Positions 1 through 64,000 of a DNA stretch of 64,000 nt are shown here, one piece after another (positions within the stretch are counted from its first letter, which is position 1; every line of letters begins with the position of its first letter). Source of the DNA: Rhodobacter sp. TJ_12 (GTDB lineage Bacteria > Pseudomonadota > Alphaproteobacteria > Rhodobacterales > Rhodobacteraceae); assembly GCF_020023995.1 (NCBI RefSeq), contig NZ_NRRD01000016.1, positions 1-64,000 on the forward strand, written 5' to 3'. The position numbers and the translations under genes are program-made. The notes below the pieces were generated by a model, which saw nothing but the letters and a program-made list of their open reading frames with translations, did no database searches and was not told the origin of the DNA.

Positions 1-181
1 CGGCCCACCCGCGCGCCCCCGCGCGCCCGCCATCCCCGGGAACAGGCCAAGCGCCTGTTTCCAAGCCGTGATTTTCATTGAGTGGGGCGAGAGAAAAGGG
101 ATCTGGGCTGAAACTTCGCGCAACAGCCAAAACAGAACCCTTTGGCTTAGGTCACCGGCGTCGCACATCATAGGGAAGAGT
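1..181. other. no gene recognised (left edge)
   Basis: No convincing coding frame was seen between the window edge and the tRNA. There is a GC-rich stretch near the edge and a short hairpin at 125-147 (arms AGCCAAA/TTTGGCT). The hairpin lies downstream of the minus-strand tRNA but has no T-tract, so it is not called a terminator. Confidence 0.4.
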
Positions 182-256
<75 letters not shown>

Positions 257-356
257 ACTCTGTGCGGCGCTGTTTAGCCAAGGGCGCTGGGGGGCGCAAG
301 AGGAAAATTTGCGAAATGCGTTGCGTTTTCGTGCGGGGCGGGGCACTGGCGCATGC

Positions 357-1544
357 ATGACAGATTATGATGCCATCATCCTTGGGGCCGGGGCGGCGGG
401 GCTGTTTTGCGCAGCCGAGGCCGTAGGCCGTGGCCGCCGCGTTGCACTGCTCGATCATGCCACGCGGCCCGGCGAAAAAATCCGTATCTCAGGCGGCGGG
501 CGGTGCAATTTCACCAACCGCGATCTAACGCGCCAAAATGCCGCCGAGCGGTTCGTGTCGGAAAACCCGCGCTTTGCGCTTTCGGCGCTGAGCCGGTTCA
601 CCCCCGCCGATATGATCGCGCGGATTGATGCGGCGGGCATCGCCTGGCATGAAAAACACCTTGGGCAGCTGTTTTTCGATGGCAAGGCCGGGCAATTGGT
701 CGATCTGCTGGTTGATGGGGTGCGCGCGGGGGGCGATCTGCGCTTGGGCACCTCGGTCGCGGCGGTGCGCCAGGCCGGGGTGGGATTCGCGGTCGAGACC
801 TCTGAAGGCGTGATGCAGGCCCCGCGCGTCGTGGTGGCGACCGGGGGCAAGTCGATTCCGAAAATTGGGGCAAGCGCCTTTGGCTACCGGTTGGCAGAGC
901 AATTCGGGCTGCGGGTGACCGAGACGCGCCCGGGGCTCGTGCCGCTGACCTTTGCCGAACAGGATTTGGCGCGCACGGCGCCGCTTGCGGGGATTGCCGT
1001 TCCGGCGCGCGTCAGCCTTGGCAAACGTCATTTCGACGAGGCGCTTTTGTTCACCCATCGTGGGCTGTCTGGTCCGGCGATTTTGCAAATCTCAAGCTAT
1101 TGGCGCGAGGGCGAGACGCTCCGCGTCGATCTGGCGCCGGGGCGCGATCTGGCGGCGGAACTGGCCACGCTCCGGGCCGAAACGGGGCGGATCGCCATTC
1201 ACACCGCGCTGGCCCGGCTTTTGCCCGAAAAGCTGGCGCAGTTTGTGGTGGCTGAGGCGGGGCTGTCTGGGCGGCTGGCCGATCATGGCAACAAGGCCTT
1301 GGCACATCTGGCCGCGCAGGCGCAGGCCTGGCAGGTGCGGCCGGTTGGGTCCGAGGGCTACCGCACCGCCGAGGTAACAGTCGGCGGGGTGGCGACGGAT
1401 GAGTTGGACGCCAAAACGCTCGAAGCCAAACGCGTGCCGGGGCTGCACTTCATTGGCGAGGTGGTCGATGTGACCGGCTGGCTTGGCGGTTATAACTTCC
1501 AATGGGCCTGGTCCTCGGCCTGGGCCGCGGCACAGGTGATTTAA
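357..1544 (+). CDS. NAD(P)/FAD-dependent oxidoreductase, HI0933/BaiN family
   Basis: A 395-residue flavoprotein. The N-terminus has a dinucleotide-binding Rossmann motif (IILGAGAAGLFCAAEA), followed by the family signature RISGGGRCNFTN, and the C-terminus has the FAD-contacting GEVVDVTGWLGGYNFQWAW. These place it in the HI0933/BaiN (YhiN-like) family, whose physiological role is mostly unknown. The ATG at 357 is chosen because the FAD motif begins seven residues later; the upstream frame runs into the tRNA. The gene is apparently monocistronic. Its end is followed by a hairpin and an inverted pair of the interspersed repeat. Confidence 0.85.
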   Translation: MTDYDAIILGAGAAGLFCAAEAVGRGRRVALLDHATRPGEKIRISGGGRCNFTNRDLTRQNAAERFVSENPRFALSALSRFTPADMIARIDAAGIAWHEKHLGQLFFDGKAGQLVDLLVDGVRAGGDLRLGTSVAAVRQAGVGFAVETSEGVMQAPRVVVATGGKSIPKIGASAFGYRLAEQFGLRVTETRPGLVPLTFAEQDLARTAPLAGIAVPARVSLGKRHFDEALLFTHRGLSGPAILQISSYWREGETLRVDLAPGRDLAAELATLRAETGRIAIHTALARLLPEKLAQFVVAEAGLSGRLADHGNKALAHLAAQAQAWQVRPVGSEGYRTAEVTVGGVATDELDAKTLEAKRVPGLHFIGEVVDVTGWLGGYNFQWAWSSAWAAAQVI

Positions 1545-1551
1545 GCCAAGA

Positions 1552-1570
1552 AGGGGGCTTGCTGCCCCCT
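1552..1570 (+). terminator. possible terminator hairpin
   Basis: A stem AGGGGGC/GCCCCCT with a 5-base loop lies just after the stop of the flavoprotein gene. It has no T-tract, so it could be rho-dependent or only stabilise the 3' end. Confidence 0.35.
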
Positions 1571-1590
1571 CTGGGCCCTGGGCCCATTCA

Positions 1591-1695
1591 CCCCCGAGGA
1601 TGTTGCCGCAAAGTCGAAGCCAAGCGGTTATCGCCTTTCGACTTTGTTCAAATATCCCGGGGGAGGCTGCGCAGCAGACGGGGGCAGCGCCCCCA
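1591..1695. repeat. interspersed repeat, inverted pair (copy A)
   Basis: A diverged forward core (1591-1619) is followed by a reverse-complement core at 1635-1663, which reads CCCGGGATATTTG ... CAAAGTCGAAAG on the minus strand. A GC hairpin (GGGGGCAGCGCCCCC, about 1681-1695) lies next to it. It occupies the space between two convergent genes. The same core occurs at 8212, 26041 and 63909. Confidence 0.8.
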
Positions 1696-1700
1696 ATTCC

Positions 1701-2534
1701 TTACAGCCGGATCGGATCGGCTTTGGCCAACCGGTCAAAGGCCATCAGCGTTTCGATCAGCTTGGGCATATCCGCCAGCGCGATCATATTCGGTCCGTCA
1801 GAGGGCGCGGTGTCAGGCGCTTCATGCGTTTCGATGAACACCCCGGCAATGCCAAGGCTCACTGCCGCGCGTGCCATGACCGGCGCCATTTCGCGCTGGC
1901 CGCCCGAAGCGCCGCCAAGCCCGCCCGGTTGCTGCACCGAATGGGTGGCATCCATGATCACCGGGTAGCCCGTTTGCGCCATCCGCGGCAAGCCGCGCAT
2001 ATCCGCCACCAGCGTGTTATAGCCAAAAGAGGTGCCGCGCTCGGTCAGCAGGATCTTTTCATTCCCCGTCGCCGCGACCTTGGCGGCGACATTGTCCATA
2101 TCCCACGGTGCAAGGAACTGCCCCTTTTTGATATTCACCGTTTTGCCGGTTTCGCCCGCCGCCAAAAGCAAATCGGTCTGACGGCACAAGAAGGCCGGAA
2201 TTTGGATCACATCCACCACCTGCGCCGCCGCCCGCGCCTGTTCGGCATCGTGGATATCGGTCAAGACCGGGCAGCCCAGCCGGTCGCGCACGGTTTCCAG
2301 CACCCTAAGCCCGGCCTCAATCCCCAGCCCGCGTTTGCCGCTTAGACTGGTGCGGTTGGCCTTGTCATAGCTGCCCTTGAAGACGAATTGCGCCCCGTTG
2401 GCGGCGCAGGTTTGGGCCATCGTCTCGGCAATCATCAGCGCGTGATCGGCGCTTTCCAACTGACACGGTCCGGCAATCACCGTCAGGGGCTGGTCATTGC
2501 CGATCTTCAGCGGGCCGATCTCGATGGTTTTCAT
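1701..2534 (-). CDS. kdsA: 3-deoxy-8-phosphooctulonate (KDO-8-P) synthase
   Basis: A 277-residue protein of normal length for KdsA, which condenses phosphoenolpyruvate with arabinose-5-phosphate in the KDO branch of lipopolysaccharide and capsule synthesis. Visible family segments are VIAGPCQLES near the N-terminus, FKGSYDKANR, IKKGQFLAPWDM, TERGTSFGYNTL and MDATHSVQQPGG. It is the last gene of a minus-strand group kpsT-kpsE-kdsA. kpsE ends 13 bases before its ATG, so co-transcription is likely. That fits a KDO-containing capsule anchor, although this link is inferred. Confidence 0.96.
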   Translation of the reverse strand: MKTIEIGPLKIGNDQPLTVIAGPCQLESADHALMIAETMAQTCAANGAQFVFKGSYDKANRTSLSGKRGLGIEAGLRVLETVRDRLGCPVLTDIHDAEQARAAAQVVDVIQIPAFLCRQTDLLLAAGETGKTVNIKKGQFLAPWDMDNVAAKVAATGNEKILLTERGTSFGYNTLVADMRGLPRMAQTGYPVIMDATHSVQQPGGLGGASGGQREMAPVMARAAVSLGIAGVFIETHEAPDTAPSDGPNMIALADMPKLIETLMAFDRLAKADPIRL

Positions 2535-2547
2535 GCTCTCTCCGGGC

Positions 2548-4470
2548 TTAGCTCGACACCTGTTCGCGCAGGATCGAGGCGGTCAGCGACAGCATCAGGT
2601 AAATACCGGAAAAGATCAGGAAGGCCAGCAGCGTATCTTCAAAGGCGCGCGGATAGGTGGGTTCATCGGGGGCCACGGGGCGCACGCCCATCTCAAGATA
2701 GCGCACCTGCTTGTTTGCCTCGATCCGCGCCACTTCCATTTGTTGGGCGGCGGCGGCCAAAAGCCCCTGACGGGTTTCCAACTCGGCCTCGGCGATGCGC
2801 AATTGCCCGGTGACGGAGGCGAGCGATTCACTGGTGCCGCTGCGTTCGGTCAATTGCCCACGCAGATCGGCGATCAGATTTTCCAGCCGCGTGATATCGC
2901 CCTCCACCCCGGCGACCCGTGCCGCATTGGGGCGGGGGTTATCGAGCAACTGCCCAAGCTCCAGCCGTTTTTTCTGCAATTCGGTTTCAAAGGCCGATAC
3001 CTGCCCCATCACCGCACTGCTTTCGGCCATCGGGTCCAGAATGCCGACCTTTTCTTGTAGCTCCAGCACCTTGGCTTGTGCCGCAAACACCTTGGCTTCG
3101 GCATCGGCATAGCTTTCACGCGCGCCGCGCATCTGGTCTTCGCGCAGCCGCGAGGTAAGCCGGTCGACCTGTTCCTCGGCATAGGAAATAAGCGCCTCGG
3201 AAAAGGCCTTCGATACCTGTGGATCGGCGGCGACCACCTCCATCCGCACGATCCCCTCGGACGGGTCATAGCCGATTTTCACATTGCGCTTGTAAAGTTT
3301 ATAGGCGGCCTCGTTTGTGGCATCGGGCGCAAGCCGTTGCAGCGGGTCGATCCCCTCTTGCGCGAAATGCTCCTTAAAGCCCTTGTCAGCCTCTAGGCGC
3401 AGCATCGCATCGCGCGATTGCAGGAAGCTTTGCACAGTCACCGAATCTTGGTTCGTGGCAAGCTGCGTGCCCGAGAAGAGCGAGCCCAAACCCGAACTGC
3501 CGCCCATACTGTCGGCCTTTTGGATGACGAATTCGGTTTTCGTTGCATACATCGGTGTTGCGACGGCAAAATAGTACCAGCCCGCGAGCAACGTGGGCAG
3601 AAAGACGAAAAACGTCAGCCGTGCGGCCAGCAAAATCAATTTGCGGCGGCGGCGTTTGGCGATGTCGCGCTGGATGCGGATGATTTCGCGCGCCCGCGCC
3701 CCCTCGTCCAGCGGCGGGGCGCCTTGCGGCGCGGGCGGTTTTCCGGGCGCCAGCGTTTGCGGCAATTGCACCCGGGTGTCGGCCCCGGCGCCATCGATGC
3801 GTGCCAACGCTTGCGTGGTGGCCGAGCCGCCCCGGCCCCGCGCCAAGGCGGGCACGGCGGCGGCGGTGGCTTGGGCCACGGCGGCTTGATTGGCCTTTTC
3901 CAGCGCCAAAAGCGCCCCACGATCAAACGGGTCGATGCCGCGACGGCGCAAGATCCGCACCGCTTCGAAATCCGAAGTCGCCTCGATCCCGTGCTTTTGT
4001 GCGGTGCGCCGCGCAAGGCGCAGTTGCCGCCCGGTCAGCCCTTCGGCGCGGATCGCCTCGATCTCTTCGTCAGAGGTGCGCTCTTGCGGGCCAAGCACAT
4101 CGGTATCGCCAGAAACCGGGGCGGCGGTGGGGTAGCGTTCATCCCCAAACCCATCCTCTTGCGGCTCGAACAGGTCTTCGACGCGCGCCGTTTCCGGGGC
4201 CTGTGGCGGCGGTTCGGGTGTTTGCGCAGCGGGGGGCACTGTGGGGGGCACTGTCGCCGTCTGCTCGGAGGGGGCAGGCTGGGCGACCGGCGTGGCTGTT
4301 TCTTGCGCGTCGGGGGCGGGCGTTTGGGGCGCCATAAGCCCCACGCCACGCTTGGCACGGCGGCGCAGCAATTCCTCGACCGAGTGCATATCGGGCGCGG
4401 ATGGGGCCTGCGCGGGGGCGGCCTCGTTGCGACGGATGCGGTAGCGGGCGACCTTAGGCGTGGTAGTCAT
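2548..4470 (-). CDS. kpsE: capsule polysaccharide export inner-membrane protein, KpsE-like, with long N-terminal extension
   Basis: A 640-residue protein. Residues 277-303 form a transmembrane segment after the basic run AKRRRRK. A periplasmic domain with coiled-coil-rich sequence follows (about 310-600), and a second membrane segment lies near the C-terminus (TLLAFLIFSGIYLML). This is the polysaccharide co-polymerase layout of KpsE, which links the ABC transporter to the outer-membrane export channel. It is unusual in having about 275 cytoplasmic residues before the first membrane segment, rich in Pro, Ala, Gln and Glu, where typical KpsE is about 380 residues in total. The ATG at 4470 overlaps the end of kpsT by 17 bases. 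A further in-frame ATG upstream lies deep in kpsT and is less likely. Confidence 0.85.
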   Translation of the reverse strand: MTTTPKVARYRIRRNEAAPAQAPSAPDMHSVEELLRRRAKRGVGLMAPQTPAPDAQETATPVAQPAPSEQTATVPPTVPPAAQTPEPPPQAPETARVEDLFEPQEDGFGDERYPTAAPVSGDTDVLGPQERTSDEEIEAIRAEGLTGRQLRLARRTAQKHGIEATSDFEAVRILRRRGIDPFDRGALLALEKANQAAVAQATAAAVPALARGRGGSATTQALARIDGAGADTRVQLPQTLAPGKPPAPQGAPPLDEGARAREIIRIQRDIAKRRRRKLILLAARLTFFVFLPTLLAGWYYFAVATPMYATKTEFVIQKADSMGGSSGLGSLFSGTQLATNQDSVTVQSFLQSRDAMLRLEADKGFKEHFAQEGIDPLQRLAPDATNEAAYKLYKRNVKIGYDPSEGIVRMEVVAADPQVSKAFSEALISYAEEQVDRLTSRLREDQMRGARESYADAEAKVFAAQAKVLELQEKVGILDPMAESSAVMGQVSAFETELQKKRLELGQLLDNPRPNAARVAGVEGDITRLENLIADLRGQLTERSGTSESLASVTGQLRIAEAELETRQGLLAAAAQQMEVARIEANKQVRYLEMGVRPVAPDEPTYPRAFEDTLLAFLIFSGIYLMLSLTASILREQVSS

Positions 4471-5107
4471 ACATCCGTTTCGCTTCTTCAAGAGTGTCGA
4501 ACATGTAGAGTTGCCCATCGCGCAGCACCGCCGCCGTGCGGCAGAATTTCTCAAGCGTGCTGGCCTGATGCGAGACGACGACAACGGTCGCCTCTTTCAG
4601 CCGGTCGCGCAGGATAGAGCCGGCCTTGCGGTTAAACTCCACGTCGGTGGTCGAGGGCATGCCCTCGTCGATCAGGTAAATGTCAAACTCAAGCGCCAAT
4701 AGCAGCGCGAAAGTCAGCCGCGAGCGCATGCCTTGACTGTAGGTGCCCACCGGCATGTCGAAATATTCCTCGATCCCGCACAGCCAGCGGCAAAAAGCTT
4801 CGACATAATCGGGGTCCAGCCCGTAAAGTCTTGCGATATAACGGGTATTTTCGCGCCCGGTGTGTTTGTTCACCACCCCGCCCATGAACCCAAGCGGAAA
4901 GGATACCCGGCAGGATTTGCGGATTTCCCCCTCGTCGGGCTTTTCGAGCCCGGCCATCATGTTGACGATCGTGGTTTTGCCGGTGCCATTGGGGGCCAAA
5001 ATGCCAAGCGAATTGCCCAATTCGACCCGGAACGACGCCTGATCCAAGATCACTTTACGCCGCTTGCCCGTCCAGAAGGACTTGCTGACATTGTCGAATT
5101 CGAGCAT
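4454..5107 (-). CDS. kpsT: capsule polysaccharide ABC transporter ATPase, KpsT-like
   Basis: A 217-residue ABC ATPase of the KpsT/Wzt class. It has Walker A LAPNGTGKTTI, a signature-like GTYSQGMRSRLTF, and Walker B DIYLIDE, followed by the H-loop VVSHQ. It would power export of capsular polysaccharide together with a KpsM permease, which is not in this window. The gene overlaps kpsE downstream, and kdsA follows. kpsC/S and kpsM must lie elsewhere if the system is complete. Confidence 0.9.
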   Translation of the reverse strand: MLEFDNVSKSFWTGKRRKVILDQASFRVELGNSLGILAPNGTGKTTIVNMMAGLEKPDEGEIRKSCRVSFPLGFMGGVVNKHTGRENTRYIARLYGLDPDYVEAFCRWLCGIEEYFDMPVGTYSQGMRSRLTFALLLALEFDIYLIDEGMPSTTDVEFNRKAGSILRDRLKEATVVVVSHQASTLEKFCRTAAVLRDGQLYMFDTLEEAKRMYDYHA

Positions 5108-5277
5108 TGCTCCTGTCCGGCCTGTGTTTGTGCCCGTTATCTGCCCACCGTGGTGATCTTGACCCGAACTCGTTAAGATACCGCCTACGTCTGCTTTTGG
5201 GCGATATTATGTCCGAAGGCGCGCGCTTTCCGCAATCCGCGATATTTTGTTGCGCGTCAGGAAACGAAGAAGGCCAG

Positions 5278-5885
5278 ATGCCACCTGTCGAACGGGCCCC
5301 CTCGCTGATCGAAAGTATCACCGCTTGCCGGCTGTGCGCAGGGCGGTTCGCGGCCACAGCCACCGCGCATCAGCCGCGCCCGGTGGTGTGGTTTCGCCCC
5401 GGGGCGCGGGTGCTGATCGTGGGGCAGGCGCCCGGCGCGCGGGTGCATCGCTCGGGCCGCCCTTTCACCGATGCCTCCGGTGACCGGCTGCGCGACTGGA
5501 TGGGAATAGACAGCGCGCGCTTTTACGACCGCGATCGTATTGCCATTGTGCCGATGGCTTTTTGCTTTCCGGGCTATGACGCCAAGGGGGCAGACCTGCC
5601 GCCGCCACCGATCTGCGCGCAAACTGGCGGGCGCAGGTCTTGGCGCAATTGGGCGCGGTGGATTTGACCTTGCTTGTCGGCGGCGCGGCAATCCGCTGGC
5701 ATCTGGGGGAAAAGCGGCTGACAGAGGCGGTGATGGGGTGGAAATCGCATTGTCCGCGCGTCTTTCCCTTGCCGCACCCGTCGTGGCGCAATACGGCTTG
5801 GCTCAAACGCAATCCCTGGTTCGCCGCTGAGGTGGTGCCCGCGCTGCGCGACCGGGTGAAGGAGGTGCTCAATGACCCCATATGA
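5278..5885 (+). pseudogene. uracil-DNA glycosylase superfamily gene split by a frameshift
   Basis: The first frame from ATG 5278 (preceded by AAGAAGG) carries a CRLC motif and the family segment VLIVGQAPGARVH, and reads to about 5624. The conserved C-terminal half then continues one frame over: a frame containing WRAQVLAQLGAVDL and LLVGGAAIRWHLG, ending at 5885 with LPHPSWRN, the usual motif near the catalytic histidine. Inserting one base at about 5622-5626 would restore one protein of about 202 residues. The family removes uracil from DNA. The break may be a real pseudogene or a sequencing error. The C-terminal frame overlaps the start of the next gene by 14 bases, as an intact operon would. 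Confidence 0.7.
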
Positions 5886-6669
5886 CCGCGCCCATGCCGC
5901 AATGGAAGCCGCCCCGGACAACGAAGCCTTGCGGCTGGCCGTCTATGACCGGCTTGCCGATGCAGAATTGTTCCTGCTTTTGGAAGAAGAGCCGGTCGAT
6001 GAAGACATCACCCCACAGGTCTTTTCCACCGAAGAGGGCGATTTCATTCTGGCTTTCGATCTGGAAGAGCGGCTATCGGCGTTTGTCGGCGCCCCCGCGC
6101 CCTATGCGGCATTGCCCGGCCGGGTGATCGCGCAAACGCTGGCGGGCGAGGGCGTGGGGCTGGGCATCAATCTTGGCGTGGCCAATTCCGCGATGCTTCT
6201 GCCGCCCGAGGCGCTTGAATGGCTCACCGATACGCTGACTCATGCGCCGCAGGCGACCTCGGCCATCCCCGTCGCGTTCGACGCGCCCACCCTGCCGCCT
6301 GCCGTTCTGGGGCTGTTGCTGCCGGCGTTTGAGGCGAAATTCGATCAATTGGCCGGCCTGGCCACCCATGCGCTTTTGGGGGGCGTGACCTATGAGGGCG
6401 GCGGGCGCGGCCATGTGCTGGCTTTTGTCGGCGCACCCGAACCCGCGCAACCTGGCATTGCCAAGGCGATGGCCGAGGCGTTGGCGTTTTCGGGGCTTGA
6501 GGCGGGTGAAATCGATGTCACCTTTTTGGCCGAAGACGATGCCGCGACTGAAGTGCTGATGGAAAAGGCACTGGTGTTGCATCTGCCTGAACGGGTCGAG
6601 GAAGAAGTGCAAGAGCTGAACCGCACGCCTCCCGGCATGGACCCGGACAAGCCACCAATACTGCGCTAA
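5872..6669 (+). CDS. SseB-family protein
   Basis: A 265-residue acidic protein. The N-terminal half resembles the SseB N-terminal domain (AELFLLLEEEPVDEDITPQVF, then LEERLSAFVGAPAPYAALPGR). It has no signal peptide or membrane segment. The role of this family outside type III secretion is unknown. The start overlaps the end of the glycosylase-like frame, so the two were probably co-translated. Confidence 0.7.
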   Translation: MTPYDRAHAAMEAAPDNEALRLAVYDRLADAELFLLLEEEPVDEDITPQVFSTEEGDFILAFDLEERLSAFVGAPAPYAALPGRVIAQTLAGEGVGLGINLGVANSAMLLPPEALEWLTDTLTHAPQATSAIPVAFDAPTLPPAVLGLLLPAFEAKFDQLAGLATHALLGGVTYEGGGRGHVLAFVGAPEPAQPGIAKAMAEALAFSGLEAGEIDVTFLAEDDAATEVLMEKALVLHLPERVEEEVQELNRTPPGMDPDKPPILR

Positions 6670-6708
6670 ACGCTGCGACGACGTTTTCATTGCACGAATC
6701 CCCTGAAT

Positions 6709-6727
6709 TGGTCATAAAGTTTGACCA
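6709..6727 (+). promoter_or_regulatory. inverted repeat, candidate operator of the glcDEF operon
   Basis: TGGTCA and TGACCA form a perfect 6-bp inverted repeat with a 7-base spacer, immediately before the GGAGGAGG ribosome-binding site of glcD. TGGT/ACCA half-sites are typical of GntR/FadR-family regulators, including glycolate regulators of the GlcC type. The assignment is inferred, and no regulator gene lies nearby. Confidence 0.45.
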
Positions 6728-6744
6728 GAGCGGAGGAGGTTCCC

Positions 6745-8178
6745 ATGGAGATGCCAGTTCCCAGCGCCACGGTGCTGGCGCAAAAAGCGCGCATCGTCAA
6801 AGCCCTGCGCAAGGTGCTGCCGCGCGATGCGGTGATTGATGATCCCGCCGAAACGCGCGCCTATGAATGTGATGCGCTGTCGGCCTATCGTTGCGCGCCC
6901 TTGGCCGTGGTGCTGCCGCGCACCACCGCCGAAGTCGCCGACGCTTTGAAACTGTGCCACGAAATGGGCGTGCCGGTGGTGCCGCGCGGCGCGGGCACCT
7001 CGCTTGCGGGCGGCTCTATGCCTTCGGCGGATGCGGTGGTTTTGGGCCTTGCGCGGATGAACCGGGTGCTTGAGGTCGATTTCGACAATCGCTTCATTCG
7101 GGTGGAGGCTGGGCGTACGAACCTTTCCGTCACCGGTGCGATCGAGGCGCAGGGGTGGTTTTATGCCCCCGATCCCTCTAGCCAGCTTGCCTGCGCAATA
7201 GCGGGCAATATCGGCATGAATTCGGGCGGTGCGCATTGCCTCAAATACGGGGTGACGACGAACAATCTGATGGGGGTGACGCTCGTCACCATGCAAGGCG
7301 AGGTGGTCGAGATCGGCGGGCCTTATTGCGATGCGGGCGGGCTCGACCTGTTGGGGGTGATTTGCGGGTCTGAAGGCCAGTTGGGGGTAGTGACCGAGGC
7401 CACGCTGCGCATCTTGCGCCAGCCCGAGGGCGCGCGACCCGTGCTGATCGGCTACGCCTCCAACGAAGTGGCGGGGGCCTGCGTGGCCGATATCATCCGC
7501 GCAGGCATCTTGCCCGTGGCGATTGAATTTATGGACCGCCCCTGTATCGAGGCGACCGAGGCTTTTTGCCATGCGGGCTACCCCGATTGCGAGGCGCTTT
7601 TGATTGTCGAATGCGAGGGGAGCGAGGCCGAGATCGCCGAGCAGTTGGGCCTCATTAGCCAAATCGCGGCGCGCCACAATCCGGTGGAATTTCGCGAGGC
7701 GCAATCGGGCGATGAAGCCAAGCGCATTTGGCTGGGCCGCAAATCCGCCTTTGGGGCGATGGGTCAAAAGGGCGATTACATGTGCCTTGACGGCACGATC
7801 CCGGTCTCAAGCCTGCCCGACGTGTTGCGTCGTATTGGCGAGATTTCGCAAGAGTTCGGGCTGGAGGTCGGCAATGTGTTCCATGCGGGCGATGGCAATA
7901 TGCACCCGCTGATCATCTACAACGCCAATGAACCCGGCCAGCAGGAGCTTTGTGAGCGGATGGGGGCCGAAATCCTCAAACTATGTGTCGAGGCGGGCGG
8001 CTGCCTGACCGGCGAGCATGGCGTGGGGCTGGAAAAGCGCGATCTGATGGAGGCGCAATTCGCGCCAGAGGATCTGGAGGCACAGATGCGGGTGAAAGAT
8101 GTGTTTGATCCGCAGTGGCTTTTGAACGCGGCCAAGGTTTTTCCCCTGCATGTCAGCGCCGCGCGGCGCGCGGGCTAG
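6745..8178 (+). CDS. glcD: glycolate oxidase, FAD-linked subunit GlcD
   Basis: A 477-residue FAD-linked oxidase. The FAD-binding (PCMH) half includes VVPRGAGTSLAGGSMPSA, and the C-terminal half has the usual FHAGDGNMHPLI and CLTGEHGVGLEKRDL. It oxidises glycolate (or D-lactate) to glyoxylate together with GlcE and GlcF at the membrane. The start at 6745 is set by GGAGGAGG nine bases upstream. It is the first gene of glcDEF and is preceded by a TGGTCA/TGACCA inverted repeat. Confidence 0.95.
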   Translation: MEMPVPSATVLAQKARIVKALRKVLPRDAVIDDPAETRAYECDALSAYRCAPLAVVLPRTTAEVADALKLCHEMGVPVVPRGAGTSLAGGSMPSADAVVLGLARMNRVLEVDFDNRFIRVEAGRTNLSVTGAIEAQGWFYAPDPSSQLACAIAGNIGMNSGGAHCLKYGVTTNNLMGVTLVTMQGEVVEIGGPYCDAGGLDLLGVICGSEGQLGVVTEATLRILRQPEGARPVLIGYASNEVAGACVADIIRAGILPVAIEFMDRPCIEATEAFCHAGYPDCEALLIVECEGSEAEIAEQLGLISQIAARHNPVEFREAQSGDEAKRIWLGRKSAFGAMGQKGDYMCLDGTIPVSSLPDVLRRIGEISQEFGLEVGNVFHAGDGNMHPLIIYNANEPGQQELCERMGAEILKLCVEAGGCLTGEHGVGLEKRDLMEAQFAPEDLEAQMRVKDVFDPQWLLNAAKVFPLHVSAARRAG

Positions 8179-8180
8179 GG

Positions 8181-8240
8181 GGCGCCGCCCCCTCGGCGCG
8201 GCTGCGCCTCACCCCCGGGATATTTGAACAAAGTCGAAGG
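8181..8240 (+). repeat. interspersed repeat (copy B) inside glcDEF
   Basis: A GC-rich segment with GGGGGCGCCGCCCCC (from about 8179) is followed by the core at 8212-8240 (CCCCCGGGATATTTG then AACAAAGTCGAAGG). It fills almost the whole gap between glcD and glcE. Its terminal GAAGG sits nine bases before the glcE ATG and is the only ribosome-binding-site-like sequence there. Confidence 0.8.
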
Positions 8241-8249
8241 CAGATTTGC

Positions 8250-9323
8250 ATGAGAGTGACGCGCGAAAGCGAATTGGTCGAGGTGGTGCGCGAGGCCACC
8301 GGACCGTTGCAGATCATCGGCGGTGGCACCCGGCCTGTGGGGCAGGTCGCAGGCACGTCCGTGCAGGTCGCCATTTCGGGCATTTCGCTTTATGAGCCGG
8401 GCGCGCTGACGCTGATTGCGGGCGCAGGCACGCTTTTGCGCGTGATTGAAGAGGCCGTGGCGGCCGAGGGGCAACGCCTGCCTTTTGAGCCTGCATCATG
8501 GAACGCGCTTTTGGGCACCACCGGCGAAAGCACGATTGGCGGCGTGGTCGCGGCCAATGTCTCCGGACCCCGCCGCATTCAAGCCGGCGCTTGTCGCGAT
8601 AGTCTGATTGGCGTGCGTTTTGTCGATGGCACCGGGGCCGTGGTGAAAAACGGAGGCCGGGTGATGAAGAATGTCACCGGCTATGACTTGGTCAAGCTGA
8701 TGACGGGGTCTTGGGGCACTTTGGGTGTGCTGAGCGAAGTGGCGTTCAAGCTGCTGCCCGCCGCCCCCGCGCAGGCCACGCTGGTGATGAATGTGCCGCT
8801 GGCGCAGGCGGCGACGGTGCTTTCCAAGGCGCTCGGGTCGCAATTCGATGTCTCCGGTGCGGGGTGGCTGCCGGGCGTGGGGGTGATCGTGCGGTTGGAA
8901 GGTCTGGCGGATTCGGTGGCTTATCGCGCCGCAAAGCTGGCCGAGGGTTTGGCCGCTTATGCGCCCGAAATCCTGCGCGCCGAAGGCGCCCAGCTTTGGC
9001 GCGACTTGGCCGAGGTGAAGCCGCTGCAATCCGCGCGCGGTGATCTGTGGCGGTTCTCGGTCAAACCCTCGCAGGGGCCAGAGATTGCCGCGCGGCTTGG
9101 CGGCCAAGCGGTGCTGGATTGGGGCGGGGGGCTTGTTTGGGCACGTGTGCCCGAAGGGGCGGATGCGCGTGCGCTTGCCGCGCCCTATACCGGTCATGCC
9201 ACCTGTTTGCGTGGCCCGTTTGCCACCTTTGAACCCGAACCCGCGCCGGTTGCGGCGCTCAGCCGCGGTTTGCGCGCGCGCTTTGACCCCAAGGGCCTTT
9301 TCAACCCCGGAAAGATGGGCTGA
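8250..9323 (+). CDS. glcE: glycolate oxidase, FAD-binding subunit GlcE
   Basis: A 357-residue FAD-binding protein. It has a PCMH-type segment (LQIIGGGTRPVGQ, then GTTGESTIGGVVAANVSGPRR) and RVMKNVTGYDLVKLMTGSWG, typical of GlcE. It is shorter than GlcD and lacks that subunit's C-terminal cap. It acts with GlcD and GlcF. The ATG at 8250 follows GAAGG supplied by the repeat. The stop overlaps the glcF start (TGATG), indicating translational coupling. Confidence 0.93.
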   Translation: MRVTRESELVEVVREATGPLQIIGGGTRPVGQVAGTSVQVAISGISLYEPGALTLIAGAGTLLRVIEEAVAAEGQRLPFEPASWNALLGTTGESTIGGVVAANVSGPRRIQAGACRDSLIGVRFVDGTGAVVKNGGRVMKNVTGYDLVKLMTGSWGTLGVLSEVAFKLLPAAPAQATLVMNVPLAQAATVLSKALGSQFDVSGAGWLPGVGVIVRLEGLADSVAYRAAKLAEGLAAYAPEILRAEGAQLWRDLAEVKPLQSARGDLWRFSVKPSQGPEIAARLGGQAVLDWGGGLVWARVPEGADARALAAPYTGHATCLRGPFATFEPEPAPVAALSRGLRARFDPKGLFNPGKMG

Positions 9324-10606
9324 TGCAGACCTCCTTCACCCCCGACCAATTGGCCGATCCCGAGATCGCGCGCGCCAACAAGATCCTGCGCGCTTGCGTG
9401 CATTGCGGTTTTTGCACCGCCACTTGCCCCAGCTATCAAGTGCTGGGCGATGAGCTTGATAGCCCGCGCGGGCGCATTTACCTGATCAAGGAAATGCTGG
9501 AAACGGGCCGCCCGGCGGATGCGCGCACCGCCAAGCATATCGACCGCTGCTTGGGCTGTTTGGCCTGCATGACCACCTGCCCCTCGGGCGTGGATTACAT
9601 GCATCTGATCGACCATGCCCGCGCGCATGTGGAGCGCACCTACAAGCGCCCCGCTTTCGAGCGGTTCTTGCGCTTTGTGTTGGCGGAAACCGTGCCCTAT
9701 CCGCGCCGGTTCCGGTTTGCGATGCGGGGCGCGCGGCTGGCCAAGCCTTTTGCTTGGGCCTTCCCCGATGCGCGGCTCAAAGCGATGCTGGCGATGGCGC
9801 CTGACACGCTGCCCAAACCGTCGCAAAATGACCGCGCCCAGACCTTTGCGCCCATCGGACCGCGTCGCTATCGGGTCGCATTGCAAACCGGCTGCGCGCA
9901 AAAGGCGCTCGATACCGATATCAATGATGCCACGATCCGGCTGTTGCGGCGGCTTGGCTGCGAGGTGGTGATCCCGAAGAAGCTGGGCTGTTGCGGGGCG
10001 CTGTCGCACCATATGGGGCGCGAGGCGGAATCGCATGCGCAGGCGGCGGCGAATATCCGCGCCTATGGCGCGGCTGGCGATGTGGATGCGATCATCATCA
10101 ATACTTCGGGCTGCGGCACAACGGTCAAGGATTACGGGGTGATTTTTGAAGGTGCTCCGCTGCAGCCGCAGGCTGAAAAAGTGGCTGGGCTCGCAAAAGA
10201 CATTACCGAGTTTTTGCAAGCCGTCGGCCTGCCGGAAGCCGCGCCAAAGGGGCTGCGGGTGGCCTATCATTCCGCTTGTTCGCTTCAGCACGGCCAGCAA
10301 ATCAAGACCGCGCCGAAAGACTTGTTGCAACGGGCCGGGTTCGAGGTGGTCGAGCCGCTTGACCCGCATTTGTGCTGTGGTTCGGCGGGCACCTATAACC
10401 TGTTGCAACCCGAGATTTCGGCCGAGTTGAGGCGCCGCAAGGTCGATACATTGCACGCCACCGCCCCCCAAGTCATTGCCGCAGGCAATATTGGCTGCAT
10501 GGTGCAAATCGGCACCGGCACGCAGATCCCGGTGGTGCATACGGTTGAACTTCTGGATTGGGCTTTAGGCGGGCCGAAACCGCGCGCGCTTGCGGGCTTG
10601 CCATAA
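9323..10606 (+). CDS. glcF: glycolate oxidase, iron-sulfur subunit GlcF
   Basis: A 427-residue protein. Two ferredoxin-type [4Fe-4S] motifs lie near the N-terminus (CVHCGFCTATCP and CLGCLACMTTCP), and two cysteine-rich CCG domains follow (LGCCGALSHH, then LDPHLCCGSAGTYNLLQ). It passes electrons from the GlcD/GlcE flavins to the quinone pool. Its start overlaps the glcE stop. It is the last gene of the operon; the next gene begins 57 bases later. Confidence 0.95.
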   Translation: MQTSFTPDQLADPEIARANKILRACVHCGFCTATCPSYQVLGDELDSPRGRIYLIKEMLETGRPADARTAKHIDRCLGCLACMTTCPSGVDYMHLIDHARAHVERTYKRPAFERFLRFVLAETVPYPRRFRFAMRGARLAKPFAWAFPDARLKAMLAMAPDTLPKPSQNDRAQTFAPIGPRRYRVALQTGCAQKALDTDINDATIRLLRRLGCEVVIPKKLGCCGALSHHMGREAESHAQAAANIRAYGAAGDVDAIIINTSGCGTTVKDYGVIFEGAPLQPQAEKVAGLAKDITEFLQAVGLPEAAPKGLRVAYHSACSLQHGQQIKTAPKDLLQRAGFEVVEPLDPHLCCGSAGTYNLLQPEISAELRRRKVDTLHATAPQVIAAGNIGCMVQIGTGTQIPVVHTVELLDWALGGPKPRALAGLP

Positions 10607-10663
10607 TCTTGCCGAACCCACAGGCTAGGGGGTGCACAGCCCTTATGAAACACAATCGATCCG

Positions 10664-11440
10664 ATGCGCCGTCTTGCCCCTGTTTTTGCCGTTCTCGCCT
10701 GGCTGGCGACGCCCGCAACCGCCTTTGAAAGCGGGCTGAAGCTTCTGTCCACCGGCACCGACAGCCGGGGGTGGGAAGCGGTCGGGCGGCTTGATCTGGG
10801 CCATGGCAGCTTTTGCACCGGCACCTTGATCGCGCCCGATCTGGTGCTGACGGCGGCGCATTGTCTTTATGATCCGCGCAATGGGCAGATGATCGCGGCG
10901 GGCGCGTTGGAATTTCGCGCGGGTTGGCGCAACGGGCGGGCCGTCGCCTATCGCCATGCGCGCCGGGCGGTGGCGCATCCGCACTACATCTACCAAGGAC
11001 CGAACCAGTTTGACCGTGTGGCCTTTGATCTTGCTTTGGTGGAGCTGGATCAGCCGATCCGTTTGCCACAGGTGCAGCCCTTTGCGCTGGATGCGGCACC
11101 GGATGCGGGCGATACGGTCGGCGTGGTCTCTTACGCTCATAACCGGGCCGAGGCCCCGGCGCTGCAAAGCATGTGCAATGTGCTCAAGCGCGATGGCGGC
11201 GTGGTGTTGATGAATTGTGCCGCCGATTATGGGGCCTCGGGCGCGCCCATCTTTGCCATGCGTGGCGGCGTGCCCAAGATCGTTTCGGTCGTGTCCGCCA
11301 AGGCGCATCTGCGCGACAAGGCGGTGTCTTTGGGCACGATGGTGGAAAAGGTCGCGGATTTGCGGGCCGAGATGGGCCAGCGCACGCCCGGCCCGAATGA
11401 AACCCGCCGTGCGGGCGGGGCAAAATTCGTCCGCCCCTAG
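10664..11440 (+). CDS. secreted trypsin-like serine protease
   Basis: A 258-residue protein with a Sec signal peptide (about residues 1-20, cleavage near ATPATA). It has a chymotrypsin-fold catalytic triad: His66 in LTAAHC, Asp121 in AFDLALVEL and Ser191 in YGASGAPIF. The common GDSGGP around the serine is replaced by GASGAP, which is seen in some bacterial trypsin-like proteins and may affect substrate choice. The protein is probably periplasmic or secreted; the substrate is unknown. Expression from its own promoter or read-through from glcF are both possible. Confidence 0.8.
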   Translation: MRRLAPVFAVLAWLATPATAFESGLKLLSTGTDSRGWEAVGRLDLGHGSFCTGTLIAPDLVLTAAHCLYDPRNGQMIAAGALEFRAGWRNGRAVAYRHARRAVAHPHYIYQGPNQFDRVAFDLALVELDQPIRLPQVQPFALDAAPDAGDTVGVVSYAHNRAEAPALQSMCNVLKRDGGVVLMNCAADYGASGAPIFAMRGGVPKIVSVVSAKAHLRDKAVSLGTMVEKVADLRAEMGQRTPGPNETRRAGGAKFVRP

Positions 11441-11589
11441 GCGCTTTGGGGGTCTTGAAACCGGATTTTTCCTTCCCCAAATCTGGGGAACCGGGGTGCC
11501 GCAATGGGCCCCGGCCAACCCGCCCGGCCCCGCATGGGGCGGGCAAACGCAAGGCTCTAACAGACATCGCTCAAGAGAGGATGACCAAC

Positions 11590-12072
11590 ATGCGTGCTTT
11601 TGACTTTTCGCCGCTTTACCGTGCGACCATCGGCTTCGACCGCGTTGCCGATATGATGGACCGGGTTCTGGCCGCCGATATGGCACAGCCCAGCTATCCC
11701 CCCTACAACATCGAAAAAACCGACGAGAATGCCTATCGCATCTCGATTGCCGTCGCGGGCTTTGGCTCGGATGAGCTCAGCGTCGAACTGCGCGAAGGGG
11801 CGCTGATCGTCGCCGGGCGCAAGGCCGAAGAAGATGAGGGCCGCAGCTATCTGCATCGCGGCATCGCCACCCGTGCCTTTGAACGCCGCTTCGCGCTGGC
11901 CGATCACATGAAGGTCACCGGCGCCAGCCACACCGATGGCATGCTCAACATCGATCTTGTGCGCGAAGTGCCCGAAGCGCTGAAACCGCGCCGGATCGAG
12001 ATTGCCGGGCCCGCGCAGATCCGCAGCAAAACCGTCGAGACCATCGAAGCCCCGGAAACGCAAGACGCATAA
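11590..12072 (+). CDS. small heat-shock protein, Hsp20/IbpA family
   Basis: A 160-residue alpha-crystallin-type chaperone that holds unfolding proteins for refolding. The N-terminus MRAFDFSPLYRATIGFDR closely follows the IbpA/IbpB pattern, which is why the ATG at 11590 is chosen over the one at 11581; GAGAGG lies nine bases upstream. The alpha-crystallin domain (about 35-130) includes YPPYNIEK and IAVAGFGSDEL. A strong terminator follows. A second paralogue lies at 57699. Confidence 0.92.
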   Translation: MRAFDFSPLYRATIGFDRVADMMDRVLAADMAQPSYPPYNIEKTDENAYRISIAVAGFGSDELSVELREGALIVAGRKAEEDEGRSYLHRGIATRAFERRFALADHMKVTGASHTDGMLNIDLVREVPEALKPRRIEIAGPAQIRSKTVETIEAPETQDA

Positions 12073-12092
12073 CGGGTGCAACCTCCGCGTTT

Positions 12093-12124
12093 GGGGCGGC
12101 CTTCGGGCCGCCCCTTTCGTTTGT
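12093..12124 (+). terminator. rho-independent terminator of hsp20
   Basis: A 9-bp stem GGGGCGGCC/GGCCGCCCC with a TTCG tetraloop is followed by TTTCGTTT. Confidence 0.85.
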
Positions 12125-12204
12125 GCCCCATACACCTACGCTCTTGTCACGGCCCGCGCCGCACGGCAGCTTGGCGCGGTTGTGAAAAGGCCGGGGGGGG
12201 GATC

Positions 12205-13386
12205 ATGCGCCTGTCGATCGCATTTTTGGTGGCGGGCTATGTGCTGAGCCAATTCTATCGCGCCTGTTTGGCGGTTCTGACGCCGGTGCTGAAAGAAGAA
12301 TTGGGCGCAAGCGCCGAAGATCTCGCCGTCTCTTTGGGGCTTTGGTATCTGGCTTTCGCGGTGATGCAGATCCCGGTGGGCGAGGCGCTTGACCGGATCG
12401 GCCCGCGCCGCACGGTGGGCATTTTGCTGGCCTTGGGCGGTGGCGGGGGCGCCGCAGCTTTTGCGCTGGCCACTGGCCCATGGGGGATTCATTTCGCGAT
12501 GGTGCTGATCGGCATTGGCTGCGCGCCGGTGTTGATGGGATCATATTACATTTTCGCGCGCTCTTTCGCGCCTGCGCTTTTTGGCACCTTGGCTGCTGGG
12601 GTGATTGGCGTCGGCAGTCTGGGCAATCTGGCTGGGGCGGCGCCGCTGGCGGCGGCGCTTTCGGCGTTTGGCTGGCGGCCCACGCTTTGGACGCTGACGG
12701 CGATCACGCTTCTGGTCGCGCTGGCAATTTTGACCTTTACCCGCGATCCAGAGCGGGTGGCCCCGCAGCCGGGGCAGAAAGGCTCGGTCATCGATATTTT
12801 CCGCCTGCCGGGATTTTGGCTGATCTTGCCGCTGATCTTTGCAAATTACACCGCCGCCGCCGCGATCCGGGGGCTTTGGGCTGGGCCGTGGCTGGCCGAT
12901 GTGCATGGGGCCGATGCGGCGTTGATCGGCTCGGTGACGCTGGCGATGGGGGTGGCAATGGTGCTGGGCAATTTCGCCTATGGTCCGGCCGACAAGCTGT
13001 TGGGCAACCACAAGCGGGTGGCGCTTTTGGGCAACACGCTTTTGGCCGTGGCTTTGGGCTGGCTGGCACTGGCGCCCGAGGCGGGGCTGTTGCAGGCCAC
13101 GCTTTTGCTGGCGGCTGTGGGCTTTTTCGGCGCCTCTTTCCCGGTCTTGATGGCGCATGGCCGGGCCTACTTGCCGCCGCATCTGGTGGGGCGGGGGGTG
13201 ACCGCGCTCAACCTTGTTTCGATCTCCGGGGCGGGGCTTGGGCTCTTTCTGTCACGCCCGGTTTTTGCCATGGCCTCTGCGGGCGGTGACCCGGTCGCGG
13301 CCTATCGCGCCTTGTTCGTGTTTTTCCTGTTTCCGCTTCTGCTGGGACTTGCGATCTATCTGTTTTCGCGGGCTCAGCCGGACTAG
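12205..13386 (+). CDS. MFS transporter
   Basis: A 393-residue integral membrane protein with about 12 hydrophobic segments and the major-facilitator loop motif near residue 70 (GEALDRIGPRRTVG). The substrate cannot be told from sequence. The start at 12205 is taken because the first membrane segment begins directly after it; upstream in-frame sequence lies in the hsp20 terminator region. The ribosome-binding site is weak (GGGGGGG). Flanking genes give no functional clue. Confidence 0.82.
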   Translation: MRLSIAFLVAGYVLSQFYRACLAVLTPVLKEELGASAEDLAVSLGLWYLAFAVMQIPVGEALDRIGPRRTVGILLALGGGGGAAAFALATGPWGIHFAMVLIGIGCAPVLMGSYYIFARSFAPALFGTLAAGVIGVGSLGNLAGAAPLAAALSAFGWRPTLWTLTAITLLVALAILTFTRDPERVAPQPGQKGSVIDIFRLPGFWLILPLIFANYTAAAAIRGLWAGPWLADVHGADAALIGSVTLAMGVAMVLGNFAYGPADKLLGNHKRVALLGNTLLAVALGWLALAPEAGLLQATLLLAAVGFFGASFPVLMAHGRAYLPPHLVGRGVTALNLVSISGAGLGLFLSRPVFAMASAGGDPVAAYRALFVFFLFPLLLGLAIYLFSRAQPD

Positions 13387-13502
13387 GCTGGGGCCACGCA
13401 GACGCGCGTTTCCTGCATCACTTGCACGAATTTCCCACGAATCCCTTTCCAAACTCGCCCATTTTCGGTAGGTGGCAGCGTTCTTTCGAGAAGGAGGCCT
13501 CA

Positions 13503-14525
13503 ATGGGCTACAAGGTCGTCGTCGTCGGTGCCACGGGCAACGTTGGCAAGGAAATGCTGAACATTCTCGCCGAGCGCGAGTTTCCGGTGGATGAAATCGC
13601 GGTGCTTGCATCGCGCAAATCGCTGGGCACTGAGGTCAGCTTTGGCGATGAGACTTTGAAGACCCAAGACCTTGAGCAATTCGATTTCACCGGCTGGGAT
13701 ATCGCGCTGTTCGCCATTGGGTCCGATGCGACGAAGGTCTATGCGCCCAAGGCCGCCGCCACGGGCTGCGTCGTGATCGATAACTCGTCGCTTTATCGCT
13801 ATGACCCGGATGTGCCGCTGATCGTGCCGGAAGTGAATGCCGATGCGATCGAGGGCTACACCAAGAAAAACATCATCGCGAACCCGAACTGCTCGACCGC
13901 GCAAATGGTTGTTGCGCTCAAGCCGCTGCATGACCGCGCCAAGATCAAACGCGTCGTCGTGTCGACCTATCAATCGGTTTCGGGCACCGGCAAGGAAGCC
14001 ATCGACGAGCTGTGGGACCAAACCAAGGGCATTTATGTTCCGGGTCAGGAAGTGCAGCCGAAGGTCTACCCCAAGCAGATCGCGTTCAACGTGATCCCGC
14101 ATATCGATGTGTTCCTTGATAGCGGGGAAACCAAGGAAGAGTGGAAGATGGTCGCGGAGACGAAGAAAATCGTCGATCCGGCGATCAAGGTCACGGCGAC
14201 CTGCGTGCGCGTGCCGGTCTTTGTTGGCCACTCCGAAGCGGTGAACATCGAGTTCGAAGAGTTCCTTGATTGGGAAGAAGCGACCGAAATCCTGCGCGAG
14301 GCGCCGGGTGTCATGGTCGTCGATAAGCGTGAAGCGGGCGGCTATATCACGCCGGTGGAATGCGTCGGCGAATATGCCACCTATATCTCGCGTATCCGCC
14401 AAGACAGCACGATCGAGAACGGGCTGAACCTGTGGTGCGTGTCGGACAACCTGCGCAAGGGCGCGGCGTTGAACGCGGTGCAGATCGCCGAAGTTCTGGG
14501 CCAGCGCTGCCTGAAAAAAGGCTGA
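13503..14525 (+). CDS. asd: aspartate-semialdehyde dehydrogenase
   Basis: A 340-residue enzyme that reduces aspartyl-4-phosphate to aspartate semialdehyde for lysine, threonine, methionine and diaminopimelate. It has the NADP motif VVGATGNVGKEML at the N-terminus, catalytic Cys130 in ANPNCSTAQ and a GHSEAVNIEFE segment. The ATG at 13503 follows AAGGAGG. The gene stands alone and has its own terminator. Confidence 0.96.
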   Translation: MGYKVVVVGATGNVGKEMLNILAEREFPVDEIAVLASRKSLGTEVSFGDETLKTQDLEQFDFTGWDIALFAIGSDATKVYAPKAAATGCVVIDNSSLYRYDPDVPLIVPEVNADAIEGYTKKNIIANPNCSTAQMVVALKPLHDRAKIKRVVVSTYQSVSGTGKEAIDELWDQTKGIYVPGQEVQPKVYPKQIAFNVIPHIDVFLDSGETKEEWKMVAETKKIVDPAIKVTATCVRVPVFVGHSEAVNIEFEEFLDWEEATEILREAPGVMVVDKREAGGYITPVECVGEYATYISRIRQDSTIENGLNLWCVSDNLRKGAALNAVQIAEVLGQRCLKKG

Positions 14526-14565
14526 GGCACAGCGACAGCCGATCACGGCAGGCTAAGGAAAACGT

Positions 14566-14596
14566 GAGGGCGCCCAAAGGGGCGCCCTCTTGCTTT
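14566..14596 (+). terminator. rho-independent terminator of asd
   Basis: A 10-bp stem GAGGGCGCCC/GGGCGCCCTC with loop AAAG is followed by TTGCTTTT. Confidence 0.82.
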
Positions 14597-14644
14597 TGCA
14601 GTGGACTGGGCCGACCCTGTGCGCGTCTGCATAGGGAGGAGACC

Positions 14645-16246
14645 ATGCCCAGACGGCATTTGATTTCTGCATTGTTGCTGGCCGCCGCGCCCGGTGCGCT
14701 GTTCGCGGCCCCGATGGAAATTCCGGCCAAATTGGAGGCGGTGACGCTGTTCCCGTGGGGGGCACAGGTTACCCGCACGATCACGGTGCCCGAGGGTGTG
14801 ACCGAGGTTTTGGTGCCCAATTTGCCTGATCAAACAGACCCTGCGGCGCTGCGCGTCGCCGCCGAGGGGCTGACCCTTGGGGCGGTGACGCTGATCGATG
14901 CGCGTCAGCCGGTTGCGGAAAATCCTGACACGCCGCAGATCGCGGCTGCGCGCAAGGCGCTTGCGCAGGCGCGCGAGCGCTTGGCACGCGAGCAAGATGC
15001 AGTGGCCCGGCTGGGCGCAAAAGCCGCCGCCGCAGTGGCGCAAATCGAGTTCCTCAAGGGGCTCGACACCGCCAATACGCCGCCTGACAAGGTGGAGGAG
15101 CTTGCGCAGGCGGTGGCCTCGGGCGTGCAGGCCGCCGAAGAAGCGCGGATCGCCGCCGAGGCCGAAATGCGCCGGGCCGAGGCGGCGTTGAAACCCGTGC
15201 GCGCGGCGGTGGAAAAGGCGCGTCAGGCGCTGCAAGCGTTGGAAAACCCCGCGCAAGAAAGAGATTCCTTGCAACTGGCCGTTTCGGGCGCAGGGCAGGT
15301 GACAATCTCCACCTATGTCGATCAAGCCGGCTGGGCGCCCAGCTATGACATCCGGCTTGATAGCGGGTCTGAAACGCTGGTCTTGGATCGCTACGTCTCG
15401 GTGCACCAAGCGACGGGCGAAGATTGGACGGGGGTCAATCTGGTCTTGTCGACCGCGCGGCCTTCGGAACGCGCTGCCCCATCGACGCTTTGGCCCGACC
15501 GGCGCCGCATCGGCCCGCCCGAACCCGCCGCGCTGTCGCGCCAAGCGATGTCCAAACTGGCCGAATTTGACGAGATGCCCATGGTCGAAGCCGCCCCCGC
15601 CCCGGTGGCTGATCGGATGGATATGCAGATGCAGGGTGAGACGGTCACCTATCGCTATCCCAACCGCGTCGATATCCGCGACGGGGTGGAGGATTTGCGG
15701 CTGAAGCTGGACCGGGTGGAACGTCCGGTGACGGTGCTGGCCGAGGCGGTGCCCCTGCGTGATGACACCGCCTTTCGCGTGGTGGAGGGCGTGAACGGGG
15801 GCGAGCCGCTTTTGCCCGGTGAGGCGGTGTTGTGGCTGGATGGCGCGCTGGTGGGGGGCACCGATTTGCCCTTGGTCGCCGCGGGGGACAAGTTGCGTCT
15901 GGGGTTTGGGGCGATTGACGGGCTCAAGCTCAAGCGTGTGATTCCGCAAGCGAATGAAGGCGACCGGGGGCTGATTGCGAAATCGAACGCGCGCTCGGAA
16001 CGGGTGGAGATCACCGCCGAAAACCTGACCGATAAAACTTGGCCTGTGCGCCTGATTGATCGTGTGCCCTATTCGGAACAAGAGGATTTGCAGATCACCC
16101 ACAGCGCCACCCCACCCGAAACCCATGCCGATTGGGATGACAAGCGTGGTGTTTTGGCGTGGGAATTTGAACTGGCCCCCGGGGCCGCGCAAACCATAAC
16201 GCTTGAAACACTGATGCGCTGGCCGACCGATCAGGTTTTGCGCTGA
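14645..16246 (+). CDS. DUF4139/DUF4140 mucoidy-inhibitor-like exported protein
   Basis: A 533-residue protein with a signal peptide (about residues 1-21, ending GALFAAP). An N-terminal DUF4140-like segment (ITVPEGVTEVLVPNLPD) is followed by an Ala/Glu-rich coiled coil at roughly 95-210, then a DUF4139-like beta domain (YVDQAGWAPSYDIRL ... TGEDWTGVNLVLSTA). Proteins of this type are called mucoidy inhibitor A-like, but their biochemical function is unknown. The ATG at 14645 follows AGGGAGGAGACC. A weak hairpin (16300-16323) ends the unit. Confidence 0.75.
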   Translation: MPRRHLISALLLAAAPGALFAAPMEIPAKLEAVTLFPWGAQVTRTITVPEGVTEVLVPNLPDQTDPAALRVAAEGLTLGAVTLIDARQPVAENPDTPQIAAARKALAQARERLAREQDAVARLGAKAAAAVAQIEFLKGLDTANTPPDKVEELAQAVASGVQAAEEARIAAEAEMRRAEAALKPVRAAVEKARQALQALENPAQERDSLQLAVSGAGQVTISTYVDQAGWAPSYDIRLDSGSETLVLDRYVSVHQATGEDWTGVNLVLSTARPSERAAPSTLWPDRRRIGPPEPAALSRQAMSKLAEFDEMPMVEAAPAPVADRMDMQMQGETVTYRYPNRVDIRDGVEDLRLKLDRVERPVTVLAEAVPLRDDTAFRVVEGVNGGEPLLPGEAVLWLDGALVGGTDLPLVAAGDKLRLGFGAIDGLKLKRVIPQANEGDRGLIAKSNARSERVEITAENLTDKTWPVRLIDRVPYSEQEDLQITHSATPPETHADWDDKRGVLAWEFELAPGAAQTITLETLMRWPTDQVLR

Positions 16247-16299
16247 AACAACCTAAGGTTGAGCGAATCGTGCAAAGGCGCTAGGCTTTTGGGTAAGCG

Positions 16300-16333
16300 C
16301 GGGGGATCGGGTCGGGTCCCCCGTCGCTTTAAA
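16300..16333 (+). terminator. weak terminator after the DUF4139 gene
   Basis: Stem CGGGGGA/TCCCCCG with a 10-base loop, followed by TCGCTTTAAAA. Confidence 0.45.
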
Positions 16334-16389
16334 AGGCTCGTAACGCCCCGGCGGGTAAGTCCTTTTACGGGGCTAGGGAGGGTAAGCCT

Positions 16390-16803
16390 ATGAATCACGT
16401 GATCGACAAGCAAACCGACAAACGCTCTTACGGGCTGTTCGGCATCGAAAAGAGCGAGATCACGCTCACCTTGGTGGAGATGGGGCCGGATAAATTCGGC
16501 ATGTCGTTTGAGGCGCAATGGAGCGGGCTTGTCAGTGGCCATACCGCCGCGGGCCCGTTTGAAGTGCATGGCGATCAAGACAAGATCGTCCATCAAAACC
16601 CCACGATCCGTGTCGAAATCTCGAATTGGTCGCTTGATGCCGCGCACAAACGGCTTTCGGCCCATTGCCGCATCCATGTGGATTTGTCGTCCTATGGTCT
16701 TGGGACGGTGCTGGTGTATGACAAGACGCTTGCGGGCACGTTCGGCGCGATGAACGCCCAGCAAATGATGGCAGCGCTGGCGCAGGCGATGGAATCGGCC
16801 TGA
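16390..16803 (+). CDS. hypothetical cytoplasmic protein
   Basis: A 137-residue protein with no signal peptide or membrane segment. I do not recognise a family. GGGAGGGTAAGCCT precedes the ATG, which supports translation. The sequence looks like a mixed beta protein (ITLTLVEMGPDKFGMSFEAQW) with a helical C-terminus rich in Met, Gln and Ala. It stands alone between the DUF4139 gene and a minus-strand ribbon-helix-helix gene. Confidence 0.6.
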   Translation: MNHVIDKQTDKRSYGLFGIEKSEITLTLVEMGPDKFGMSFEAQWSGLVSGHTAAGPFEVHGDQDKIVHQNPTIRVEISNWSLDAAHKRLSAHCRIHVDLSSYGLGTVLVYDKTLAGTFGAMNAQQMMAALAQAMESA

Positions 16804-16997
16804 GCCGCTCCCAATCACGTCAAAGCGCCACACGGGCGGCGGGCGCGCTTGGCGCGCCTGCCCTGCGCTGTGACGGCACCGGGTCACAGCATGTTTGAGG
16901 TACCTGACCGAGGGCATTCTGCGCGAAGGTCAGGTCCTGGCCCCCGGGTTCAGGGGGCCGCATGACGCCGCCATTCTGGCGGTGTGGCGAAGTGCCT
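16804..16997. other. convergent intergenic region with three hairpins
   Basis: No gene was seen. Three short hairpins lie between convergent genes: GCTGTGAC/GTCACAGC (16867-16890), GGCCCCC/GGGGGCC (16939-16959) and CCGCC/GGCGG (about 16968-16982). None has a T-tract, so transcription end by rho-dependent means is likely. Confidence 0.5.
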
Positions 16998-17444
16998 TTA
17001 GGCAGCCCGCCCCGGTCGTCGCCCCGAGCCTGATCGGCTGACCCCGCTTGCCGCAAGCCCCGCTTTGCGGGTGAGTGCGCCGGGGAAGGGGGCGCGGAAT
17101 TGCAACATCAGTTCGGCCAAGGAATGGCCGATCTCTTCGACCCAAAGGACAAATCGGTCCGAGGGCCATTCGTGCAGGCCAAGCCGCTCCTCTTCAAGGC
17201 GCAGCACAAAGCCGATCTTGCGCAGCTTGGCTTGTAAATCGAGCCAGCCCTGCGCGTTTTCAAACGCATTCGACAGGGCTGCCAGTTCGCTTTTATGCAC
17301 CGCCGAGGGCACCTCTTCGAGCGCCTCGGAAAGCGCACGACGGATCAGTTCGGCAGGCGTTTCTTCATGCAGGCGTGCGGCCACCTCGATCTTGGCGATC
17401 AGGTCGGTCGGCAGGCGAAGGGTGACGAGTCGGTTCTGGGTCAT
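16998..17444 (-). CDS. ribbon-helix-helix-like protein of unknown function
   Basis: A 148-residue protein. The N-terminus (RLVTLRLPTDLIAKIEVAA ... TPAELIRRALSEAL) looks like a CopG/Arc-type ribbon-helix-helix DNA-binding domain. The remaining 100 residues are helical (FVLRLEEERLGLHEWPSD) and I do not recognise them. The start ATG at 17444 is preferred because the beta strand of the RHH begins at once. No partner toxin gene is adjacent, so a toxin-antitoxin role is not supported. Carbonic anhydrase lies 54 bases upstream on the same strand. Confidence 0.6.
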   Translation of the reverse strand: MTQNRLVTLRLPTDLIAKIEVAARLHEETPAELIRRALSEALEEVPSAVHKSELAALSNAFENAQGWLDLQAKLRKIGFVLRLEEERLGLHEWPSDRFVLWVEEIGHSLAELMLQFRAPFPGALTRKAGLAASGVSRSGSGRRPGRAA

Positions 17445-17498
17445 GAACCGAGATTCGCCCATTAAGCTTAAAAAGCGGTAAAACCCGTTAAGCCTTTT

Positions 17499-18161
17499 TC
17501 AGATCACCTCGAAGACGTCTTCATCGGGGTTGTATTGCCAAAGCGTGCCTTCGCCGATGTCGTTCCAAAGCCCGTGCAGGCTCATGTCGCCCTTGGCGAC
17601 CGCGTCGCGCACAAAGGGGAAGGTCAGCAGGTTTTCCAAGCTGATCACCACCGAGGCTTGTTCAAGCGCGGTGACGCGCTCGGGCTCGGGGACATGCTGC
17701 ACCCGCTCAAAACCGGGGCGCAACAGGTTCAGCCACGTGCCGATGAAAGAGGTTTTATCCTCTAGATGCGGGGCTTGGCCAGTGCACAGCGCATGGCAGC
17801 CAGCAACACCGCCGCATTGCGAATGACCCAGAACGATAACATGCGCGACCTTGAGCGTGGTCACCGCATATTCGATCGCCGCCGAAGTGCCGTGATGATC
17901 GCCATCCGGGTTGAACGGCGGCACAAGGTTCGCGATGTTGCGGTGGATGAAAAATTCGCCCTCATCCGCGCCGAAGATGGAGGTCACATGCACCCGAGAG
18001 TCGCAGCACGAAATAACCATGGCGCGGGGGTGTTGGCCAGCATCGGCAAGGCGGCGATACCAGGGGCGATTTTCGCTATAGCTGGTGGCGCGCCAGCCTT
18101 GGTAGCGGTTCACAAGGTAAGAGGGCAAGGGCCGCACATGCTCTTTCATCGTCATCCCCAT
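17499..18161 (-). CDS. beta-class carbonic anhydrase
   Basis: A 220-residue zinc enzyme that interconverts CO2 and bicarbonate. The three zinc ligands are visible: Cys52 in ISCCDSRV, His113 and Cys116 in LGHSQCGG, with the catalytic Asp54-Arg56 dyad in CDSR. The start has three near-equivalent ATGs (18161, 18155, 18149). No T-rich terminator follows. It is probably a housekeeping source of bicarbonate for carboxylases. Confidence 0.94.
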   Translation of the reverse strand: MGMTMKEHVRPLPSYLVNRYQGWRATSYSENRPWYRRLADAGQHPRAMVISCCDSRVHVTSIFGADEGEFFIHRNIANLVPPFNPDGDHHGTSAAIEYAVTTLKVAHVIVLGHSQCGGVAGCHALCTGQAPHLEDKTSFIGTWLNLLRPGFERVQHVPEPERVTALEQASVVISLENLLTFPFVRDAVAKGDMSLHGLWNDIGEGTLWQYNPDEDVFEVI

Positions 18162-18297
18162 CGCTGCTTTCGGCTGAAATAGGGTGCAAACCCTATAAAT
18201 GCGAGGGTTTTTTCGTCACCTCTCAACCTTTTCTTGATCCTTGCGCGCCAATCTGGCCGCGGCCGTGGGGGCCGAGGTAGGAAAGCGGAGGCTTGGG

Positions 18298-18678
18298 GTG
18301 AGCGCAATCGAGAAACTGCGGATGGACGAGCCTGTTCGGCTCGATCCGGACAGGCTTGTGGTGATTTACGCCGAACTGGGCGAATTGGGCGCGGAGCGGC
18401 TGATTGCTGCCGCGATGGAAGATCTGGCAACGCATCTGGTGGCCGCGCAATTGGCCGAGAAAGAAGGCCGGGTGGAACTGTTGGGCCGTGCCGCGACGGA
18501 AATGGCAAAGCTTGCCGGTCAGGTCGGCATGGTGATGCTGACGCGGGTGGCCGAAGACCTTGCAAGCTGTGTCGAACGGCGCGACCCGGTCGCGCAGGCG
18601 GCCGTTTTGGCGCGCCTGGTGCGAATTGCGGAACGCTCGCTGACCGCCGTGTGGGATTTGCAGGACATGCGGATCTGA
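18298..18678 (+). CDS. hypothetical helical protein
   Basis: A 126-residue, almost fully helical protein with no membrane segment. I chose the GTG at 18298 because GCGGAGG lies six bases before it; the next in-frame ATG (18322) has no good ribosome-binding site. The sequence (ELGAERLIAAAMEDLATHLV ... LARLVRIAERSLTAVWDLQ) resembles a small four-helix bundle, but no phosphotransfer His motif can be assigned. It is divergent from carbonic anhydrase and followed by the aminopeptidase gene after 84 bases. Confidence 0.55.
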   Translation: MSAIEKLRMDEPVRLDPDRLVVIYAELGELGAERLIAAAMEDLATHLVAAQLAEKEGRVELLGRAATEMAKLAGQVGMVMLTRVAEDLASCVERRDPVAQAAVLARLVRIAERSLTAVWDLQDMRI

Positions 18679-18762
18679 TCCGTTCGGGGCTTGCGGGCAG
18701 CGTCGGGCGCGCTAGGCTTGGGTTAACCGTCCAATGCCGCGAAATTGCCCAAGGTTGCCCTC

Positions 18763-20166
18763 ATGACCGATCTTTTCCGTTTCCGCCCCGAGATGCGTTT
18801 TGCGCCCGCCGGGGTCCAAGCCTTGCCGCTTTACCTCATCGAACAAGGTGCGCCGCTGCCTGCGGTGCTGACCCCAGCGCAAGCGTCTTTTGCCAATGCG
18901 CAGGGCTTTACGGGGGCCGCGGGCAGCCTGTGTCTGCTGGTCGACGAAAGCGGCGCGTTGGCGGGCGCGCTGGGCGGTTATGGCACCGCGCAAAAGCGTG
19001 CGCGCAGCCGTTTCACCTTGGCTGGGCTGGCGGCAAAGCTGCCGGGCCGCGCATGGTCTTTGGCTGGCGATCTGCCCGAAGCCGATTGGGCCGCTGAGGC
19101 GCTGGGCTTTCTGTTCGAAGGTTATCGCTTTGACCGTTATGCCGAAGCCAAGCTGCCGGAGGCCCGGCTCGTCGCCCCCGAGGGCGTTAATGCCGCGCGG
19201 CTGGAAGCCCTCGCCGAGGCAGAGGCTTTGGCGCGCGATCTGGTCAATACCCCCGCAAACGATCTGGGCCCGGCAGAGCTTGAGACCGCTACCCGTGCGC
19301 TTGGTGCGCTGCATGGGGCTACGGTCAGCGCTGTGGTTGGCGATGATCTTTTGGCGCAGGGCTATCCGCTTATTCATGCCGTGGGCGCCGCCAGCCCGCG
19401 TGCCCCCCGTCTGATCGAGCTGCGCTGGGGCACCGCAGGGCCAGAGGTGGCGCTTGTCGGCAAGGGGGTGTGCTTTGACACGGGCGGGCTCAACCTCAAG
19501 CCGGGGTCGAGTATGGGATTGATGAAGAAGGATATGGGCGGGGCGGCCAATACGCTGGCCACCGCGCATATGATCATGGCGCTTGGCCTGCCGGTGCGTT
19601 TGCGCGTTTTGATCCCGGCGGTGGAAAATGCGGTCGCGGGCAATGCGTTCCGGCCCGGCGATATCTTCACCTCGCGCAAGGGCCTGACGGTCGAGATCAA
19701 CAATACCGATGCCGAAGGGCGGCTGGTGCTGGCCGATGCTTTGGCCGCCGCCGACGAGGAAGCCCCCGATCTGATTTGCTGCATGGCGACGTTGACCGGG
19801 GCGGCCCGGGTGGCGCTGGGGCCAGATCTGCCACCCTTTTACACCGACGATACGCCGCTGGCCGAAGCCTTGGCCGCCGCCAGCCAGACCCATGCGGACC
19901 CGCTTTGGCGGATGCCGTTTTGGGCACCTTATGAGGCGCAGATCGAGCCGGGTATCGCCGATCTGGACAATGCGCCCTCGGGTGGCATGGCGGGATCGAT
20001 CACTGCGGCGCTGTTTTTGCGCCGCTTCGTGACCGAGGCCGACAGGTTTGCCCATTTCGACCTTTATGCGTGGCAACCCACGGCAGCCCCGGGGCGCAGC
20101 AAAGGCGGCTTTGGGCAGGGCGGGCGCGCGGTTCTGGGCGCGCTGACGCAGCTTTTCGATCTATGA
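18763..20166 (+). CDS. leucyl aminopeptidase family M17
   Basis: A 467-residue metallopeptidase that removes N-terminal residues from peptides. The M17 metal and active-site regions are present: VGKGVCFDTGGLNLKP, MKKDMGGAA and NTDAEGRLVLADAL. The N-terminal domain (about 1-150) is less conserved, as in other family members. The stop overlaps the next gene (ATGA), so the NlpC/P60 protein is translated with it. The pair suggests peptide or peptidoglycan-fragment recycling. Confidence 0.9.
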   Translation: MTDLFRFRPEMRFAPAGVQALPLYLIEQGAPLPAVLTPAQASFANAQGFTGAAGSLCLLVDESGALAGALGGYGTAQKRARSRFTLAGLAAKLPGRAWSLAGDLPEADWAAEALGFLFEGYRFDRYAEAKLPEARLVAPEGVNAARLEALAEAEALARDLVNTPANDLGPAELETATRALGALHGATVSAVVGDDLLAQGYPLIHAVGAASPRAPRLIELRWGTAGPEVALVGKGVCFDTGGLNLKPGSSMGLMKKDMGGAANTLATAHMIMALGLPVRLRVLIPAVENAVAGNAFRPGDIFTSRKGLTVEINNTDAEGRLVLADALAAADEEAPDLICCMATLTGAARVALGPDLPPFYTDDTPLAEALAAASQTHADPLWRMPFWAPYEAQIEPGIADLDNAPSGGMAGSITAALFLRRFVTEADRFAHFDLYAWQPTAAPGRSKGGFGQGGRAVLGALTQLFDL

Positions 20167-20996
20167 GCGATCCGCGCCTGACCCCGTTTTCGGGCCGCTT
20201 TGCGTTGGAACCTCTGCGCGAGCAGGTTGCGGCAGAGGCGTTCGTGCCCGGCGATCCCGCCCGCATTGCCGCGCCAGTGGTTGATTTGGCGGTGACATGG
20301 GGGGGCGCGCGGGACCGGCAACTGATCTACGGGGCCGCGGTCACGGTGATCGAGCGGCGCGATACGCATGCCTTTGTGCAAGCGGCACGGGATGGGTATT
20401 GCGGCTGGGTCGCCGCCGATGCGCTGGCCCCGCACCAGATCCCGACCCATGTTGTTGCCACGCGCGGCACGCATCTTTACCGCCACCCTTCGATCAAGCG
20501 CGGCGAGCAGGGCGCGCTGTCTTTGGGCGCGCGGCTCACCGTGTTGGGGCACGCGGGTGATCTGGCACAAACGCCAGAGGGCTGGGTGCCCGCCACGCAT
20601 CTGCGCCCGCTGGCCCCGCCCGAAACGGACCCGGTCGCTGTGGCCGAGCGGCTTTTGGGCACGCCCTACCTTTGGGGCGGCAATTCCGCTTTCGGGATCG
20701 ATTGTTCCGGGCTGGTGCAACTGGCCTTCGCGCTTTGCGGTCGGGCCTGCCCCGGCGACAGCGATCTGCAACGCGCCGCCTTTGGCGATTTCCTGCCCGA
20801 GGATACGCCCACGCGGCGGGGCGATCTGTGCTTTTGGGCGGGGCATATCGCCATGGCGGTCAGCCCCGATCTGTTGATCCACGCCAATGGCCATGCGATG
20901 GCGGTGGTCTATGAACCCATCGACGACTGTCTAGACCGGATCGCGCAAAGTGGGGAGGCGCACTGGTTTGGCCGCAAGCGCCCGGCTTTGGCCTAG
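20163..20996 (+). CDS. NlpC/P60 family peptidase with SH3-like domains
   Basis: A 277-residue protein. The N-terminal 150 residues look like bacterial SH3 repeats (CGWVAADALAP, EGWVPATHLRP), and the C-terminal NlpC/P60 domain has Cys181 in FGIDCSGLVQ and His228 in WAGHIAMAV. These enzymes cut gamma-D-glutamyl-diaminopimelate bonds in muropeptides. There is no obvious signal peptide, which points to a cytoplasmic recycling enzyme, in keeping with the coupled aminopeptidase. Its stop overlaps the convergent DUF2794 stop. Confidence 0.9.
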   Translation: MSDPRLTPFSGRFALEPLREQVAAEAFVPGDPARIAAPVVDLAVTWGGARDRQLIYGAAVTVIERRDTHAFVQAARDGYCGWVAADALAPHQIPTHVVATRGTHLYRHPSIKRGEQGALSLGARLTVLGHAGDLAQTPEGWVPATHLRPLAPPETDPVAVAERLLGTPYLWGGNSAFGIDCSGLVQLAFALCGRACPGDSDLQRAAFGDFLPEDTPTRRGDLCFWAGHIAMAVSPDLLIHANGHAMAVVYEPIDDCLDRIAQSGEAHWFGRKRPALA

Positions 20997-21340
20997 TCGA
21001 CCGCCCGAATAAGCTTGCGTTCGATCACACGCAGCACCGGGGCCAGTTCATGGCCGCGCTTGAGCATCTGCCCTTCGGCCCCGATCAATGCATATTGGCC
21101 TTGTTTGTTGCGCAGGGCGGGGCGCTTTTCGATCCGGTAAAGCGGGGTTTCGGCGGTGCGCCGAAAGATGGCAAAGACCGCGTGATCGCGCGCGAAATTC
21201 ATCGCGTAGTCGCGCGCTTCGGTCATGGCCACCATGCGCCCATAAACCGTCAAGATGGCCCCCAGCTCGAACCGGTCAAAAGCCACTTGCGCGGGGGCAG
21301 AGGCGGGCGTGGGAAACGGGTTGGGCGGCTGCAACGTCAT
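20993..21340 (-). CDS. DUF2794 protein
   Basis: A 115-residue alphaproteobacterial protein of unknown function. Family-like segments are FDRFELGAILTVYGRMVA, DYAMNFARDHAVFAIFRR and PLYRIEKRPALRNKQGQYAL. The start at 21340 is chosen because conserved sequence begins about 20 residues later; upstream sequence in frame is low-complexity. It overlaps the convergent NlpC/P60 gene by four bases. Confidence 0.75.
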   Translation of the reverse strand: MTLQPPNPFPTPASAPAQVAFDRFELGAILTVYGRMVAMTEARDYAMNFARDHAVFAIFRRTAETPLYRIEKRPALRNKQGQYALIGAEGQMLKRGHELAPVLRVIERKLIRAVD

Positions 21341-21424
21341 GACAGAATGGTGACACCGCGCCACGCGCAAATCAATGCCCACGCGCAATGTGCGGGCGGC
21401 CAATTTACCTTGTCTTAATCTCGC

Positions 21425-21603
21425 CCGCAAATGGCCCGCAAAATGCCCTTTGTCCTGCCCAGTTGCGCCCGCTTTCGCAGCGAAAAGGGAACGCAGCGGA
21501 AAACGCTGAAGCCCCGGTGGGCGGTCAACAGCCCCCACCCAGTTCGCTCGCCGGGGCGGCTTTCGCGTAAAAGACCCCGTCCGGCAGGGCGGGGTTTTTT
21601 CTT
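21425..21603 (+). ncRNA. candidate structured small RNA ending in a strong terminator
   Basis: This 352-base gap between divergent genes holds no convincing protein gene but ends in a textbook plus-strand terminator (21574-21603). Just upstream, GAAGCCCCGG pairs with CCGGGGCGGCTTTC around an internal TGGGC/GCCCA hairpin. A terminator with no protein gene before it implies a short transcript starting at about 21350-21450. No known RNA family (SRP RNA, 6S or tmRNA) was recognised. The 5' end given is a guess, and a 66-codon open frame from 21431 is the alternative. Confidence 0.4.
21574..21603 (+). terminator. strong rho-independent terminator
   Basis: ACCCCGTCC and GGGCGGGGT form a 9-bp stem (one G-T wobble) with loop GGCA, followed by TTTTTCTTT. 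It has no upstream plus-strand protein gene; see the candidate small RNA. Confidence 0.88.
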
Positions 21604-21692
21604 TGCGTCATCACCGTTGGACGTTTCGTGATACGGGCTTGCTTGCCAAGTCGCTTCCCAGGCCACATCTTGCCTCTGAAAAGGAGGCCCCG

Positions 21693-22127
21693 ATGCAATC
21701 GAGATTGATCCCCCTGATGGCGCTGGCGCTTAGCCTTGCCCCGGCTTTGGTGCATGCGGAAGACGCCAAAGACCCCGATGTGAAGGCCCGCATCGCGCTG
21801 ATGCAATCCTTCAAGGCACAGACCAAAGTTTTGGGGCTGGCCGCAACTGGTAAGGCCGCGTTCGATCCCGCGCAGATCGAGGCCACGATTGCTGCCTTGC
21901 GCGACGGGGCGGCCAAGGTTGGCCCCGCGTTCAAAACGCCCGCCGATGACCCGGAATCGACGGCGCAACCCGCCATCTGGACCGCGCGTTCTGAGTTTCG
22001 ACAAAAGACCAACCGTCTAATCAAGGCGGTCGAAGAATTGGACGGCAGCGATGCCGGAGCCTTGGCGCGCACGCTGGAACCTGTGACCGCCGCCTGCAAG
22101 GATTGTCACGGGCGGTTCAAGATGTGA
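21693..22127 (+). CDS. cytochrome c', class II periplasmic cytochrome
   Basis: A 144-residue protein with a signal peptide (about 1-22, ending ALVHAED). A helical four-helix-bundle sequence is followed by a single haem-c site CKDCH close to the C-terminus (ACKDCHGRFKM). That is the layout of cytochrome c' and its relatives, which bind NO or carry electrons in the periplasm. AAAAGGAGG precedes the ATG. The gene has its own terminator. Confidence 0.9.
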   Translation: MQSRLIPLMALALSLAPALVHAEDAKDPDVKARIALMQSFKAQTKVLGLAATGKAAFDPAQIEATIAALRDGAAKVGPAFKTPADDPESTAQPAIWTARSEFRQKTNRLIKAVEELDGSDAGALARTLEPVTAACKDCHGRFKM

Positions 22128-22130
22128 AAT

Positions 22131-22160
22131 CGGGGGCGAAAGCCCCCGTTTCCTTTTTTT
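22131..22160 (+). terminator. rho-independent terminator of cytochrome c'
   Basis: Stem CGGGGGC/GCCCCCG with loop GAAA, then TTTCCTTTTTTT. Confidence 0.92.
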
Positions 22161-22169
22161 GTCAGAATG

Positions 22170-22517
22170 TTAGCCGCAATCGATGTTGAAGATATTGCCG
22201 CTCGCATCAAGCCGGAACACGATCCGCTGGGCATTGTATTCCTGCGGTTCGATGCCCCGCCATTCAACCACATTGATCGGTTGCGTGATGCCCAGCGTCG
22301 GGATGATCGCGGCGGGTTGCCCCAAGGCACTAGCGTAATCGATCGCGTGGCAGGTGTCGGGCTCGCGCGCTTCAAGCGCGCCATCTTGCGAAACCGGCGG
22401 GGTCAAATGCGGCACGGGCATCGGATCTTGCGGCGTGGGGTCTTGCGTGGCGGGGCCGCAGCCTGCCAGCGTGGCGGCCAATGCAAGCGGCAAAATCAGT
22501 GTGGCTTTCGAAATCAT
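22170..22517 (-). CDS. small lipoprotein, I78 peptidase-inhibitor-like
   Basis: A 115-residue protein with a lipoprotein signal peptide whose lipobox is LAGC (Cys20), followed by a Pro/Gln-rich linker. The C-terminal 65 residues (from CHAIDYASALGQPA to RIVFRLDASGNIFNIDCG) match the pattern of inhibitor family I78, with conserved cysteines at both ends and an R-x-x-F/I-x-x-D-x-x-G core. It is probably anchored in the periplasm and may inhibit a serine protease. The start at 22517 gives the signal peptide. Confidence 0.7.
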   Translation of the reverse strand: MISKATLILPLALAATLAGCGPATQDPTPQDPMPVPHLTPPVSQDGALEAREPDTCHAIDYASALGQPAAIIPTLGITQPINVVEWRGIEPQEYNAQRIVFRLDASGNIFNIDCG

Positions 22518-22626
22518 CGTTGGTCCATCCGTCTGGGCCCATCCGGCTGGGCGGTACATCCGCTTGTTTATACCGGTGCGGCAAGGGCTTGCAAAGGCAC
22601 AGGCCAGTGAGCGGCGGATCTGTGGC

Positions 22627-23322
22627 CTAGCGGCCCAGATAGGCCGCAAGCGCAGGCGGCGGGTCGGCCAGCAGCGCGGCGGTGGGTTGGGGGGGCGCCG
22701 CAACTCCTTCGGCCAAAAGCACGGTTTGCGGGCAAAGCGCCTCGGCATCGGCGGGATCGTGGCTGACCATCACCACAGTGGTGCCCTGTTCCGCAGCAAT
22801 CTCGGCCACGAGCGCCAGCATATCGGCCTTGAGCGCGGGGCCAAGCGCGGCGAACGGCTCATCCAGCAGCAACAGCGGGCGCGCGCGCAACAGGCACCGC
22901 GCCAGCGCCACCCGCCCTTGTTGGCCGCCCGACAGCGCGCCGGGTTTGCGCGCGCCCAGCCCCGCCAGCCCGACCCGCTCCAACGCGGCGGCAATTTGGG
23001 CTTGCTCCGCGCCGCTCAACCGGGGGCGGGGGGAGATGCCAAGCCCAAGGTTCTGCGCTACGCTGAGATGCGGAAACAGATTTTGATCTTGAAACAGGAT
23101 CGACAAAGGGCGCGCGCCGGGGGCCATGTCGGTGATATCTGTGTCCTCCCACAGCACCCGCCCCGCGCTGGGCACGACAAAGCCCGCCAATGTGGTCAAC
23201 AGCGTGGATTTGCCTGCCCCCGAAGGCCCCAAGACGGCGGTGCGGGTGCCGCGCGCCAGTGTGAAATCCGCACTTAAGCGAAAATCGTCTTGCACGATCA
23301 AAAGCTTATCGAGGGTCAGCAT
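22627..23322 (-). CDS. thiQ: thiamine ABC transporter ATPase
   Basis: A 231-residue ABC ATPase with Walker A LGPSGAGKSTL, signature LSGGQQGRVALARCLL and Walker B LLLLDEPF. The downstream HDPADAEALCPQT is usual for ThiQ. It powers uptake of thiamine or its phosphate with ThiP and ThiB. It overlaps the thiP stop by 17 bases. The ATG at 23322 follows GGAG and gives the expected start LTLDKLLI. Regulated by the TPP riboswitch upstream of thiB. Confidence 0.95.
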   Translation of the reverse strand: MLTLDKLLIVQDDFRLSADFTLARGTRTAVLGPSGAGKSTLLTTLAGFVVPSAGRVLWEDTDITDMAPGARPLSILFQDQNLFPHLSVAQNLGLGISPRPRLSGAEQAQIAAALERVGLAGLGARKPGALSGGQQGRVALARCLLRARPLLLLDEPFAALGPALKADMLALVAEIAAEQGTTVVMVSHDPADAEALCPQTVLLAEGVAAPPQPTAALLADPPPALAAYLGR

Positions 23323-24829
23323 GGGCTCCGATCCGGTCGAACAGGGCATAAAGGCCAAAGGTCAGCATCATCAACAAACAGGCGGCCCCGGCAGCCTGAT
23401 CCATTCTGTAGCTGCCCATCAGGCTGTAAAGGGCCAGCGGCAAGGTTTGCGTGCGCCCGTCGGAAAAAAGCGTGATGACCCCCAGATCGCCCATCGAGAA
23501 GGCCGCCGCGATCCCGGCTGAAAAGCCCAAGGGGCGCGCCAGTCGGGGCAGGGTCAGAACCCGCAGCCGCGCAAGCCCCTGCAGCCCAAGGCTGCCCGCC
23601 AGCCGGTCGTAATCGGCTTGTAGGGTGCGCACTTCGGGCAGCAAAAGCCGTAGCGCAAACGGCAGGCTCAGCGCGGCATTGACCAAAAGCGTGACGGGCA
23701 GGGCCAACGATGCGGGGGGCAGAGCCGGGCGCAAGATCACGAAAAGCCCGGTGCCCAGCACCAGCGCCGAGGCGGCCAAGGGCAGCATCGCCACCGCCTC
23801 GGCCCAGCGCGCGCGGGGCGCGGCCAGAGCAAGCGGCAGCGCCAGCGCCAGCGTCACGGCCGTTGCCCCCAAGGCGATGAGGCAAGAGGTCAGCGCCGCG
23901 TGCCAGACCGAGGCAGGCAGACTGGGCAGTTCGGCAATTCCGCGCAGGGCGATCGCCCCCAATGGGACCAACAAAAAGGCCCCCGTTCCCAAAATGGCAA
24001 TGCCGTCTTTCAGCCTGTGGCCCAGCCCGGGGGCAAGCCGGGCCGGCAGCGCGCGATCCAACCCGGCCCCGAAGCTGCTGGGCAGGGTGATGCGGGCGGC
24101 AATGGCCAAGGCGGCGAGCGCCAGCGCGATTTGCAACACCGACAGCGCGGCGGCGCGCCCCAGATCGGCATCGAAGCGAAACGCCTGATAAATTGCCACT
24201 TCCAGCGTCGAGGCGCGCGGCCCGCCGCCCAGCGTCAGCGCCACGGCAAAAGAGGTCAGGCAGACCAGAAAGATCGCAAGGCCCGCGCCGGGCAGCACCG
24301 CGCGCAGCATCGGGCGTTCCAGATGACGGCTGATCTGCGCCGGGGGCAGGCCCAGCGACAGCGCGAGCCGCACCCGTTCTGCCGGGATCGCCTGCCAGCC
24401 CTGCAAGATCATCCGCGTGGCCAGCGGCAGGTTCAAAAACACATGCGCCACCACCACGCCCTGTGGGCCGTAAAGCGATATGTCGGGCAGGCCGAGCGCG
24501 TTCAAGATCCCATTCAAGAGCCCGCGCCGCCCCAAAATCGCCAAAAGGCCCATCACCGCCACAATCGTCGGCAACAGAAACGGCGCGCCCAAAGCGGCAA
24601 TGAACAGCCCGCGCCCCGGAAACCGGCGCCGGTGTAGCGCGCGTGCGACCGGCACCGCCAGCGCACAGCTTAACAGCGCCGAAAGCGCCGCTTGCCACAG
24701 CGTGAACCACAGCGCATCAAGGTCCGAGGGTGTCAGCGCCGAAAGTCCCCCGGCACGGAGCATCACCGCGCCAAGGGGGGCCAGCACCAGCGCGGCGACA
24801 AGCGCAGCGGCCAGAGCCGCCGGGATCAT
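23306..24829 (-). CDS. thiP: thiamine ABC transporter permease
   Basis: A 507-residue integral membrane protein made of two fused permease halves, as in ThiP. The two EAA-type loops appear as IPAERVRLALSLGLPPAQIS and LQADYDRLAGSLGLQGLARL. The ATG at 24829 overlaps the thiB stop (ATGA); an in-frame ATG at 24850 is less likely. Second gene of thiBPQ. Confidence 0.95.
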   Translation of the reverse strand: MIPAALAAALVAALVLAPLGAVMLRAGGLSALTPSDLDALWFTLWQAALSALLSCALAVPVARALHRRRFPGRGLFIAALGAPFLLPTIVAVMGLLAILGRRGLLNGILNALGLPDISLYGPQGVVVAHVFLNLPLATRMILQGWQAIPAERVRLALSLGLPPAQISRHLERPMLRAVLPGAGLAIFLVCLTSFAVALTLGGGPRASTLEVAIYQAFRFDADLGRAAALSVLQIALALAALAIAARITLPSSFGAGLDRALPARLAPGLGHRLKDGIAILGTGAFLLVPLGAIALRGIAELPSLPASVWHAALTSCLIALGATAVTLALALPLALAAPRARWAEAVAMLPLAASALVLGTGLFVILRPALPPASLALPVTLLVNAALSLPFALRLLLPEVRTLQADYDRLAGSLGLQGLARLRVLTLPRLARPLGFSAGIAAAFSMGDLGVITLFSDGRTQTLPLALYSLMGSYRMDQAAGAACLLMMLTFGLYALFDRIGAHADPR

Positions 24830-25815
24830 TTGCCGAAATTCGCGCGCCATTCCTCGACCGCCGGGCCGCGCAGGGCTTCGGCCTCGGCCTCGGGGTAGAA
24901 AAAGGCGGTTTCCGCGCGCGGCAGGGCGGCAAAGCCTGCGGGCAGGAAGCCCGGTTTTTCGATCACTGGATAAGACCAGTTGGCGGTGGCGATCATCGAT
25001 TGGAAATCATCGGACAAGATGTAATCCATAAATGCCTGCGCCAGATCGGGGTGTTTTGCGCTTTTCAACTGGGCGGCCAGTTCAAAGTAAAGGTAATGAC
25101 CTTCGGGGAAAATCGCGGCGGCCTTGGTGTCATCTTCCTCAGCAATCAGATGATAGGCGGGCGAAGTGGTGAAGCTGAGCACCATATCCGCCTCGCCCGC
25201 GGTGAAAAGACCGTAACTGGCCGACCAGTCTTGCGTCACGGTCAGCACCTTGGGCGAGAGTTTGGCCCAAGCCTCGCCAGCATCTTCGCCGTAAAGATGC
25301 TTCATCCACAACAGCAGCGCGAGACCCGAGGTCGAGGCGCGCGGGTCTTGGATCGCGATTTTATAGGCGTCTTCGGGGGCGTCGAGCAGATCGGCGAACG
25401 AGGCGGGCGGATGGCTCAACCGGGTGCGGTCATAGACAAAGGCCAGTTCCGACCAGTCAAAGGGCAGGAAGATGTCGTCTTCCCACGCAATCGGCAAAGT
25501 CAGCCGCGACAGGTCCTGCCGATGGGGCGCGAAAAGGCCGGTGGCGCGGGCCCGCGCCGACAGATCGGTGTTCAGCCCGATCACCACATCGGCATCGGTG
25601 TCCTCGCCTTCGAGCAAAATCCGGGGCAGCACATCGCCCGCGACAAAGCGCAGATCGCAGGCGCAGGTTGCCTCGAACCCCGCCTCGATCTTGGGGCCGG
25701 GGCCCCAGTCCGAGGTGAAATATTCGGGCGCATAGACAGTAAGCGTGGGGGCATCTTCTGCATAGGCGGGCAGCGCCGCCAAAAGACATCCCGCAAGCAT
25801 CAGAGGTTTGGTCAT
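24826..25815 (-). CDS. thiB: thiamine-binding periplasmic protein
   Basis: A 329-residue solute-binding protein with a signal peptide (about 1-18, ending LPAYAED). Sequence TLTVYAPEYFTSDWGPGPKI and DVVIGLNTDL follow the ThiB/TbpA pattern. It captures thiamine or its phosphates for ThiPQ. It is the first gene of the operon and lies just downstream of a TPP riboswitch. Confidence 0.95.
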   Translation of the reverse strand: MTKPLMLAGCLLAALPAYAEDAPTLTVYAPEYFTSDWGPGPKIEAGFEATCACDLRFVAGDVLPRILLEGEDTDADVVIGLNTDLSARARATGLFAPHRQDLSRLTLPIAWEDDIFLPFDWSELAFVYDRTRLSHPPASFADLLDAPEDAYKIAIQDPRASTSGLALLLWMKHLYGEDAGEAWAKLSPKVLTVTQDWSASYGLFTAGEADMVLSFTTSPAYHLIAEEDDTKAAAIFPEGHYLYFELAAQLKSAKHPDLAQAFMDYILSDDFQSMIATANWSYPVIEKPGFLPAGFAALPRAETAFFYPEAEAEALRGPAVEEWRANFGK

Positions 25816-25866
25816 ATGTGTCTCCAATGGCCTGCCGGGCGGGGTCAGGCCGGAGCGACCGGCACC

Positions 25867-25945
25867 TTCCCTCCGCCGGTCTTAACCGGTTCAGGTTCGA
25901 CGGGTTCGCGCAAGCGCATCTCAGCCCGATTGGGCACCCCGAGGT
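25867..25945 (-). promoter_or_regulatory. TPP riboswitch (THI element)
   Basis: On the minus strand the conserved thi-box elements occur in order: CGGGGTGCCC, CTGAGAT, GCGAACCCGTCGAACCTGA and the closing CCGGCGGAGGGAAGGTGCC. It sits about 50 bases before thiB. Thiamine pyrophosphate binding is expected to shut off thiBPQ; the CGGAGC...GCTCCGG-like sequence downstream could form the translational or terminator switch. Confidence 0.95.
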
Positions 25946-26021
25946 GGGCAAAAAGATAGAGCGAACCGGTCGCGGCGCAAGGGGAAAGTGGGTTTCGCCC
26001 CGCTTGCGCGGGCCGACCCGG

Positions 26022-26070
26022 CGGGGGCGCTGCCCCCGCACCCCCGGGATATTTTTCAAAGTCGAAGGGG
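26022..26070 (+). repeat. interspersed repeat (copy C)
   Basis: GCGGGGGCGCTGCCCCCGC (hairpin) followed by the core at 26041-26070 (CCCCCGGGATATTTT, then CAAAGTCGAAGGGG). It lies between the RTX gene stop and the TPP riboswitch, transcribed across by neither in sense. Confidence 0.8.
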
Positions 26071-26101
26071 AAATCAAACTCTGCGCGCAGACCGTTTCGT
26101 C

Positions 26102-28054
26102 TTAGGCGGCAGCGTGGGCGCGCAGAAGGTGTTGCACGTCGCGTCGGCGCAGGATCACCTGCGCGGGGGGACCATAGGCGCGTTCGACCGGGGCGAGCCC
26201 CAAAAGACCGCGGGCGAGATCGGGGCGCAGGCGCAACAAGCCCAAGCGGTCTGCGGGAGAAAGCGCGGCAAAGGCCATCGGCCCGGGCCAAAGGCTTTCG
26301 CTCCAGTGTCCTTCGGCGCAGATCAATGCATGGGCCGGCAGCAGAAGGTGATGATAGCTGACCCGTTTGCGGCTGTGCATCACGCGGGCACGCTTTGGGG
26401 CCAGCGCGGCAAGATGACCGGCACGCACCAGATGCGCGGTGCCATCGATTGGCACCAGCACCGCATGTTGGGCCGAAACGCGCAAGGGGCGCAGCTCGCC
26501 GGGGGCGGCAAAAACCTCGACCGGGCGCAATGCGGCGCGCCCGGCCAGCGCCTTCGGGCCAAGGGCGCGGGCGGCATGCCAGATCACAGGTTGCGCGCCG
26601 CTATCACGGGTCAGGACCAGATCGCCCACGCGAATGTCTTCAATCAGGCGCGGCCCTTGTGGCGTGGCGATCCGCGTGCCTGCGACAAAGCAGGGAATGC
26701 CCATGGCATGCAGACTAGAGGCCGAGTTGATCGTGGTATAGTCGACACCGGTGAGCACCAACTGCTCTCCGGAGGGAAAGGTCAAAAGCGCATTGCCCAA
26801 ACCGTCATCCCTGACGTCCACATCGAAAGCGCGGACCGTGCCGCCCGCGCCAGTGCCGCCGGTCAATGCCGATGTATCCAGCTGGTCGGTGGTCGGCCCG
26901 CTGCCCAGTCCCGTCAGGTCGAAATCGGTGACGGTGTCGATGCCGCTGTCGCCTGCGGTGGCGGCAATCGTATCGGCGCCAGTGCCGGTGGTGATCGTGT
27001 CGCTGCCGGTGCCGCCGCGCAGGCTGTCGGCAAAATCCGACCCGGTGATGACATCATCGCCTGCGCCCCCATCAAGCGACACGCCCGCCCCCGCAAGCGC
27101 GGCGTCGAATGTGTCGTCGTGATCGGTGCCGCTGATCGATTCAATATTGTTGAACGTGCCCGTGCCGGTCGTGCCGTCAAAATCATACGTGCCAGAGGTC
27201 ACGCCCGACCATGTGGCCGTCACACCCTGGGTGCTAGCGCTAAAGGCAATCGTGTCGGTGTCGGTGCCGCCATCGATATTGTCGACGTCATCGGCGTCGT
27301 TGATCAAGAACAGATCATCGCCAGCGCCGCCTGTAAGGTTATCGGTGCCCGCGCCGCCTGACAGGGTATCGGCGCCATCATCGCCCCAGATCTGATCGTC
27401 GCCACTGCCGCCGGTCAGGCTGTCGTCGCCTGTGCCGCCATAAATCGCATCATTGCCCGTGCCGCCGTCGATGGTGTCATTGCCCGACCCGCCATCAACG
27501 GTGTCATTGCCAGCACCGGCATTGATACTGTCATTGCCGGCGCCGCCGTAAAGCGAATCTGCCAGCGTGCCGCCCAAAATGGTCTGGTCGCTGTCCGGGT
27601 CGGTGGTGGGGGTGGCAATGGTGCTATAGCTGGGCCAAGTGGCGCCATCGGAGGTATCGAGGTAATCGGTGATCTGGAAGGTAACGCCCGGTGGCAATTC
27701 GCCATCCGCAATCAGCCCGACGCGGGAACCGCCACTGTTCCCCGTCCAGACATCCCAGACATGCACGGTAGACCCATCGGGCAGGGTAAAGGTCGCCTGC
27801 CAGCCCACGCGCAGCACGCCGGTGTAGATCGTGCTGCCAGAGCCATCGGTAACGGTGCCGGTTTGCTGTGTGCTATCAAGGTTCGACCCGCTGGAGCCCG
27901 AAAGCGTGGTGTCGTCATCATCAAGGGTAAAGGTCAGCGCATCGGCAGCGGCGTCGAAATCCGGGCTAATGCGGAACGTGGCGCCGACGGCGGGGGCCCC
28001 GCTGACCGGCACGTAATCTGTGAAATTATAGCCCGAGAAGGTGTAGGTCGTCAC
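26102..28054 (-). CDS. RTX calcium-binding repeat protein with C-terminal Hint domain
   Basis: A 650-residue acidic protein. Residues about 1-165 are unassigned beta-rich sequence. A block of glycine-rich nonapeptides of type GGxGxDxI follows (YGGAGNDSI, DGGSGNDTI, TGGAGDDLF and others), with a second shorter block (DGGAGDDVI, RGGTGSDTI). The C-terminal 200 residues begin CFVAGTRIATPQGPRLIEDI, a Hint (hedgehog/intein-like) domain often found in Rhodobacteraceae. RTX repeats bind calcium and suggest type I secretion. The secretion ABC transporter is not in this window. No classical signal peptide. Confidence 0.85.
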   Translation of the reverse strand: MTTYTFSGYNFTDYVPVSGAPAVGATFRISPDFDAAADALTFTLDDDDTTLSGSSGSNLDSTQQTGTVTDGSGSTIYTGVLRVGWQATFTLPDGSTVHVWDVWTGNSGGSRVGLIADGELPPGVTFQITDYLDTSDGATWPSYSTIATPTTDPDSDQTILGGTLADSLYGGAGNDSINAGAGNDTVDGGSGNDTIDGGTGNDAIYGGTGDDSLTGGSGDDQIWGDDGADTLSGGAGTDNLTGGAGDDLFLINDADDVDNIDGGTDTDTIAFSASTQGVTATWSGVTSGTYDFDGTTGTGTFNNIESISGTDHDDTFDAALAGAGVSLDGGAGDDVITGSDFADSLRGGTGSDTITTGTGADTIAATAGDSGIDTVTDFDLTGLGSGPTTDQLDTSALTGGTGAGGTVRAFDVDVRDDGLGNALLTFPSGEQLVLTGVDYTTINSASSLHAMGIPCFVAGTRIATPQGPRLIEDIRVGDLVLTRDSGAQPVIWHAARALGPKALAGRAALRPVEVFAAPGELRPLRVSAQHAVLVPIDGTAHLVRAGHLAALAPKRARVMHSRKRVSYHHLLLPAHALICAEGHWSESLWPGPMAFAALSPADRLGLLRLRPDLARGLLGLAPVERAYGPPAQVILRRRDVQHLLRAHAAA

Positions 28055-28190
28055 CCAAGACCCCTGTGAAGAGTATGCGCCGCACCTCCAGGATCGGGTA
28101 AAATCCCCAAGATTTCATGAAGTTAAAAGGTTCAATCCCTTGTATTTTCAGGAAATTTGAGGGGTTTGGGGGCAGATGCGCAGGGCCGCA

Positions 28191-29342
28191 TCACCCAATA
28201 GAGGGCTGCACGGTCCCGGGATCTGCAACCAGCAAGGCGCGCCTGCGGTATTCGCTGGGCGACAGCCCGACCCCTTTCTTGAACGCTTTGCAGAAATAAT
28301 TCGCGTCTTGATAGGCAAGGTCCAGCGCCACATTGACAATGGGCAGGGTAGAGCTTGTCAAAAGCTCCTTCGCCCGTTCCAGCCGGCGGTCTTTCAGATA
28401 GGCGATGAAGGTCAGGCCCATTTGCTTATGGAAGAGCCGACTAAGATAGCAGGCGCTAAGATGCACATGTTCGGCGGCATCTTCGAGCGTGATCGGCTTG
28501 TGCAGATTGCGTTCGATGTAGTTGCGCACCCCTTCAACGCGCGCTTGTGCCGAGCGGCCCTGATCTTCTTCGGGATCAAACAGCAGATCAGTGATTTCGC
28601 TGAAAAGCTCTTGAACCTTGTAGTGGTTGCGCTGGTCCAGCCGTTGCGCGGTCAGCGCCTCGATCTTGCGCGCCAACGCTTCGGGCAGCGGACGTCCGGT
28701 GCAAGCCACCAGATCGGTCAGGATTTCCGACAGATCAAGCACGCCTTGGCGCGGCGCGGTTTCGCGATGCGCGTGCAGCGCCTCGATCTGGCGGCGCACC
28801 AGCGTGAGACAGTCGCGGTAGGCATGGGCCTGCACCAGCGCGCCAAGACGTTCGCGGATTGTGTCGGCATCTTGCACCGGGGCGGGGGCGACGATGGGGT
28901 CCGGTCGCGCCGGGCAGGGGACGGGGCCCAGCCGGGCAGAGGGGACAGGGGCGCGCGGCACGTTGGGCGCGGGTGCCGCTTGCAAACAATCTTGCACCGT
29001 TTTCAGCAAGGTTTCGGTGCGCACGGGCTTGAGCAGAAATCCATCCGCGCGCTGCTGGATTGCGGCTTGCATGATTTCAAAATGATCATAGGCGGTGATG
29101 ATTAGCACTTTGGTGGGCAATTGCTTGGTGCGCAGCATCTCCAGAATCTCCAAGCCATTCGGGCGCGGAATCCGGATATCGAGCAGCATCAGGTCAATCG
29201 GGCGGCTTTCGATCAGTTGCACCGCCTCTGCGCCGTTCTTCGCTTCGCCCACCACCTTTGCGCCGGGCAGATCGCGTTCCAGAATCGTGCGCAGGGCGCG
29301 GCGTTCCAGTTCTTCGTCCTCGACGATCACAATATCGGCCAT
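28191..29342 (-). CDS. AraC-type response regulator of the microcompartment locus
   Basis: A 383-residue regulator. The N-terminal receiver domain has the phosphoacceptor Asp55 in LMLLDIRIPR and Lys near FLLKPV. A Pro/Ala linker and a helical middle region follow. The C-terminal AraC double helix-turn-helix covers about residues 275-375 (ITLEDAAEHVHLSACYLSRLF, then PIVNVALDLAYQDANYFCKAF). It is the partner of the PocR-domain kinase 14 bases upstream; GGAGG lies before its ATG. Likely activates the glycyl-radical operon in response to diol, by analogy with PocR systems. Confidence 0.9.
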   Translation of the reverse strand: MADIVIVEDEELERRALRTILERDLPGAKVVGEAKNGAEAVQLIESRPIDLMLLDIRIPRPNGLEILEMLRTKQLPTKVLIITAYDHFEIMQAAIQQRADGFLLKPVRTETLLKTVQDCLQAAPAPNVPRAPVPSARLGPVPCPARPDPIVAPAPVQDADTIRERLGALVQAHAYRDCLTLVRRQIEALHAHRETAPRQGVLDLSEILTDLVACTGRPLPEALARKIEALTAQRLDQRNHYKVQELFSEITDLLFDPEEDQGRSAQARVEGVRNYIERNLHKPITLEDAAEHVHLSACYLSRLFHKQMGLTFIAYLKDRRLERAKELLTSSTLPIVNVALDLAYQDANYFCKAFKKGVGLSPSEYRRRALLVADPGTVQPSIG

Positions 29343-29356
29343 TGGCGCCTCCGGTC

Positions 29357-30748
29357 TTAGAAATCGCACGGATCGAAGTCGATCGGCAGGCGCAGCCGCA
29401 CCAGCGTGCCGCGACCTTGGCGGAACGGGCTCATGATCTCGACCCCGTGGCTGTCGCCGAAATACTGCTTCATCCGGGCGTGGATGTTGTAAACGCCAAT
29501 GCTTTTGCGCCCGCCGTGATCGGCCTCGCCGCGCAGCACCTCCACGCGGCGCTCCGCGCTGATGCCGGGGCCATTGTCGAGCACGTCGATGATTACATCC
29601 GATCCGTCACGATACAGCGACACCTCGATCAAGCCGCTGCTTTCCATCGGCTCGATGGCGTAGTTGATGCAGTTTTCGACGATCGGATGCAGCACCATGA
29701 AGGGGCACAGCACCTTGTCGAATTCCTCGGGGGCATCAAGCGTGAAATCGAACCGGTCACCCAGCCGGATTTTCAGCAAATAAAGATAGTTACGGACGTG
29801 GTCCACCTCGGTGCGCAGCGGCACGAATTGCGAACCGGAGCGCTTGAGGATGTAGCGCATCATATCGGCGAAAGCATGCACGGTGGTTTCGGTTTCGGGC
29901 GCGCCTTCCACCAGCGCCAACCGTCCGATCGTGTTGAGCACATTAAAAAGGAAATGCGGGTTCACCTGATAGGACAGCGCCTGCAATTCCGCCTCGCGCA
30001 GCAACCGCTCCAGTTCCGCGCGGCGCTGCGATTCCTCGGCCAGCCGCAGGTTCTTGGCGTAAAGCTCTTGTGTGACGCCGTTGGAATAGCTTTCCTCGAC
30101 GATATGCGAGGCGATGTAGTAAAGCGAATAGGCGGCAGAGCGTAGCCGCTCATAGCTGATCTCGCCGATTTCGCTGTGCAGTTTCAGCAGGTCGTCGTCT
30201 TCGCTCCAAGAGCCCTCGGTCGGGAAGATGTTCGACAGGTCCACGAAATCGGGGCCGGAATGGCGCTTGTCGAGTTTGACCTGCCCACAGATCACCGCGC
30301 CCAGATATTCGCCGCGCATGATGATTGGGGCGGCAAAATCCACAAGCTGACAGTGGCATTTGTAGATTGCCGGTTCCCCGGTCGAAAGCGCCGTGCGCCC
30401 GCCCACCGCATCGCAGTGAAAGCACCGCTCGCGCCAGTCCGCGCGTTGGCGCACAGCTGCGCAAAAGGGCGAAAAGCCCGAGGGCTGCGTCACCGGGGCG
30501 CCATCGGGGTCCACAATCACCATCGCCACGCCGACCGCGGCCGAGAAGTTGTCTTGCACCTTTTGCAGCATTTCGGTGCTCATCAGATCGGCAAGCTTAC
30601 GGCGCCGGGCTGCTTTTTCGGCGGGGCTTGCCGTGTCGGAGCGCTGCCCCGCGATCAATTCTGGAGGTGGTCGCGCCCCAGCTCTTTCATACGCCAGAAC
30701 ATCCTGCACCGACCCTGCAGGATGGCCGAACGGAACGCCGCTTCCCAT
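29357..30748 (-). CDS. PocR-domain sensor histidine kinase (LytS/YpdA-type)
   Basis: A 463-residue cytoplasmic kinase without membrane segments. Residues about 55-215 form a PocR ligand-sensing domain with the conserved cysteines CFHCD (109-112) and YKCHCQLVDFAAPI (131 onward). A short coiled coil (225-257) joins it to a LytS-type kinase core with His265 in QVNPHFLFNVLNTI and a GHKL ATPase (IVENCINYAI, DNGPGIS). PocR domains sense small diols such as propanediol. The start at 30748 follows GGGAAGGGG. It lies 268 bases downstream of the activase gene on the same strand, probably with its own promoter. Confidence 0.9.
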   Translation of the reverse strand: MGSGVPFGHPAGSVQDVLAYERAGARPPPELIAGQRSDTASPAEKAARRRKLADLMSTEMLQKVQDNFSAAVGVAMVIVDPDGAPVTQPSGFSPFCAAVRQRADWRERCFHCDAVGGRTALSTGEPAIYKCHCQLVDFAAPIIMRGEYLGAVICGQVKLDKRHSGPDFVDLSNIFPTEGSWSEDDDLLKLHSEIGEISYERLRSAAYSLYYIASHIVEESYSNGVTQELYAKNLRLAEESQRRAELERLLREAELQALSYQVNPHFLFNVLNTIGRLALVEGAPETETTVHAFADMMRYILKRSGSQFVPLRTEVDHVRNYLYLLKIRLGDRFDFTLDAPEEFDKVLCPFMVLHPIVENCINYAIEPMESSGLIEVSLYRDGSDVIIDVLDNGPGISAERRVEVLRGEADHGGRKSIGVYNIHARMKQYFGDSHGVEIMSPFRQGRGTLVRLRLPIDFDPCDF

Positions 30749-30802
30749 GCCAACCCCTTCCCATTTTTGACCGATGCCCCATCGAACACCCCTCGGCGCC
30801 AC

Positions 30803-30843
30803 GTGTCAGAGGTATGCGGCCCGACACCGCGTTTCTCTGACAC
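30803..30843. promoter_or_regulatory. inverted repeat upstream of the kinase-regulator pair
   Basis: GTGTCAGAG and CTCTGACAC form a perfect 9-bp inverted repeat with 23 bases between, 55-95 bases before the kinase start. Centres of the half-sites are 32 bp apart, about three helical turns. It could be an operator or a leader hairpin. Confidence 0.5.
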
Positions 30844-30904
30844 CCCAACAGTCTTGGGACTTTGGGCGCGACCCCGGTCCGAGTCCGCATCTTCCTCCGG
30901 TCTT

Positions 30905-30943
30905 TAGCGCAAACACGCCCCGCAAAAACTGACCTAGCGCAAA
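30905..30943. promoter_or_regulatory. direct repeats TAGCGCAAA, candidate AraC-type site
   Basis: TAGCGCAAA occurs at 30905-30913 and again at 30935-30943, exactly 30 bp apart, on one face of the helix. The repeats lie upstream of the kinase-regulator genes. AraC-family proteins often bind such direct repeats. Autoregulation is an inference. Confidence 0.4.
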
Positions 30944-31016
30944 TTTTGCCCCCCTTTGGTCTCAAGATTTTACCGATTAAACAGGTGTTTGCGGTGCATC
31001 TTTGGGCGGCGGCGGA

Positions 31017-31937
31017 TCAACCGCCGATCATGCAATTGAGCCCGGCGGCCTCGACCACGGCTTTAAGCGGCAGGATCGCATCGGGGCGTAGATCTTTGGT
31101 CGCCCCCATTGGGCTTTGGCGGCCCAGAAGCGTGTATTTGTTCTCGCCAAAGCTGTGATAGGGCAGCAGATGCACAGTGTTCACCTTGGGCATTAGCGTT
31201 GCGAAATGGGCAATCGCAGCGATTTCGCGTTCATTGTCGTTCACGCCGGGCACCACCGGCACGCGCACCACCGGATTGGGGCTGAGCGAGGCGGCAATCA
31301 GCGCATTTTCCAAAATGATGCGGTTATCGACGCCGGTATTGGCCTGATGCACCGCCGGGTCGATGGCCTTGATATCCATCAGCAGGTTATCGACATGCGG
31401 GATCACATCGCGGATCACTTCGCGGGTGGTGCAGCCCGTGGTTTCCATCGCGGTATTCCAGCCTTGTTCATGGCAGGCCATCAAAAGCTGTTTGGCAAAG
31501 GCGGATTGCATCAGCGGCTCGCCGCCCGAAAGCGTCACGCCCCCGCCAGAGCGGCGATAGTGGATCGCGTCTTTGCGCAGTTCTTGCATCACTTCGGCCA
31601 GCGTCATGCGCCGCCCCGTGCGTTTAAGCGCCTCGGTCGGGCAGACCTTGGTGCATTCGCCACATTTGATGCATTTCGACCGATCCACAAAACCGGGATT
31701 GGTCTTCGATAGCGCCTGCACCGGGCAGACGGGCAGGCATTGCCCGCAGCCGATGCAGGCCGAGGCGCGGAAGAAGAGTTCCGGTTCCGGCGCCTGCGAT
31801 TCGGGGTTGGAACACCAGCGGCAGCGCAGCGGGCACCCTTTCAAAAACACGATTGTGCGCACCCCAGGCCCGTCATGGATCGAATAGCGCTGAATATCGA
31901 AGACGGTGCCTTCGGCGGTGGTGTCAATGACGGACAT
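31017..31937 (-). CDS. glycyl-radical enzyme activase (radical SAM)
   Basis: A 306-residue radical-SAM enzyme. The CxxxCxxC cluster (CPLRCRWC) is at about residues 35-42, followed by two ferredoxin-type [4Fe-4S] motifs (CIGCGQCLPVCP, CIKCGECTKVCP) and the SAM-binding GGVTLSGGEPL. It installs the glycyl radical on the diol dehydratase. It is the last gene of the microcompartment operon, preceded by AAGGAAG. It is oxygen-sensitive, which implies anaerobic or microoxic expression. Confidence 0.95.
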   Translation of the reverse strand: MSVIDTTAEGTVFDIQRYSIHDGPGVRTIVFLKGCPLRCRWCSNPESQAPEPELFFRASACIGCGQCLPVCPVQALSKTNPGFVDRSKCIKCGECTKVCPTEALKRTGRRMTLAEVMQELRKDAIHYRRSGGGVTLSGGEPLMQSAFAKQLLMACHEQGWNTAMETTGCTTREVIRDVIPHVDNLLMDIKAIDPAVHQANTGVDNRIILENALIAASLSPNPVVRVPVVPGVNDNEREIAAIAHFATLMPKVNTVHLLPYHSFGENKYTLLGRQSPMGATKDLRPDAILPLKAVVEAAGLNCMIGG

Positions 31938-31978
31938 GGGGGACTTCCTTATTTAGGGCTGAGCCTGTGGGGGAGGGC

Positions 31979-32281
31979 TCAGAAAGCGGGGCCACTGGCC
32001 TCTTCGATGGCGGCCATCGCCGCGCGCACGGCCGAGGTTTCGCCCAAAACGGCCAAGGTGGTGGTGGTTTGCGGGCAGGTGCCGAACAGTTCCACCGTCA
32101 TCACATTGGCCGATTTCGAGGCGATATCGGCGAAGTAGAACAGATCGGGGACAGAGGCCTGCACCAGCCCCATCGCAGAAACCGGGTTTTCGTCTACCCA
32201 TTTGCGCACATGCGGCGCGACGCGGCGCGCAAGCATGTCGAACAGGTTGTCTTGCGGTGCGTTGATGATGCGAATTTGCAT
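31979..32281 (-). CDS. BMC shell protein, permuted hexamer (PduU/EutS-like)
   Basis: A 100-residue BMC-domain protein. The order of elements (NPVSAMGLVQASVPDLFYFADIASKSANV in the middle) matches the circularly permuted PduU/EutS hexamers, not PduA. The short N-terminal segment (IRIINAPQDNLFDMLA) is where PduU forms a beta-barrel plug. The ATG at 32281 follows GAGGAC. It sits between the aldehyde dehydrogenase and the activase. Confidence 0.85.
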   Translation of the reverse strand: MQIRIINAPQDNLFDMLARRVAPHVRKWVDENPVSAMGLVQASVPDLFYFADIASKSANVMTVELFGTCPQTTTTLAVLGETSAVRAAMAAIEEASGPAF

Positions 32282-32304
32282 GGCTTTGTCCTCGATCTTG
32301 GGTC

Positions 32305-33894
32305 TCAGCGCACGTTCAGCGCTTCGACCATCACGCATTTGCGGCGACGCGCGAAAGAGCGCGGCGAGGTCAGTCCCTCGCCCGTCGGGCCGGCGATGGT
32401 GAAGGTGGTGTATCCTTCGCCGCCCACGCCGATCCCGGCGTAAGAGGGGCCGTTTTTCACAAAGATCGTCGTCTGGATCAGCTTCGCCATCTTCGTCAGT
32501 TTGCGCACATTGGTCGAATGCATGATCGCGGTGTGGCGGTTGCCGTGTTCCAGATCGACGGCCAGATCAATCGCCTCATCGACATTAGGCACCCGCACCA
32601 CCGGCAAGATCGGCATCATCAGCTCTTCTTGCACGAAGGGGTGGTCTTTCTTGGCTTCCAAAAGGATCAACCGTACCTCGGGGGCCGCCTTGATCCCCAC
32701 CTGTTGCAGCAGCCACGCCGCAGACTTGCCCACGCAATCGGTTTGCGGTCCGCCTTTTTCGGTCAGCACCCGCGCTTCAAGATTTTTGAGAACCTCCGGC
32801 TCTGTTACCAGATAGGCGCCATTGCGCTGCATTTCAGAGATCAGGAAATCGGCGGCTTGATCGACGACGATCACCTCTTTTTCCGCGATACAGGGCATGT
32901 TGTTGTCGAAACTTGCCCCATTCACGATGTCTTGCGCGGCTTTCGGAATATCGGCGGTTTCATCGACCACCACGGGCGGGTTGCCCGCACCGGCGCCAAT
33001 GGCTTTCTTGCCGGTCGACATCACCGTGCGCACGATACCGGGGCCGCCGGTGGCCACAAGCATGCGCACCTTGGGATGTGCCATCATCGCATTGGTGTTC
33101 TCGATCGAGGGGGCCTGCACCGTCACAACAAGGTTCGCGGGCGCGCCAAGCGCCGCCAGTTTGCGGTTGATCAGCTTGATCGCCAGAAGCGACACGCCTT
33201 TGGCGCGCGGGTGGGGGCTGAACACCGCCGCATTGCCCGCTGCCAGCATGCCGATGGAATTGCAGATCACCGTTTCGGTGGGGTTGGTGGTGGGGGTGAT
33301 CGCGCCGATCACGCCAAAGGGCGACAGTTCCACCAGTGTCAGCCCATCGTCGCCGCTTTGCGCCTCGGTGGTCAGATCTTCGACGCCCGGGGTTTTTTCG
33401 GCGGCCAAGCGGTTCTTAATGATCTTATGGCCCAGATTGCCCATGCCGGTTTGCTCGACCGTCAGGCGCGAAATTCGCTCAAGGATCTCTTGGTCGGTGA
33501 AGGCCGCGCGAATGCCTTCGACGAAGCGTTTGCGGTCGGCCATCGTGCAAAAGAGATATTGTTTTTGCGCCTCGGCAGCGGCCTCGATGGCGGCATCCAT
33601 CGTGGCAAAAACCCCGTCGCCCAGTTCAACCGCCTCGGCATCCGAAATCGACAGACATCCCGCCGTGCCTTTGCAATCGCTGGCTTTGCAGCAGGAACAA
33701 TTGCGTGCCGCTAGGGCGCGGGGCAGGATGCCGCCAATGATATCATCCGTCGGATCGGCAGGCTTCGTGGGGGCCCATCCGCAGCCTTCGGTGGCGGGTT
33801 TGAAATCCGGTGCGGACGTAGGCGCGGTCGCGGGGGTCGCGATGTAACCGCTCAGCACGCGGGCGACGGCATTTTCAATATCTATATCTTTCAT
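32305..33894 (-). CDS. CoA-acylating aldehyde dehydrogenase (PduP-like) with encapsulation helix and Cys-rich linker
   Basis: A 529-residue enzyme converting propionaldehyde (or another aldehyde) plus CoA and NAD+ to acyl-CoA. Residues 1-18 (IENAVARVLSGYI) form an amphipathic helix typical of a microcompartment encapsulation peptide. A Pro/Ala linker leads to a cysteine cluster, NCSCCKASDCKGTAGC, with Cys66, 68, 69, 74 and 80, which ordinary PduP lacks as far as I know. The catalytic core follows, with the active-site Cys in NNMPCIAEKE and the cofactor loop VATGGPGIV. The ATG overlaps the upstream stop (ATGA), with AAAGGAC. Confidence 0.92.
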   Translation of the reverse strand: MKDIDIENAVARVLSGYIATPATAPTSAPDFKPATEGCGWAPTKPADPTDDIIGGILPRALAARNCSCCKASDCKGTAGCLSISDAEAVELGDGVFATMDAAIEAAAEAQKQYLFCTMADRKRFVEGIRAAFTDQEILERISRLTVEQTGMGNLGHKIIKNRLAAEKTPGVEDLTTEAQSGDDGLTLVELSPFGVIGAITPTTNPTETVICNSIGMLAAGNAAVFSPHPRAKGVSLLAIKLINRKLAALGAPANLVVTVQAPSIENTNAMMAHPKVRMLVATGGPGIVRTVMSTGKKAIGAGAGNPPVVVDETADIPKAAQDIVNGASFDNNMPCIAEKEVIVVDQAADFLISEMQRNGAYLVTEPEVLKNLEARVLTEKGGPQTDCVGKSAAWLLQQVGIKAAPEVRLILLEAKKDHPFVQEELMMPILPVVRVPNVDEAIDLAVDLEHGNRHTAIMHSTNVRKLTKMAKLIQTTIFVKNGPSYAGIGVGGEGYTTFTIAGPTGEGLTSPRSFARRRKCVMVEALNVR

Positions 33895-34364
33895 TTCACT
33901 TGTCCTTTCGTCAGGGCCGCGCCCCAATGTCCTGCAATCGCTGACTGGGCGATCTGCATGTCCTGTGCGACGCCGCCGCCGCTGATCCCGATGGCGCCAA
34001 GCACGGCGGCGCCCGCCCAGATCGGCAGGCCGCCGCCAAACAGCACGGTGCCGGTTTCGGCGGCGCCCAAACCCTCAAGCATCGCGCCCGTTTGCGCTTG
34101 GCGGCCCAATTCATCGGTTCCCATCCTGTAGCGTGCGGCGGTGCGCGCCTTGGCGGGGGCGAGCGTGATCGAGGCAGGCAGCGCGCCATCCATGCGGTGG
34201 AACAAAAGCGGCTCGCCTGCCGGATCGCACAGCGCGATGCAGACCGGCAGCGCGATCCGGCGGGCCTCAAGCTCGGCTAAGGCGGCGATGCGCGTGGCCT
34301 CTGCCAGCGTCAGCGGGCGGCGGGCGGCAAGCTCGGTGGCCAAGATCGTATCGAGTGTGGACAT
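33891..34364 (-). CDS. HbpS/GlcG-like (PduO C-terminal-like) protein
   Basis: A 157-residue protein of the DUF336 (HbpS/GlcG) fold. The segments PVCIALCDPAGEPLLFHRMDGA and VLFGGGLPIWAGAAVLGAIGISGG are typical. The C-terminal domain of PduO, a microcompartment adenosyltransferase, has this fold and binds haem. Here it is a standalone gene in a B12-independent operon, so its role cannot be cobalamin adenosylation. GGAGGG precedes the ATG; the stop overlaps the aldehyde dehydrogenase start. Confidence 0.85.
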   Translation of the reverse strand: MSTLDTILATELAARRPLTLAEATRIAALAELEARRIALPVCIALCDPAGEPLLFHRMDGALPASITLAPAKARTAARYRMGTDELGRQAQTGAMLEGLGAAETGTVLFGGGLPIWAGAAVLGAIGISGGGVAQDMQIAQSAIAGHWGAALTKGQVK

Positions 34365-34367
34365 CGC

Positions 34368-34649
34368 TTAGCCCTCCACCCCGCGCTGGCATTCGACCGT
34401 GTCAACAATCGCGACGATAGATGCATCGACCACCGAATGGTCAAAAGTGCCTGCAAAGCGCCCGGCGCTGCCGGTTGTGACGATGACGGTTTCGCCATCG
34501 CCCGCGCCCACGGTATCGACTGCGATTTCGTTCCAGCCTTCGGGGCAAAGCTGCGCGTCGAGGCGGCGCACGATCAAAAGCTTCGCACCCGAAAGGCTGA
34601 CATCCTTGGTGGTGGCGACGACCCGTCCGATGACTTTTGCAAGATACAT
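34368..34649 (-). CDS. BMC vertex pentamer, EutN/CcmL family
   Basis: A 93-residue protein whose start (MYLAKVIGRVVATTKD) and core (VDTVGAGDGETVIVTTGSA) match the EutN/CcmL vertex pentamer. Pentamers close the corners of the icosahedral shell. GAGGAGCG precedes the ATG. Confidence 0.95.
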   Translation of the reverse strand: MYLAKVIGRVVATTKDVSLSGAKLLIVRRLDAQLCPEGWNEIAVDTVGAGDGETVIVTTGSAGRFAGTFDHSVVDASIVAIVDTVECQRGVEG

Positions 34650-34658
34650 GATCGCTCC

Positions 34659-35369
34659 TCACTCTTGGATCAGCCGGATGCCGCGCTCCGACAAGCTTTC
34701 GGCGGCAAGCGGTGTTAGGCGCACCGCGCGCCCCAGCCGCAGTTCGGGGCCGGTGCAGGCGCGTGCCTGCTGCCAGCCGAAAATGCCCGATTGCTGGACC
34801 GGTGCGGCCAGCGCCGTCGTGGTGGCCTTGCCACCCTGAACGGTGGTGGCCAGGCGCGCGGCCCAGCACAGTTCCACCCCCTGCGCGGCTAGGCTTGCGA
34901 GATGGCCCGACATGATCGCGCGCCGCGCCGGATTTGCCGGGGCCAGACCTCGCGCGGCGCGCTCGCGCCCATCGGGGCAGACACCATCGCGCGCCGCCAC
35001 GATCCGCAGGCCACGATCCAGCGCCTCGCCCAGCACTTTTGACACCGGATCATCGGCGATGCCGGTCGCCACTTTCGCCGCCGCCGACAGGCTGAGCGTG
35101 GGCACCAGAACCAGACCAAACCGCATCAGGCGCGGCGTCTCCGTCAGTTCCGGCAGGGACAGGCGCGGGGCCACAGAGGTGCGCAATTCGGGCGCGGCAA
35201 GCCAGTCGCCGGTCCAGCCTGCCGCGCACAGGGTCTCGATCCCGGCGAGCGCCGGTTCCAGCCCAAGATCGGCCTCGGTAAACACCACCAGCGCCCGGCT
35301 GGCCCGCGCCTTTAGCGCCGCTACGATCCGGTCCGAAAGCGCATCGATCAAGATACGGTCGAGATCCAT
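34659..35369 (-). CDS. BMC-associated flavoprotein-like protein
   Basis: A 236-residue protein. Sequence ALVVFTEADLGLEPALAGIETLCAAGWTGDW and RFGLVLVPTLSLSAAAKVATGIADD suggests a flavodoxin-like or Cys-decarboxylase-like fold, and glycyl-radical microcompartment loci often carry such a flavoprotein. No catalytic residues can be assigned. The ATG at 35369 overlaps the eutJ stop and follows GGGGAGG; a GTG three bases earlier is possible. The function is unknown: it may reduce the activase or handle a cofactor. Confidence 0.5.
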   Translation of the reverse strand: MDLDRILIDALSDRIVAALKARASRALVVFTEADLGLEPALAGIETLCAAGWTGDWLAAPELRTSVAPRLSLPELTETPRLMRFGLVLVPTLSLSAAAKVATGIADDPVSKVLGEALDRGLRIVAARDGVCPDGRERAARGLAPANPARRAIMSGHLASLAAQGVELCWAARLATTVQGGKATTTALAAPVQQSGIFGWQQARACTGPELRLGRAVRLTPLAAESLSERGIRLIQE

Positions 35370-36205
35370 CACCGGGCCTCCCCGGCAAAAAGCGCAATCC
35401 CGAGCGGGGTGACAAGCAAAGGCTCGACCGGTTTGATGACCTGGCGGCCAAGGTGCTTTTCGAAGACTGGCGTGAAATCCTCAAAGCTACACGCGCCGCC
35501 CACCACATGCACCGCGTCAAGCCCGGGGTAATCCGTCAGCACCGTTGCGACGATCGCGGCCATTTTGTCCACCACCGGGCGCACCAGTGCGAACACATCG
35601 CGCGCGTGCGCCGGGTCGAGCTTGTAAGCCTCGGCGGCCGCCGTTTCGAGCCGCAGCGCCCCGGCCAGAACCAGCGTCATATGTGTGCCGCCGGTGGCTT
35701 CATCGACCGAGGTCAGCACTTTGCCCGCTTTGAGGATTGAAATACCCGTGGTGCCGCCGCCCACGTCGACCACCGCCCCGTCTTTGACCCCCAGCACGCG
35801 CGCGGCGGCCACGGGTTCATCGACGATGCAGGCAAGCTGGAAACCGGCGGCTTCGATCACATTGCCGATCGCTTTCGCGCTGCCCGGATGGATGCCCGGC
35901 GGGATCGCGGTGGCGGCGCGGTGCAAGGGCGTGCCCAGACGGGTTTCCAACTCGGCTTTCATCCGCCGCACGGCGCGCACGGTTTCGGGCCAATCGACCA
36001 CGATCCCGTCGCGGATACCGCCCGACCGTTCGGTGAGGCCCGCCACGGGCCGCCCCGCCGCATCGACCACCGCAAGCACAAGATTTGCCGTGCCCAGATC
36101 GACGCCGACACTCAGCGGACCTTCGGCGCGCGCATCGCGCGGCACGATCGCCCCCGCCCGCAAAAGCGCCCCGAAGTCACGCAAAAGGGCATCGGATCCG
36201 GACAT
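35369..36205 (-). CDS. eutJ: EutJ-like actin/Hsp70-fold ATPase
   Basis: A 278-residue protein with the sugar kinase/Hsp70/actin ATPase signatures GVDLGTANLVLAVVD, VVDVGGGTTGISIL and VHVVGGACSFEDF. EutJ proteins occur in many microcompartment operons and are thought to be chaperones or enzyme reactivators, but the function is unproven. The ATG at 36205 follows AAGGAGG; an earlier in-frame start would overlap pduL further. Confidence 0.85.
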   Translation of the reverse strand: MSGSDALLRDFGALLRAGAIVPRDARAEGPLSVGVDLGTANLVLAVVDAAGRPVAGLTERSGGIRDGIVVDWPETVRAVRRMKAELETRLGTPLHRAATAIPPGIHPGSAKAIGNVIEAAGFQLACIVDEPVAAARVLGVKDGAVVDVGGGTTGISILKAGKVLTSVDEATGGTHMTLVLAGALRLETAAAEAYKLDPAHARDVFALVRPVVDKMAAIVATVLTDYPGLDAVHVVGGACSFEDFTPVFEKHLGRQVIKPVEPLLVTPLGIALFAGEAR

Positions 36206-36215
36206 CACCGCCTCC

Positions 36216-36884
36216 TTACACCTTGCGAACACGCACCAGTGCGTCGTTTTTCAGCCCAAAGGCATTGGCCTCTTCGATGTCGATATGCATTTCGGTGGCA
36301 GAGACTTCGTCAGAGCGGATCGCGACATGGCGCATGATGCCGCCGCGCGGGCCGCTGACCTCCACATCGACGCTGTCGCCATTGCGCAGCCCCAGGCGTG
36401 CCGCATCGGCAGGGGCCATATGGATATGGCGCAGCGCGACGATCACGCCCGATTGCTTGACGACTGCGCCTTTGGGGCCAACCACGGTCAACCCGGCGGA
36501 ATCTTCAAGCTTGCCCGACATCCGCATCGGCGGCTTGATGCCCAGCGCGAAACCATCGGCCACAGAGACCTCGATCTGCGTGTCTTTGCGCAGCGGCCCC
36601 AACACCCGAACCTTGCCGATTTCGCCTTTCGGGCCGCGCAGGGTCACGGTTTCTTTGGCCGCATATTGGCCGGGCTGTTTCATCGCCTTCATCCGCGTCA
36701 GCGTCGCGCCGGGGCCGAACAGAATATCCATATCCGGGCGCGACAGGTGGATATGGCGGTTTGAAACGCCCACTGGCACGAGTGCAGGATCCTTGGCTGG
36801 CTGCGCCAGATCGGCTGCCGGGGCGCGGCCTTCGGCCAGAAGCTCTGCGACGATGCGCTCAATCATCGGGGTGGTGATGTTCAT
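36216..36884 (-). CDS. pduL: phosphotransacylase PduL
   Basis: A 222-residue enzyme exchanging acyl-CoA for acyl phosphate, freeing CoA inside the shell. The zinc-ligand motifs are present: SNRHIHLS near residue 42, ALRHIHMAP, and EMHIDIEEANAFG. The first 20 residues (MIERIVAELLAEG) form an amphipathic encapsulation helix followed by an Ala/Pro linker. It works with acetate kinase (at 44832) for ATP formation. Confidence 0.95.
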   Translation of the reverse strand: MNITTPMIERIVAELLAEGRAPAADLAQPAKDPALVPVGVSNRHIHLSRPDMDILFGPGATLTRMKAMKQPGQYAAKETVTLRGPKGEIGKVRVLGPLRKDTQIEVSVADGFALGIKPPMRMSGKLEDSAGLTVVGPKGAVVKQSGVIVALRHIHMAPADAARLGLRNGDSVDVEVSGPRGGIMRHVAIRSDEVSATEMHIDIEEANAFGLKNDALVRVRKV

Positions 36885-36911
36885 TTCTTTTGTCCTTGCG
36901 CGTCGCGGGTC

Positions 36912-37508
36912 TTAGCGGTTCTTTGGGCCCTTCGTCGGGCGGACGGGGCGCGACCGCGCGGGGGATTTGGGGTCCGGCTCGGGAACGGGGCCGCCCTTGG
37001 CGGCCGGTTCGGGTGCGGGCACCGGTTCCGCTTCAGCGGCTGGCTTTGAGGGCGGCAGGGCGTCCGGCGCCGGCGGGGTGCTTTGTGTCTCAGAAGGGGC
37101 GTCGGCGGGCGCGCGCTCCAAGGACGGGGTGTCCAAGACGGCGGGGGCTTGGGCTTCGGGCTCTTTCGGCGGGGTTTCGACGCGTGCGGCGGCAGGCGCA
37201 TTGGCCGCCACCGCGTGCCAGCCGACCGTGTCCCGGCTTTCCACCAACACTGTTAGACCGCGGGCGGGGCGTGCGATGACCCGGGTGGCAACCACCCGTC
37301 CGACGCGCCCCGCAGCCGCTTCTGCCGCGGCGATAGCGGCTTTCACCGCCCCCACATCGCCGCGGAGTTTGACCATCGTCATGCCGTCGCCCTTGGCGAA
37401 TTCATAGCCGACCAGCGTGACATTGGCCGATTTCATCGCCGCATCCGCAGCCGTCACAGCCGTTGCCAGGCCAAGCGTCTCGATCAGTCCAAGGCTTTGT
37501 TCCGACAT
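36912..37508 (-). CDS. BMC-H shell protein with long disordered tail
   Basis: A 198-residue protein. Residues 1-90 are a PduA-type BMC domain ([37 protein letters not shown]). The remaining 100 residues are rich in Pro, Ala, Glu and Lys with no recognised domain, ending in a basic PARSRPVRPTKGPKNR. A tail on a hexamer would line the lumen or the outer face of the shell. It may recruit cargo or tether compartments. PduK also has a tail but with an iron-sulfur cluster; this one has no cysteine there. Confidence 0.85.
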   Translation of the reverse strand: MSEQSLGLIETLGLATAVTAADAAMKSANVTLVGYEFAKGDGMTMVKLRGDVGAVKAAIAAAEAAAGRVGRVVATRVIARPARGLTVLVESRDTVGWHAVAANAPAAARVETPPKEPEAQAPAVLDTPSLERAPADAPSETQSTPPAPDALPPSKPAAEAEPVPAPEPAAKGGPVPEPDPKSPARSRPVRPTKGPKNR

Positions 37509-37526
37509 GACGATTTCCTTTCACTC

Positions 37527-38339
37527 TTAGATGTAGGGTTTGGTCGAAGAGACGATCTCGGCCCCATCAAGGGCAGAGAGCACCTGCTTGCCGACCTCGC
37601 GCGCGGCGATGATCGATTGCCGCACCGCGCCCGAGTCTCCGGTGAAGCACAGGATTACTTCGTTGGAGTAGCTGGTGCCGCCGTTGCCGGGCGAGGAATA
37701 GGCCACCGGCTCGACAGTTGCGGCTTTGGCGGCGGTATCTGCCATCAAAACCCCAATCGCGGCGGGGGCCCCCACGGTGATGCCGAAGGCTTGGCCCAGC
37801 GGCGCGCCGAAGGCTTTGTTGAGCGCATAAGAGGCGCGGGCGGTATACTGGAATTCCAGATGCCCGGCCGAGCTGCCATAAACGTCGCCAAAGGTGCGTT
37901 CGAGTTCCGCAAGCGTCACTTCGACCGCGCGGCGTGCATCCGACACGTCTTCCGCGCCAAACAGAATAAGCGAGCCGTGACCGGCGCCGCCTTCGGTGTC
38001 GCGCGGCAGTTCGATCAGAACAACTTCGCTGTTGGTGGCCTTCACCGCTTCATCGGCAGCAAAGATATGCGGCCCAGCGCCCGTGCGCGCACCGACAATA
38101 CCGATGGAGCGGTATTTCTTGTCGATGTTCATTTTTTCATGCAGCAGCGGGTCCACATTGGCGATCACCAAACCGACCGTATTGCCGATGGCGGTGCCAA
38201 CGAATTCGGTCAGGTTGCAGGCCTTGGGGGCGGCTTTCGGCGCGGGCGCAGGGTCACAGGCCGGTGCGGCGGCGGGCGCGGTTGCGCCCATTTTCGCCAT
38301 CACCTCGCCCATCAGTTTTTCAACGAGATCGTCTTTCAT
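37527..38339 (-). CDS. pduB: BMC-T trimeric shell protein, PduB-like
   Basis: A 270-residue tandem-BMC protein. The N-terminal extension MKDDLVEKLMGEVMAKMG then an Ala/Pro linker and NLTEFVGTAIGNTVGLVIANVD lead into two fused BMC domains, as in PduB. The PduB N-terminus is known to help attach shell to cargo. AAGGAGGATC precedes the ATG. Trimers of this kind have central pores that may gate larger molecules. Confidence 0.93.
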   Translation of the reverse strand: MKDDLVEKLMGEVMAKMGATAPAAAPACDPAPAPKAAPKACNLTEFVGTAIGNTVGLVIANVDPLLHEKMNIDKKYRSIGIVGARTGAGPHIFAADEAVKATNSEVVLIELPRDTEGGAGHGSLILFGAEDVSDARRAVEVTLAELERTFGDVYGSSAGHLEFQYTARASYALNKAFGAPLGQAFGITVGAPAAIGVLMADTAAKAATVEPVAYSSPGNGGTSYSNEVILCFTGDSGAVRQSIIAAREVGKQVLSALDGAEIVSSTKPYI

Positions 38340-38366
38340 CGTTGATCCTCCTTCTTAGGATGGGGC

Positions 38367-38648
38367 TCAGGCTTTCGCGGCCGGCAGGATTTTCTCGACT
38401 TCGGTATGGGGACGCGGGATCACATGAACCGACACGACCGAGCCGACTTTTTCGGCAGCCACGGCACCGGCGTCGGTGGCGGCTTTGACCGCGCCGACAT
38501 CGCCGCGCACCATCACGGTAACGAGGCCCGAGCCGATTTTTTCATAGCCGACCATCGCCACATTGGCCGATTTGACCATTGCATCGGCGGCTTCCACGGC
38601 GGCGACCAAACCTTTGGTCTCGACCATCCCGAGTGCTTCTTGTTGCAT
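38367..38648 (-). CDS. BMC-H shell hexamer, PduA/PduJ-like
   Basis: A 93-residue canonical BMC-domain protein ([55 protein letters not shown]). It should make the main facets of the shell. AAGGAGAA precedes the ATG. It is the first shell gene after the enzymes ADH and the radical dehydratase. Confidence 0.95.
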
Positions 38649-38737
38649 GACTTTCTCCTTGGTTTCCGGTGTTCAAACGTTGGTTAAATTGGGGAAATCG
38701 GGTTCTTTGCGCTGTGCCAGGCGTGCTCCTCCCCGAT

Positions 38738-39877
38738 TCAACCGCCGGCCCGGTCAAGGAGCATCGACAACTCCGCAAGTCCGGGACGCCGCGGGTTGCC
38801 CGCGGTGCAGGCATCCGCATAGGCGGCTGCCGCAAGGTCGGGGATCGCCCGACGGTAGGCCCCGATATCGAGGCCGAGCCCCCGCAAGCTGGCGGGGATC
38901 GCAAAGCGCGCGTTCAGCGCTTCGATGGCACGGATCAGGGCGACGACACCGGCCCGGGTGCCGGGCACATCCAGCCCGACGCGCTGCGCGATGCGGGCAT
39001 AACGGGCGGCGGTTTCGCGGGTCTCGGGCGCATGGTCCAAAAGGCCCGCGTTCCAGGCGATGACATGGGGCAGCAAGATCGCGTTGATCCGGCCATGTAC
39101 CAGATGGAATTGTCCGCCGATGGCATGGGCAAGGCCGTGGTTGATGCCAAGGCCAGCCTCGGTGAAGGCCATGCCCGCAAGGCAAGAGGCTTGGTGCATC
39201 GCATCGCGGGCGGCGATGTCATTGCCCTTGTCAAAGGCCTTGGGCAGGGCGGCAAAGGCCAGCTCAAGCGCTTTTTCGGCAAAGGCATCGGTGAAGTTCG
39301 ATGCCCCTCGGGCCACGACCGCTTCAATCGCATGGGTGATCACATCCATGCCGGTATCAGCGGTGACTTTGGGCGGAGCGGTTCGCACGAATTCCGGGTC
39401 CAAGATCGCCACATCGGGGATCAGATCGGGGGAAATCAGCGGGAATTTGCGGTTGTTGGCTGGATCCGAGATCACCGCAAAGGCGGTCACTTCAGAGCCA
39501 GTGCCGGAGGTGGTCGGAATGGCCACAAGGCGGATCGGATGCGCCGGGTCCATGCCGCGCACCACAGCCAAGATCGCTTTGGCCGCATCGATCGGGGAGC
39601 CGCCGCCAAGGGCCAGCACCACATCGGGGCGGAAGTCAGCAAAGAGGCGCGCGCCAGCCGAAACGGTGGCAAGCGGCGGTTCGGGGATCGCTTCGGCGAA
39701 AACTTTCACCTGGCAGCCATCAAGGTAACCCATCACCCGATCCAGCGGGCCGGATTTGGCCATGAATTCATCGGTCACAATGCCGACGCGCTGGCCACGA
39801 TAGGCGTGCAGGCGCTCCAGCAGCCCATCGCCGAAGACGATCTCGGTGCGGGGCGTGAAGGTTTGGTAGCGGGTCAT
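38738..39877 (-). CDS. iron-type alcohol dehydrogenase
   Basis: A 379-residue group III alcohol dehydrogenase. It has the NAD motif GGGSPIDAAK, the TTSGTGSEVT segment, and the metal-binding histidines in HAIEAVVARGAS, GINHGLAHAIGG. In propanediol compartments such an enzyme reduces aldehyde to alcohol and regenerates NAD+. The start at 39877 (weak AGGTG) is chosen because conserved sequence begins about ten residues later. A 119-base gap with two hairpins separates it from the dehydratase. Confidence 0.9.
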   Translation of the reverse strand: MTRYQTFTPRTEIVFGDGLLERLHAYRGQRVGIVTDEFMAKSGPLDRVMGYLDGCQVKVFAEAIPEPPLATVSAGARLFADFRPDVVLALGGGSPIDAAKAILAVVRGMDPAHPIRLVAIPTTSGTGSEVTAFAVISDPANNRKFPLISPDLIPDVAILDPEFVRTAPPKVTADTGMDVITHAIEAVVARGASNFTDAFAEKALELAFAALPKAFDKGNDIAARDAMHQASCLAGMAFTEAGLGINHGLAHAIGGQFHLVHGRINAILLPHVIAWNAGLLDHAPETRETAARYARIAQRVGLDVPGTRAGVVALIRAIEALNARFAIPASLRGLGLDIGAYRRAIPDLAAAAYADACTAGNPRRPGLAELSMLLDRAGG

Positions 39878-39910
39878 CGGAACACCTGTTTGGCGAGAGA
39901 TCGGCCCGGA

Positions 39911-39988
39911 GGGCATCGGCGCGGGAGGGGAGGAGTGCGCCGATGCCCCCCGGAGGGCAGGTCCCGCCATGGGCGGCGGGGCCTGCGG
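39911..39988 (-). other. intercistronic hairpins between dehydratase and ADH
   Basis: A perfect 12-bp inverted repeat (GGGCATCGGCGC at 39911-39922, GCGCCGATGCCC at 39937-39948) is followed by a second imperfect hairpin (39958-39988). Neither has a T-tract, so they more likely protect or adjust the level of the dehydratase transcript than end the operon. Confidence 0.6.
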
Positions 39989-39996
39989 GAGAGCGC

Positions 39997-42522
39997 TTAG
40001 AACGCTTGCTCGGTGCGGCTGATGATGTCGTCTTGCACTTCTTTGGCGAGCACGACGAACTGTGCCGAATACCCAGCCACCCGCACCACGAGGTCGTTGT
40101 AATCCTCGGGGTTTTTCTGCGCTTTCAGCAGCGTTTCGCGGTCGATCACGTTGAACTGCACGTGCATGCCTTTGTGGTCGAAGTAGGACCGCACAAGCGA
40201 TGCGAAGTTCTGCAGACCAGTGTCACCAGCCAAAGCGGAGGGCAGGAATTTCTGGTTGTAGAGCGTGCCGTTCGAGGCGATGAAGTGGTCGAGTTTTGCC
40301 ACCGAGTTGGCCGCAGCCGTCGGGCCGAGACGGTCTTTGCCTTGGCGCGGCGACACGCCATCGGCGAGGGGGAGTTTGGCCGGGCGGCCATCGGGCAGCG
40401 CGCCCACATCCTTGCCGAAAAGCACGTTGGCCGACACCGGGTAGATCCCGGCCTGGAATTGGCCACCACGCGGGTTGGTGTATTTTTCCACTTCTTTGCA
40501 GTAGATCTGCGCACATTTGCGGGCGATCAAGTCGACGTCGTCATTGTCGTTGCCAAAGGCTTCGGCAGAGTCGAGCAGGCGGCGGATGCCTTCGTATTTC
40601 GACCCGTCGACCGGCGCGGCCCCTTTCGAGAGCGTGCGATAGACTTCGTCTTTGAGCGCGGCGACATCGAGCGACGCATTGGTGGCAAGCACCTTTTTCA
40701 CCGCTTCGTAGATTTGCGCCTCGCTCATTTCGCCGGTCGGCGCATCCGCCCCCATCGCCATGCCGAAGTTCGCGTCCAGCGCTTCCTTCAGTTCCGCCAT
40801 GGTGAGTTTTTTGTCGTCCCAGACGAATTTCTTCATCGCATAGACCGAGTCACCGGTGTCAGCGACACCGAAGGCTTGCGGGCCGGTGAAGTTGTAGATC
40901 GCCCCACCTTCTTGGACCGATTTGCCGCGCCCCATGCAGTCATCGACCATCGCCGAAAGGAACGGCAGCGGCGCGCGTTCGGCATGGGCGATGTCGACAC
41001 AGTTGTCGGCTTCGGCCAAGTATTTGACGAAGAAGGACATCTGACCGCTGAAGGCGGCATAGAAGTCTTCGAGCGATGTCCAGTCTTTCGCGTCGCCGGT
41101 GACCGGGCCAAGCTGGGTGTTGCCCACTTTGCCGTTGTTGAGCGTGATCTCAAGCACTTTGGCCACGTTGAAGAAGGCCGCGTCGTGCCACCCTTCGGTG
41201 CGGTGGATCGCTTGCGGTTCCACGCAGCCAACGATGCCATAGTCGCGGGCATCGGCCAGCGAAACACCACGGTTTTGCAGCGAGGGGATGATCACTTCGT
41301 CGTTGTAAACAGCCGGGACACCAAGGCCGAGGCGCACAACTTCGGCGGCACGATGCAAGAACTCATCGGGTGTGCCTTGCCACACACGGATCGAGAACGA
41401 GGGCGCCGGAAGGCGCACGTGAGCAACGGCATCCATACACATGTAGGAAACGTCGTTCGTCGCATCGAGCCCGTCTTCGGTTTGCCCCCCCACGCAGAGG
41501 TTTTGGAACACCGCATAGCCCGCGAAGGCCTGGGCCGAAACTTCATCGCGCGTTTTGTTGACGTCGTTGAGTTTGATCCAGATGCAGTCGATCAGTTCTT
41601 GCGCGAAGTCGCGGCTGATCGCGCTGTCGGCTTTCAGATAGGGATACATATATTGGTCGAAGCGGCCGGGCGAGATCGAGTGGCCCGAGCTTTCGATTTG
41701 CAGCATGCATTGGATGAACCACATCGTCTGGCACGCTTCCCAGAAGGTGGTCGCGCCATGTTCCGGCACGCGGCGGCAGTTTTTCGAGATTTGCTCGAGT
41801 TCCGCTTTGCGCGTCGGGTTGGTGCAGGCGCTCGCCAGTTCGGCGGCTTTGTCCGCATAGCGGTGTGCAAAGTCGATCGCGGCTTTGTAGGCGATGATGA
41901 CCGACGTGTAGAACTGGTTCTTCTTGATCGCGTCGGGGTCTTTGTCATCCAGTTGCTCGCGCAGCCGGATCGCTTCCATGATCACGCCGGAGAAGCCGAT
42001 TTGCAGGATCTTGCCGTAGTCCACGCAAACGTGGCCCACGCCGCCATAGAAGTAGTTGCCCACCGTGAAAACGCCATTGGCAATACAATCTTTCGCGGTT
42101 TGCGACATGTAAGCCGCCGCAAGGTCGGAGGTGGTGTGACCGGGCCAATATTTGAACGCTTCATGCAGCGCTGCGGCGGTTTCTTTCGGGATTTCAAACG
42201 GGTCGGCAACGCGGCCGGCCATGGTTTCGAATTCTTTTTCGACCCAGTCAAAGCTGAATTCGGGGCAGATTTCGGTCGAGCGCGGGTTGATGGTGATCGA
42301 GCCCACCACAAGTTCGTCGTCACGGATCGTGATCGGCAGTTCGGCGAAGATTTTCTCCACCACCTTGGCGCGGCGCAAGATTGCGGGCAGACCTTCGGTC
42401 GCCTTATAGGCCTCGGTGGCCAAGACCGCCCGTTCCGCCTCGACATGCGGCCGGGCGTTCAGGATCTGGTTCTTCAACCGCGTAATACGGTCGGTGGGTT
42501 GGGTGAAGCCCTTCTCAATCAT
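39997..42522 (-). CDS. glycyl radical diol dehydratase (B12-independent)
   Basis: An 841-residue radical enzyme. His164, His281, Ser282, Cys433, Glu435 and Asp447 fall at exactly the numbers of the active site of Clostridium butyricum glycerol dehydratase. The glycyl radical loop is RVAGYSA with Gly817, 24 residues from the C-terminus as in that enzyme. Asp at Cys+14 and His164 argue for diol (1,2-propanediol or glycerol) dehydration and against choline lyase. An extra ~54 residues (about 587-644) are inserted and hold two amphipathic helices. The ATG at 42522 follows GGAGG; an in-frame codon 36 bases upstream is less likely. Confidence 0.93.
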   Translation of the reverse strand: MIEKGFTQPTDRITRLKNQILNARPHVEAERAVLATEAYKATEGLPAILRRAKVVEKIFAELPITIRDDELVVGSITINPRSTEICPEFSFDWVEKEFETMAGRVADPFEIPKETAAALHEAFKYWPGHTTSDLAAAYMSQTAKDCIANGVFTVGNYFYGGVGHVCVDYGKILQIGFSGVIMEAIRLREQLDDKDPDAIKKNQFYTSVIIAYKAAIDFAHRYADKAAELASACTNPTRKAELEQISKNCRRVPEHGATTFWEACQTMWFIQCMLQIESSGHSISPGRFDQYMYPYLKADSAISRDFAQELIDCIWIKLNDVNKTRDEVSAQAFAGYAVFQNLCVGGQTEDGLDATNDVSYMCMDAVAHVRLPAPSFSIRVWQGTPDEFLHRAAEVVRLGLGVPAVYNDEVIIPSLQNRGVSLADARDYGIVGCVEPQAIHRTEGWHDAAFFNVAKVLEITLNNGKVGNTQLGPVTGDAKDWTSLEDFYAAFSGQMSFFVKYLAEADNCVDIAHAERAPLPFLSAMVDDCMGRGKSVQEGGAIYNFTGPQAFGVADTGDSVYAMKKFVWDDKKLTMAELKEALDANFGMAMGADAPTGEMSEAQIYEAVKKVLATNASLDVAALKDEVYRTLSKGAAPVDGSKYEGIRRLLDSAEAFGNDNDDVDLIARKCAQIYCKEVEKYTNPRGGQFQAGIYPVSANVLFGKDVGALPDGRPAKLPLADGVSPRQGKDRLGPTAAANSVAKLDHFIASNGTLYNQKFLPSALAGDTGLQNFASLVRSYFDHKGMHVQFNVIDRETLLKAQKNPEDYNDLVVRVAGYSAQFVVLAKEVQDDIISRTEQAF

Positions 42523-42575
42523 TGCATCCTCCAGGCTGTGGAAGCCCCCCGGCGCCAAGCGCGCCGGAAAGCCGG

Positions 42576-43166
42576 TCAGGTCAAAAGAGTCGGAGCGACG
42601 AGCCCCACGAACGCACGCATCAGCGTTTGATGCCCCGGCCAGGCCGGTGCGCTTGCAAGGTTTCCGTCGACCACGGTTTGCTCCGGCGCGACTGCGACGA
42701 AGGTGGCTCCTGCCGCCCGCACTTCGGGCTCGACAGCCGGATAGGCCGTCAACCGACGTCCGCGCACCACGTCAGCGGCGGTCAGGAGTTGCGCGCCATG
42801 GCAGATCGCGGCCATGGGCCGGTTCTCCGTCATGAAGGTTCGCACGATGGCCAGAACCTGCGCGTCAAGACGCAGGTATTCACAGGCACGGCCACCGGCG
42901 AGATAAAGACCGGCATAGTCTTCCGGGCTGACCGTCGCGAAGGAGGCAGTGAGCCGAAACAGATGGCCGGGTTTTTCCGAATAGGTTTGATCGCCCTCGA
43001 AATCATGGATAGCGGTGCGGATCGTTTCGCCCTTGCGTTTGCCCGGGCAGACAACATCCACCGCGAAGCCGAGCATTTCGAGCGCTTGGAACGGAACCAT
43101 CACTTCATAATCTTCGGTATAATCTCCGACGATCATCAGGATTTTATGTCCGGAAGTGCGTTTCAT
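42576..43166 (-). CDS. DJ-1/PfpI family protein
   Basis: A 196-residue protein with the nucleophile elbow AAICHG (Cys) and the acid in GDYTEDYE of the DJ-1/PfpI fold. Members include glyoxalase III-like, chaperone and deglycase proteins. It is the first gene of the minus-strand block, 53 bases before the dehydratase, so it is likely co-transcribed. Protection against reactive aldehyde adducts is a plausible role but is inferred. AAGGA lies about ten bases before the ATG. Confidence 0.75.
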   Translation of the reverse strand: MKRTSGHKILMIVGDYTEDYEVMVPFQALEMLGFAVDVVCPGKRKGETIRTAIHDFEGDQTYSEKPGHLFRLTASFATVSPEDYAGLYLAGGRACEYLRLDAQVLAIVRTFMTENRPMAAICHGAQLLTAADVVRGRRLTAYPAVEPEVRAAGATFVAVAPEQTVVDGNLASAPAWPGHQTLMRAFVGLVAPTLLT

Positions 43167-43844
43167 GAAGATCCGTTCCTTCGGTGCCGTTCATCGGCGC
43201 CGTGGAAAAAGGAATAGGCTTGGTGCTGAAAAACGGCAACGTGACCACCTTGACATCGAAGGGGAATAACTTGCCGTGCCCTTATTGCATGGCGCTTTGC
43301 GCGCAAATCACATGGCGTTTTTATGTGGTCAGCTAAAAACCTATTCCGCCCAGAACAAGAAAAGACAGGAACAGGTGATTTTTTGCCATGGTCAGCGCAA
43401 CTTTGCCCCCGTGCGCTGGGCAAGGTTGCGCCTGTCAGGCCGTGCATTGGCGCGATCTGCGCAGCGGTTGCCGGAGCGGCGCACGGGTTTTTCTTGATAT
43501 AATATAATAAAATAAGGTGTTTGATTTGGTTTTGTTGTGGTGTGTCGCCGCGATTCGTGGCGCGGCCGCAAGAAACTACCCGCACAGGCCAAGGGGCTCA
43601 TCTTGATCGTTGCGGGGGCGCGCACGTAATTTGATGACCGATCGGCATAGCCGCGATCGGAGGAAATCACGTCTCGTAAAAAATCGGTGCTTTTGCTCGA
43701 AAATATATTTTCCGGGGGCAATTTTGACGTGCCTTTTATTCGGTAAATGCCGCTTTGGGTGCCATTCGGCATCCTTGCCTGAATAAATCCCTATGACCCG
43801 GACATAATCCAAAGCGGACCGCCCGGAAATACAAGGAGACCAGA
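43167..43844. promoter_or_regulatory. divergent regulatory region of the microcompartment locus
   Basis: A 678-base non-coding gap between the divergent blocks. It holds a palindrome TTTGCGCGCAAA (43296-43307), flanked by CATGGCG repeats; an AT-only run in an otherwise GC-rich genome (about 43494-43516, TATAATATAATAAAATAA); and a perfect 14-bp palindrome GAAAATATATTTTC (43699-43712). No clear sigma-70 pair or FnrL site (TTGAT-N4-ATCAA) was found. It must carry the promoters of both the glycyl-radical operon and the membrane protein/ackA pair. Confidence 0.6.
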
Positions 43845-44756
43845 ATGTCACTACTTGGTTTGCTCGTCGCTTTTGGCGGCGGTATATTCGGCGCCGCCAT
43901 TGGTGCTTTGCCGGCGTTTACCTTTGTCGGTTTTTTGACGATGATCGGCGTGGCGATCCAGCTGGCCGTGGCCCCCGAAGCGACAGACTTCTTTGGCATC
44001 CCCTTCGGCGCCTTTGGCCCGCATACGGGGGGCTTTGCGGCGGGCGTCGCGGCGGCGGCCTATGCGGCCAAGAAGGGCAAAATCGATAGCGGCCGCAACA
44101 TCGTGACGGCGGGGATGGGGCTCAACAGCCCCGATGTGCTGCTGGTGGGCGGTATCTTCGGGGTGATCGGCTATCTGATCTTTTGGGCGCTGACCTTTGT
44201 GCCAAGTTTTGGCGAGGGCTTGGCCTTTAGCGATCTTCCGGCGGTGGGCGTGGTGATCTCGGCCTTTATCGCGCGTTTCCTGTGGGGCACCTGCGGGTTC
44301 TGCGGCAAGGCCGATCCGGGCCGGGGCTTTTTCCACCCGACCGATGCCACCAAATGGCTGGCCTTCCAATCAAGCTTTGCACAGATCGCGGTGATTGGCG
44401 TTGGCGGCGGGCTTTTGGGGGGCTGGCTTGGGGTAAGCTATGGCGTGCCCGGGGCGCTTTTGGCCTTTGGGATCGCAGCGTCGAGCCTTTTGTTTCTAAC
44501 GCTGGGCGTGCTGACGCCGGTTTCGCATCACATCATGCTGCCTGCGGCGCTGGCCGGTGTGGCATCTGGCAGCGTGGTCTGGGGCGCGGTGATTGGTATT
44601 CTCTCCGCATTCTTGGGCGAATTTTTTGCCCGCGCCTTCCTGTGCCACGGCGACACTCACGTTGACCCCCCGGCCTGTGCGATTGCGGTGATGACCTTTG
44701 CTGTCAACCTGCTGAGCTTCCTTGGCTTCTGGGCATTGGTGCCGCTGCCGGTCTGA
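43845..44756 (+). CDS. unknown polytopic membrane protein of the microcompartment locus
   Basis: A 303-residue protein with about eight hydrophobic segments and no signal peptide. Conserved-looking stretches are FGIPFGAFGPHTGGFAAG, GLNSPDVLLVGGIFGVIG and RFLWGTCGFCGKADPGRG. I do not recognise a characterised family. It lies 75 bases before acetate kinase and diverges from the dehydratase operon, so it may import diol or export the acid product, or be an anaerobic membrane factor. ACAAGGAGACC precedes the ATG. Confidence 0.75.
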   Translation: MSLLGLLVAFGGGIFGAAIGALPAFTFVGFLTMIGVAIQLAVAPEATDFFGIPFGAFGPHTGGFAAGVAAAAYAAKKGKIDSGRNIVTAGMGLNSPDVLLVGGIFGVIGYLIFWALTFVPSFGEGLAFSDLPAVGVVISAFIARFLWGTCGFCGKADPGRGFFHPTDATKWLAFQSSFAQIAVIGVGGGLLGGWLGVSYGVPGALLAFGIAASSLLFLTLGVLTPVSHHIMLPAALAGVASGSVVWGAVIGILSAFLGEFFARAFLCHGDTHVDPPACAIAVMTFAVNLLSFLGFWALVPLPV

Positions 44757-44831
44757 GCCGTTTCATTTGATCCGGTGGCGCGGCGGTCTCCGTCGCGTTG
44801 CCCCATTCCTGACCCCACAAGGACGACCCCC

Positions 44832-46094
44832 ATGATCTTGATCATCAATTGTGGCAGTTCCAGCCTCAAATATCAGCTTTACACCCCCGATCTGGCGCAT
44901 GTGGCCGCGTCTGGGATGATTGCAAAAATCGGCGAGCCAGAGGGCTATATCGACCATTTCGTGGGCCATCGGGGCGAGCATCACCGCTGCCCGGTGCCTG
45001 ATCATCGCGCCGCTTTCGCGCTGATGATGGAATACCTGCTGTCGCCTGAATATCATGTGATCGAATGCCCCGGCGCGATCACGGCCATCGGCCATCGCGC
45101 GGTGCATGGCGGCTCTGTCTTCGTGGAATCGGTTCTGGTCGATGATGCGGTTTTGCAGGCTCTGCGCGATTGCGCGGCCTTCGCGCCCTTGCACAATCCG
45201 TGTAATATCATCGGCATCGAGGAAGCTCAGCGCCTGTTCCCCGGGGCCCCGAATGTTGTGGTGTTCGACACCGCCTTCCATCAGACCGTGCCCGAGCATG
45301 CGCATCTTTATGCCCTGCCGCACAGCCTAAGCGAAGACTATGGCCTGCGCCGGTATGGGTTTCACGGCACATCGTGCCGCTATGTCAGCCAGCGCGCGGC
45401 AGAGCTGCTGAACCGCCCGCTTGAAAAGCTGTCGATGGTGGTGTGCCATCTGGGCAATGGTGTCACGCTGGACGCGATCAAGGGGGGGCAGTCGGTCGAC
45501 ACGTCGATTGGCTTTGGCACCTTCAGCGGTGTTCCCATGGGCACACGCGCGGGCGATTTTGACCCGGCGATCATCTTCCATCTGGTGAACGAACGGGGCA
45601 TGCGCCTCGAAGAGGTTGAGGAAATCTGCTATAAGAAAAGCGGACTTTTGGGGCTGTCGGGGCTGTCCAATGACATGCGCGAGGTCACCGATGCGGCGGC
45701 CGCGGGCAATAAACGCTGCCAGTTGGCCGTGGATGTCTTTGTCTATCATATCCGCAAAACGATCGGGGCCTATGCGGCGGTGATGGGGGGGCTGGATGCG
45801 CTCGTATTCACCGCAGGTATTGGCGAAAACAGCGCCGAGATTCGCGCGCGGGTTTGCGAAGGGCTTGGCTTCCTTGGCATCGAAATCGACCCACGTGCCA
45901 ATGCCGTGGCGGGCAAGGGGCCGCCGAACATCAGCGCGGTGACGGCGCGGGCAGCCACGCTTGTGGTGCCCACCGACGAGGAACGGATGATCGCGCTCGA
46001 CACCGTGGCCCTGACCGAGGGCTTGCCGGTTCGGCAAGTGCCGCCCGTGGCCAAAGTGTGCCATGCCGAGGCGCATGGTTTGGCCGCGCGCTAA
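44832..46094 (+). CDS. ackA: acetate/propionate kinase
   Basis: A 420-residue kinase (MILIINCGSSSLKYQLY, HRAVHGG, RRYGFHGTSCRYV, CHLGNGVTLDAIK, VFTAGIGENS) that makes ATP from acyl phosphate. The ack motifs are complete. It finishes the pathway started by PduL. Located with the divergent membrane protein; an imperfect hairpin (46102-46138) follows and separates it from the convergent parE. Confidence 0.95.
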   Translation: MILIINCGSSSLKYQLYTPDLAHVAASGMIAKIGEPEGYIDHFVGHRGEHHRCPVPDHRAAFALMMEYLLSPEYHVIECPGAITAIGHRAVHGGSVFVESVLVDDAVLQALRDCAAFAPLHNPCNIIGIEEAQRLFPGAPNVVVFDTAFHQTVPEHAHLYALPHSLSEDYGLRRYGFHGTSCRYVSQRAAELLNRPLEKLSMVVCHLGNGVTLDAIKGGQSVDTSIGFGTFSGVPMGTRAGDFDPAIIFHLVNERGMRLEEVEEICYKKSGLLGLSGLSNDMREVTDAAAAGNKRCQLAVDVFVYHIRKTIGAYAAVMGGLDALVFTAGIGENSAEIRARVCEGLGFLGIEIDPRANAVAGKGPPNISAVTARAATLVVPTDEERMIALDTVALTEGLPVRQVPPVAKVCHAEAHGLAAR

Positions 46095-46101
46095 ACCGCG
46101 T

Positions 46102-46138
46102 GACGGCTGACGGCCGGTCTTGATGGCCGGCTGTCAGC
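46102..46138. terminator. possible bidirectional terminator between ackA and parE
   Basis: GACGGCTGACGGCCGG pairs with CCGGCTGTCAGCC through one mismatch and a short loop. There is no long T-tract on either strand, so it is only a likely transcription barrier. Confidence 0.5.
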
Positions 46139-46161
46139 CAAGCGGGCGTTTGCCCGTTTGC

Positions 46162-48120
46162 TTACACGTCCAACTCTTCGACGAATTGCGCGTTTTCGGT
46201 AATATACTGGAACCGCAGTTCCGGCTTTTTCCCCATCAGGCGTTCCACCAGATCGTCGGTTTCGCCCGCGAATTCGTCGTCAATCGTGACGCGGATCAAT
46301 TGCCGCGTGGCGGGGTTCATTGTCGTATCTTTCAGGTCTTTCGCGTCCATCTCGCCCAGACCTTTGAACCGTTGCACATCGATCTTGCCCTTGCCGCCAA
46401 GACCTTTGGCCAGCATCTTTTCCTTTTCGGCCTCATCGGCCACGTAAATGCGCTTGGCGCCTTGGGTCAGCCGGTAAAGCGGCGGACAGGCAAGGTAGAG
46501 GTGGCCCTTGTCGATCAGCGGGCGCATCTGCGTGAAGAAAAAGGTCATCAGCAGGCTGGCAATATGCGCGCCGTCCACATCGGCATCGGTCATGATGATG
46601 ATCTTGTCATAGCGCAGATCGTCGACGCGGAATTTTGAGCCAAGGCCGACGCCAAGCGCTTGCGCCAGATCATTGATTTCTTGGTTTTGGCCAAGCTTTG
46701 AACTGGCCGCGCCCAAAACGTTGAGGATTTTACCGCGCAGCGGCAACAGCGCCTGCGTGGCCCGGTCGCGCGCCATTTTGGCCGAGCCACCGGCCGAGTC
46801 GCCCTCGACAATGAAAAGCTCGGTGCCCGCGCGGTTCGTGGCCGAACAATCCACCAGCTTGCCGGGCAGGCGCAGTTTCTTGGTGGCCGATTTGCGCGAG
46901 GTTTCCTTTTCCGCGCGCCGCCGCAGCCGTTCCTCCGCCCGCAGCACCAGAAAATCCAAAATCGCGCCGGCCGATTTCGGATCGGCGGCCAGCCAGTTGT
47001 CAAAGTGATCGCGCACCGCACTTTCGACCCATTTCGCGGCTTCTTCGGTGGACAGCCGATCCTTGGTCTGCCCCACGAAAGAGGGTTCACGAATGAAGAT
47101 CGAGATCAGCGCGCAGCCACCCGTCAGCATGTCTTCGCGGGTGATCTGGGCGGCTTTTTTATTGTTCGACAATTCCCCATAGGCGCGGATGCCTTTGAGG
47201 ATGGCGGCCCAAAAGCCCGATTCATGCGTGCCGCCCTCGGGTGTGGGAACGGTGTTACAATAGCTGTGGATGAAACCATCGCGCACCGGCGTCCAGTTGA
47301 TCGCCCATTCGACCGAGCCCGGCACGCCGAATTTCTCTTCAAAGCTGACGCGGCCCGCAAAGGGTTTGTCGGAATAGGTCGAGGCGCCCTTGAGCGTTTC
47401 GCCCAGAAAATCGGCCAGACCATTTGGGAAGTGAAAGGTGGCCTCGGTGGGGGTGTCGCCATCAGGGATGGCGGTCTTCCAGCGGATTTCCACGCCCGAA
47501 AACAGATAGGCTTTGGAGCGTGCCATCTTGAACAGCCGCGCGGGCTTGAGCGTCAGCGCACCGAAAATCTGTTCGTCCGGGTGAAAGGTCACCGTGGTGC
47601 CGCGCCGGTTCGGGGTCGCGCCCAGTTTTTCCACCGGGCCTTGCGGCACGCCGCGCGAAAAACGTTGTTCGAACAATTCGCGGTTGCGTGCGACCTGCAC
47701 CACCATGCTGTCAGAAAGCGCGTTCACCACCGACGAGCCGACCCCGTTCAACCCGCCAGAGGTCGAATAGGCCTTGTTGGAGAATTTTCCGCCCGCGTGC
47801 AGCGTGCACAAAATCACCTCAAGCGCGGATTTGCCGGGGAATTTGGGGTGCGGATCGACCGGGATGCCGCGGCCATTATCGCGCACGGTGACCGAACCAT
47901 CTTCGTTCATTTCCAGCTCGATCCGGTTGGCATGGCCTGCCACGGCCTCGTCCATCGCGTTATCGAGAATCTCTGCCACCATGTGATGCAGCGCACGTTC
48001 ATCGGTGCCGCCGATATACATGCCGGGGCGTTTGCGCACCGGTTCGAGCCCTTCGAGCACCTCAATCGAAGAGGCGTCATAGGTTTCGGTCGGGGACGAG
48101 GAGAGAAGATCGCCGGCCAT
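46162..48120 (-). CDS. parE: DNA topoisomerase IV subunit B
   Basis: A 652-residue type IIA topoisomerase subunit. GHKL ATPase motifs VAEILDNAMDEAVAGHA, DNGRGIPVD and GGLNGVGSSVVNALS occur in the first third; the toprim region has FIVEGDSAGGSAKMARD and IMTDADVDGAHIASLL. It separates daughter chromosomes together with ParC. The size matches alphaproteobacterial ParE, not the 800-residue GyrB. The ATG at 48120 is preferred over one 63 bases upstream. Confidence 0.95.
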   Translation of the reverse strand: MAGDLLSSSPTETYDASSIEVLEGLEPVRKRPGMYIGGTDERALHHMVAEILDNAMDEAVAGHANRIELEMNEDGSVTVRDNGRGIPVDPHPKFPGKSALEVILCTLHAGGKFSNKAYSTSGGLNGVGSSVVNALSDSMVVQVARNRELFEQRFSRGVPQGPVEKLGATPNRRGTTVTFHPDEQIFGALTLKPARLFKMARSKAYLFSGVEIRWKTAIPDGDTPTEATFHFPNGLADFLGETLKGASTYSDKPFAGRVSFEEKFGVPGSVEWAINWTPVRDGFIHSYCNTVPTPEGGTHESGFWAAILKGIRAYGELSNNKKAAQITREDMLTGGCALISIFIREPSFVGQTKDRLSTEEAAKWVESAVRDHFDNWLAADPKSAGAILDFLVLRAEERLRRRAEKETSRKSATKKLRLPGKLVDCSATNRAGTELFIVEGDSAGGSAKMARDRATQALLPLRGKILNVLGAASSKLGQNQEINDLAQALGVGLGSKFRVDDLRYDKIIIMTDADVDGAHIASLLMTFFFTQMRPLIDKGHLYLACPPLYRLTQGAKRIYVADEAEKEKMLAKGLGGKGKIDVQRFKGLGEMDAKDLKDTTMNPATRQLIRVTIDDEFAGETDDLVERLMGKKPELRFQYITENAQFVEELDV

Positions 48121-48347
48121 GCTGCTCGCTTTCTTTGGTGGTGGTGAACAAAACAGATACCCCACCTTAGGGGGGCGGAGCAAGGAGCGGGCAGGGGGCG
48201 GCGCCCTTGGGGGCCAATCTCAAGACCTTGCCGGGGTAAAAGCGGGTTTTGCACGGTCGCTGACCTTTGCCATTCTGTCGCATCAATGCCATAAGCTGCC
48301 TGCGCGCTGCGGCTGAAGGCCCGCGCCATACTCCCGAAAGGCCACCC

Positions 48348-49226
48348 ATGACCCGTATCATCCGCTCGCTCGACGAAATCTCTGATCGTTATGACGCCGT
48401 TTTTTGCGATTTGTGGGGCTGTCTACACAATGGGGTGCGCCCGTTCCCAGCGGCGGTCGAGGCGCTGACGACCTTCCGCGCGCATGGCGGGACTGTGATG
48501 CTGATCACCAATGCGCCGCGCCCGGCGAAATTCGTGGGCGAGCAATTGGACCGGATGGGCGTGCCGCGCGCCGCCTATGACGGGATCGTATCTTCGGGCG
48601 ATGCCGCGCAAGATGCGATGTTCGCGGGCGCGGTGGGGCGCAAGATCTGGCATTTGGGCCCGTCGAAGGATGATGGCTTCTTTGAAGAGGTGCCCGAGGC
48701 ATGGGCAGGCCGCGCCGATGTGGAGCGGGTCGATTTCGACGAGGCCGAAGGGATCGTTTGCACCGGCCCCTTTGACGAGGTCAATGAAGTTCCCGAAGAT
48801 TATCGCGCCCGCTTTTTGGCGGCGAAAAACCGTGGCCTGACCATGCTTTGCGCCAACCCCGATGTGGTGGTCGATATGGGCGAGCGGCGGATTTATTGCG
48901 CGGGCGCGCTTGCGGCACTTTATGAGGAAATGGGCGGCAAAACGCTTTATTTCGGCAAACCGCATCCGCCGATCTATGACATGGCGCGTCGCCGCCTGAC
49001 GGAAATCCGCGAGGTGGATGACAGCCGCATTCTGGCGATTGGCGATGGGATCAACACCGATGTCGCGGGCGCGCTTGGCGAAGGGATCGACGTGCTGTTC
49101 GTTTCGGGCGGCTTGGCGGCAGAGCAATTTGGCCCCGATGTCGGCAACCCGGACCCGGATCTGTTGGCCGGTTGGCTGGGTGCGCGCCAGCAAGACCCGC
49201 AATTCACCATCGGCAAGCTGCGCTGA
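48348..49226 (+). CDS. HAD-superfamily class IIA hydrolase
   Basis: A 292-residue phosphatase-like protein. Catalytic motif I is CDLWGCLHNG (Asp replaced around by DLWGCLH), motif II LITNAPR, and motif IV LAIGDGINTDVAGA. It resembles the TIGR01459-type HAD IIA family of alphaproteobacteria, substrate unknown. It stands divergent to parE. The ATG at 48348 is chosen because the HAD core begins soon after. Confidence 0.85.
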   Translation: MTRIIRSLDEISDRYDAVFCDLWGCLHNGVRPFPAAVEALTTFRAHGGTVMLITNAPRPAKFVGEQLDRMGVPRAAYDGIVSSGDAAQDAMFAGAVGRKIWHLGPSKDDGFFEEVPEAWAGRADVERVDFDEAEGIVCTGPFDEVNEVPEDYRARFLAAKNRGLTMLCANPDVVVDMGERRIYCAGALAALYEEMGGKTLYFGKPHPPIYDMARRRLTEIREVDDSRILAIGDGINTDVAGALGEGIDVLFVSGGLAAEQFGPDVGNPDPDLLAGWLGARQQDPQFTIGKLR

Positions 49227-49350
49227 ATTTCGGGCGCAAAACTATATTGCGCCTGGGGTCTCTTTTGAGTTCTTAAGTTGCGCTGCGCTTGCGTGGTTTC
49301 CTGGGGCATGCTATGCCGCGCTGCAACATAACTCAGGCCCGGAGCGCCCC

Positions 49351-49791
49351 ATGACCGATACGATCCAGCGCGGCACGATCAGCATCGACCAACTTGAAGT
49401 CGGCATGAGCCGCTCGCTGACCAAAGAAATCACCGACCGCGACATCGAATTGTTCGCCGAAGTGTCGACCGATCATAACCCTGTGCATCTGGACGAAGAT
49501 TTCGCCAAGGGCACGATGTTCAAGGGCCGGATCGCCCATGGCATGCTGTCGGCTGGGCTGATTTCGGCGGTGATCGGCGAGCAATTGCCCGGCCATGGCA
49601 CGATCTATCTGGGCCAGTCGTTGAAATTCCGCGCCCCGGTGCGTCCGGGCGATGTGGTCACCGCCGAGGTCACGGTGGCGGCCATTGATCCGGCCAAGCG
49701 TCGCGTGACCCTTGAAACCCGCTGCCGCGTGGGCGATACGGTGGTGATCGAAGGCGAGGCGCAGGTTCTGGCGCCCGCTGCCAGCAACTGA
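49351..49791 (+). CDS. MaoC-like (R)-specific enoyl-CoA hydratase
   Basis: A 146-residue hot-dog-fold hydratase. The conserved active-site segment is AEVSTDHNPVHLDEDFA (Asp/His pair), followed by GRIAHGMLSAGLIS. Such PhaJ-type enzymes convert trans-enoyl-CoA to (R)-3-hydroxyacyl-CoA for polyhydroxyalkanoate or fatty-acid routes. ribF starts 35 bases later. Confidence 0.9.
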   Translation: MTDTIQRGTISIDQLEVGMSRSLTKEITDRDIELFAEVSTDHNPVHLDEDFAKGTMFKGRIAHGMLSAGLISAVIGEQLPGHGTIYLGQSLKFRAPVRPGDVVTAEVTVAAIDPAKRRVTLETRCRVGDTVVIEGEAQVLAPAASN

Positions 49792-49826
49792 CGATACGGC
49801 CGGCGGCCTCGCCGGAGGCGGGGACG

Positions 49827-50750
49827 ATGCAGACTTACACCCATTGGGCGGGCCTTGGGGCCGAGGCGCGCGGCGCCTCGGTGGCGATGGGCAATTTCGA
49901 CGGGGTGCATCTGGGCCACCAGTCGGTGATCGATCTTGCACGCGGCGCGGCCCCTTTGGGGATCATCACCTTCGAGCCGCATCCGCGCGAAGTGTTCGCC
50001 CCCGATGCGCCCGCATTCCGGCTGATGAATGCCGAGGCGCGCGGGCATCGGCTGGAAAAGTTGGGCGTCGCACGGCTGTTTGAACTGCCGTTCAACGCGG
50101 AACTGGCGGGGATGGACCCCGAAGCCTTTGCGCGCGAAGTGCTGGCCGAGGGCTTGGGCGTGTCCCATGTCACCGTTGGGGGCGATTTCCGCTTTGGCAA
50201 AGGCCGCGCGGCGGGCACCGCCGAATTGATCGAACTGGGCAAGCGGTTCGGCTACGAGGTCACGGTCGCGCCGCTTTTGCACATTGACGGGGTCGAGGTC
50301 TCTTCGACCAATATCCGCCGCGCGTTGAGCGAAGGCCGCCCCGAAGATGCCGCCAAGATGCTGGGCCACCTGCACCGGATCGAAGGTGCGGTGATCCATG
50401 GCGACAAACGCGGCAAAGGGCTGGGTTTTCCCACCGCAAATATGTCGGTGTCGGGCCTGCATCTGCCCAAGCTTGGGGTCTATGCGGTCAAGGTCGATGT
50501 GCTGACTGGCCCGCAAGCGGGCAGCTATCACGGCGCGGCCAGCCTTGGCGTGCGCCCGATGTTTGGCGAAAACACCCCGAATCTGGAGACTTTCATCTTC
50601 GATTTTGATGGGGATCTTTACGATCAGCACCTGTCGGTTGCGCTGGTGGCCTATCTGCGCCCGGAAATGAAGTTCGACGGTCTGGACGGTCTGATGCAAC
50701 AGATGGCGAATGATTGCGAGACCGCGCGCAAAATCCTCGCCAGCGCCTAA
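49827..50750 (+). CDS. ribF: bifunctional riboflavin kinase/FAD synthetase
   Basis: A 307-residue enzyme that makes FMN and then FAD. The adenylyltransferase half has MGNFDGVHLGHQSVI; the kinase half has HGDKRGKGLGFPTANMS and FDGDLYDQ. GGAGGCGGGGACG precedes the ATG. Stops 42 bases before the YcgN-like gene. Confidence 0.96.
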   Translation: MQTYTHWAGLGAEARGASVAMGNFDGVHLGHQSVIDLARGAAPLGIITFEPHPREVFAPDAPAFRLMNAEARGHRLEKLGVARLFELPFNAELAGMDPEAFAREVLAEGLGVSHVTVGGDFRFGKGRAAGTAELIELGKRFGYEVTVAPLLHIDGVEVSSTNIRRALSEGRPEDAAKMLGHLHRIEGAVIHGDKRGKGLGFPTANMSVSGLHLPKLGVYAVKVDVLTGPQAGSYHGAASLGVRPMFGENTPNLETFIFDFDGDLYDQHLSVALVAYLRPEMKFDGLDGLMQQMANDCETARKILASA

Positions 50751-50792
50751 GCCCCCTTTCCAATCCGGCTCGCATGCGTCAGGTTGCGCGCA

Positions 50793-51239
50793 ATGACCAC
50801 TCTGCGCCCGAAGTTCTGGACCCTGCCACTCACCGCCTTGCGCCCCGCCGAATGGGAGGCGCTTTGCGATGGCTGCGGTAAATGCTGTCTCAACAAGCTG
50901 GAATACGAAGATACGGGCGAACTGGAGTTCACCCGTGTGGCGTGCAAGTTGCTCGATGGCGACACTTGCCGCTGCATGAGCTACGACAATCGCCACGATT
51001 ACGTGCCTGAATGTGTGCGGCTGACGCCGAAATCGCTCAAGAAAAGCGTCTATTGGATGCCGGTCACCTGTGCCTATCGGCTGCGCTGGGAAGATCAGCC
51101 GTTGCCGGACTGGCATTATCTGATCTCGGGCGCGCTTGAAACGGTGCATGAGGCTGGGCAATCGGTGCGCGGCTGGACCGTTTCCGAGGCGGTGGTGCCC
51201 GAGGATGATTGGCAAGATTACGTGATCGAGGATCTTTGA
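50793..51239 (+). CDS. YcgN-family (UPF0260) cysteine cluster protein
   Basis: A 148-residue protein with the characteristic cysteines CDGCGKCCLNKLE, CKLLDGDTCRCMSYDNR and PECVRLTP, which probably bind a metal cluster. Function unknown. The stop TGA is followed at once by the threonine aldolase ATG, so the two genes are likely co-transcribed. Confidence 0.9.
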   Translation: MTTLRPKFWTLPLTALRPAEWEALCDGCGKCCLNKLEYEDTGELEFTRVACKLLDGDTCRCMSYDNRHDYVPECVRLTPKSLKKSVYWMPVTCAYRLRWEDQPLPDWHYLISGALETVHEAGQSVRGWTVSEAVVPEDDWQDYVIEDL

Positions 51240-52289
51240 ATGCACTTCGCCTCTGACAATACCGCAGGCGTGGCCCCTGCGATCATGGCGGCGCTTGCGG
51301 CGGCCAATACGGGCCATGTCGCCTCTTACGGGGCGGATGCGCACAGCAAAGCGGTGGTGACCCGCCTGCGCGAGATTTTTGAGGCCCCGGAGGCCGCCGT
51401 CTATCTGGTGCCCACCGGCACGGCGGCGAACGCTTTGGCCTGTGCGGCGCTCACCCAGCCGTGGGGTGCGATCTTCTGCCACCGCAACGCCCATATTGAA
51501 GAAGACGAATGCGGCGCGCCCGAGTTTTATACCGGCGGCTCCAAGCTTGTGTTGGTCGATGGGGCCGATGCCAAGATGGACCCGCAAGCGCTGCGCCGCA
51601 CCATTGCCCATACCGGGCGCGGCGGTATTCACAATGTTCAGCGCGGCATGGTTTCGATCACCAATGCGACCGAAGCGGGTGCGATTTATACGCCCCAAGA
51701 GGTCGCCGCGCTTTGCGCCGTGGCGCAAGAGTTCAAGCTGCCCGTGCATATGGATGGTGCGCGTTTTGCCAATGCTTTGGTCAGTGCCGGCTGCACACCC
51801 GCCGAGATGACGTGGAAAGCGGGTGTGGAGGCGCTAAGCTTCGGCGGCACCAAAAACGGCTGCATGGGCGTGGAAGCGGTGATCTTGTTCAACCCCAAGC
51901 GCGCGTGGGAGTTTGAACTGCGCCGCAAGCGGGGCGGGCATCTGTTTTCCAAGCATCGGTTCTTGGCCGCGCAGATGATGGGCTATTTGCAGGATGATCT
52001 ATGGCTGGATCTGGCGCGCCATGCCAATGCGATGGCGGCGAAGCTTTCGGCCGGGATCACTTCGGTGCCCGGCGCGCATCTGTTGCACCCGACCCAAGCG
52101 AATGAGGTTTTTGCGGCCTTCCCGCGGTCTGCGCATCGTCGGCTGCATGATGCGGGGGCAGCCTATTACCTCTGGCCCTTTGATCAGTCTTTGGAAGGCG
52201 AGGCGTCCGAGCCACTTTCGGCGCGCATGGTGACAAGCTGGGCCACGACGGAAGAAGAGATCGACACCTTCCTATCGCATCTGAAATAG
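51240..52289 (+). CDS. low-specificity L-threonine aldolase
   Basis: A 349-residue PLP enzyme that splits threonine or allo-threonine to glycine and acetaldehyde. PLP-binding Lys is in SFGGTKNGCMG; the upstream VHMDGARFANALV is also typical. Convergent with the lipase-like gene; stops three bases from that gene's stop. Confidence 0.9.
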   Translation: MHFASDNTAGVAPAIMAALAAANTGHVASYGADAHSKAVVTRLREIFEAPEAAVYLVPTGTAANALACAALTQPWGAIFCHRNAHIEEDECGAPEFYTGGSKLVLVDGADAKMDPQALRRTIAHTGRGGIHNVQRGMVSITNATEAGAIYTPQEVAALCAVAQEFKLPVHMDGARFANALVSAGCTPAEMTWKAGVEALSFGGTKNGCMGVEAVILFNPKRAWEFELRRKRGGHLFSKHRFLAAQMMGYLQDDLWLDLARHANAMAAKLSAGITSVPGAHLLHPTQANEVFAAFPRSAHRRLHDAGAAYYLWPFDQSLEGEASEPLSARMVTSWATTEEEIDTFLSHLK

Positions 52290-52292
52290 AGC

Positions 52293-53018
52293 TTAGGGCA
52301 GGGCGAGCCGCTTGGCCGCCGCGCCCCAACTTGGCACCGGCTCAAATGCGCCGGTGTTCAAAAACGCCAACACTTCCACAATCACGCGCGGGTCATCCAT
52401 CATCCATGTATGGGTGACCGGCAGCACGATGAAGTCCGCCATCCCCGCTTGTTTTGCGCTTTCAACCGAGACCTTGCCATCATCGGGGCCGGGGATCAGC
52501 CAAGAGGTGATCGGGTTCAGGCTGTCCTCTCCAGCGATCACAGCAAAGGCGAATTGTGGCTTGGGCAGTTGCGCGGGGGCATCGGTTTCATTGGTGCCAA
52601 GGCGCACACCTGCCGGGCCATTGAGCCAGCCAAACCAAGCCTTATCGCCAAAGGTATCCACGATTTCAGAGCCACCATTGGGCGGCGCCAACATCACTGC
52701 GCGGTGGATGCGCGCAGCGTTTGCGCCCCGCTCGGCCCAAAGCTGCAGCAAAATCCCGCCCATCGAATGGGTGACAACATCGACCCGTCCCGCACCGCAT
52801 TGGGCGAGCCCGTCATCAATGCGCGCCGCCAAAGCCTCTAGCGGTTCCTCGGTCGAAGGGTAATCAAGGTTCACCACCTTGCGCCCCCGCGCCATCAGCA
52901 CCTTTTCGAGCACGAATAAGGAGTTGGAGGAACGCGCGAGCCCATGCAGCAAAAGCGTGCAGTCCGCTGCGGCGGGTAGGGCGGACAACAGCAAAATGAA
53001 AAAGGCTCGGATCATCAT
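52293..53018 (-). CDS. secreted alpha/beta hydrolase (lipase-like)
   Basis: A 241-residue protein with a short signal peptide (about 1-18, ending LPAAADC). Nucleophile elbow THSMGG (Ser) and start motif [10 protein letters not shown] fit a triacylglycerol-lipase or carboxylesterase. The start codons (53018, 53015) lie in the loop of the prs terminator hairpin, so translation may depend on whether that hairpin forms. Confidence 0.8.
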
Positions 53019-53030
53019 GACCCGAGCCTT
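52999..53030 (-). terminator. terminator of prs overlapping the lipase start
   Basis: On the minus strand AAGGCTCGG (53030-53022) pairs with CCGAGCCTT (53010-53002), followed by TTT. The loop holds the ATGATG that starts the lipase-like gene. Confidence 0.7.
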
Positions 53031-53057
53031 GAGCGATTTGGCGGTGCCTGTCCAGCT

Positions 53058-54077
53058 TTAGCCAGTGGAATAGAGCCCCTCGTAGATCGGCACCAAAGTG
53101 TCCGTCTCAAAGAGCGAGCTGACCGAGGTGCCCGACCACGTGTTCAAGATCGCTTGGGCGAACATCGGCGCGGTCGGCACGATCCGGATATTCGGGGCGT
53201 TTTTCACCGCTTCGGTCGGCTCGATGGAATCGGTGATCACCAGCGATTTCATCACCGATTTTGTGACGCGCTCAACCGCCGGACCCGACATCACACCATG
53301 GGTGATGTAGGAATGCACCTCGGTCGCGCCCGCTTCAATCAGCACTTCGGCGGCTTTGCACAAGGTGCCTGCGGTGTCGCAAAGGTCATCGACGATGATG
53401 CATTTCTTGCCGGTCACCTCACCGATCACCGTCATGCCGGCGACTTCGCCCGCCTTTTCGCGGCGTTTGTCTACAATGGCGAGCGGTGCGCCGATGCGCT
53501 TGGCCAGTTCACGGGCCCGCGCCACGCCGCCCACGTCGGGCGAGATCACCATCACATCGTCCAACTGGCCTTTGAAATGGTGCAAGATGTCGAGCGCAAA
53601 GACCGGGGCGGCGTAAAGGTTATCCACCGGAATGTCGAAGAAGCCTTGGATCTGCGTCGCGTGCAAATCGAGCGTCAGCACCCGATCCACGCCCGCCTCG
53701 GTCAACAGGTTCGCCACCAGCTTGGCCGAAATCGGCGTGCGGGCCTTGGCGCGGCGGTCTTGGCGGGCATAGCCGAAATAGGGAATGACAGCGGTGATGC
53801 GATCCGCCGACGAGCGTTTAAGCGCATCGGTCATAATCAGCAGTTCCATCAGGTTGTCATTCGCCGGGTTCGAGGTCGGCTGAATGATATACATGTCTTC
53901 GCCGCGGACGTTCTCATAGACCTCGACAAAGATTTCTTGATCGTTGAACCGTTCCACACGGGCGTCCACCAGACCCACCGACATGCCGCGATGCATCGAC
54001 ATGCGCCGCGCAATGGCTTGGGCAAGCGGGCGGTTGGCATTGCCGGAAATGAGCTTCGGTTCAGTCATCGCGGGCAT
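53058..54077 (-). CDS. prs: ribose-phosphate pyrophosphokinase
   Basis: A 339-residue PRPP synthetase. Motifs [34 protein letters not shown] and the PRPP-binding [11 protein letters not shown] are present. ATG 54077 follows AAAGGA six bases upstream; an internal ATG at 54068 is an alternative. Its terminator hairpin lies in the next gene's start. Confidence 0.96.
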
Positions 54078-54188
54078 CTTTCGTCCTTTCTGGGGTTCCG
54101 GCTGTTGGGCCACGGATTCGCCGGATTGCGCCTGCATTAGCACCGGGCTAGCCTGCCCGCAAACCTTGCACGACCGGGGAGCGATACT

Positions 54189-54788
54189 ATGGCGCAGATC
54201 GACTACTTTTTCTCTGTTTTCAGCCCCTGGACCTATTTGGCCGGGGATCGGCTGGAACAGATCGCGGCGAAACATGGCGCGAGCATCACCTATAAGCCGC
54301 TTGATCTGCTCACGCTCTTTGATCGCACAGGCGGTGTGCGCCCCGCTGCGCGCCATCCCAGCCGGATGGAGTATCGGATGCAGGAGTTGGAGCGCTGGGC
54401 GAAACATCTGGGCAAAGAGATGGTGTTCAAACCCGCGGGCTATCCGCCCAATGGCGCACCGGCGTCATATGCGGTGATCGCGGCGCAGGCGGCGGGCGGC
54501 GGCGATTTGGGGGCCTTGGTGCAGGGGATCGCGCAAGCGGTCTGGGTCGAAGACCGCAATATCGGCGAAGATGACGTCTTGCGCGAAAAGCTTGAAGCGG
54601 CGGGGTTCGACTCGAACCTTGTCACCACCGGGCTTTTTACCGGCGCAATGGCCTATGAGAAAAACCTTGAAGAAGCGGTGGAGCGCGGGGTCTTTGGTTC
54701 GCCCTTCTACATTGTGGCCGAAAGCGATCAGCGCTTTTGGGGCCAAGATCGGCTTGATTTTCTTGACGCGCATCTGGGCATGTTGTGA
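54189..54788 (+). CDS. 2-hydroxychromene-2-carboxylate isomerase-like (DsbA fold)
   Basis: A 199-residue DsbA-family protein. The start [19 protein letters not shown] and [40 protein letters not shown] are typical of HCCA isomerases. There is no CxxC, so it is a glutathione-dependent isomerase and not a disulfide oxidase. The stop overlaps the next gene (TGATG). Confidence 0.88.
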
Positions 54789-55600
54789 TGGCGCGCGATA
54801 CGCGGTTGGGCCACGAGATTTACTGGCAAGAGATTGGGCAAGGGGAACGCCCGGCGCTTGCCATCCATTGCACTTTGGGCGCGTCGAGCCTGTGGGGGCC
54901 GGTGCTCGATCCCCTAACCGATGTCCTGACGACCACCGTGTTTGATCAGCCCGGCCATGGCCAATCCGGCCCGTGGATGGCGGCGGGGGCGGAGCCCGGG
55001 GCCTATCAAAAGCTGGTCACGCAATTGGCCGCTGGTTTCATCACCCGGCCCGTCGATTTGATCGGGCATAGTTTCGGCGCCTCGGTTGCGCTGCGCATCG
55101 CGGTGGGCGCACCCGAAGCCGTACGCTCGCTCACGCTGATCGAGCCGGTTCTCTTTAAATCGGTTGAGGGCAGCGCCGAATGGCGCGATTTGCGCGCTCA
55201 TCAGGACAATTTCGAAGCCTTGATCGATAGCGGCGCCTATGAAGCCGCCGCCAAAGGTTTCATGCGTGATTGGGGCGCGGGCGTGCCGTGGGAGGCGCTG
55301 CCTGAACATCAACGCGAACGTTTTTGCACGCAAATGCCGATGGTGCGGAATATCTCCAGCGCCAATTTCGAAGACCCGGGTCAGATTTGGCGCGCCGATG
55401 GGCTTGAAGGGATCGATGCGCCGGTGATGCTGATCCATGGCGATCAAAGCCCGCCGATCGTCGCCAAGGTCTGCGCCGCGATGGCCGAGCGTTTGGCTGA
55501 TGTGGGCACCGCCTGCATTCCGGGCGGGGGGCATATGCTGCCCGTCACCCATGCGGCGCAAGTCACCGATTTGATCGCCCTTAATCTGGAGCGCAGCTAG
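54788..55600 (+). CDS. alpha/beta hydrolase
   Basis: A 270-residue hydrolase with nucleophile GHSFGAS (Ser) and the late His in GGGHMLPVTH. It is translationally coupled to the isomerase gene upstream. Substrate unknown; the pair looks like a small catabolic unit for aromatic or ester compounds. Confidence 0.85.
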   Translation: MARDTRLGHEIYWQEIGQGERPALAIHCTLGASSLWGPVLDPLTDVLTTTVFDQPGHGQSGPWMAAGAEPGAYQKLVTQLAAGFITRPVDLIGHSFGASVALRIAVGAPEAVRSLTLIEPVLFKSVEGSAEWRDLRAHQDNFEALIDSGAYEAAAKGFMRDWGAGVPWEALPEHQRERFCTQMPMVRNISSANFEDPGQIWRADGLEGIDAPVMLIHGDQSPPIVAKVCAAMAERLADVGTACIPGGGHMLPVTHAAQVTDLIALNLERS

Positions 55601-55621
55601 GGGCGCATCGGCGCCCCCCGC

Positions 55622-56686
55622 TTAGATCACGCGATTGACATGGCCCATCTTGCGGCCGGGCTTGGCCTCGGCCTTGCCGTAAAGATGGATTTGCGTGTTT
55701 TTCGCCTTGGCAAATTCGGGGATGCGATCCACGTCATCGCCGATCAGGTTGAGCATTTCCACATCGGCATAGCGTCCGCCATCGCCCAAGGGCCAGCCCG
55801 CGATCGCGCGAATATGCTGTTCGAACTGATCGACCGCACAGCCCGCTTGCGTCCAGTGCCCCGAATTGTGCACGCGCGGCGCGATTTCATTGACCACCAG
55901 CCCTTCGGGCGTCACGAACAGCTCCACCCCCAAAACGCCCACATAATCGAGCGCATTGAGGATGCGCGCCGCGATCAGAACCGCATCCGAGCGCAGATTG
56001 GGCGAGATACGGGCAGGCACGGTCGTTGTGTGCAGGATGCCCGACTTATGCACGTTTTCACCGGGGTCATAGCAGGCAACCGCGCCATCCAGCCCGCGCG
56101 CGGCAATCACCGAAATCTCGGCCGAGAAATTCACGAACCCTTCAAGCACAGCCGCGGCCCCGCCCATGGCCGCCAAAGCCTCTGCGGCTTCGGTGTCCGC
56201 CATGATCCGGGCCTGGCCTTTGCCATCATAGCCAAGGCGCGTGGTCTTCAAGATCGCGGGCGTGCCGATCTTCGCCAGCGCGGCTTCCAGCGTGGCGGCG
56301 TCATCCACTTGTGCCCAAGGTGCGGTGGTCAGGCCGATTTCATTGAGAAAGCTCTTTTCCAAGATCCGGTCTTGGCTGATCGCAAGCGCGCGCCGCCCCG
56401 GGCGGATCGGGCGCAGGCTTTCCAAAAGATCCAGCGCCGAGGTCGGGATGTTCTCAAACTCATAGGTGATGACATCGACGCCTTGCGCAAAGGCGCGCAG
56501 GCAAGCTTCATCCTCGTAAGGCGCGGTAAAGACCCGCTCGGCCACATGGCCCGCTGGCGCGCCTGCACCGGGTTCATAGATATGGCATTTCAGCCCCATG
56601 CGCGCCGCTGCGACCGAAAGCATCCGCCCTAGTTGCCCGCCACCCAAAATACCAATCGTCGCGCCCGGTTTCAGCATGTCAGTCAT
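55622..56686 (-). CDS. purK: 5-(carboxyamino)imidazole ribonucleotide synthase
   Basis: A 354-residue ATP-grasp enzyme of purine synthesis. Motifs [30 protein letters not shown] and [15 protein letters not shown] are diagnostic. It overlaps the purE stop by eight bases and works with PurE to carboxylate AIR. Confidence 0.95.
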
Positions 56687-57164
56687 CTTTCGGTTCGTCG
56701 GGGATCGAAGCGGAAAGCGCATCGCGCCACGCATCAAGCCGCGTGGCCAGATCGGGATCTTGCAGCGCCAAAATCCCCGCCGCCATCAGCCCGGCATTGG
56801 CCGCGCCCGCTGCGCCAATCGCCATTGTGGCAACCGGAAAGCCCTTGGGCATCTGCACGATGGAATAAAGGCTGTCGACACCCGAAAGCGCGCGGGTCTG
56901 CACCGGCACGCCCACCACAGGCACACGGGTTTTCGACGCCATCATGCCGGGCAAATGTGCCGCGCCGCCCGCACCCGCGATGATCACCTGAAGACCGCGT
57001 TCGGCGGCGGTTTTGCCATAGGCCCAAAGCCGGTCCGGGGTGCGGTGTGCCGAGACGATCTTCGTTTCATAGGCGACACCCAGTTCATCAAGGATCGTCG
57101 CCGCTTCGCGCATGGTCGCCCAGTCCGACTGGCTGCCCATGATGATTCCAACTTTCACGCCCAT
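56679..57164 (-). CDS. purE: 5-(carboxyamino)imidazole ribonucleotide mutase
   Basis: A 161-residue mutase. The start [14 protein letters not shown] and [10 protein letters not shown] and [11 protein letters not shown] are the PurE signature. The ATG at 57164 follows GGGGGA; a TTG 12 bases upstream is less likely. First gene of purEK. Confidence 0.96.
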
Positions 57165-57249
57165 CCGGTCCCCCAAATTCTGGAACCGGCACTATAGGCG
57201 GGTGGTCCGTGGGGGCAAGGGCCCGCCCGCACCCGGTGCGCCTTTGAGC

Positions 57250-57480
57250 TTAGGCGATAATATCGGGGGTCAGCCGGTCTTCGATCCGGGCGATCTGATC
57301 CTTCAGTGCAAGCTTTTGCTTTTTCAGCCGCACAAGGCGCAATTGGTCGGGGTGTGTGGCTTCGACAAGTGCGGTGATCGCCTCGTCAAGGTCGCGGTGT
57401 TCGCGCCGCAATACCTCTAGCTTGACCCGAAGCACCTCGTCCGAATTCATTTCCAAGGGCGTATCGCTATGGGCGTTCAT
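57250..57480 (-). CDS. DUF465/YdcH-like small protein
   Basis: A 76-residue coiled-coil protein (LRREHRDLDEAITALVEA, LVRLKKQKLALKDQIARIEDRL) that matches DUF465. These are small cytoplasmic proteins of unknown function. The start at 57480 is chosen by conserved length; the ribosome-binding site is weak (GGAA). Confidence 0.8.
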   Translation of the reverse strand: MNAHSDTPLEMNSDEVLRVKLEVLRREHRDLDEAITALVEATHPDQLRLVRLKKQKLALKDQIARIEDRLTPDIIA

Positions 57481-57698
57481 GGCGGGGTTCCGGCAAAAGA
57501 GCAATGACATCACGGGCGGGCGAGTCGCCTGCCGTTTGAATGATTATAAGCGATTTCTGGCATTTGCGGAGGAAATTTCAAGGGCTGTGGCGGGGGGCAG
57601 CCTCTTGCGCCGCCGTATGGAGCCCCCATATCTTGCACACAGGGTTGCCGGATCGCGGGACCCTTCTTTGCAACGTCGCTTTCCAAAGGGCTTGCCAG

Positions 57699-58112
57699 AT
57701 GACAAAACTGAGCTTTGGCGCACATCCTTACCTTTTGGGGTTCGATCAACTCGAACGCCTTGTCGAGCGGACAGCCAAATCCGGCTCCGACGCCTACCCG
57801 CCCTATAATATCGAGCAATCGGGGGCGGATGAATTCCGCATCACCTTGGCCGTGGCCGGCTTTGCCGAGGCCGATCTTGCCATCACCATGGAGGACCGCG
57901 CCTTGGTGATTCGTGGTCGTCAGGCCGAAGACGGGACCGAGCGCATTTTTTTGCACCGCGGGATTGCCGCGCGCGCATTTCAACGTAGCTTTGTCTTAGC
58001 AGACGGTGTCGAGGTGGCGGGAGCCGGGCTGGAAAACGGCCTTTTGCACATTGACCTAAAGCGGGCGCAGCCCGAGCCGGTCGTGCAATCGATTCCGATC
58101 CACACGAGGTAA
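57699..58112 (+). CDS. small heat-shock protein, Hsp20 family (second copy)
   Basis: A 137-residue alpha-crystallin-type chaperone, shorter at both ends than the copy at 11590. YPPYNIEQ, ITLAVAGFAEADL and FLHRGIAARAFQRSFVL match it closely. It is followed 10 bases later by the DUF1150 gene, a common partner in alphaproteobacteria. Confidence 0.9.
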   Translation: MTKLSFGAHPYLLGFDQLERLVERTAKSGSDAYPPYNIEQSGADEFRITLAVAGFAEADLAITMEDRALVIRGRQAEDGTERIFLHRGIAARAFQRSFVLADGVEVAGAGLENGLLHIDLKRAQPEPVVQSIPIHTR

Positions 58113-58122
58113 GGGGAAAATC

Positions 58123-58362
58123 ATGGATCATAAATTCGATTTCGGCCCCGCGATGGGCGGGGAAAGCAGCGAGCGTATCGTCTATGTGCGCCCCGTGGCT
58201 GTGGCAGACCTGCCCGAGGAAATTCGCCAGCAGGCGCGCGGGCTGACCCAGCTTTACGCGCTGCATGATGCCAATGGTGAACGGCTGGCGCTGGTGAAGG
58301 ACCGCTGGATGGCCTTCCATCTGGCGCGCGAGAACGAGGCCGTGGCGTTGAGCGTGCACTGA
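58123..58362 (+). CDS. DUF1150 small protein
   Basis: A 79-residue protein (RIVYVRPVAVADLPEEIR, LYALHDANGERLALVKDR) of DUF1150, alphaproteobacterial and of unknown function, found next to Hsp20 genes. AAGGGGAAAATC precedes the ATG. Likely expressed with the chaperone. Confidence 0.85.
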   Translation: MDHKFDFGPAMGGESSERIVYVRPVAVADLPEEIRQQARGLTQLYALHDANGERLALVKDRWMAFHLARENEAVALSVH

Positions 58363-58409
58363 GCCGGGCGCCCGAAAGCCGGGCCAAATCCCAGATCACG
58401 AAAACGTGG

Positions 58410-58443
58410 CGCCCGCAGCTTGCTGCGGGCGTGAAACTTTTTG
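58410..58443 (+). terminator. rho-independent terminator after DUF1150
   Basis: Stem CGCCCGCAG/CTGCGGGCG with loop CTTG, then TGAAACTTTTT. Confidence 0.75.
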
Positions 58444-58488
58444 GCCGCGCTTTGGTTGGGATGGGGAACCCCCAACAAGGAGGCCAAG

Positions 58489-58971
58489 ATGTCATCGAAA
58501 ACAACCTACGCCCCGACCCAGATTGCGCTGCATTGGGTGATTGTGGTGCTGTTCTATTTCAACTTTTTCGTGTCCGAAGGGATGGGGCGCGCGAATTATC
58601 AATTGCATTCGGGCCAGCCGGTGACGGGTTCTGTCGCCGATTGGCATATTCCGGTCGGGCTGACGCTTCTTGGCCTGATGATCTTGCGGTTGCTGCTGCG
58701 CTTGCGTGATGGCGTGCCTGCCCCCGCCGATGGCGGTGATCCGCGTTTGGCCAAATTGGCCGAGGCGCTGCATTGGGTGTTTTACGCGCTTTTGATCCTT
58801 GGTCCGATGGCGGGCGCAGCCTCTTGGTATTTCGGTATGCGCACGTTGGGCGAATGGCATGGCCCGATCATGACGCTCGCCTTCTTTTTGACCTTCGCCC
58901 ATATCGGCGCGGCGCTTTATCACCAGTTCTGGCTCAAGGATAATCTGATCGCGCGGATGCGGGCCTCGTGA
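58489..58971 (+). CDS. cytochrome b561 family protein
   Basis: A 160-residue integral membrane protein with four hydrophobic segments and histidines placed for two b haems (IALHWVIVV, SVADWHIPVG, EALHWVFYAL, TFAHIGAALYHQF). It probably moves electrons between quinone and a periplasmic partner. AAGGAGG precedes the ATG. It is followed by a terminator that also serves the convergent sulfate gene. Confidence 0.88.
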   Translation: MSSKTTYAPTQIALHWVIVVLFYFNFFVSEGMGRANYQLHSGQPVTGSVADWHIPVGLTLLGLMILRLLLRLRDGVPAPADGGDPRLAKLAEALHWVFYALLILGPMAGAASWYFGMRTLGEWHGPIMTLAFFLTFAHIGAALYHQFWLKDNLIARMRAS

Positions 58972-58997
58972 CGCGATCATCGGCGCAAACAAAAGGA

Positions 58998-59034
58998 AAC
59001 GCCCCGAAGCTTGGCTTCGGGGCGTTTGTTTTTC
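58998..59034. terminator. bidirectional terminator, b561 and sulfate adenylyltransferase
   Basis: A 13-bp stem AACGCCCCGAAGC/GCTTCGGGGCGTT with a TTG loop has T-rich tails on both strands (TTGTTTTT on plus, TTCCTTTTGTTTG on minus). Confidence 0.9.
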
Positions 59035-59046
59035 GTACCAGATGGA

Positions 59047-60759
59047 TCAGCCTTTGATCAGGCCCATCGATTCCAGCTTCAAGATCACCTGATGCGCGCA
59101 GTGATCGACATCAAGCCCGGTCGTGTCGACCGCCAGTTCCGGGCTTGCGGGCACTTCATAGGGGTCGGAAATGCCGGTGAATTCCTTGATCTTGCCTTCG
59201 CGGGCCAGCTTATAAAGCCCCTTGCGGTCGCGCGCTTCGCATTCTTCAAGCGGCGTGGCCACATGCACTTCGACAAAGGCACCATAGGCTTCGATCATCT
59301 CGCGCACGGCGCGGCGGGTCGCCGTATAGGGCGCGATCGGCGCACAGATGGCGATGCCGCCGTTCTTGGTGATTTCCGACGCCACATAGCCGATGCGCTT
59401 GATGTTGATGTCGCGGTGCTCTTTCGAGAAGCCCAGTTCCGATGACAGATGCTTGCGCACCACATCGCCATCCAAAAGCGTCACCGGACGCCCGCCCATC
59501 TCCATCAGCTTCACCATCAACGCGTTGGCGATGGTCGACTTGCCCGAGCCCGACAGGCCCGTGAAGAACACGGTGAAGCCCTGTTTCGAGCGCGGCGGCG
59601 AGGTGCGGCGCAGTTCCGTCACCACTTCCGGGAACGAGAACCATTCCGGAATATCAAGCCCTTCGCGCAAACGGCGGCGCAGTTCGGTGCCCGAAATGTT
59701 CAGGATCGTGACTTGGTCCTTGTCGGCAATCTCGTCGGCGGGCTCATACTGGGCGCGTTCTTGCACATAGACCATGTGCTTGAAGTCCACCATCTGGATG
59801 CCGATTTCATCTTGATACTGGCGGAACAATTCCTGCGCATCATAGGGGCCATAGAAATCTTCGCCCGCCGAGTTTTTGCCCGGACCGGCGTGGTCGCGGC
59901 CAACGATCATATGGGTGCAGCCGTGATTGGCGCGGATCAGCCCGTGCCAAACCGCCTCACGCGGGCCCGCCATGCGCATCGCAAGGTTCAAAAGGCTCAT
60001 CGTGGTGGTCGATTGCGGATATTTGTCGAGCACGGCCTCGTAGCAGCGCACGCGGGTGAAATGGTCCACATCGCCCGGTTTCGTCATGCCCACGACCGGG
60101 TGGATAAGCAGGTTCGCCTCGGCCTCGCGGGCGGCGCGGAAGGTCAGTTCCTGGTGCGCGCGATGCAGCGGGTTGCGGGTCTGGAAGGCGACGATCTTGC
60201 GCCAGCCCAGTTTGCGGAAATAGGCGCGCAATTCATTCGGCGTGTCGCGGCGGCCTTTGAAATCGTAGTGCACGGGCTGCTGAATGCCGGTGATCGGCCC
60301 GCCCAGATAGATATTGCCTGCGGTGTTGTGCAGGTAATTCACCGCCGGATGGGCCAGATCGTCGGCGCCAAAAACTTTCTCCGCCTCGCGCGCCTTGTTG
60401 GGCACCCATTTGTCGGTCACCGACAAGATCGCAAGGATCACACCTTCTTGGTCACGCAGCGCGATATCTTGACCGGCCTCGATGCCTTCGGCGAATTTCT
60501 CGTTCACGTCGAGCGTGATCGGCATCGGCCAAAGCGTGCCATCGGCGAGCCGCATGTTTTCGACGACACCGTTGTAATCTTCTTCCGACAAGAAGCCCTT
60601 AAGCGGGTTAAACCCGCCGTTCATAAGCAGTTCCAGATCGCAGATCTGGCGCGGGGTCAAATCCCACGACGGCAGATCGCCTGCCTCAACCTTAAGTTTC
60701 TGTGCGGATTCGTGGGAAACATAAAGCTCCGGAATAGGAGCGAGATTGGGAAGAGTCAT
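59047..60759 (-). CDS. bifunctional sulfate adenylyltransferase/APS kinase
   Basis: A 570-residue fusion. The N-terminal ATP-sulfurylase part (about 1-385) has QTRNPLHRAHQELTF and GRDHAGPGKNS; the C-terminal APS kinase has the P-loop FFTGLSGSGKST and LLDGDVVRKHLSSELGFS. It makes PAPS from sulfate in two steps for assimilation or sulfation. The start at 60759 is taken since conserved sequence begins there. It stands divergent from an unknown membrane protein. Confidence 0.95.
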   Translation of the reverse strand: MTLPNLAPIPELYVSHESAQKLKVEAGDLPSWDLTPRQICDLELLMNGGFNPLKGFLSEEDYNGVVENMRLADGTLWPMPITLDVNEKFAEGIEAGQDIALRDQEGVILAILSVTDKWVPNKAREAEKVFGADDLAHPAVNYLHNTAGNIYLGGPITGIQQPVHYDFKGRRDTPNELRAYFRKLGWRKIVAFQTRNPLHRAHQELTFRAAREAEANLLIHPVVGMTKPGDVDHFTRVRCYEAVLDKYPQSTTTMSLLNLAMRMAGPREAVWHGLIRANHGCTHMIVGRDHAGPGKNSAGEDFYGPYDAQELFRQYQDEIGIQMVDFKHMVYVQERAQYEPADEIADKDQVTILNISGTELRRRLREGLDIPEWFSFPEVVTELRRTSPPRSKQGFTVFFTGLSGSGKSTIANALMVKLMEMGGRPVTLLDGDVVRKHLSSELGFSKEHRDINIKRIGYVASEITKNGGIAICAPIAPYTATRRAVREMIEAYGAFVEVHVATPLEECEARDRKGLYKLAREGKIKEFTGISDPYEVPASPELAVDTTGLDVDHCAHQVILKLESMGLIKG

Positions 60760-60995
60760 CGCGGGACCTGCTTTCGCTTGTAAATACGGCGCGCCGGGGC
60801 GCTTGCGCGGGGCTTTGCCTGCCCTGACGCACTTTTTCAAGTAAAAGCACTGTAACACGCGCAAAAGAGGATCTTGTGCCACGTTTTTGCCGCGATGCAG
60901 AGAGTCTTTCCACAAACTGCGTCAAAGGAAGCCGTTTGTCGTGCAGCATCTTGGTGCTATCGTGGCCGGAAATTTACATATTCTAGGGGGAAGTC

Positions 60996-61463
60996 ATGAG
61001 TCTGAAATCGAGTCTGACGCCGATCGTCGCCGGTTGGGTGTGGATCTCCGCCTGCGAGTTCGGCATCAACTCCTACTGGCTCAAGGGCCAGTGGGAAGAT
61101 TATTTCGGCGCGCTGGGCACCGCTTACCCGGGTGAGCCGATGCAGCTTTTGGTCTGGGCTGGCTGGGCTTTGCTTTATGCGCTGACACTGCGGATGTTGC
61201 TGGCGCGCTTTGGCGGGCTGTTTGCCGGTCTGATCTCTTGGTTCATGGTGTTCGGTCTGACCTTCGTCGCGCTGGGCAACATCAACCTGATGTCGCAAGA
61301 ATTTCTGATGCTTTTGGTGCCCGCGACGCTGGCCGAGGCCGTCTCGGCCGCATTGGTGATGAGCATGTTTGTCGCGATCAATCGCGCGCGCAAACGGGCC
61401 AACAAAAAGGCCAAGGAAAAGGCGAAAGCCGCCAAGGATGCGGGCACGCCGGTCGCCGCCTAA
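60996..61463 (+). CDS. small polytopic membrane protein, unknown
   Basis: A 155-residue protein with about four hydrophobic segments and a highly basic tail (NRARKRANKKAKEKAKAAKDAG). I do not recognise a family. AGGGGGAAG lies before the ATG. It stands alone between divergent and convergent genes and has a strong terminator. Confidence 0.7.
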   Translation: MSLKSSLTPIVAGWVWISACEFGINSYWLKGQWEDYFGALGTAYPGEPMQLLVWAGWALLYALTLRMLLARFGGLFAGLISWFMVFGLTFVALGNINLMSQEFLMLLVPATLAEAVSAALVMSMFVAINRARKRANKKAKEKAKAAKDAGTPVAA

Positions 61464-61484
61464 GCGCCGCTAAGACGCAATCGA

Positions 61485-61521
61485 AAAAACGCCCTCCCAC
61501 CATCGGGAGGGCGTTTTTTTT
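61485..61521. terminator. bidirectional terminator
   Basis: Stem CGCCCTCCC/GGGAGGGCG with a 6-base loop, eight T on the plus strand and six on the minus strand. It ends the membrane protein gene and the convergent VOC gene. Confidence 0.93.
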
Positions 61522-61545
61522 GTCCTTTGGCTGCGGGGCCGCGTG

Positions 61546-62091
61546 TCAGCCGCGCCCCGGCAGTTTGCGGATACCCTTCGACAGCGCCGAGCCGCCCCAT
61601 TCGGGATGGCGCCGCTCCTCTTTTTTCATCGCCCGCCACCAGCGCCAATAGGCGGCAGGTGTCGCGATGCGGGGAATATACGCCAATTCAAGGTGAAACC
61701 CGTTGATTGGATCGTCGAAAAATACCGCGTAATAGCCCGGGGCATACAGGTCATAGGCAGCGGGGGCATCGCTCACCGCCACCCCGCGCGGTATCAGGAA
61801 GTCATTATAAAAGCGGTCCACTTCGGCGCGCGAGCGGGCCCAAAGCGCAAGGTGGTGCAGCCCCACCGGGCGCGCGGCGAAGTCCATTTTTGCGCCCGAC
61901 TGCGCCGGTTGCAGGCCGATATAGCTGTGCGGGAACGGCAGCCCTGCCATGTAATAGGTGGAGCGATAGCCGACATCGAGCGTCCAGAAACTGCTGTAGC
62001 CCAGCCAGCCGAACAACGCGTCGTAAAAGGCGACCGAGGCCTCGTAGTCGCGCACCGAGAGTTCGATATGGTTCACGCCGCGTCTGCGCAT
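61546..62091 (-). CDS. VOC (glyoxalase/dioxygenase superfamily) protein
   Basis: A 181-residue protein of the vicinal oxygen chelate fold. The start RRGVNHIELSVRDYEASVAFYDALFGWLG and GLHHLALWARSRAEVDRFYNDFL and GYYAVFFDDPINGFHLEL are typical, with His and Glu metal ligands. AGGAGG precedes the ATG at 62091. Substrate unknown. Confidence 0.88.
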   Translation of the reverse strand: MRRRGVNHIELSVRDYEASVAFYDALFGWLGYSSFWTLDVGYRSTYYMAGLPFPHSYIGLQPAQSGAKMDFAARPVGLHHLALWARSRAEVDRFYNDFLIPRGVAVSDAPAAYDLYAPGYYAVFFDDPINGFHLELAYIPRIATPAAYWRWWRAMKKEERRHPEWGGSALSKGIRKLPGRG

Positions 62092-62148
62092 GCAAAGCCT
62101 CCTGTCGGTTTTGCTCACTCTGCGCGCGCGACCCGACAGGTCAATGAC

Positions 62149-62172
62149 AAAGGCCGCCCGAGGGCGGCCTTT
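62149..62172 (-). terminator. terminator of trxB
   Basis: An 11-bp perfect stem AAAGGCCGCCC/GGGCGGCCTTT with almost no loop, about 20 bases after the trxB stop on the minus strand. Confidence 0.7.
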
Positions 62173-62192
62173 GATCGCCGGATTTCTTTGGT

Positions 62193-63821
<1,629 letters not shown>

Positions 63822-63869
63822 GCCACACCGATCATCTGATCGCAGCCGTTTGGCGGCGCAGGTCGAGGC

Positions 63870-63938
63870 GCAGGGGCGCTGCCCCTCTTTGCCCTGAGGG
63901 GCAAATTCGCCCCGGGATATTTGTACAAAGTCGAAGGG
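63870..63938 (+). repeat. interspersed repeat (copy D)
   Basis: GGGGCGCTGCCCC hairpin, then a second hairpin GCCCTGAGGGGC, then the core at 63909-63937 (CCCCGGGATATTTG, then TACAAAGTCGAAGG). Between the Lrp gene and the truncated edge gene. Confidence 0.8.
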
Positions 63939-63969
63939 CCCATGCAGCAGGGCCCTTTGCTGTTTGGGC

Positions 63970-64000
63970 TTACACCTCGCCCGCGCGGACCATGTCGATC
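63970..64000 (-). CDS. C-terminus of a gene cut by the window edge
   Basis: A minus-strand frame ends ...IDMVRAGEV with a TAA at 63972-63970, directly after the repeat. Only nine residues are visible, too few to identify the product. Confidence 0.4.
   Translation of the reverse strand, partial: IDMVRAGEV

Follow-up and report, generated by a model that had tools for sequence, protein, structure and literature searches.

Positions 28191-46094 of the window, by which we mean the whole 64,000-nucleotide stretch of Rhodobacter sp. TJ_12 DNA that was analysed, very likely constitute a GRM3-type microcompartment locus for glycyl-radical, B12-independent utilization of 1,2-propanediol. The open reading frames and their translations describe a full locus with no breaks and with every frame open (Table 1). 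All the components that the initial annotation had named are present, with family matches far beyond chance, and to these we add a DJ-1/PfpI protein, an HbpS/DUF336 protein, a flavoprotein-like protein and a permease.

Table 1. Features of the locus; likely starts of the aldehyde dehydrogenase, the dehydratase and the GrpU-type protein were taken from the translations.
Feature	Position	Strand	Basis
AraC-type response regulator (receiver + HTH_18), likely start 29342	28191..29369	-	Pfam Response_reg 1e-26, HTH_18 3e-23
PocR-domain histidine kinase, start uncertain	29357..30802	-	PocR 5e-49, His_kinase 3e-26
Glycyl-radical enzyme activase (radical SAM CxxxCxxC + two ferredoxin motifs)	31017..31937	-	TIGR02494 5e-111; motifs in translation
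GrpU-type BMC-H shell protein, GTCPQ motif, likely start 32281	31979..32281	-	PDB 4olp E 1.8e-21
CoA-acylating aldehyde dehydrogenase, N-terminal encapsulation-type helix + Cys-rich linker, likely start 33894	32305..33894	-	PRK15398 2e-215; N-termini compared
HbpS/GlcG-type (DUF336) protein	33891..34364	-	PF03928 2e-34
EutN/CcmL pentameric vertex protein	34368..34649	-	PF03319 4e-27
Flavoprotein-like GRM3 accessory protein	34659..35372	-	PF02441 via relatives; weak E. coli similarity
EutJ-type actin-like ATPase	35369..36232	-	PRK15080 1e-102
PduL phosphate propanoyltransferase	36216..36884	-	PF06130 (PTAC) 2e-73
BMC-H shell protein, Pro-rich C-terminal tail	36912..37508	-	PF00936 1e-23
PduB-type BMC-T shell protein	37527..38339	-	PRK15415 2e-130
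BMC-H shell protein (PduA/J type)	38367..38648	-	PF00936 2e-28
Iron-type alcohol dehydrogenase, start may be 39877	38738..39970	-	PF25137 3e-51, PF00465 2e-43
Glycyl-radical 1,2-propanediol dehydratase, internal insertion, likely start 42522	39997..42522	-	PFL-like 6e-244, Gly_radical 8e-38; active-site columns, insertion, tree
DJ-1/PfpI protein (GRM3 'peptidase', GrpL homologue)	42576..43166	-	TIGR01382 4e-48; 58% to E. coli GrpL
Candidate operator facing DJ-1/dehydratase operon; TTGCCG 9 bases on, then N17, TATTCC	43249..43273	-	
Candidate operator facing permease-ackA; TTGATC 9 bases on, then N17, GTAATT	43569..43593	+	
GrpO-type permease	43845..44756	+	55% to E. coli GrpO; structure model, fold comparison
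Acetate/propionate kinase (ackA)	44775..46094	+	PF00871 3e-139, TIGR00016 2e-137

The locus holds a glycyl-radical enzyme with its cognate radical-SAM activase, shell proteins of the BMC-H, BMC-T and BMC-P types, and the GRM3 core enzymes acylating aldehyde dehydrogenase, alcohol dehydrogenase and PduL. The available portion of PMC4207490 gives as GRM3 ancillary genes those for acetate kinase, a peptidase, a flavoprotein, EutJ, a DUF336 protein, a two-component pair and SAM synthetase; the gene content here equals this list, the flavoprotein being recognised weakly and through its relatives, minus SAM synthetase, which is absent among the identified proteins of 28191-46094 and is an ancillary, not a defining, member of GRM3. 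The gene order, likened to GRM3 loci at the outset, is identical in five other Rhodobacter loci, one of them from a named R. capsulatus strain, and near-identical in seven other alphaproteobacteria, and this sharing supports the GRM3 and 1,2-propanediol reading. The claim that R. capsulatus has a locus described as a 1,2-propanediol pathway agrees with the accessible part of PMC5359404, where rcc_02199-02213 are so described; the system as such is thus not new. As to subtype, GRM3b loci are characterised in the excerpted text of PMC6325248 by the presence of GrpU and the absence, mostly, of PduS/PduT, and the accessory content here (GrpU, no PduS/PduT in the cluster) resembles GRM3b more than typical GRM3 in this comparison of gene content, the subtypes being defined by locus arrangement as well.

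The dehydratase shares 76% identity with E. coli GrpM. In its tree, built after 2 of 88 loci had been removed and without a labelled GRM1/2/5 reference, the alphaproteobacterial set has an SH-aLRT of 99 and its union with the E. coli grp enzyme set one of 100. Cys445, Glu447, His176, His293, Ser294, Asp459 and Gly829 are conserved in all 20 enzymes compared. There is no N-terminal extension; residues of about 604-652 are unmatched in the solved relative 9rco and 599-654 in 1r8w, and the insertion is found also in the 19 relatives listed. An internal insertion of ~50-60 residues is a trait of 1,2-propanediol enzymes according to PMC6325248, as far as available, and we consider the one here a putative encapsulation peptide. 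No equivalog model scored above its cut-off for the dehydratase or the alcohol dehydrogenase, the latter being assigned as 1-propanol dehydrogenase by inference. A search of this genome for the B12 diol dehydratase PF02286 gave no match, and the control genomes likewise gave none, so that the blank result does not establish absence.

According to the same source (PMC6325248, in part), it is difficult to tell from sequence which substrate a glycyl-radical enzyme uses. Were this a choline-type locus (GRM1/GRM2), its radical enzyme would be a choline trimethylamine-lyase, which is of the same superfamily, and the CutC model does match the dehydratase with 584 bits. The cut-off of that model is, however, 1050 bits, and solved choline lyases reach about 463-540 bits, against 1408 (9rco), 1058 (glycerol dehydratase 1r8w) and 941 (R. 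inulinivorans diol dehydratase 5i2a) for the top three enzymes of the diol/glycerol type; the missing N-terminal extension and the internal insertion also speak against a choline lyase, and the gene order, as the initial annotation held, fits grp/GRM3 loci and gives the choline reading no support. Model scores and gene order together thus rule out a choline-type locus for all practical purposes. The dehydratase is also far under the cut-offs of the sulfopropanediol and hydroxyproline dehydratase models. That glycerol or another vicinal diol, and not 1,2-propanediol, is the main substrate has only a small chance of being correct in our estimation: the non-compartment enzyme 1r8w is the second-best solved relative and the active-site set is almost identical, but position 351 is Phe in 20 of 20 compared enzymes, as in 5i2a, where glycerol dehydratase has Tyr, and in the available part of PMC5311937 the R. 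palustris GRM3 enzymes convert 1,2-propanediol to a CoA thioester and give no product from glycerol. Lastly, the patchy presence of the cluster, in 6 of the 18 genomes of the genus Rhodobacter, might be taken to indicate that the 1,2-propanediol locus has decayed here or is no longer expressed, which we deem very improbable with frames open and with catalytic residues and both promoter sites conserved.

Searching the genome for BMC domains returned five domain matches in four proteins, all inside the cluster; the four hexameric or trimeric kinds of shell protein claimed initially correspond to these, one of them being GrpU, with one EutN pentamer besides. The GTCPQ motif of the GrpU-type protein presumably has an Fe-S role. 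The flavoprotein-like protein is itself without a Pfam match; PF02441 is matched by 7 of 11 aligned members (lowest E value 1.9e-6, with matches reported up to E 1), and the protein weakly resembles the E. coli 'flavoprotein' at the equivalent place (24% over 145 residues, E 1e-5). The permease matches no Pfam family above cut-off. Its structure model (pLDDT 85.4, pTM 0.86) tentatively suggests a urea-transporter/Amt-like fold, and in at least one related locus, that of Rahnella, its place is taken by the aquaglyceroporin PduF.

The initial view of the minus-strand block as a single 15-kb operon stands in part. The 14 genes from DJ-1 to the activase (31017-43166) are compact, no intergenic gap exceeding about 120 bases when the likely starts are used, but the kinase-regulator pair is set apart from the activase by a gap of at least 214 bases. 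Judged by this spacing, the block probably consists of one operon of 14 genes and, apart from it, the kinase-regulator pair, and by its orientation permease-ackA would form a separate divergent transcript. Generic scans found 1 promoter site against 4.2 in shuffled sequence and 18 terminator sites against 22.6, and with counts below the shuffled ones they are uninformative on operon limits.

Facing both divergent transcripts is a conserved direct-repeat site, CAAG-N17-CAAG, nine bases ahead of TTG, which we regard as the candidate operator of the local regulator, probably switching the cluster on. Four further genera have the site as well. An inverted repeat near 43355-43385 likewise appears to be conserved. 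One unlinked copy precedes a pduS-pduT-like pair in Cohaesibacter marisflavi; it is picked out by the relaxed pattern only, and a weight matrix made from Rhodobacter alone misses it, scoring it at 7.2 against 9.1 for another match, inside a BMC gene, in the same stretch. Schindel, in 2019, is said to have reported from R. capsulatus in vivo that the cluster is controlled by the adjacent two-component system. Among the papers listed we found none in which such an operator is in print, judging from the opening parts of abstracts, which is weak evidence of absence.

It is also conceivable, though on balance unlikely, that the direct repeats belong to a global regulator or are conserved for some other reason. 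In the sources as available, the R. capsulatus cluster responds to both RegA and LAerR, with rcc_02199-02213 anaerobically repressed by RegA (PMC5359404, in part). Sites of a global regulator would, however, be expected at many loci, whereas the strict pattern is confined to the cluster in the six cluster-bearing Rhodobacter genomes, with two copies in each facing both transcripts and one exception elsewhere (G005), and the relaxed pattern occurs exactly twice per genome in four other genera. Either alternative has in its favour that three of the seven other alphaproteobacteria are without a strong pair (one weaker site in two of them, none in the third) despite having the same regulator, a relative of which lies 1.7-2.1 kb past the compared cluster stretch in all seven; its DNA-binding domain is only slightly more diverged in the three (62-67% identity versus 68-74% in the others). 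An apparent clear divergence of the regulator where sites are weak proved to be an artefact of split matches; when one domain is compared at a time, the regulators show little difference in the DNA-binding part.

Within Rhodobacter the cluster occupies different chromosomal sites. In genome G010 ackA adjoins a sulfotransferase gene, with the parE-like gene about 135 kb off, whereas here ackA adjoins the parE-like gene; the interval that holds the cluster here is empty in R. aestuarii. A clear case of whole-organelle relocation is thereby offered by the same 18-kb cluster at different positions in near relatives. We do not argue that the island passed recently as a whole between this lineage and R. 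aestuarii: third-position identity varies greatly among the 18 cluster genes (53-95%), and those at the ends (63 and 60%) have diverged as much as neighbouring genes, some of the 16 'core' frames in this comparison, e.g. 49605-51749 and 56598-57197, probably being antisense artefacts. At E 1e-150 the dehydratase was found in its own genome only, both in a wider class sample (1 of 385) and in a wider phylum sample (1 of 398); one set of relatives used for comparison consisted of the best 80 of more.

Let us assume that the chemistry can be carried over from the R. palustris enzymes and the expression behaviour from R. capsulatus. 1,2-Propanediol would then enter via the GrpO-type permease, and a shell enclosing the dehydratase and its activase, the acylating aldehyde dehydrogenase, the alcohol dehydrogenase and PduL would house its dehydration to propionaldehyde. 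One branch would lead from the aldehyde through propionyl-CoA and propionyl-phosphate to propionate, with ATP made by the kinase, and the other to 1-propanol with recycling of NADH. The PocR kinase would sense the diol, and the AraC-type response regulator, binding the direct repeats nine bases upstream of the -35-like boxes, would activate both divergent promoters.

As organelles of this kind go, the present one is unexceptional, and with a description from R. capsulatus already available its discovery value is low. A broader scenario, which we put forward as possible while leaning slightly against it, is that alphaproteobacterial GRM3 islands carry a self-contained switch (PocR kinase and AraC-type regulator with CAAG-N17-CAAG nine bases upstream of the -35 of both divergent transcripts), that the switch can recruit unlinked genes such as the pduS-pduT-like electron-transfer pair of Cohaesibacter, that the island relocates together with its switch, and that the substrate enters via an unnamed channel family of predicted urea-transporter/Amt fold. 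The precision and conservation of the candidate operator make glycyl-radical microcompartment regulation directly testable; its pointing to an unlinked regulon member, as well as a permease family without a Pfam model and with a predicted channel-like fold, could be of use to specialists.

The B12-dependent Pdu microcompartment follows the same pathway logic with PduA/B/L-type parts and a PocR sensory domain, but the dehydratase here is a glycyl-radical enzyme and PduCDE are absent from the cluster. By annotation and position, each of the 18 genes has a counterpart in the E. coli grp locus, with a weak match for the flavoprotein pair; the gene order of that locus differs, the genes for acetate kinase, the permease and part of the shell lying elsewhere and PduL and ADH at the opposite end, and it includes a SAM synthetase gene, grpR. 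The biochemically characterised GRM3 system of R. palustris BisB18 has the same core enzymes, including a dehydratase with an intramolecular encapsulation peptide and an aldehyde dehydrogenase with a long N-terminal one, both as predicted here, a likeness drawn from the description in the available part of PMC5311937. The R. capsulatus GRM3 locus (rcc_02199-02213 region in print; L049/L112, strain SP108, and L111 = G010) shares with the present one all its genes, their order and their orientation, a dehydratase of 92-93% identity, the kinase-regulator pair and both candidate operator sites, while its chromosomal site, seen in G010, is unlike that of the present locus.

The locus at 28191–46094, on contig C16 of a 3.58-Mb genome, is a real, complete, textbook GRM3 (the glycyl-radical, B12-independent 1,2-propanediol microcompartment class), and all the parts that the initial annotation had read there are present. 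In transcription order, the minus strand encodes a DJ-1/PfpI protein, the glycyl-radical dehydratase, an Fe-type alcohol dehydrogenase, a BMC-H and a PduB-type BMC-T shell protein, a BMC-H with a Pro-rich tail, PduL, EutJ, a flavoprotein-like protein, the EutN pentamer, an HbpS/DUF336 protein, the aldehyde dehydrogenase, GrpU and the activase, and, set off by a gap of 214 bases or more, the PocR kinase with its AraC-type response regulator; the permease and acetate kinase genes diverge from this block on the plus strand. The permease (43845–44756) is a membrane protein whose family has no Pfam model and whose predicted fold is urea-transporter/Amt-like; in Rahnella its place is held by pduF. 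The Cys cluster in the aldehyde dehydrogenase linker, a possible metal or Fe-S site, has a similar form in six Rhodobacter and partly in Rhizobium, and was not seen in four gammaproteobacterial aldehyde dehydrogenase N-termini (loci L026, L027, L036 and L039).

Features in and around the locus, with the unlinked Cohaesibacter site
Feature	Position	Strand	Remarks
TPP riboswitch	25851-25951	-	Rfam RF00059
RTX-type protein	26102-28054	-	six repeat stretches, C-terminal Hint_2 domain; adjoins cluster
Cys cluster NCSCCKASDCKGTAGC	about 33655-33702		aldehyde dehydrogenase N-terminal linker, between N-terminal helices and enzyme
Candidate operator CAAG-N17-CAAG	43249-43273	-	direct repeat, fixed spacing to -35-like box
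Candidate operator CAAG-N17-CAAG	43569-43593	+	direct repeat, fixed spacing to -35-like box
Unlinked site and pduS-pduT-like pair	L172 1315-3666		Cohaesibacter, G784:C30

When the 18 cluster proteins and four flanking ones were compared with 88 loci by tblastn, the expected match to GRM3 gene order was supported: order and orientation are identical in all five other Rhodobacter loci (L109–L113), and the order is shared with small differences by Rhizobium wenxiniae, Rhodovulum, Breoghania, Aliiruegeria, Cohaesibacter, Tianweitania and Roseospira. Tianweitania has no DJ-1 match, Roseospira has no permease match and one additional BMC-H, Aliiruegeria has an additional alcohol-dehydrogenase match, and acetate kinase is absent from the fetched stretch in Rhizobium, Roseospira and Cohaesibacter. 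Remoter loci, clostridial and others, differ more.

Of the 18 genomes examined in the genus, six carry the dehydratase. In a tree of 87 sequences, built after two of the 88 loci had been dropped, the window enzyme groups first with that of R. aestuarii, next with other Rhodobacter and next with the remaining alphaproteobacterial enzymes (SH-aLRT 99, with 94 at one inner fork); the E. coli group joins the alphaproteobacterial enzymes at SH-aLRT 100. Model scores for choline lyase and other substrate-specific identities fell below their cut-offs. Counting residues from 42558, Cys445, Glu447, His176, His293, Ser294, Asp459 and Gly829, columns with catalytic roles, are identical in all 20 dehydratases compared (the window's and 19 relatives). 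Position 351 is Phe in these 20 and in R. inulinivorans diol dehydratase (5i2a), and Tyr in glycerol dehydratase (1r8w); an insertion at ~603–652 occurs in all 20 and has no counterpart in 1r8w or in the chain of another solved relative, 9rco. A second, distant glycyl-radical enzyme of the same genome (G000:C4:140154-141674; two matching pieces, at 29 and 37% identity) is probably pyruvate formate-lyase.

The divergent region between the DJ-1/PfpI and permease genes, 0.63–0.70 kb long, contains conserved islands when aligned across six Rhodobacter genomes, and two of these are one site in opposite orientations, each directed toward its own transcript. The site is CAAG-N17-CAAG, a 21-base direct repeat of the kind that AraC-type proteins use. 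A strict pattern, derived from the Rhodobacter sites themselves so that their own matches are not independent evidence, gave two divergent-region matches in each of the six locus-bearing genomes, one further match elsewhere in one of them (G005), and a single match in total (in G016) in the 12 genomes of the genus without the locus; its reversed control matched four times across all 18 genomes, each time outside those six. A weight matrix of the 12 Rhodobacter sites, applied to seven other alphaproteobacteria with 300 shuffles, found two sites facing both transcripts in each of Rhizobium, Rhodovulum, Breoghania and Tianweitania (0/300 shuffles reach them), one weaker site in Cohaesibacter (0/300), one in Aliiruegeria (1/300), and none by score in Roseospira (28/300). 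Among the 23 listed sites, weak ones counted, TTG stands exactly nine bases past the repeat in 21 and reads TTGACC in 14; 17 bases further on, the Rhodobacter sites have a -10-like box.

A relaxed pattern including the TTG, composed after those sites were known, matched 15 times in 13 genomes (the six Rhodobacter and the seven others), its reversed control not at all. Fourteen of these matches lie in divergent regions. They comprise the two sites of each of the four two-site genera and the permease-facing site of the six Rhodobacter, where the other reads TTCCCC at this position and does not fit. The fifteenth, unexpected, is in Cohaesibacter on a contig other than the cluster's, ~340 bases upstream of a PduS-like gene, after which comes the gene of a PduT-type BMC protein with two domains. 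A site of this kind before the unlinked pair suggests that the pair is a satellite operon within the microcompartment regulon. We infer that the response regulator binds the candidate operators. A relative of it lies 1.7–2.1 kb past the fetched stretch in all seven other alphaproteobacteria, and DNA-binding-domain identity is 68–74% in the four two-site genera, 62–67% in the other three, whose sites are weak or missing, a small gap within the alphaproteobacteria, and 48% in E. coli.

The position of the cluster changes among genomes. In R. aestuarii the counterparts of window 26119–28172 and 46161–52338 are 142 bases apart with the cluster absent between them, the cluster being on a different contig; in G005 the matching interval, ~1.5 kb, is also without it. 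The window interval (28172–46161) is bounded by the RTX/Hint protein gene and a parE/gyrB-like gene, and past acetate kinase the window has this parE/gyrB-like gene, R. aestuarii a homoserine O-succinyltransferase gene, G010 (probably R. capsulatus) and G012 a sulfotransferase gene, and G005 an M19 dipeptidase gene. G010 and G012 have a common site, and the other compared flanks have nothing in common but the end of the cluster itself. The comparison covered five genomes, all the locus-bearing Rhodobacter except G015, and among them one cluster therefore occupies at least four chromosomal sites. No integrase or transposase was seen among ten neighbouring frames tested. Over about 34800–37300, spanning the flavoprotein, EutJ, PduL and tailed BMC-H genes (GC 0.64–0.72), DNA identity to R. 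aestuarii in 500-base bins is 65–78%, compared with 79–97% in the remaining mainly coding bins of the cluster. The PduL bin resembles G005 (85%) more than R. aestuarii (77%), which suggests that a tract was exchanged, perhaps through recombination in a single lineage. Outside the cluster, the TPP riboswitch precedes the gene of an extracellular solute-binding protein (24826–25827), which is therefore probably part of a thiamine ABC transporter.

The literature examined, seen in part, offered no description of the operator, the unlinked pduS-pduT site or the changing position. The R. palustris GRM3 enzymes converted 1,2-propanediol to a CoA thioester in vitro and did not convert glycerol, and the encapsulation peptide of its dehydratase is intramolecular (PMC5311937). 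As the initial annotation stated, R. capsulatus has a locus described as a 1,2-propanediol pathway: the 15-gene block rcc_02199-02213, which changes 76- to 250-fold and is repressed by RegA anaerobically in PY medium (PMC5359404), and of which LAerR is also a repressor (PMC6199135). For the conversion of 1,2-propanediol to propanol and propionate, a survey cites the studies of R. palustris and R. capsulatus (PMC8156839). This biology is therefore established for a close relative. In the E. coli grp locus, by annotation, all 18 cluster genes have counterparts in a different order, 17 of them recovered by tblastn with the flavoprotein pair weak. The odd-looking DJ-1 gene is the counterpart of the E. 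coli GrpL 'protease' (58%), presumably the 'peptidase' on a published GRM3 list (PMC4207490). The microcompartment system is already known, and the window locus is another member.
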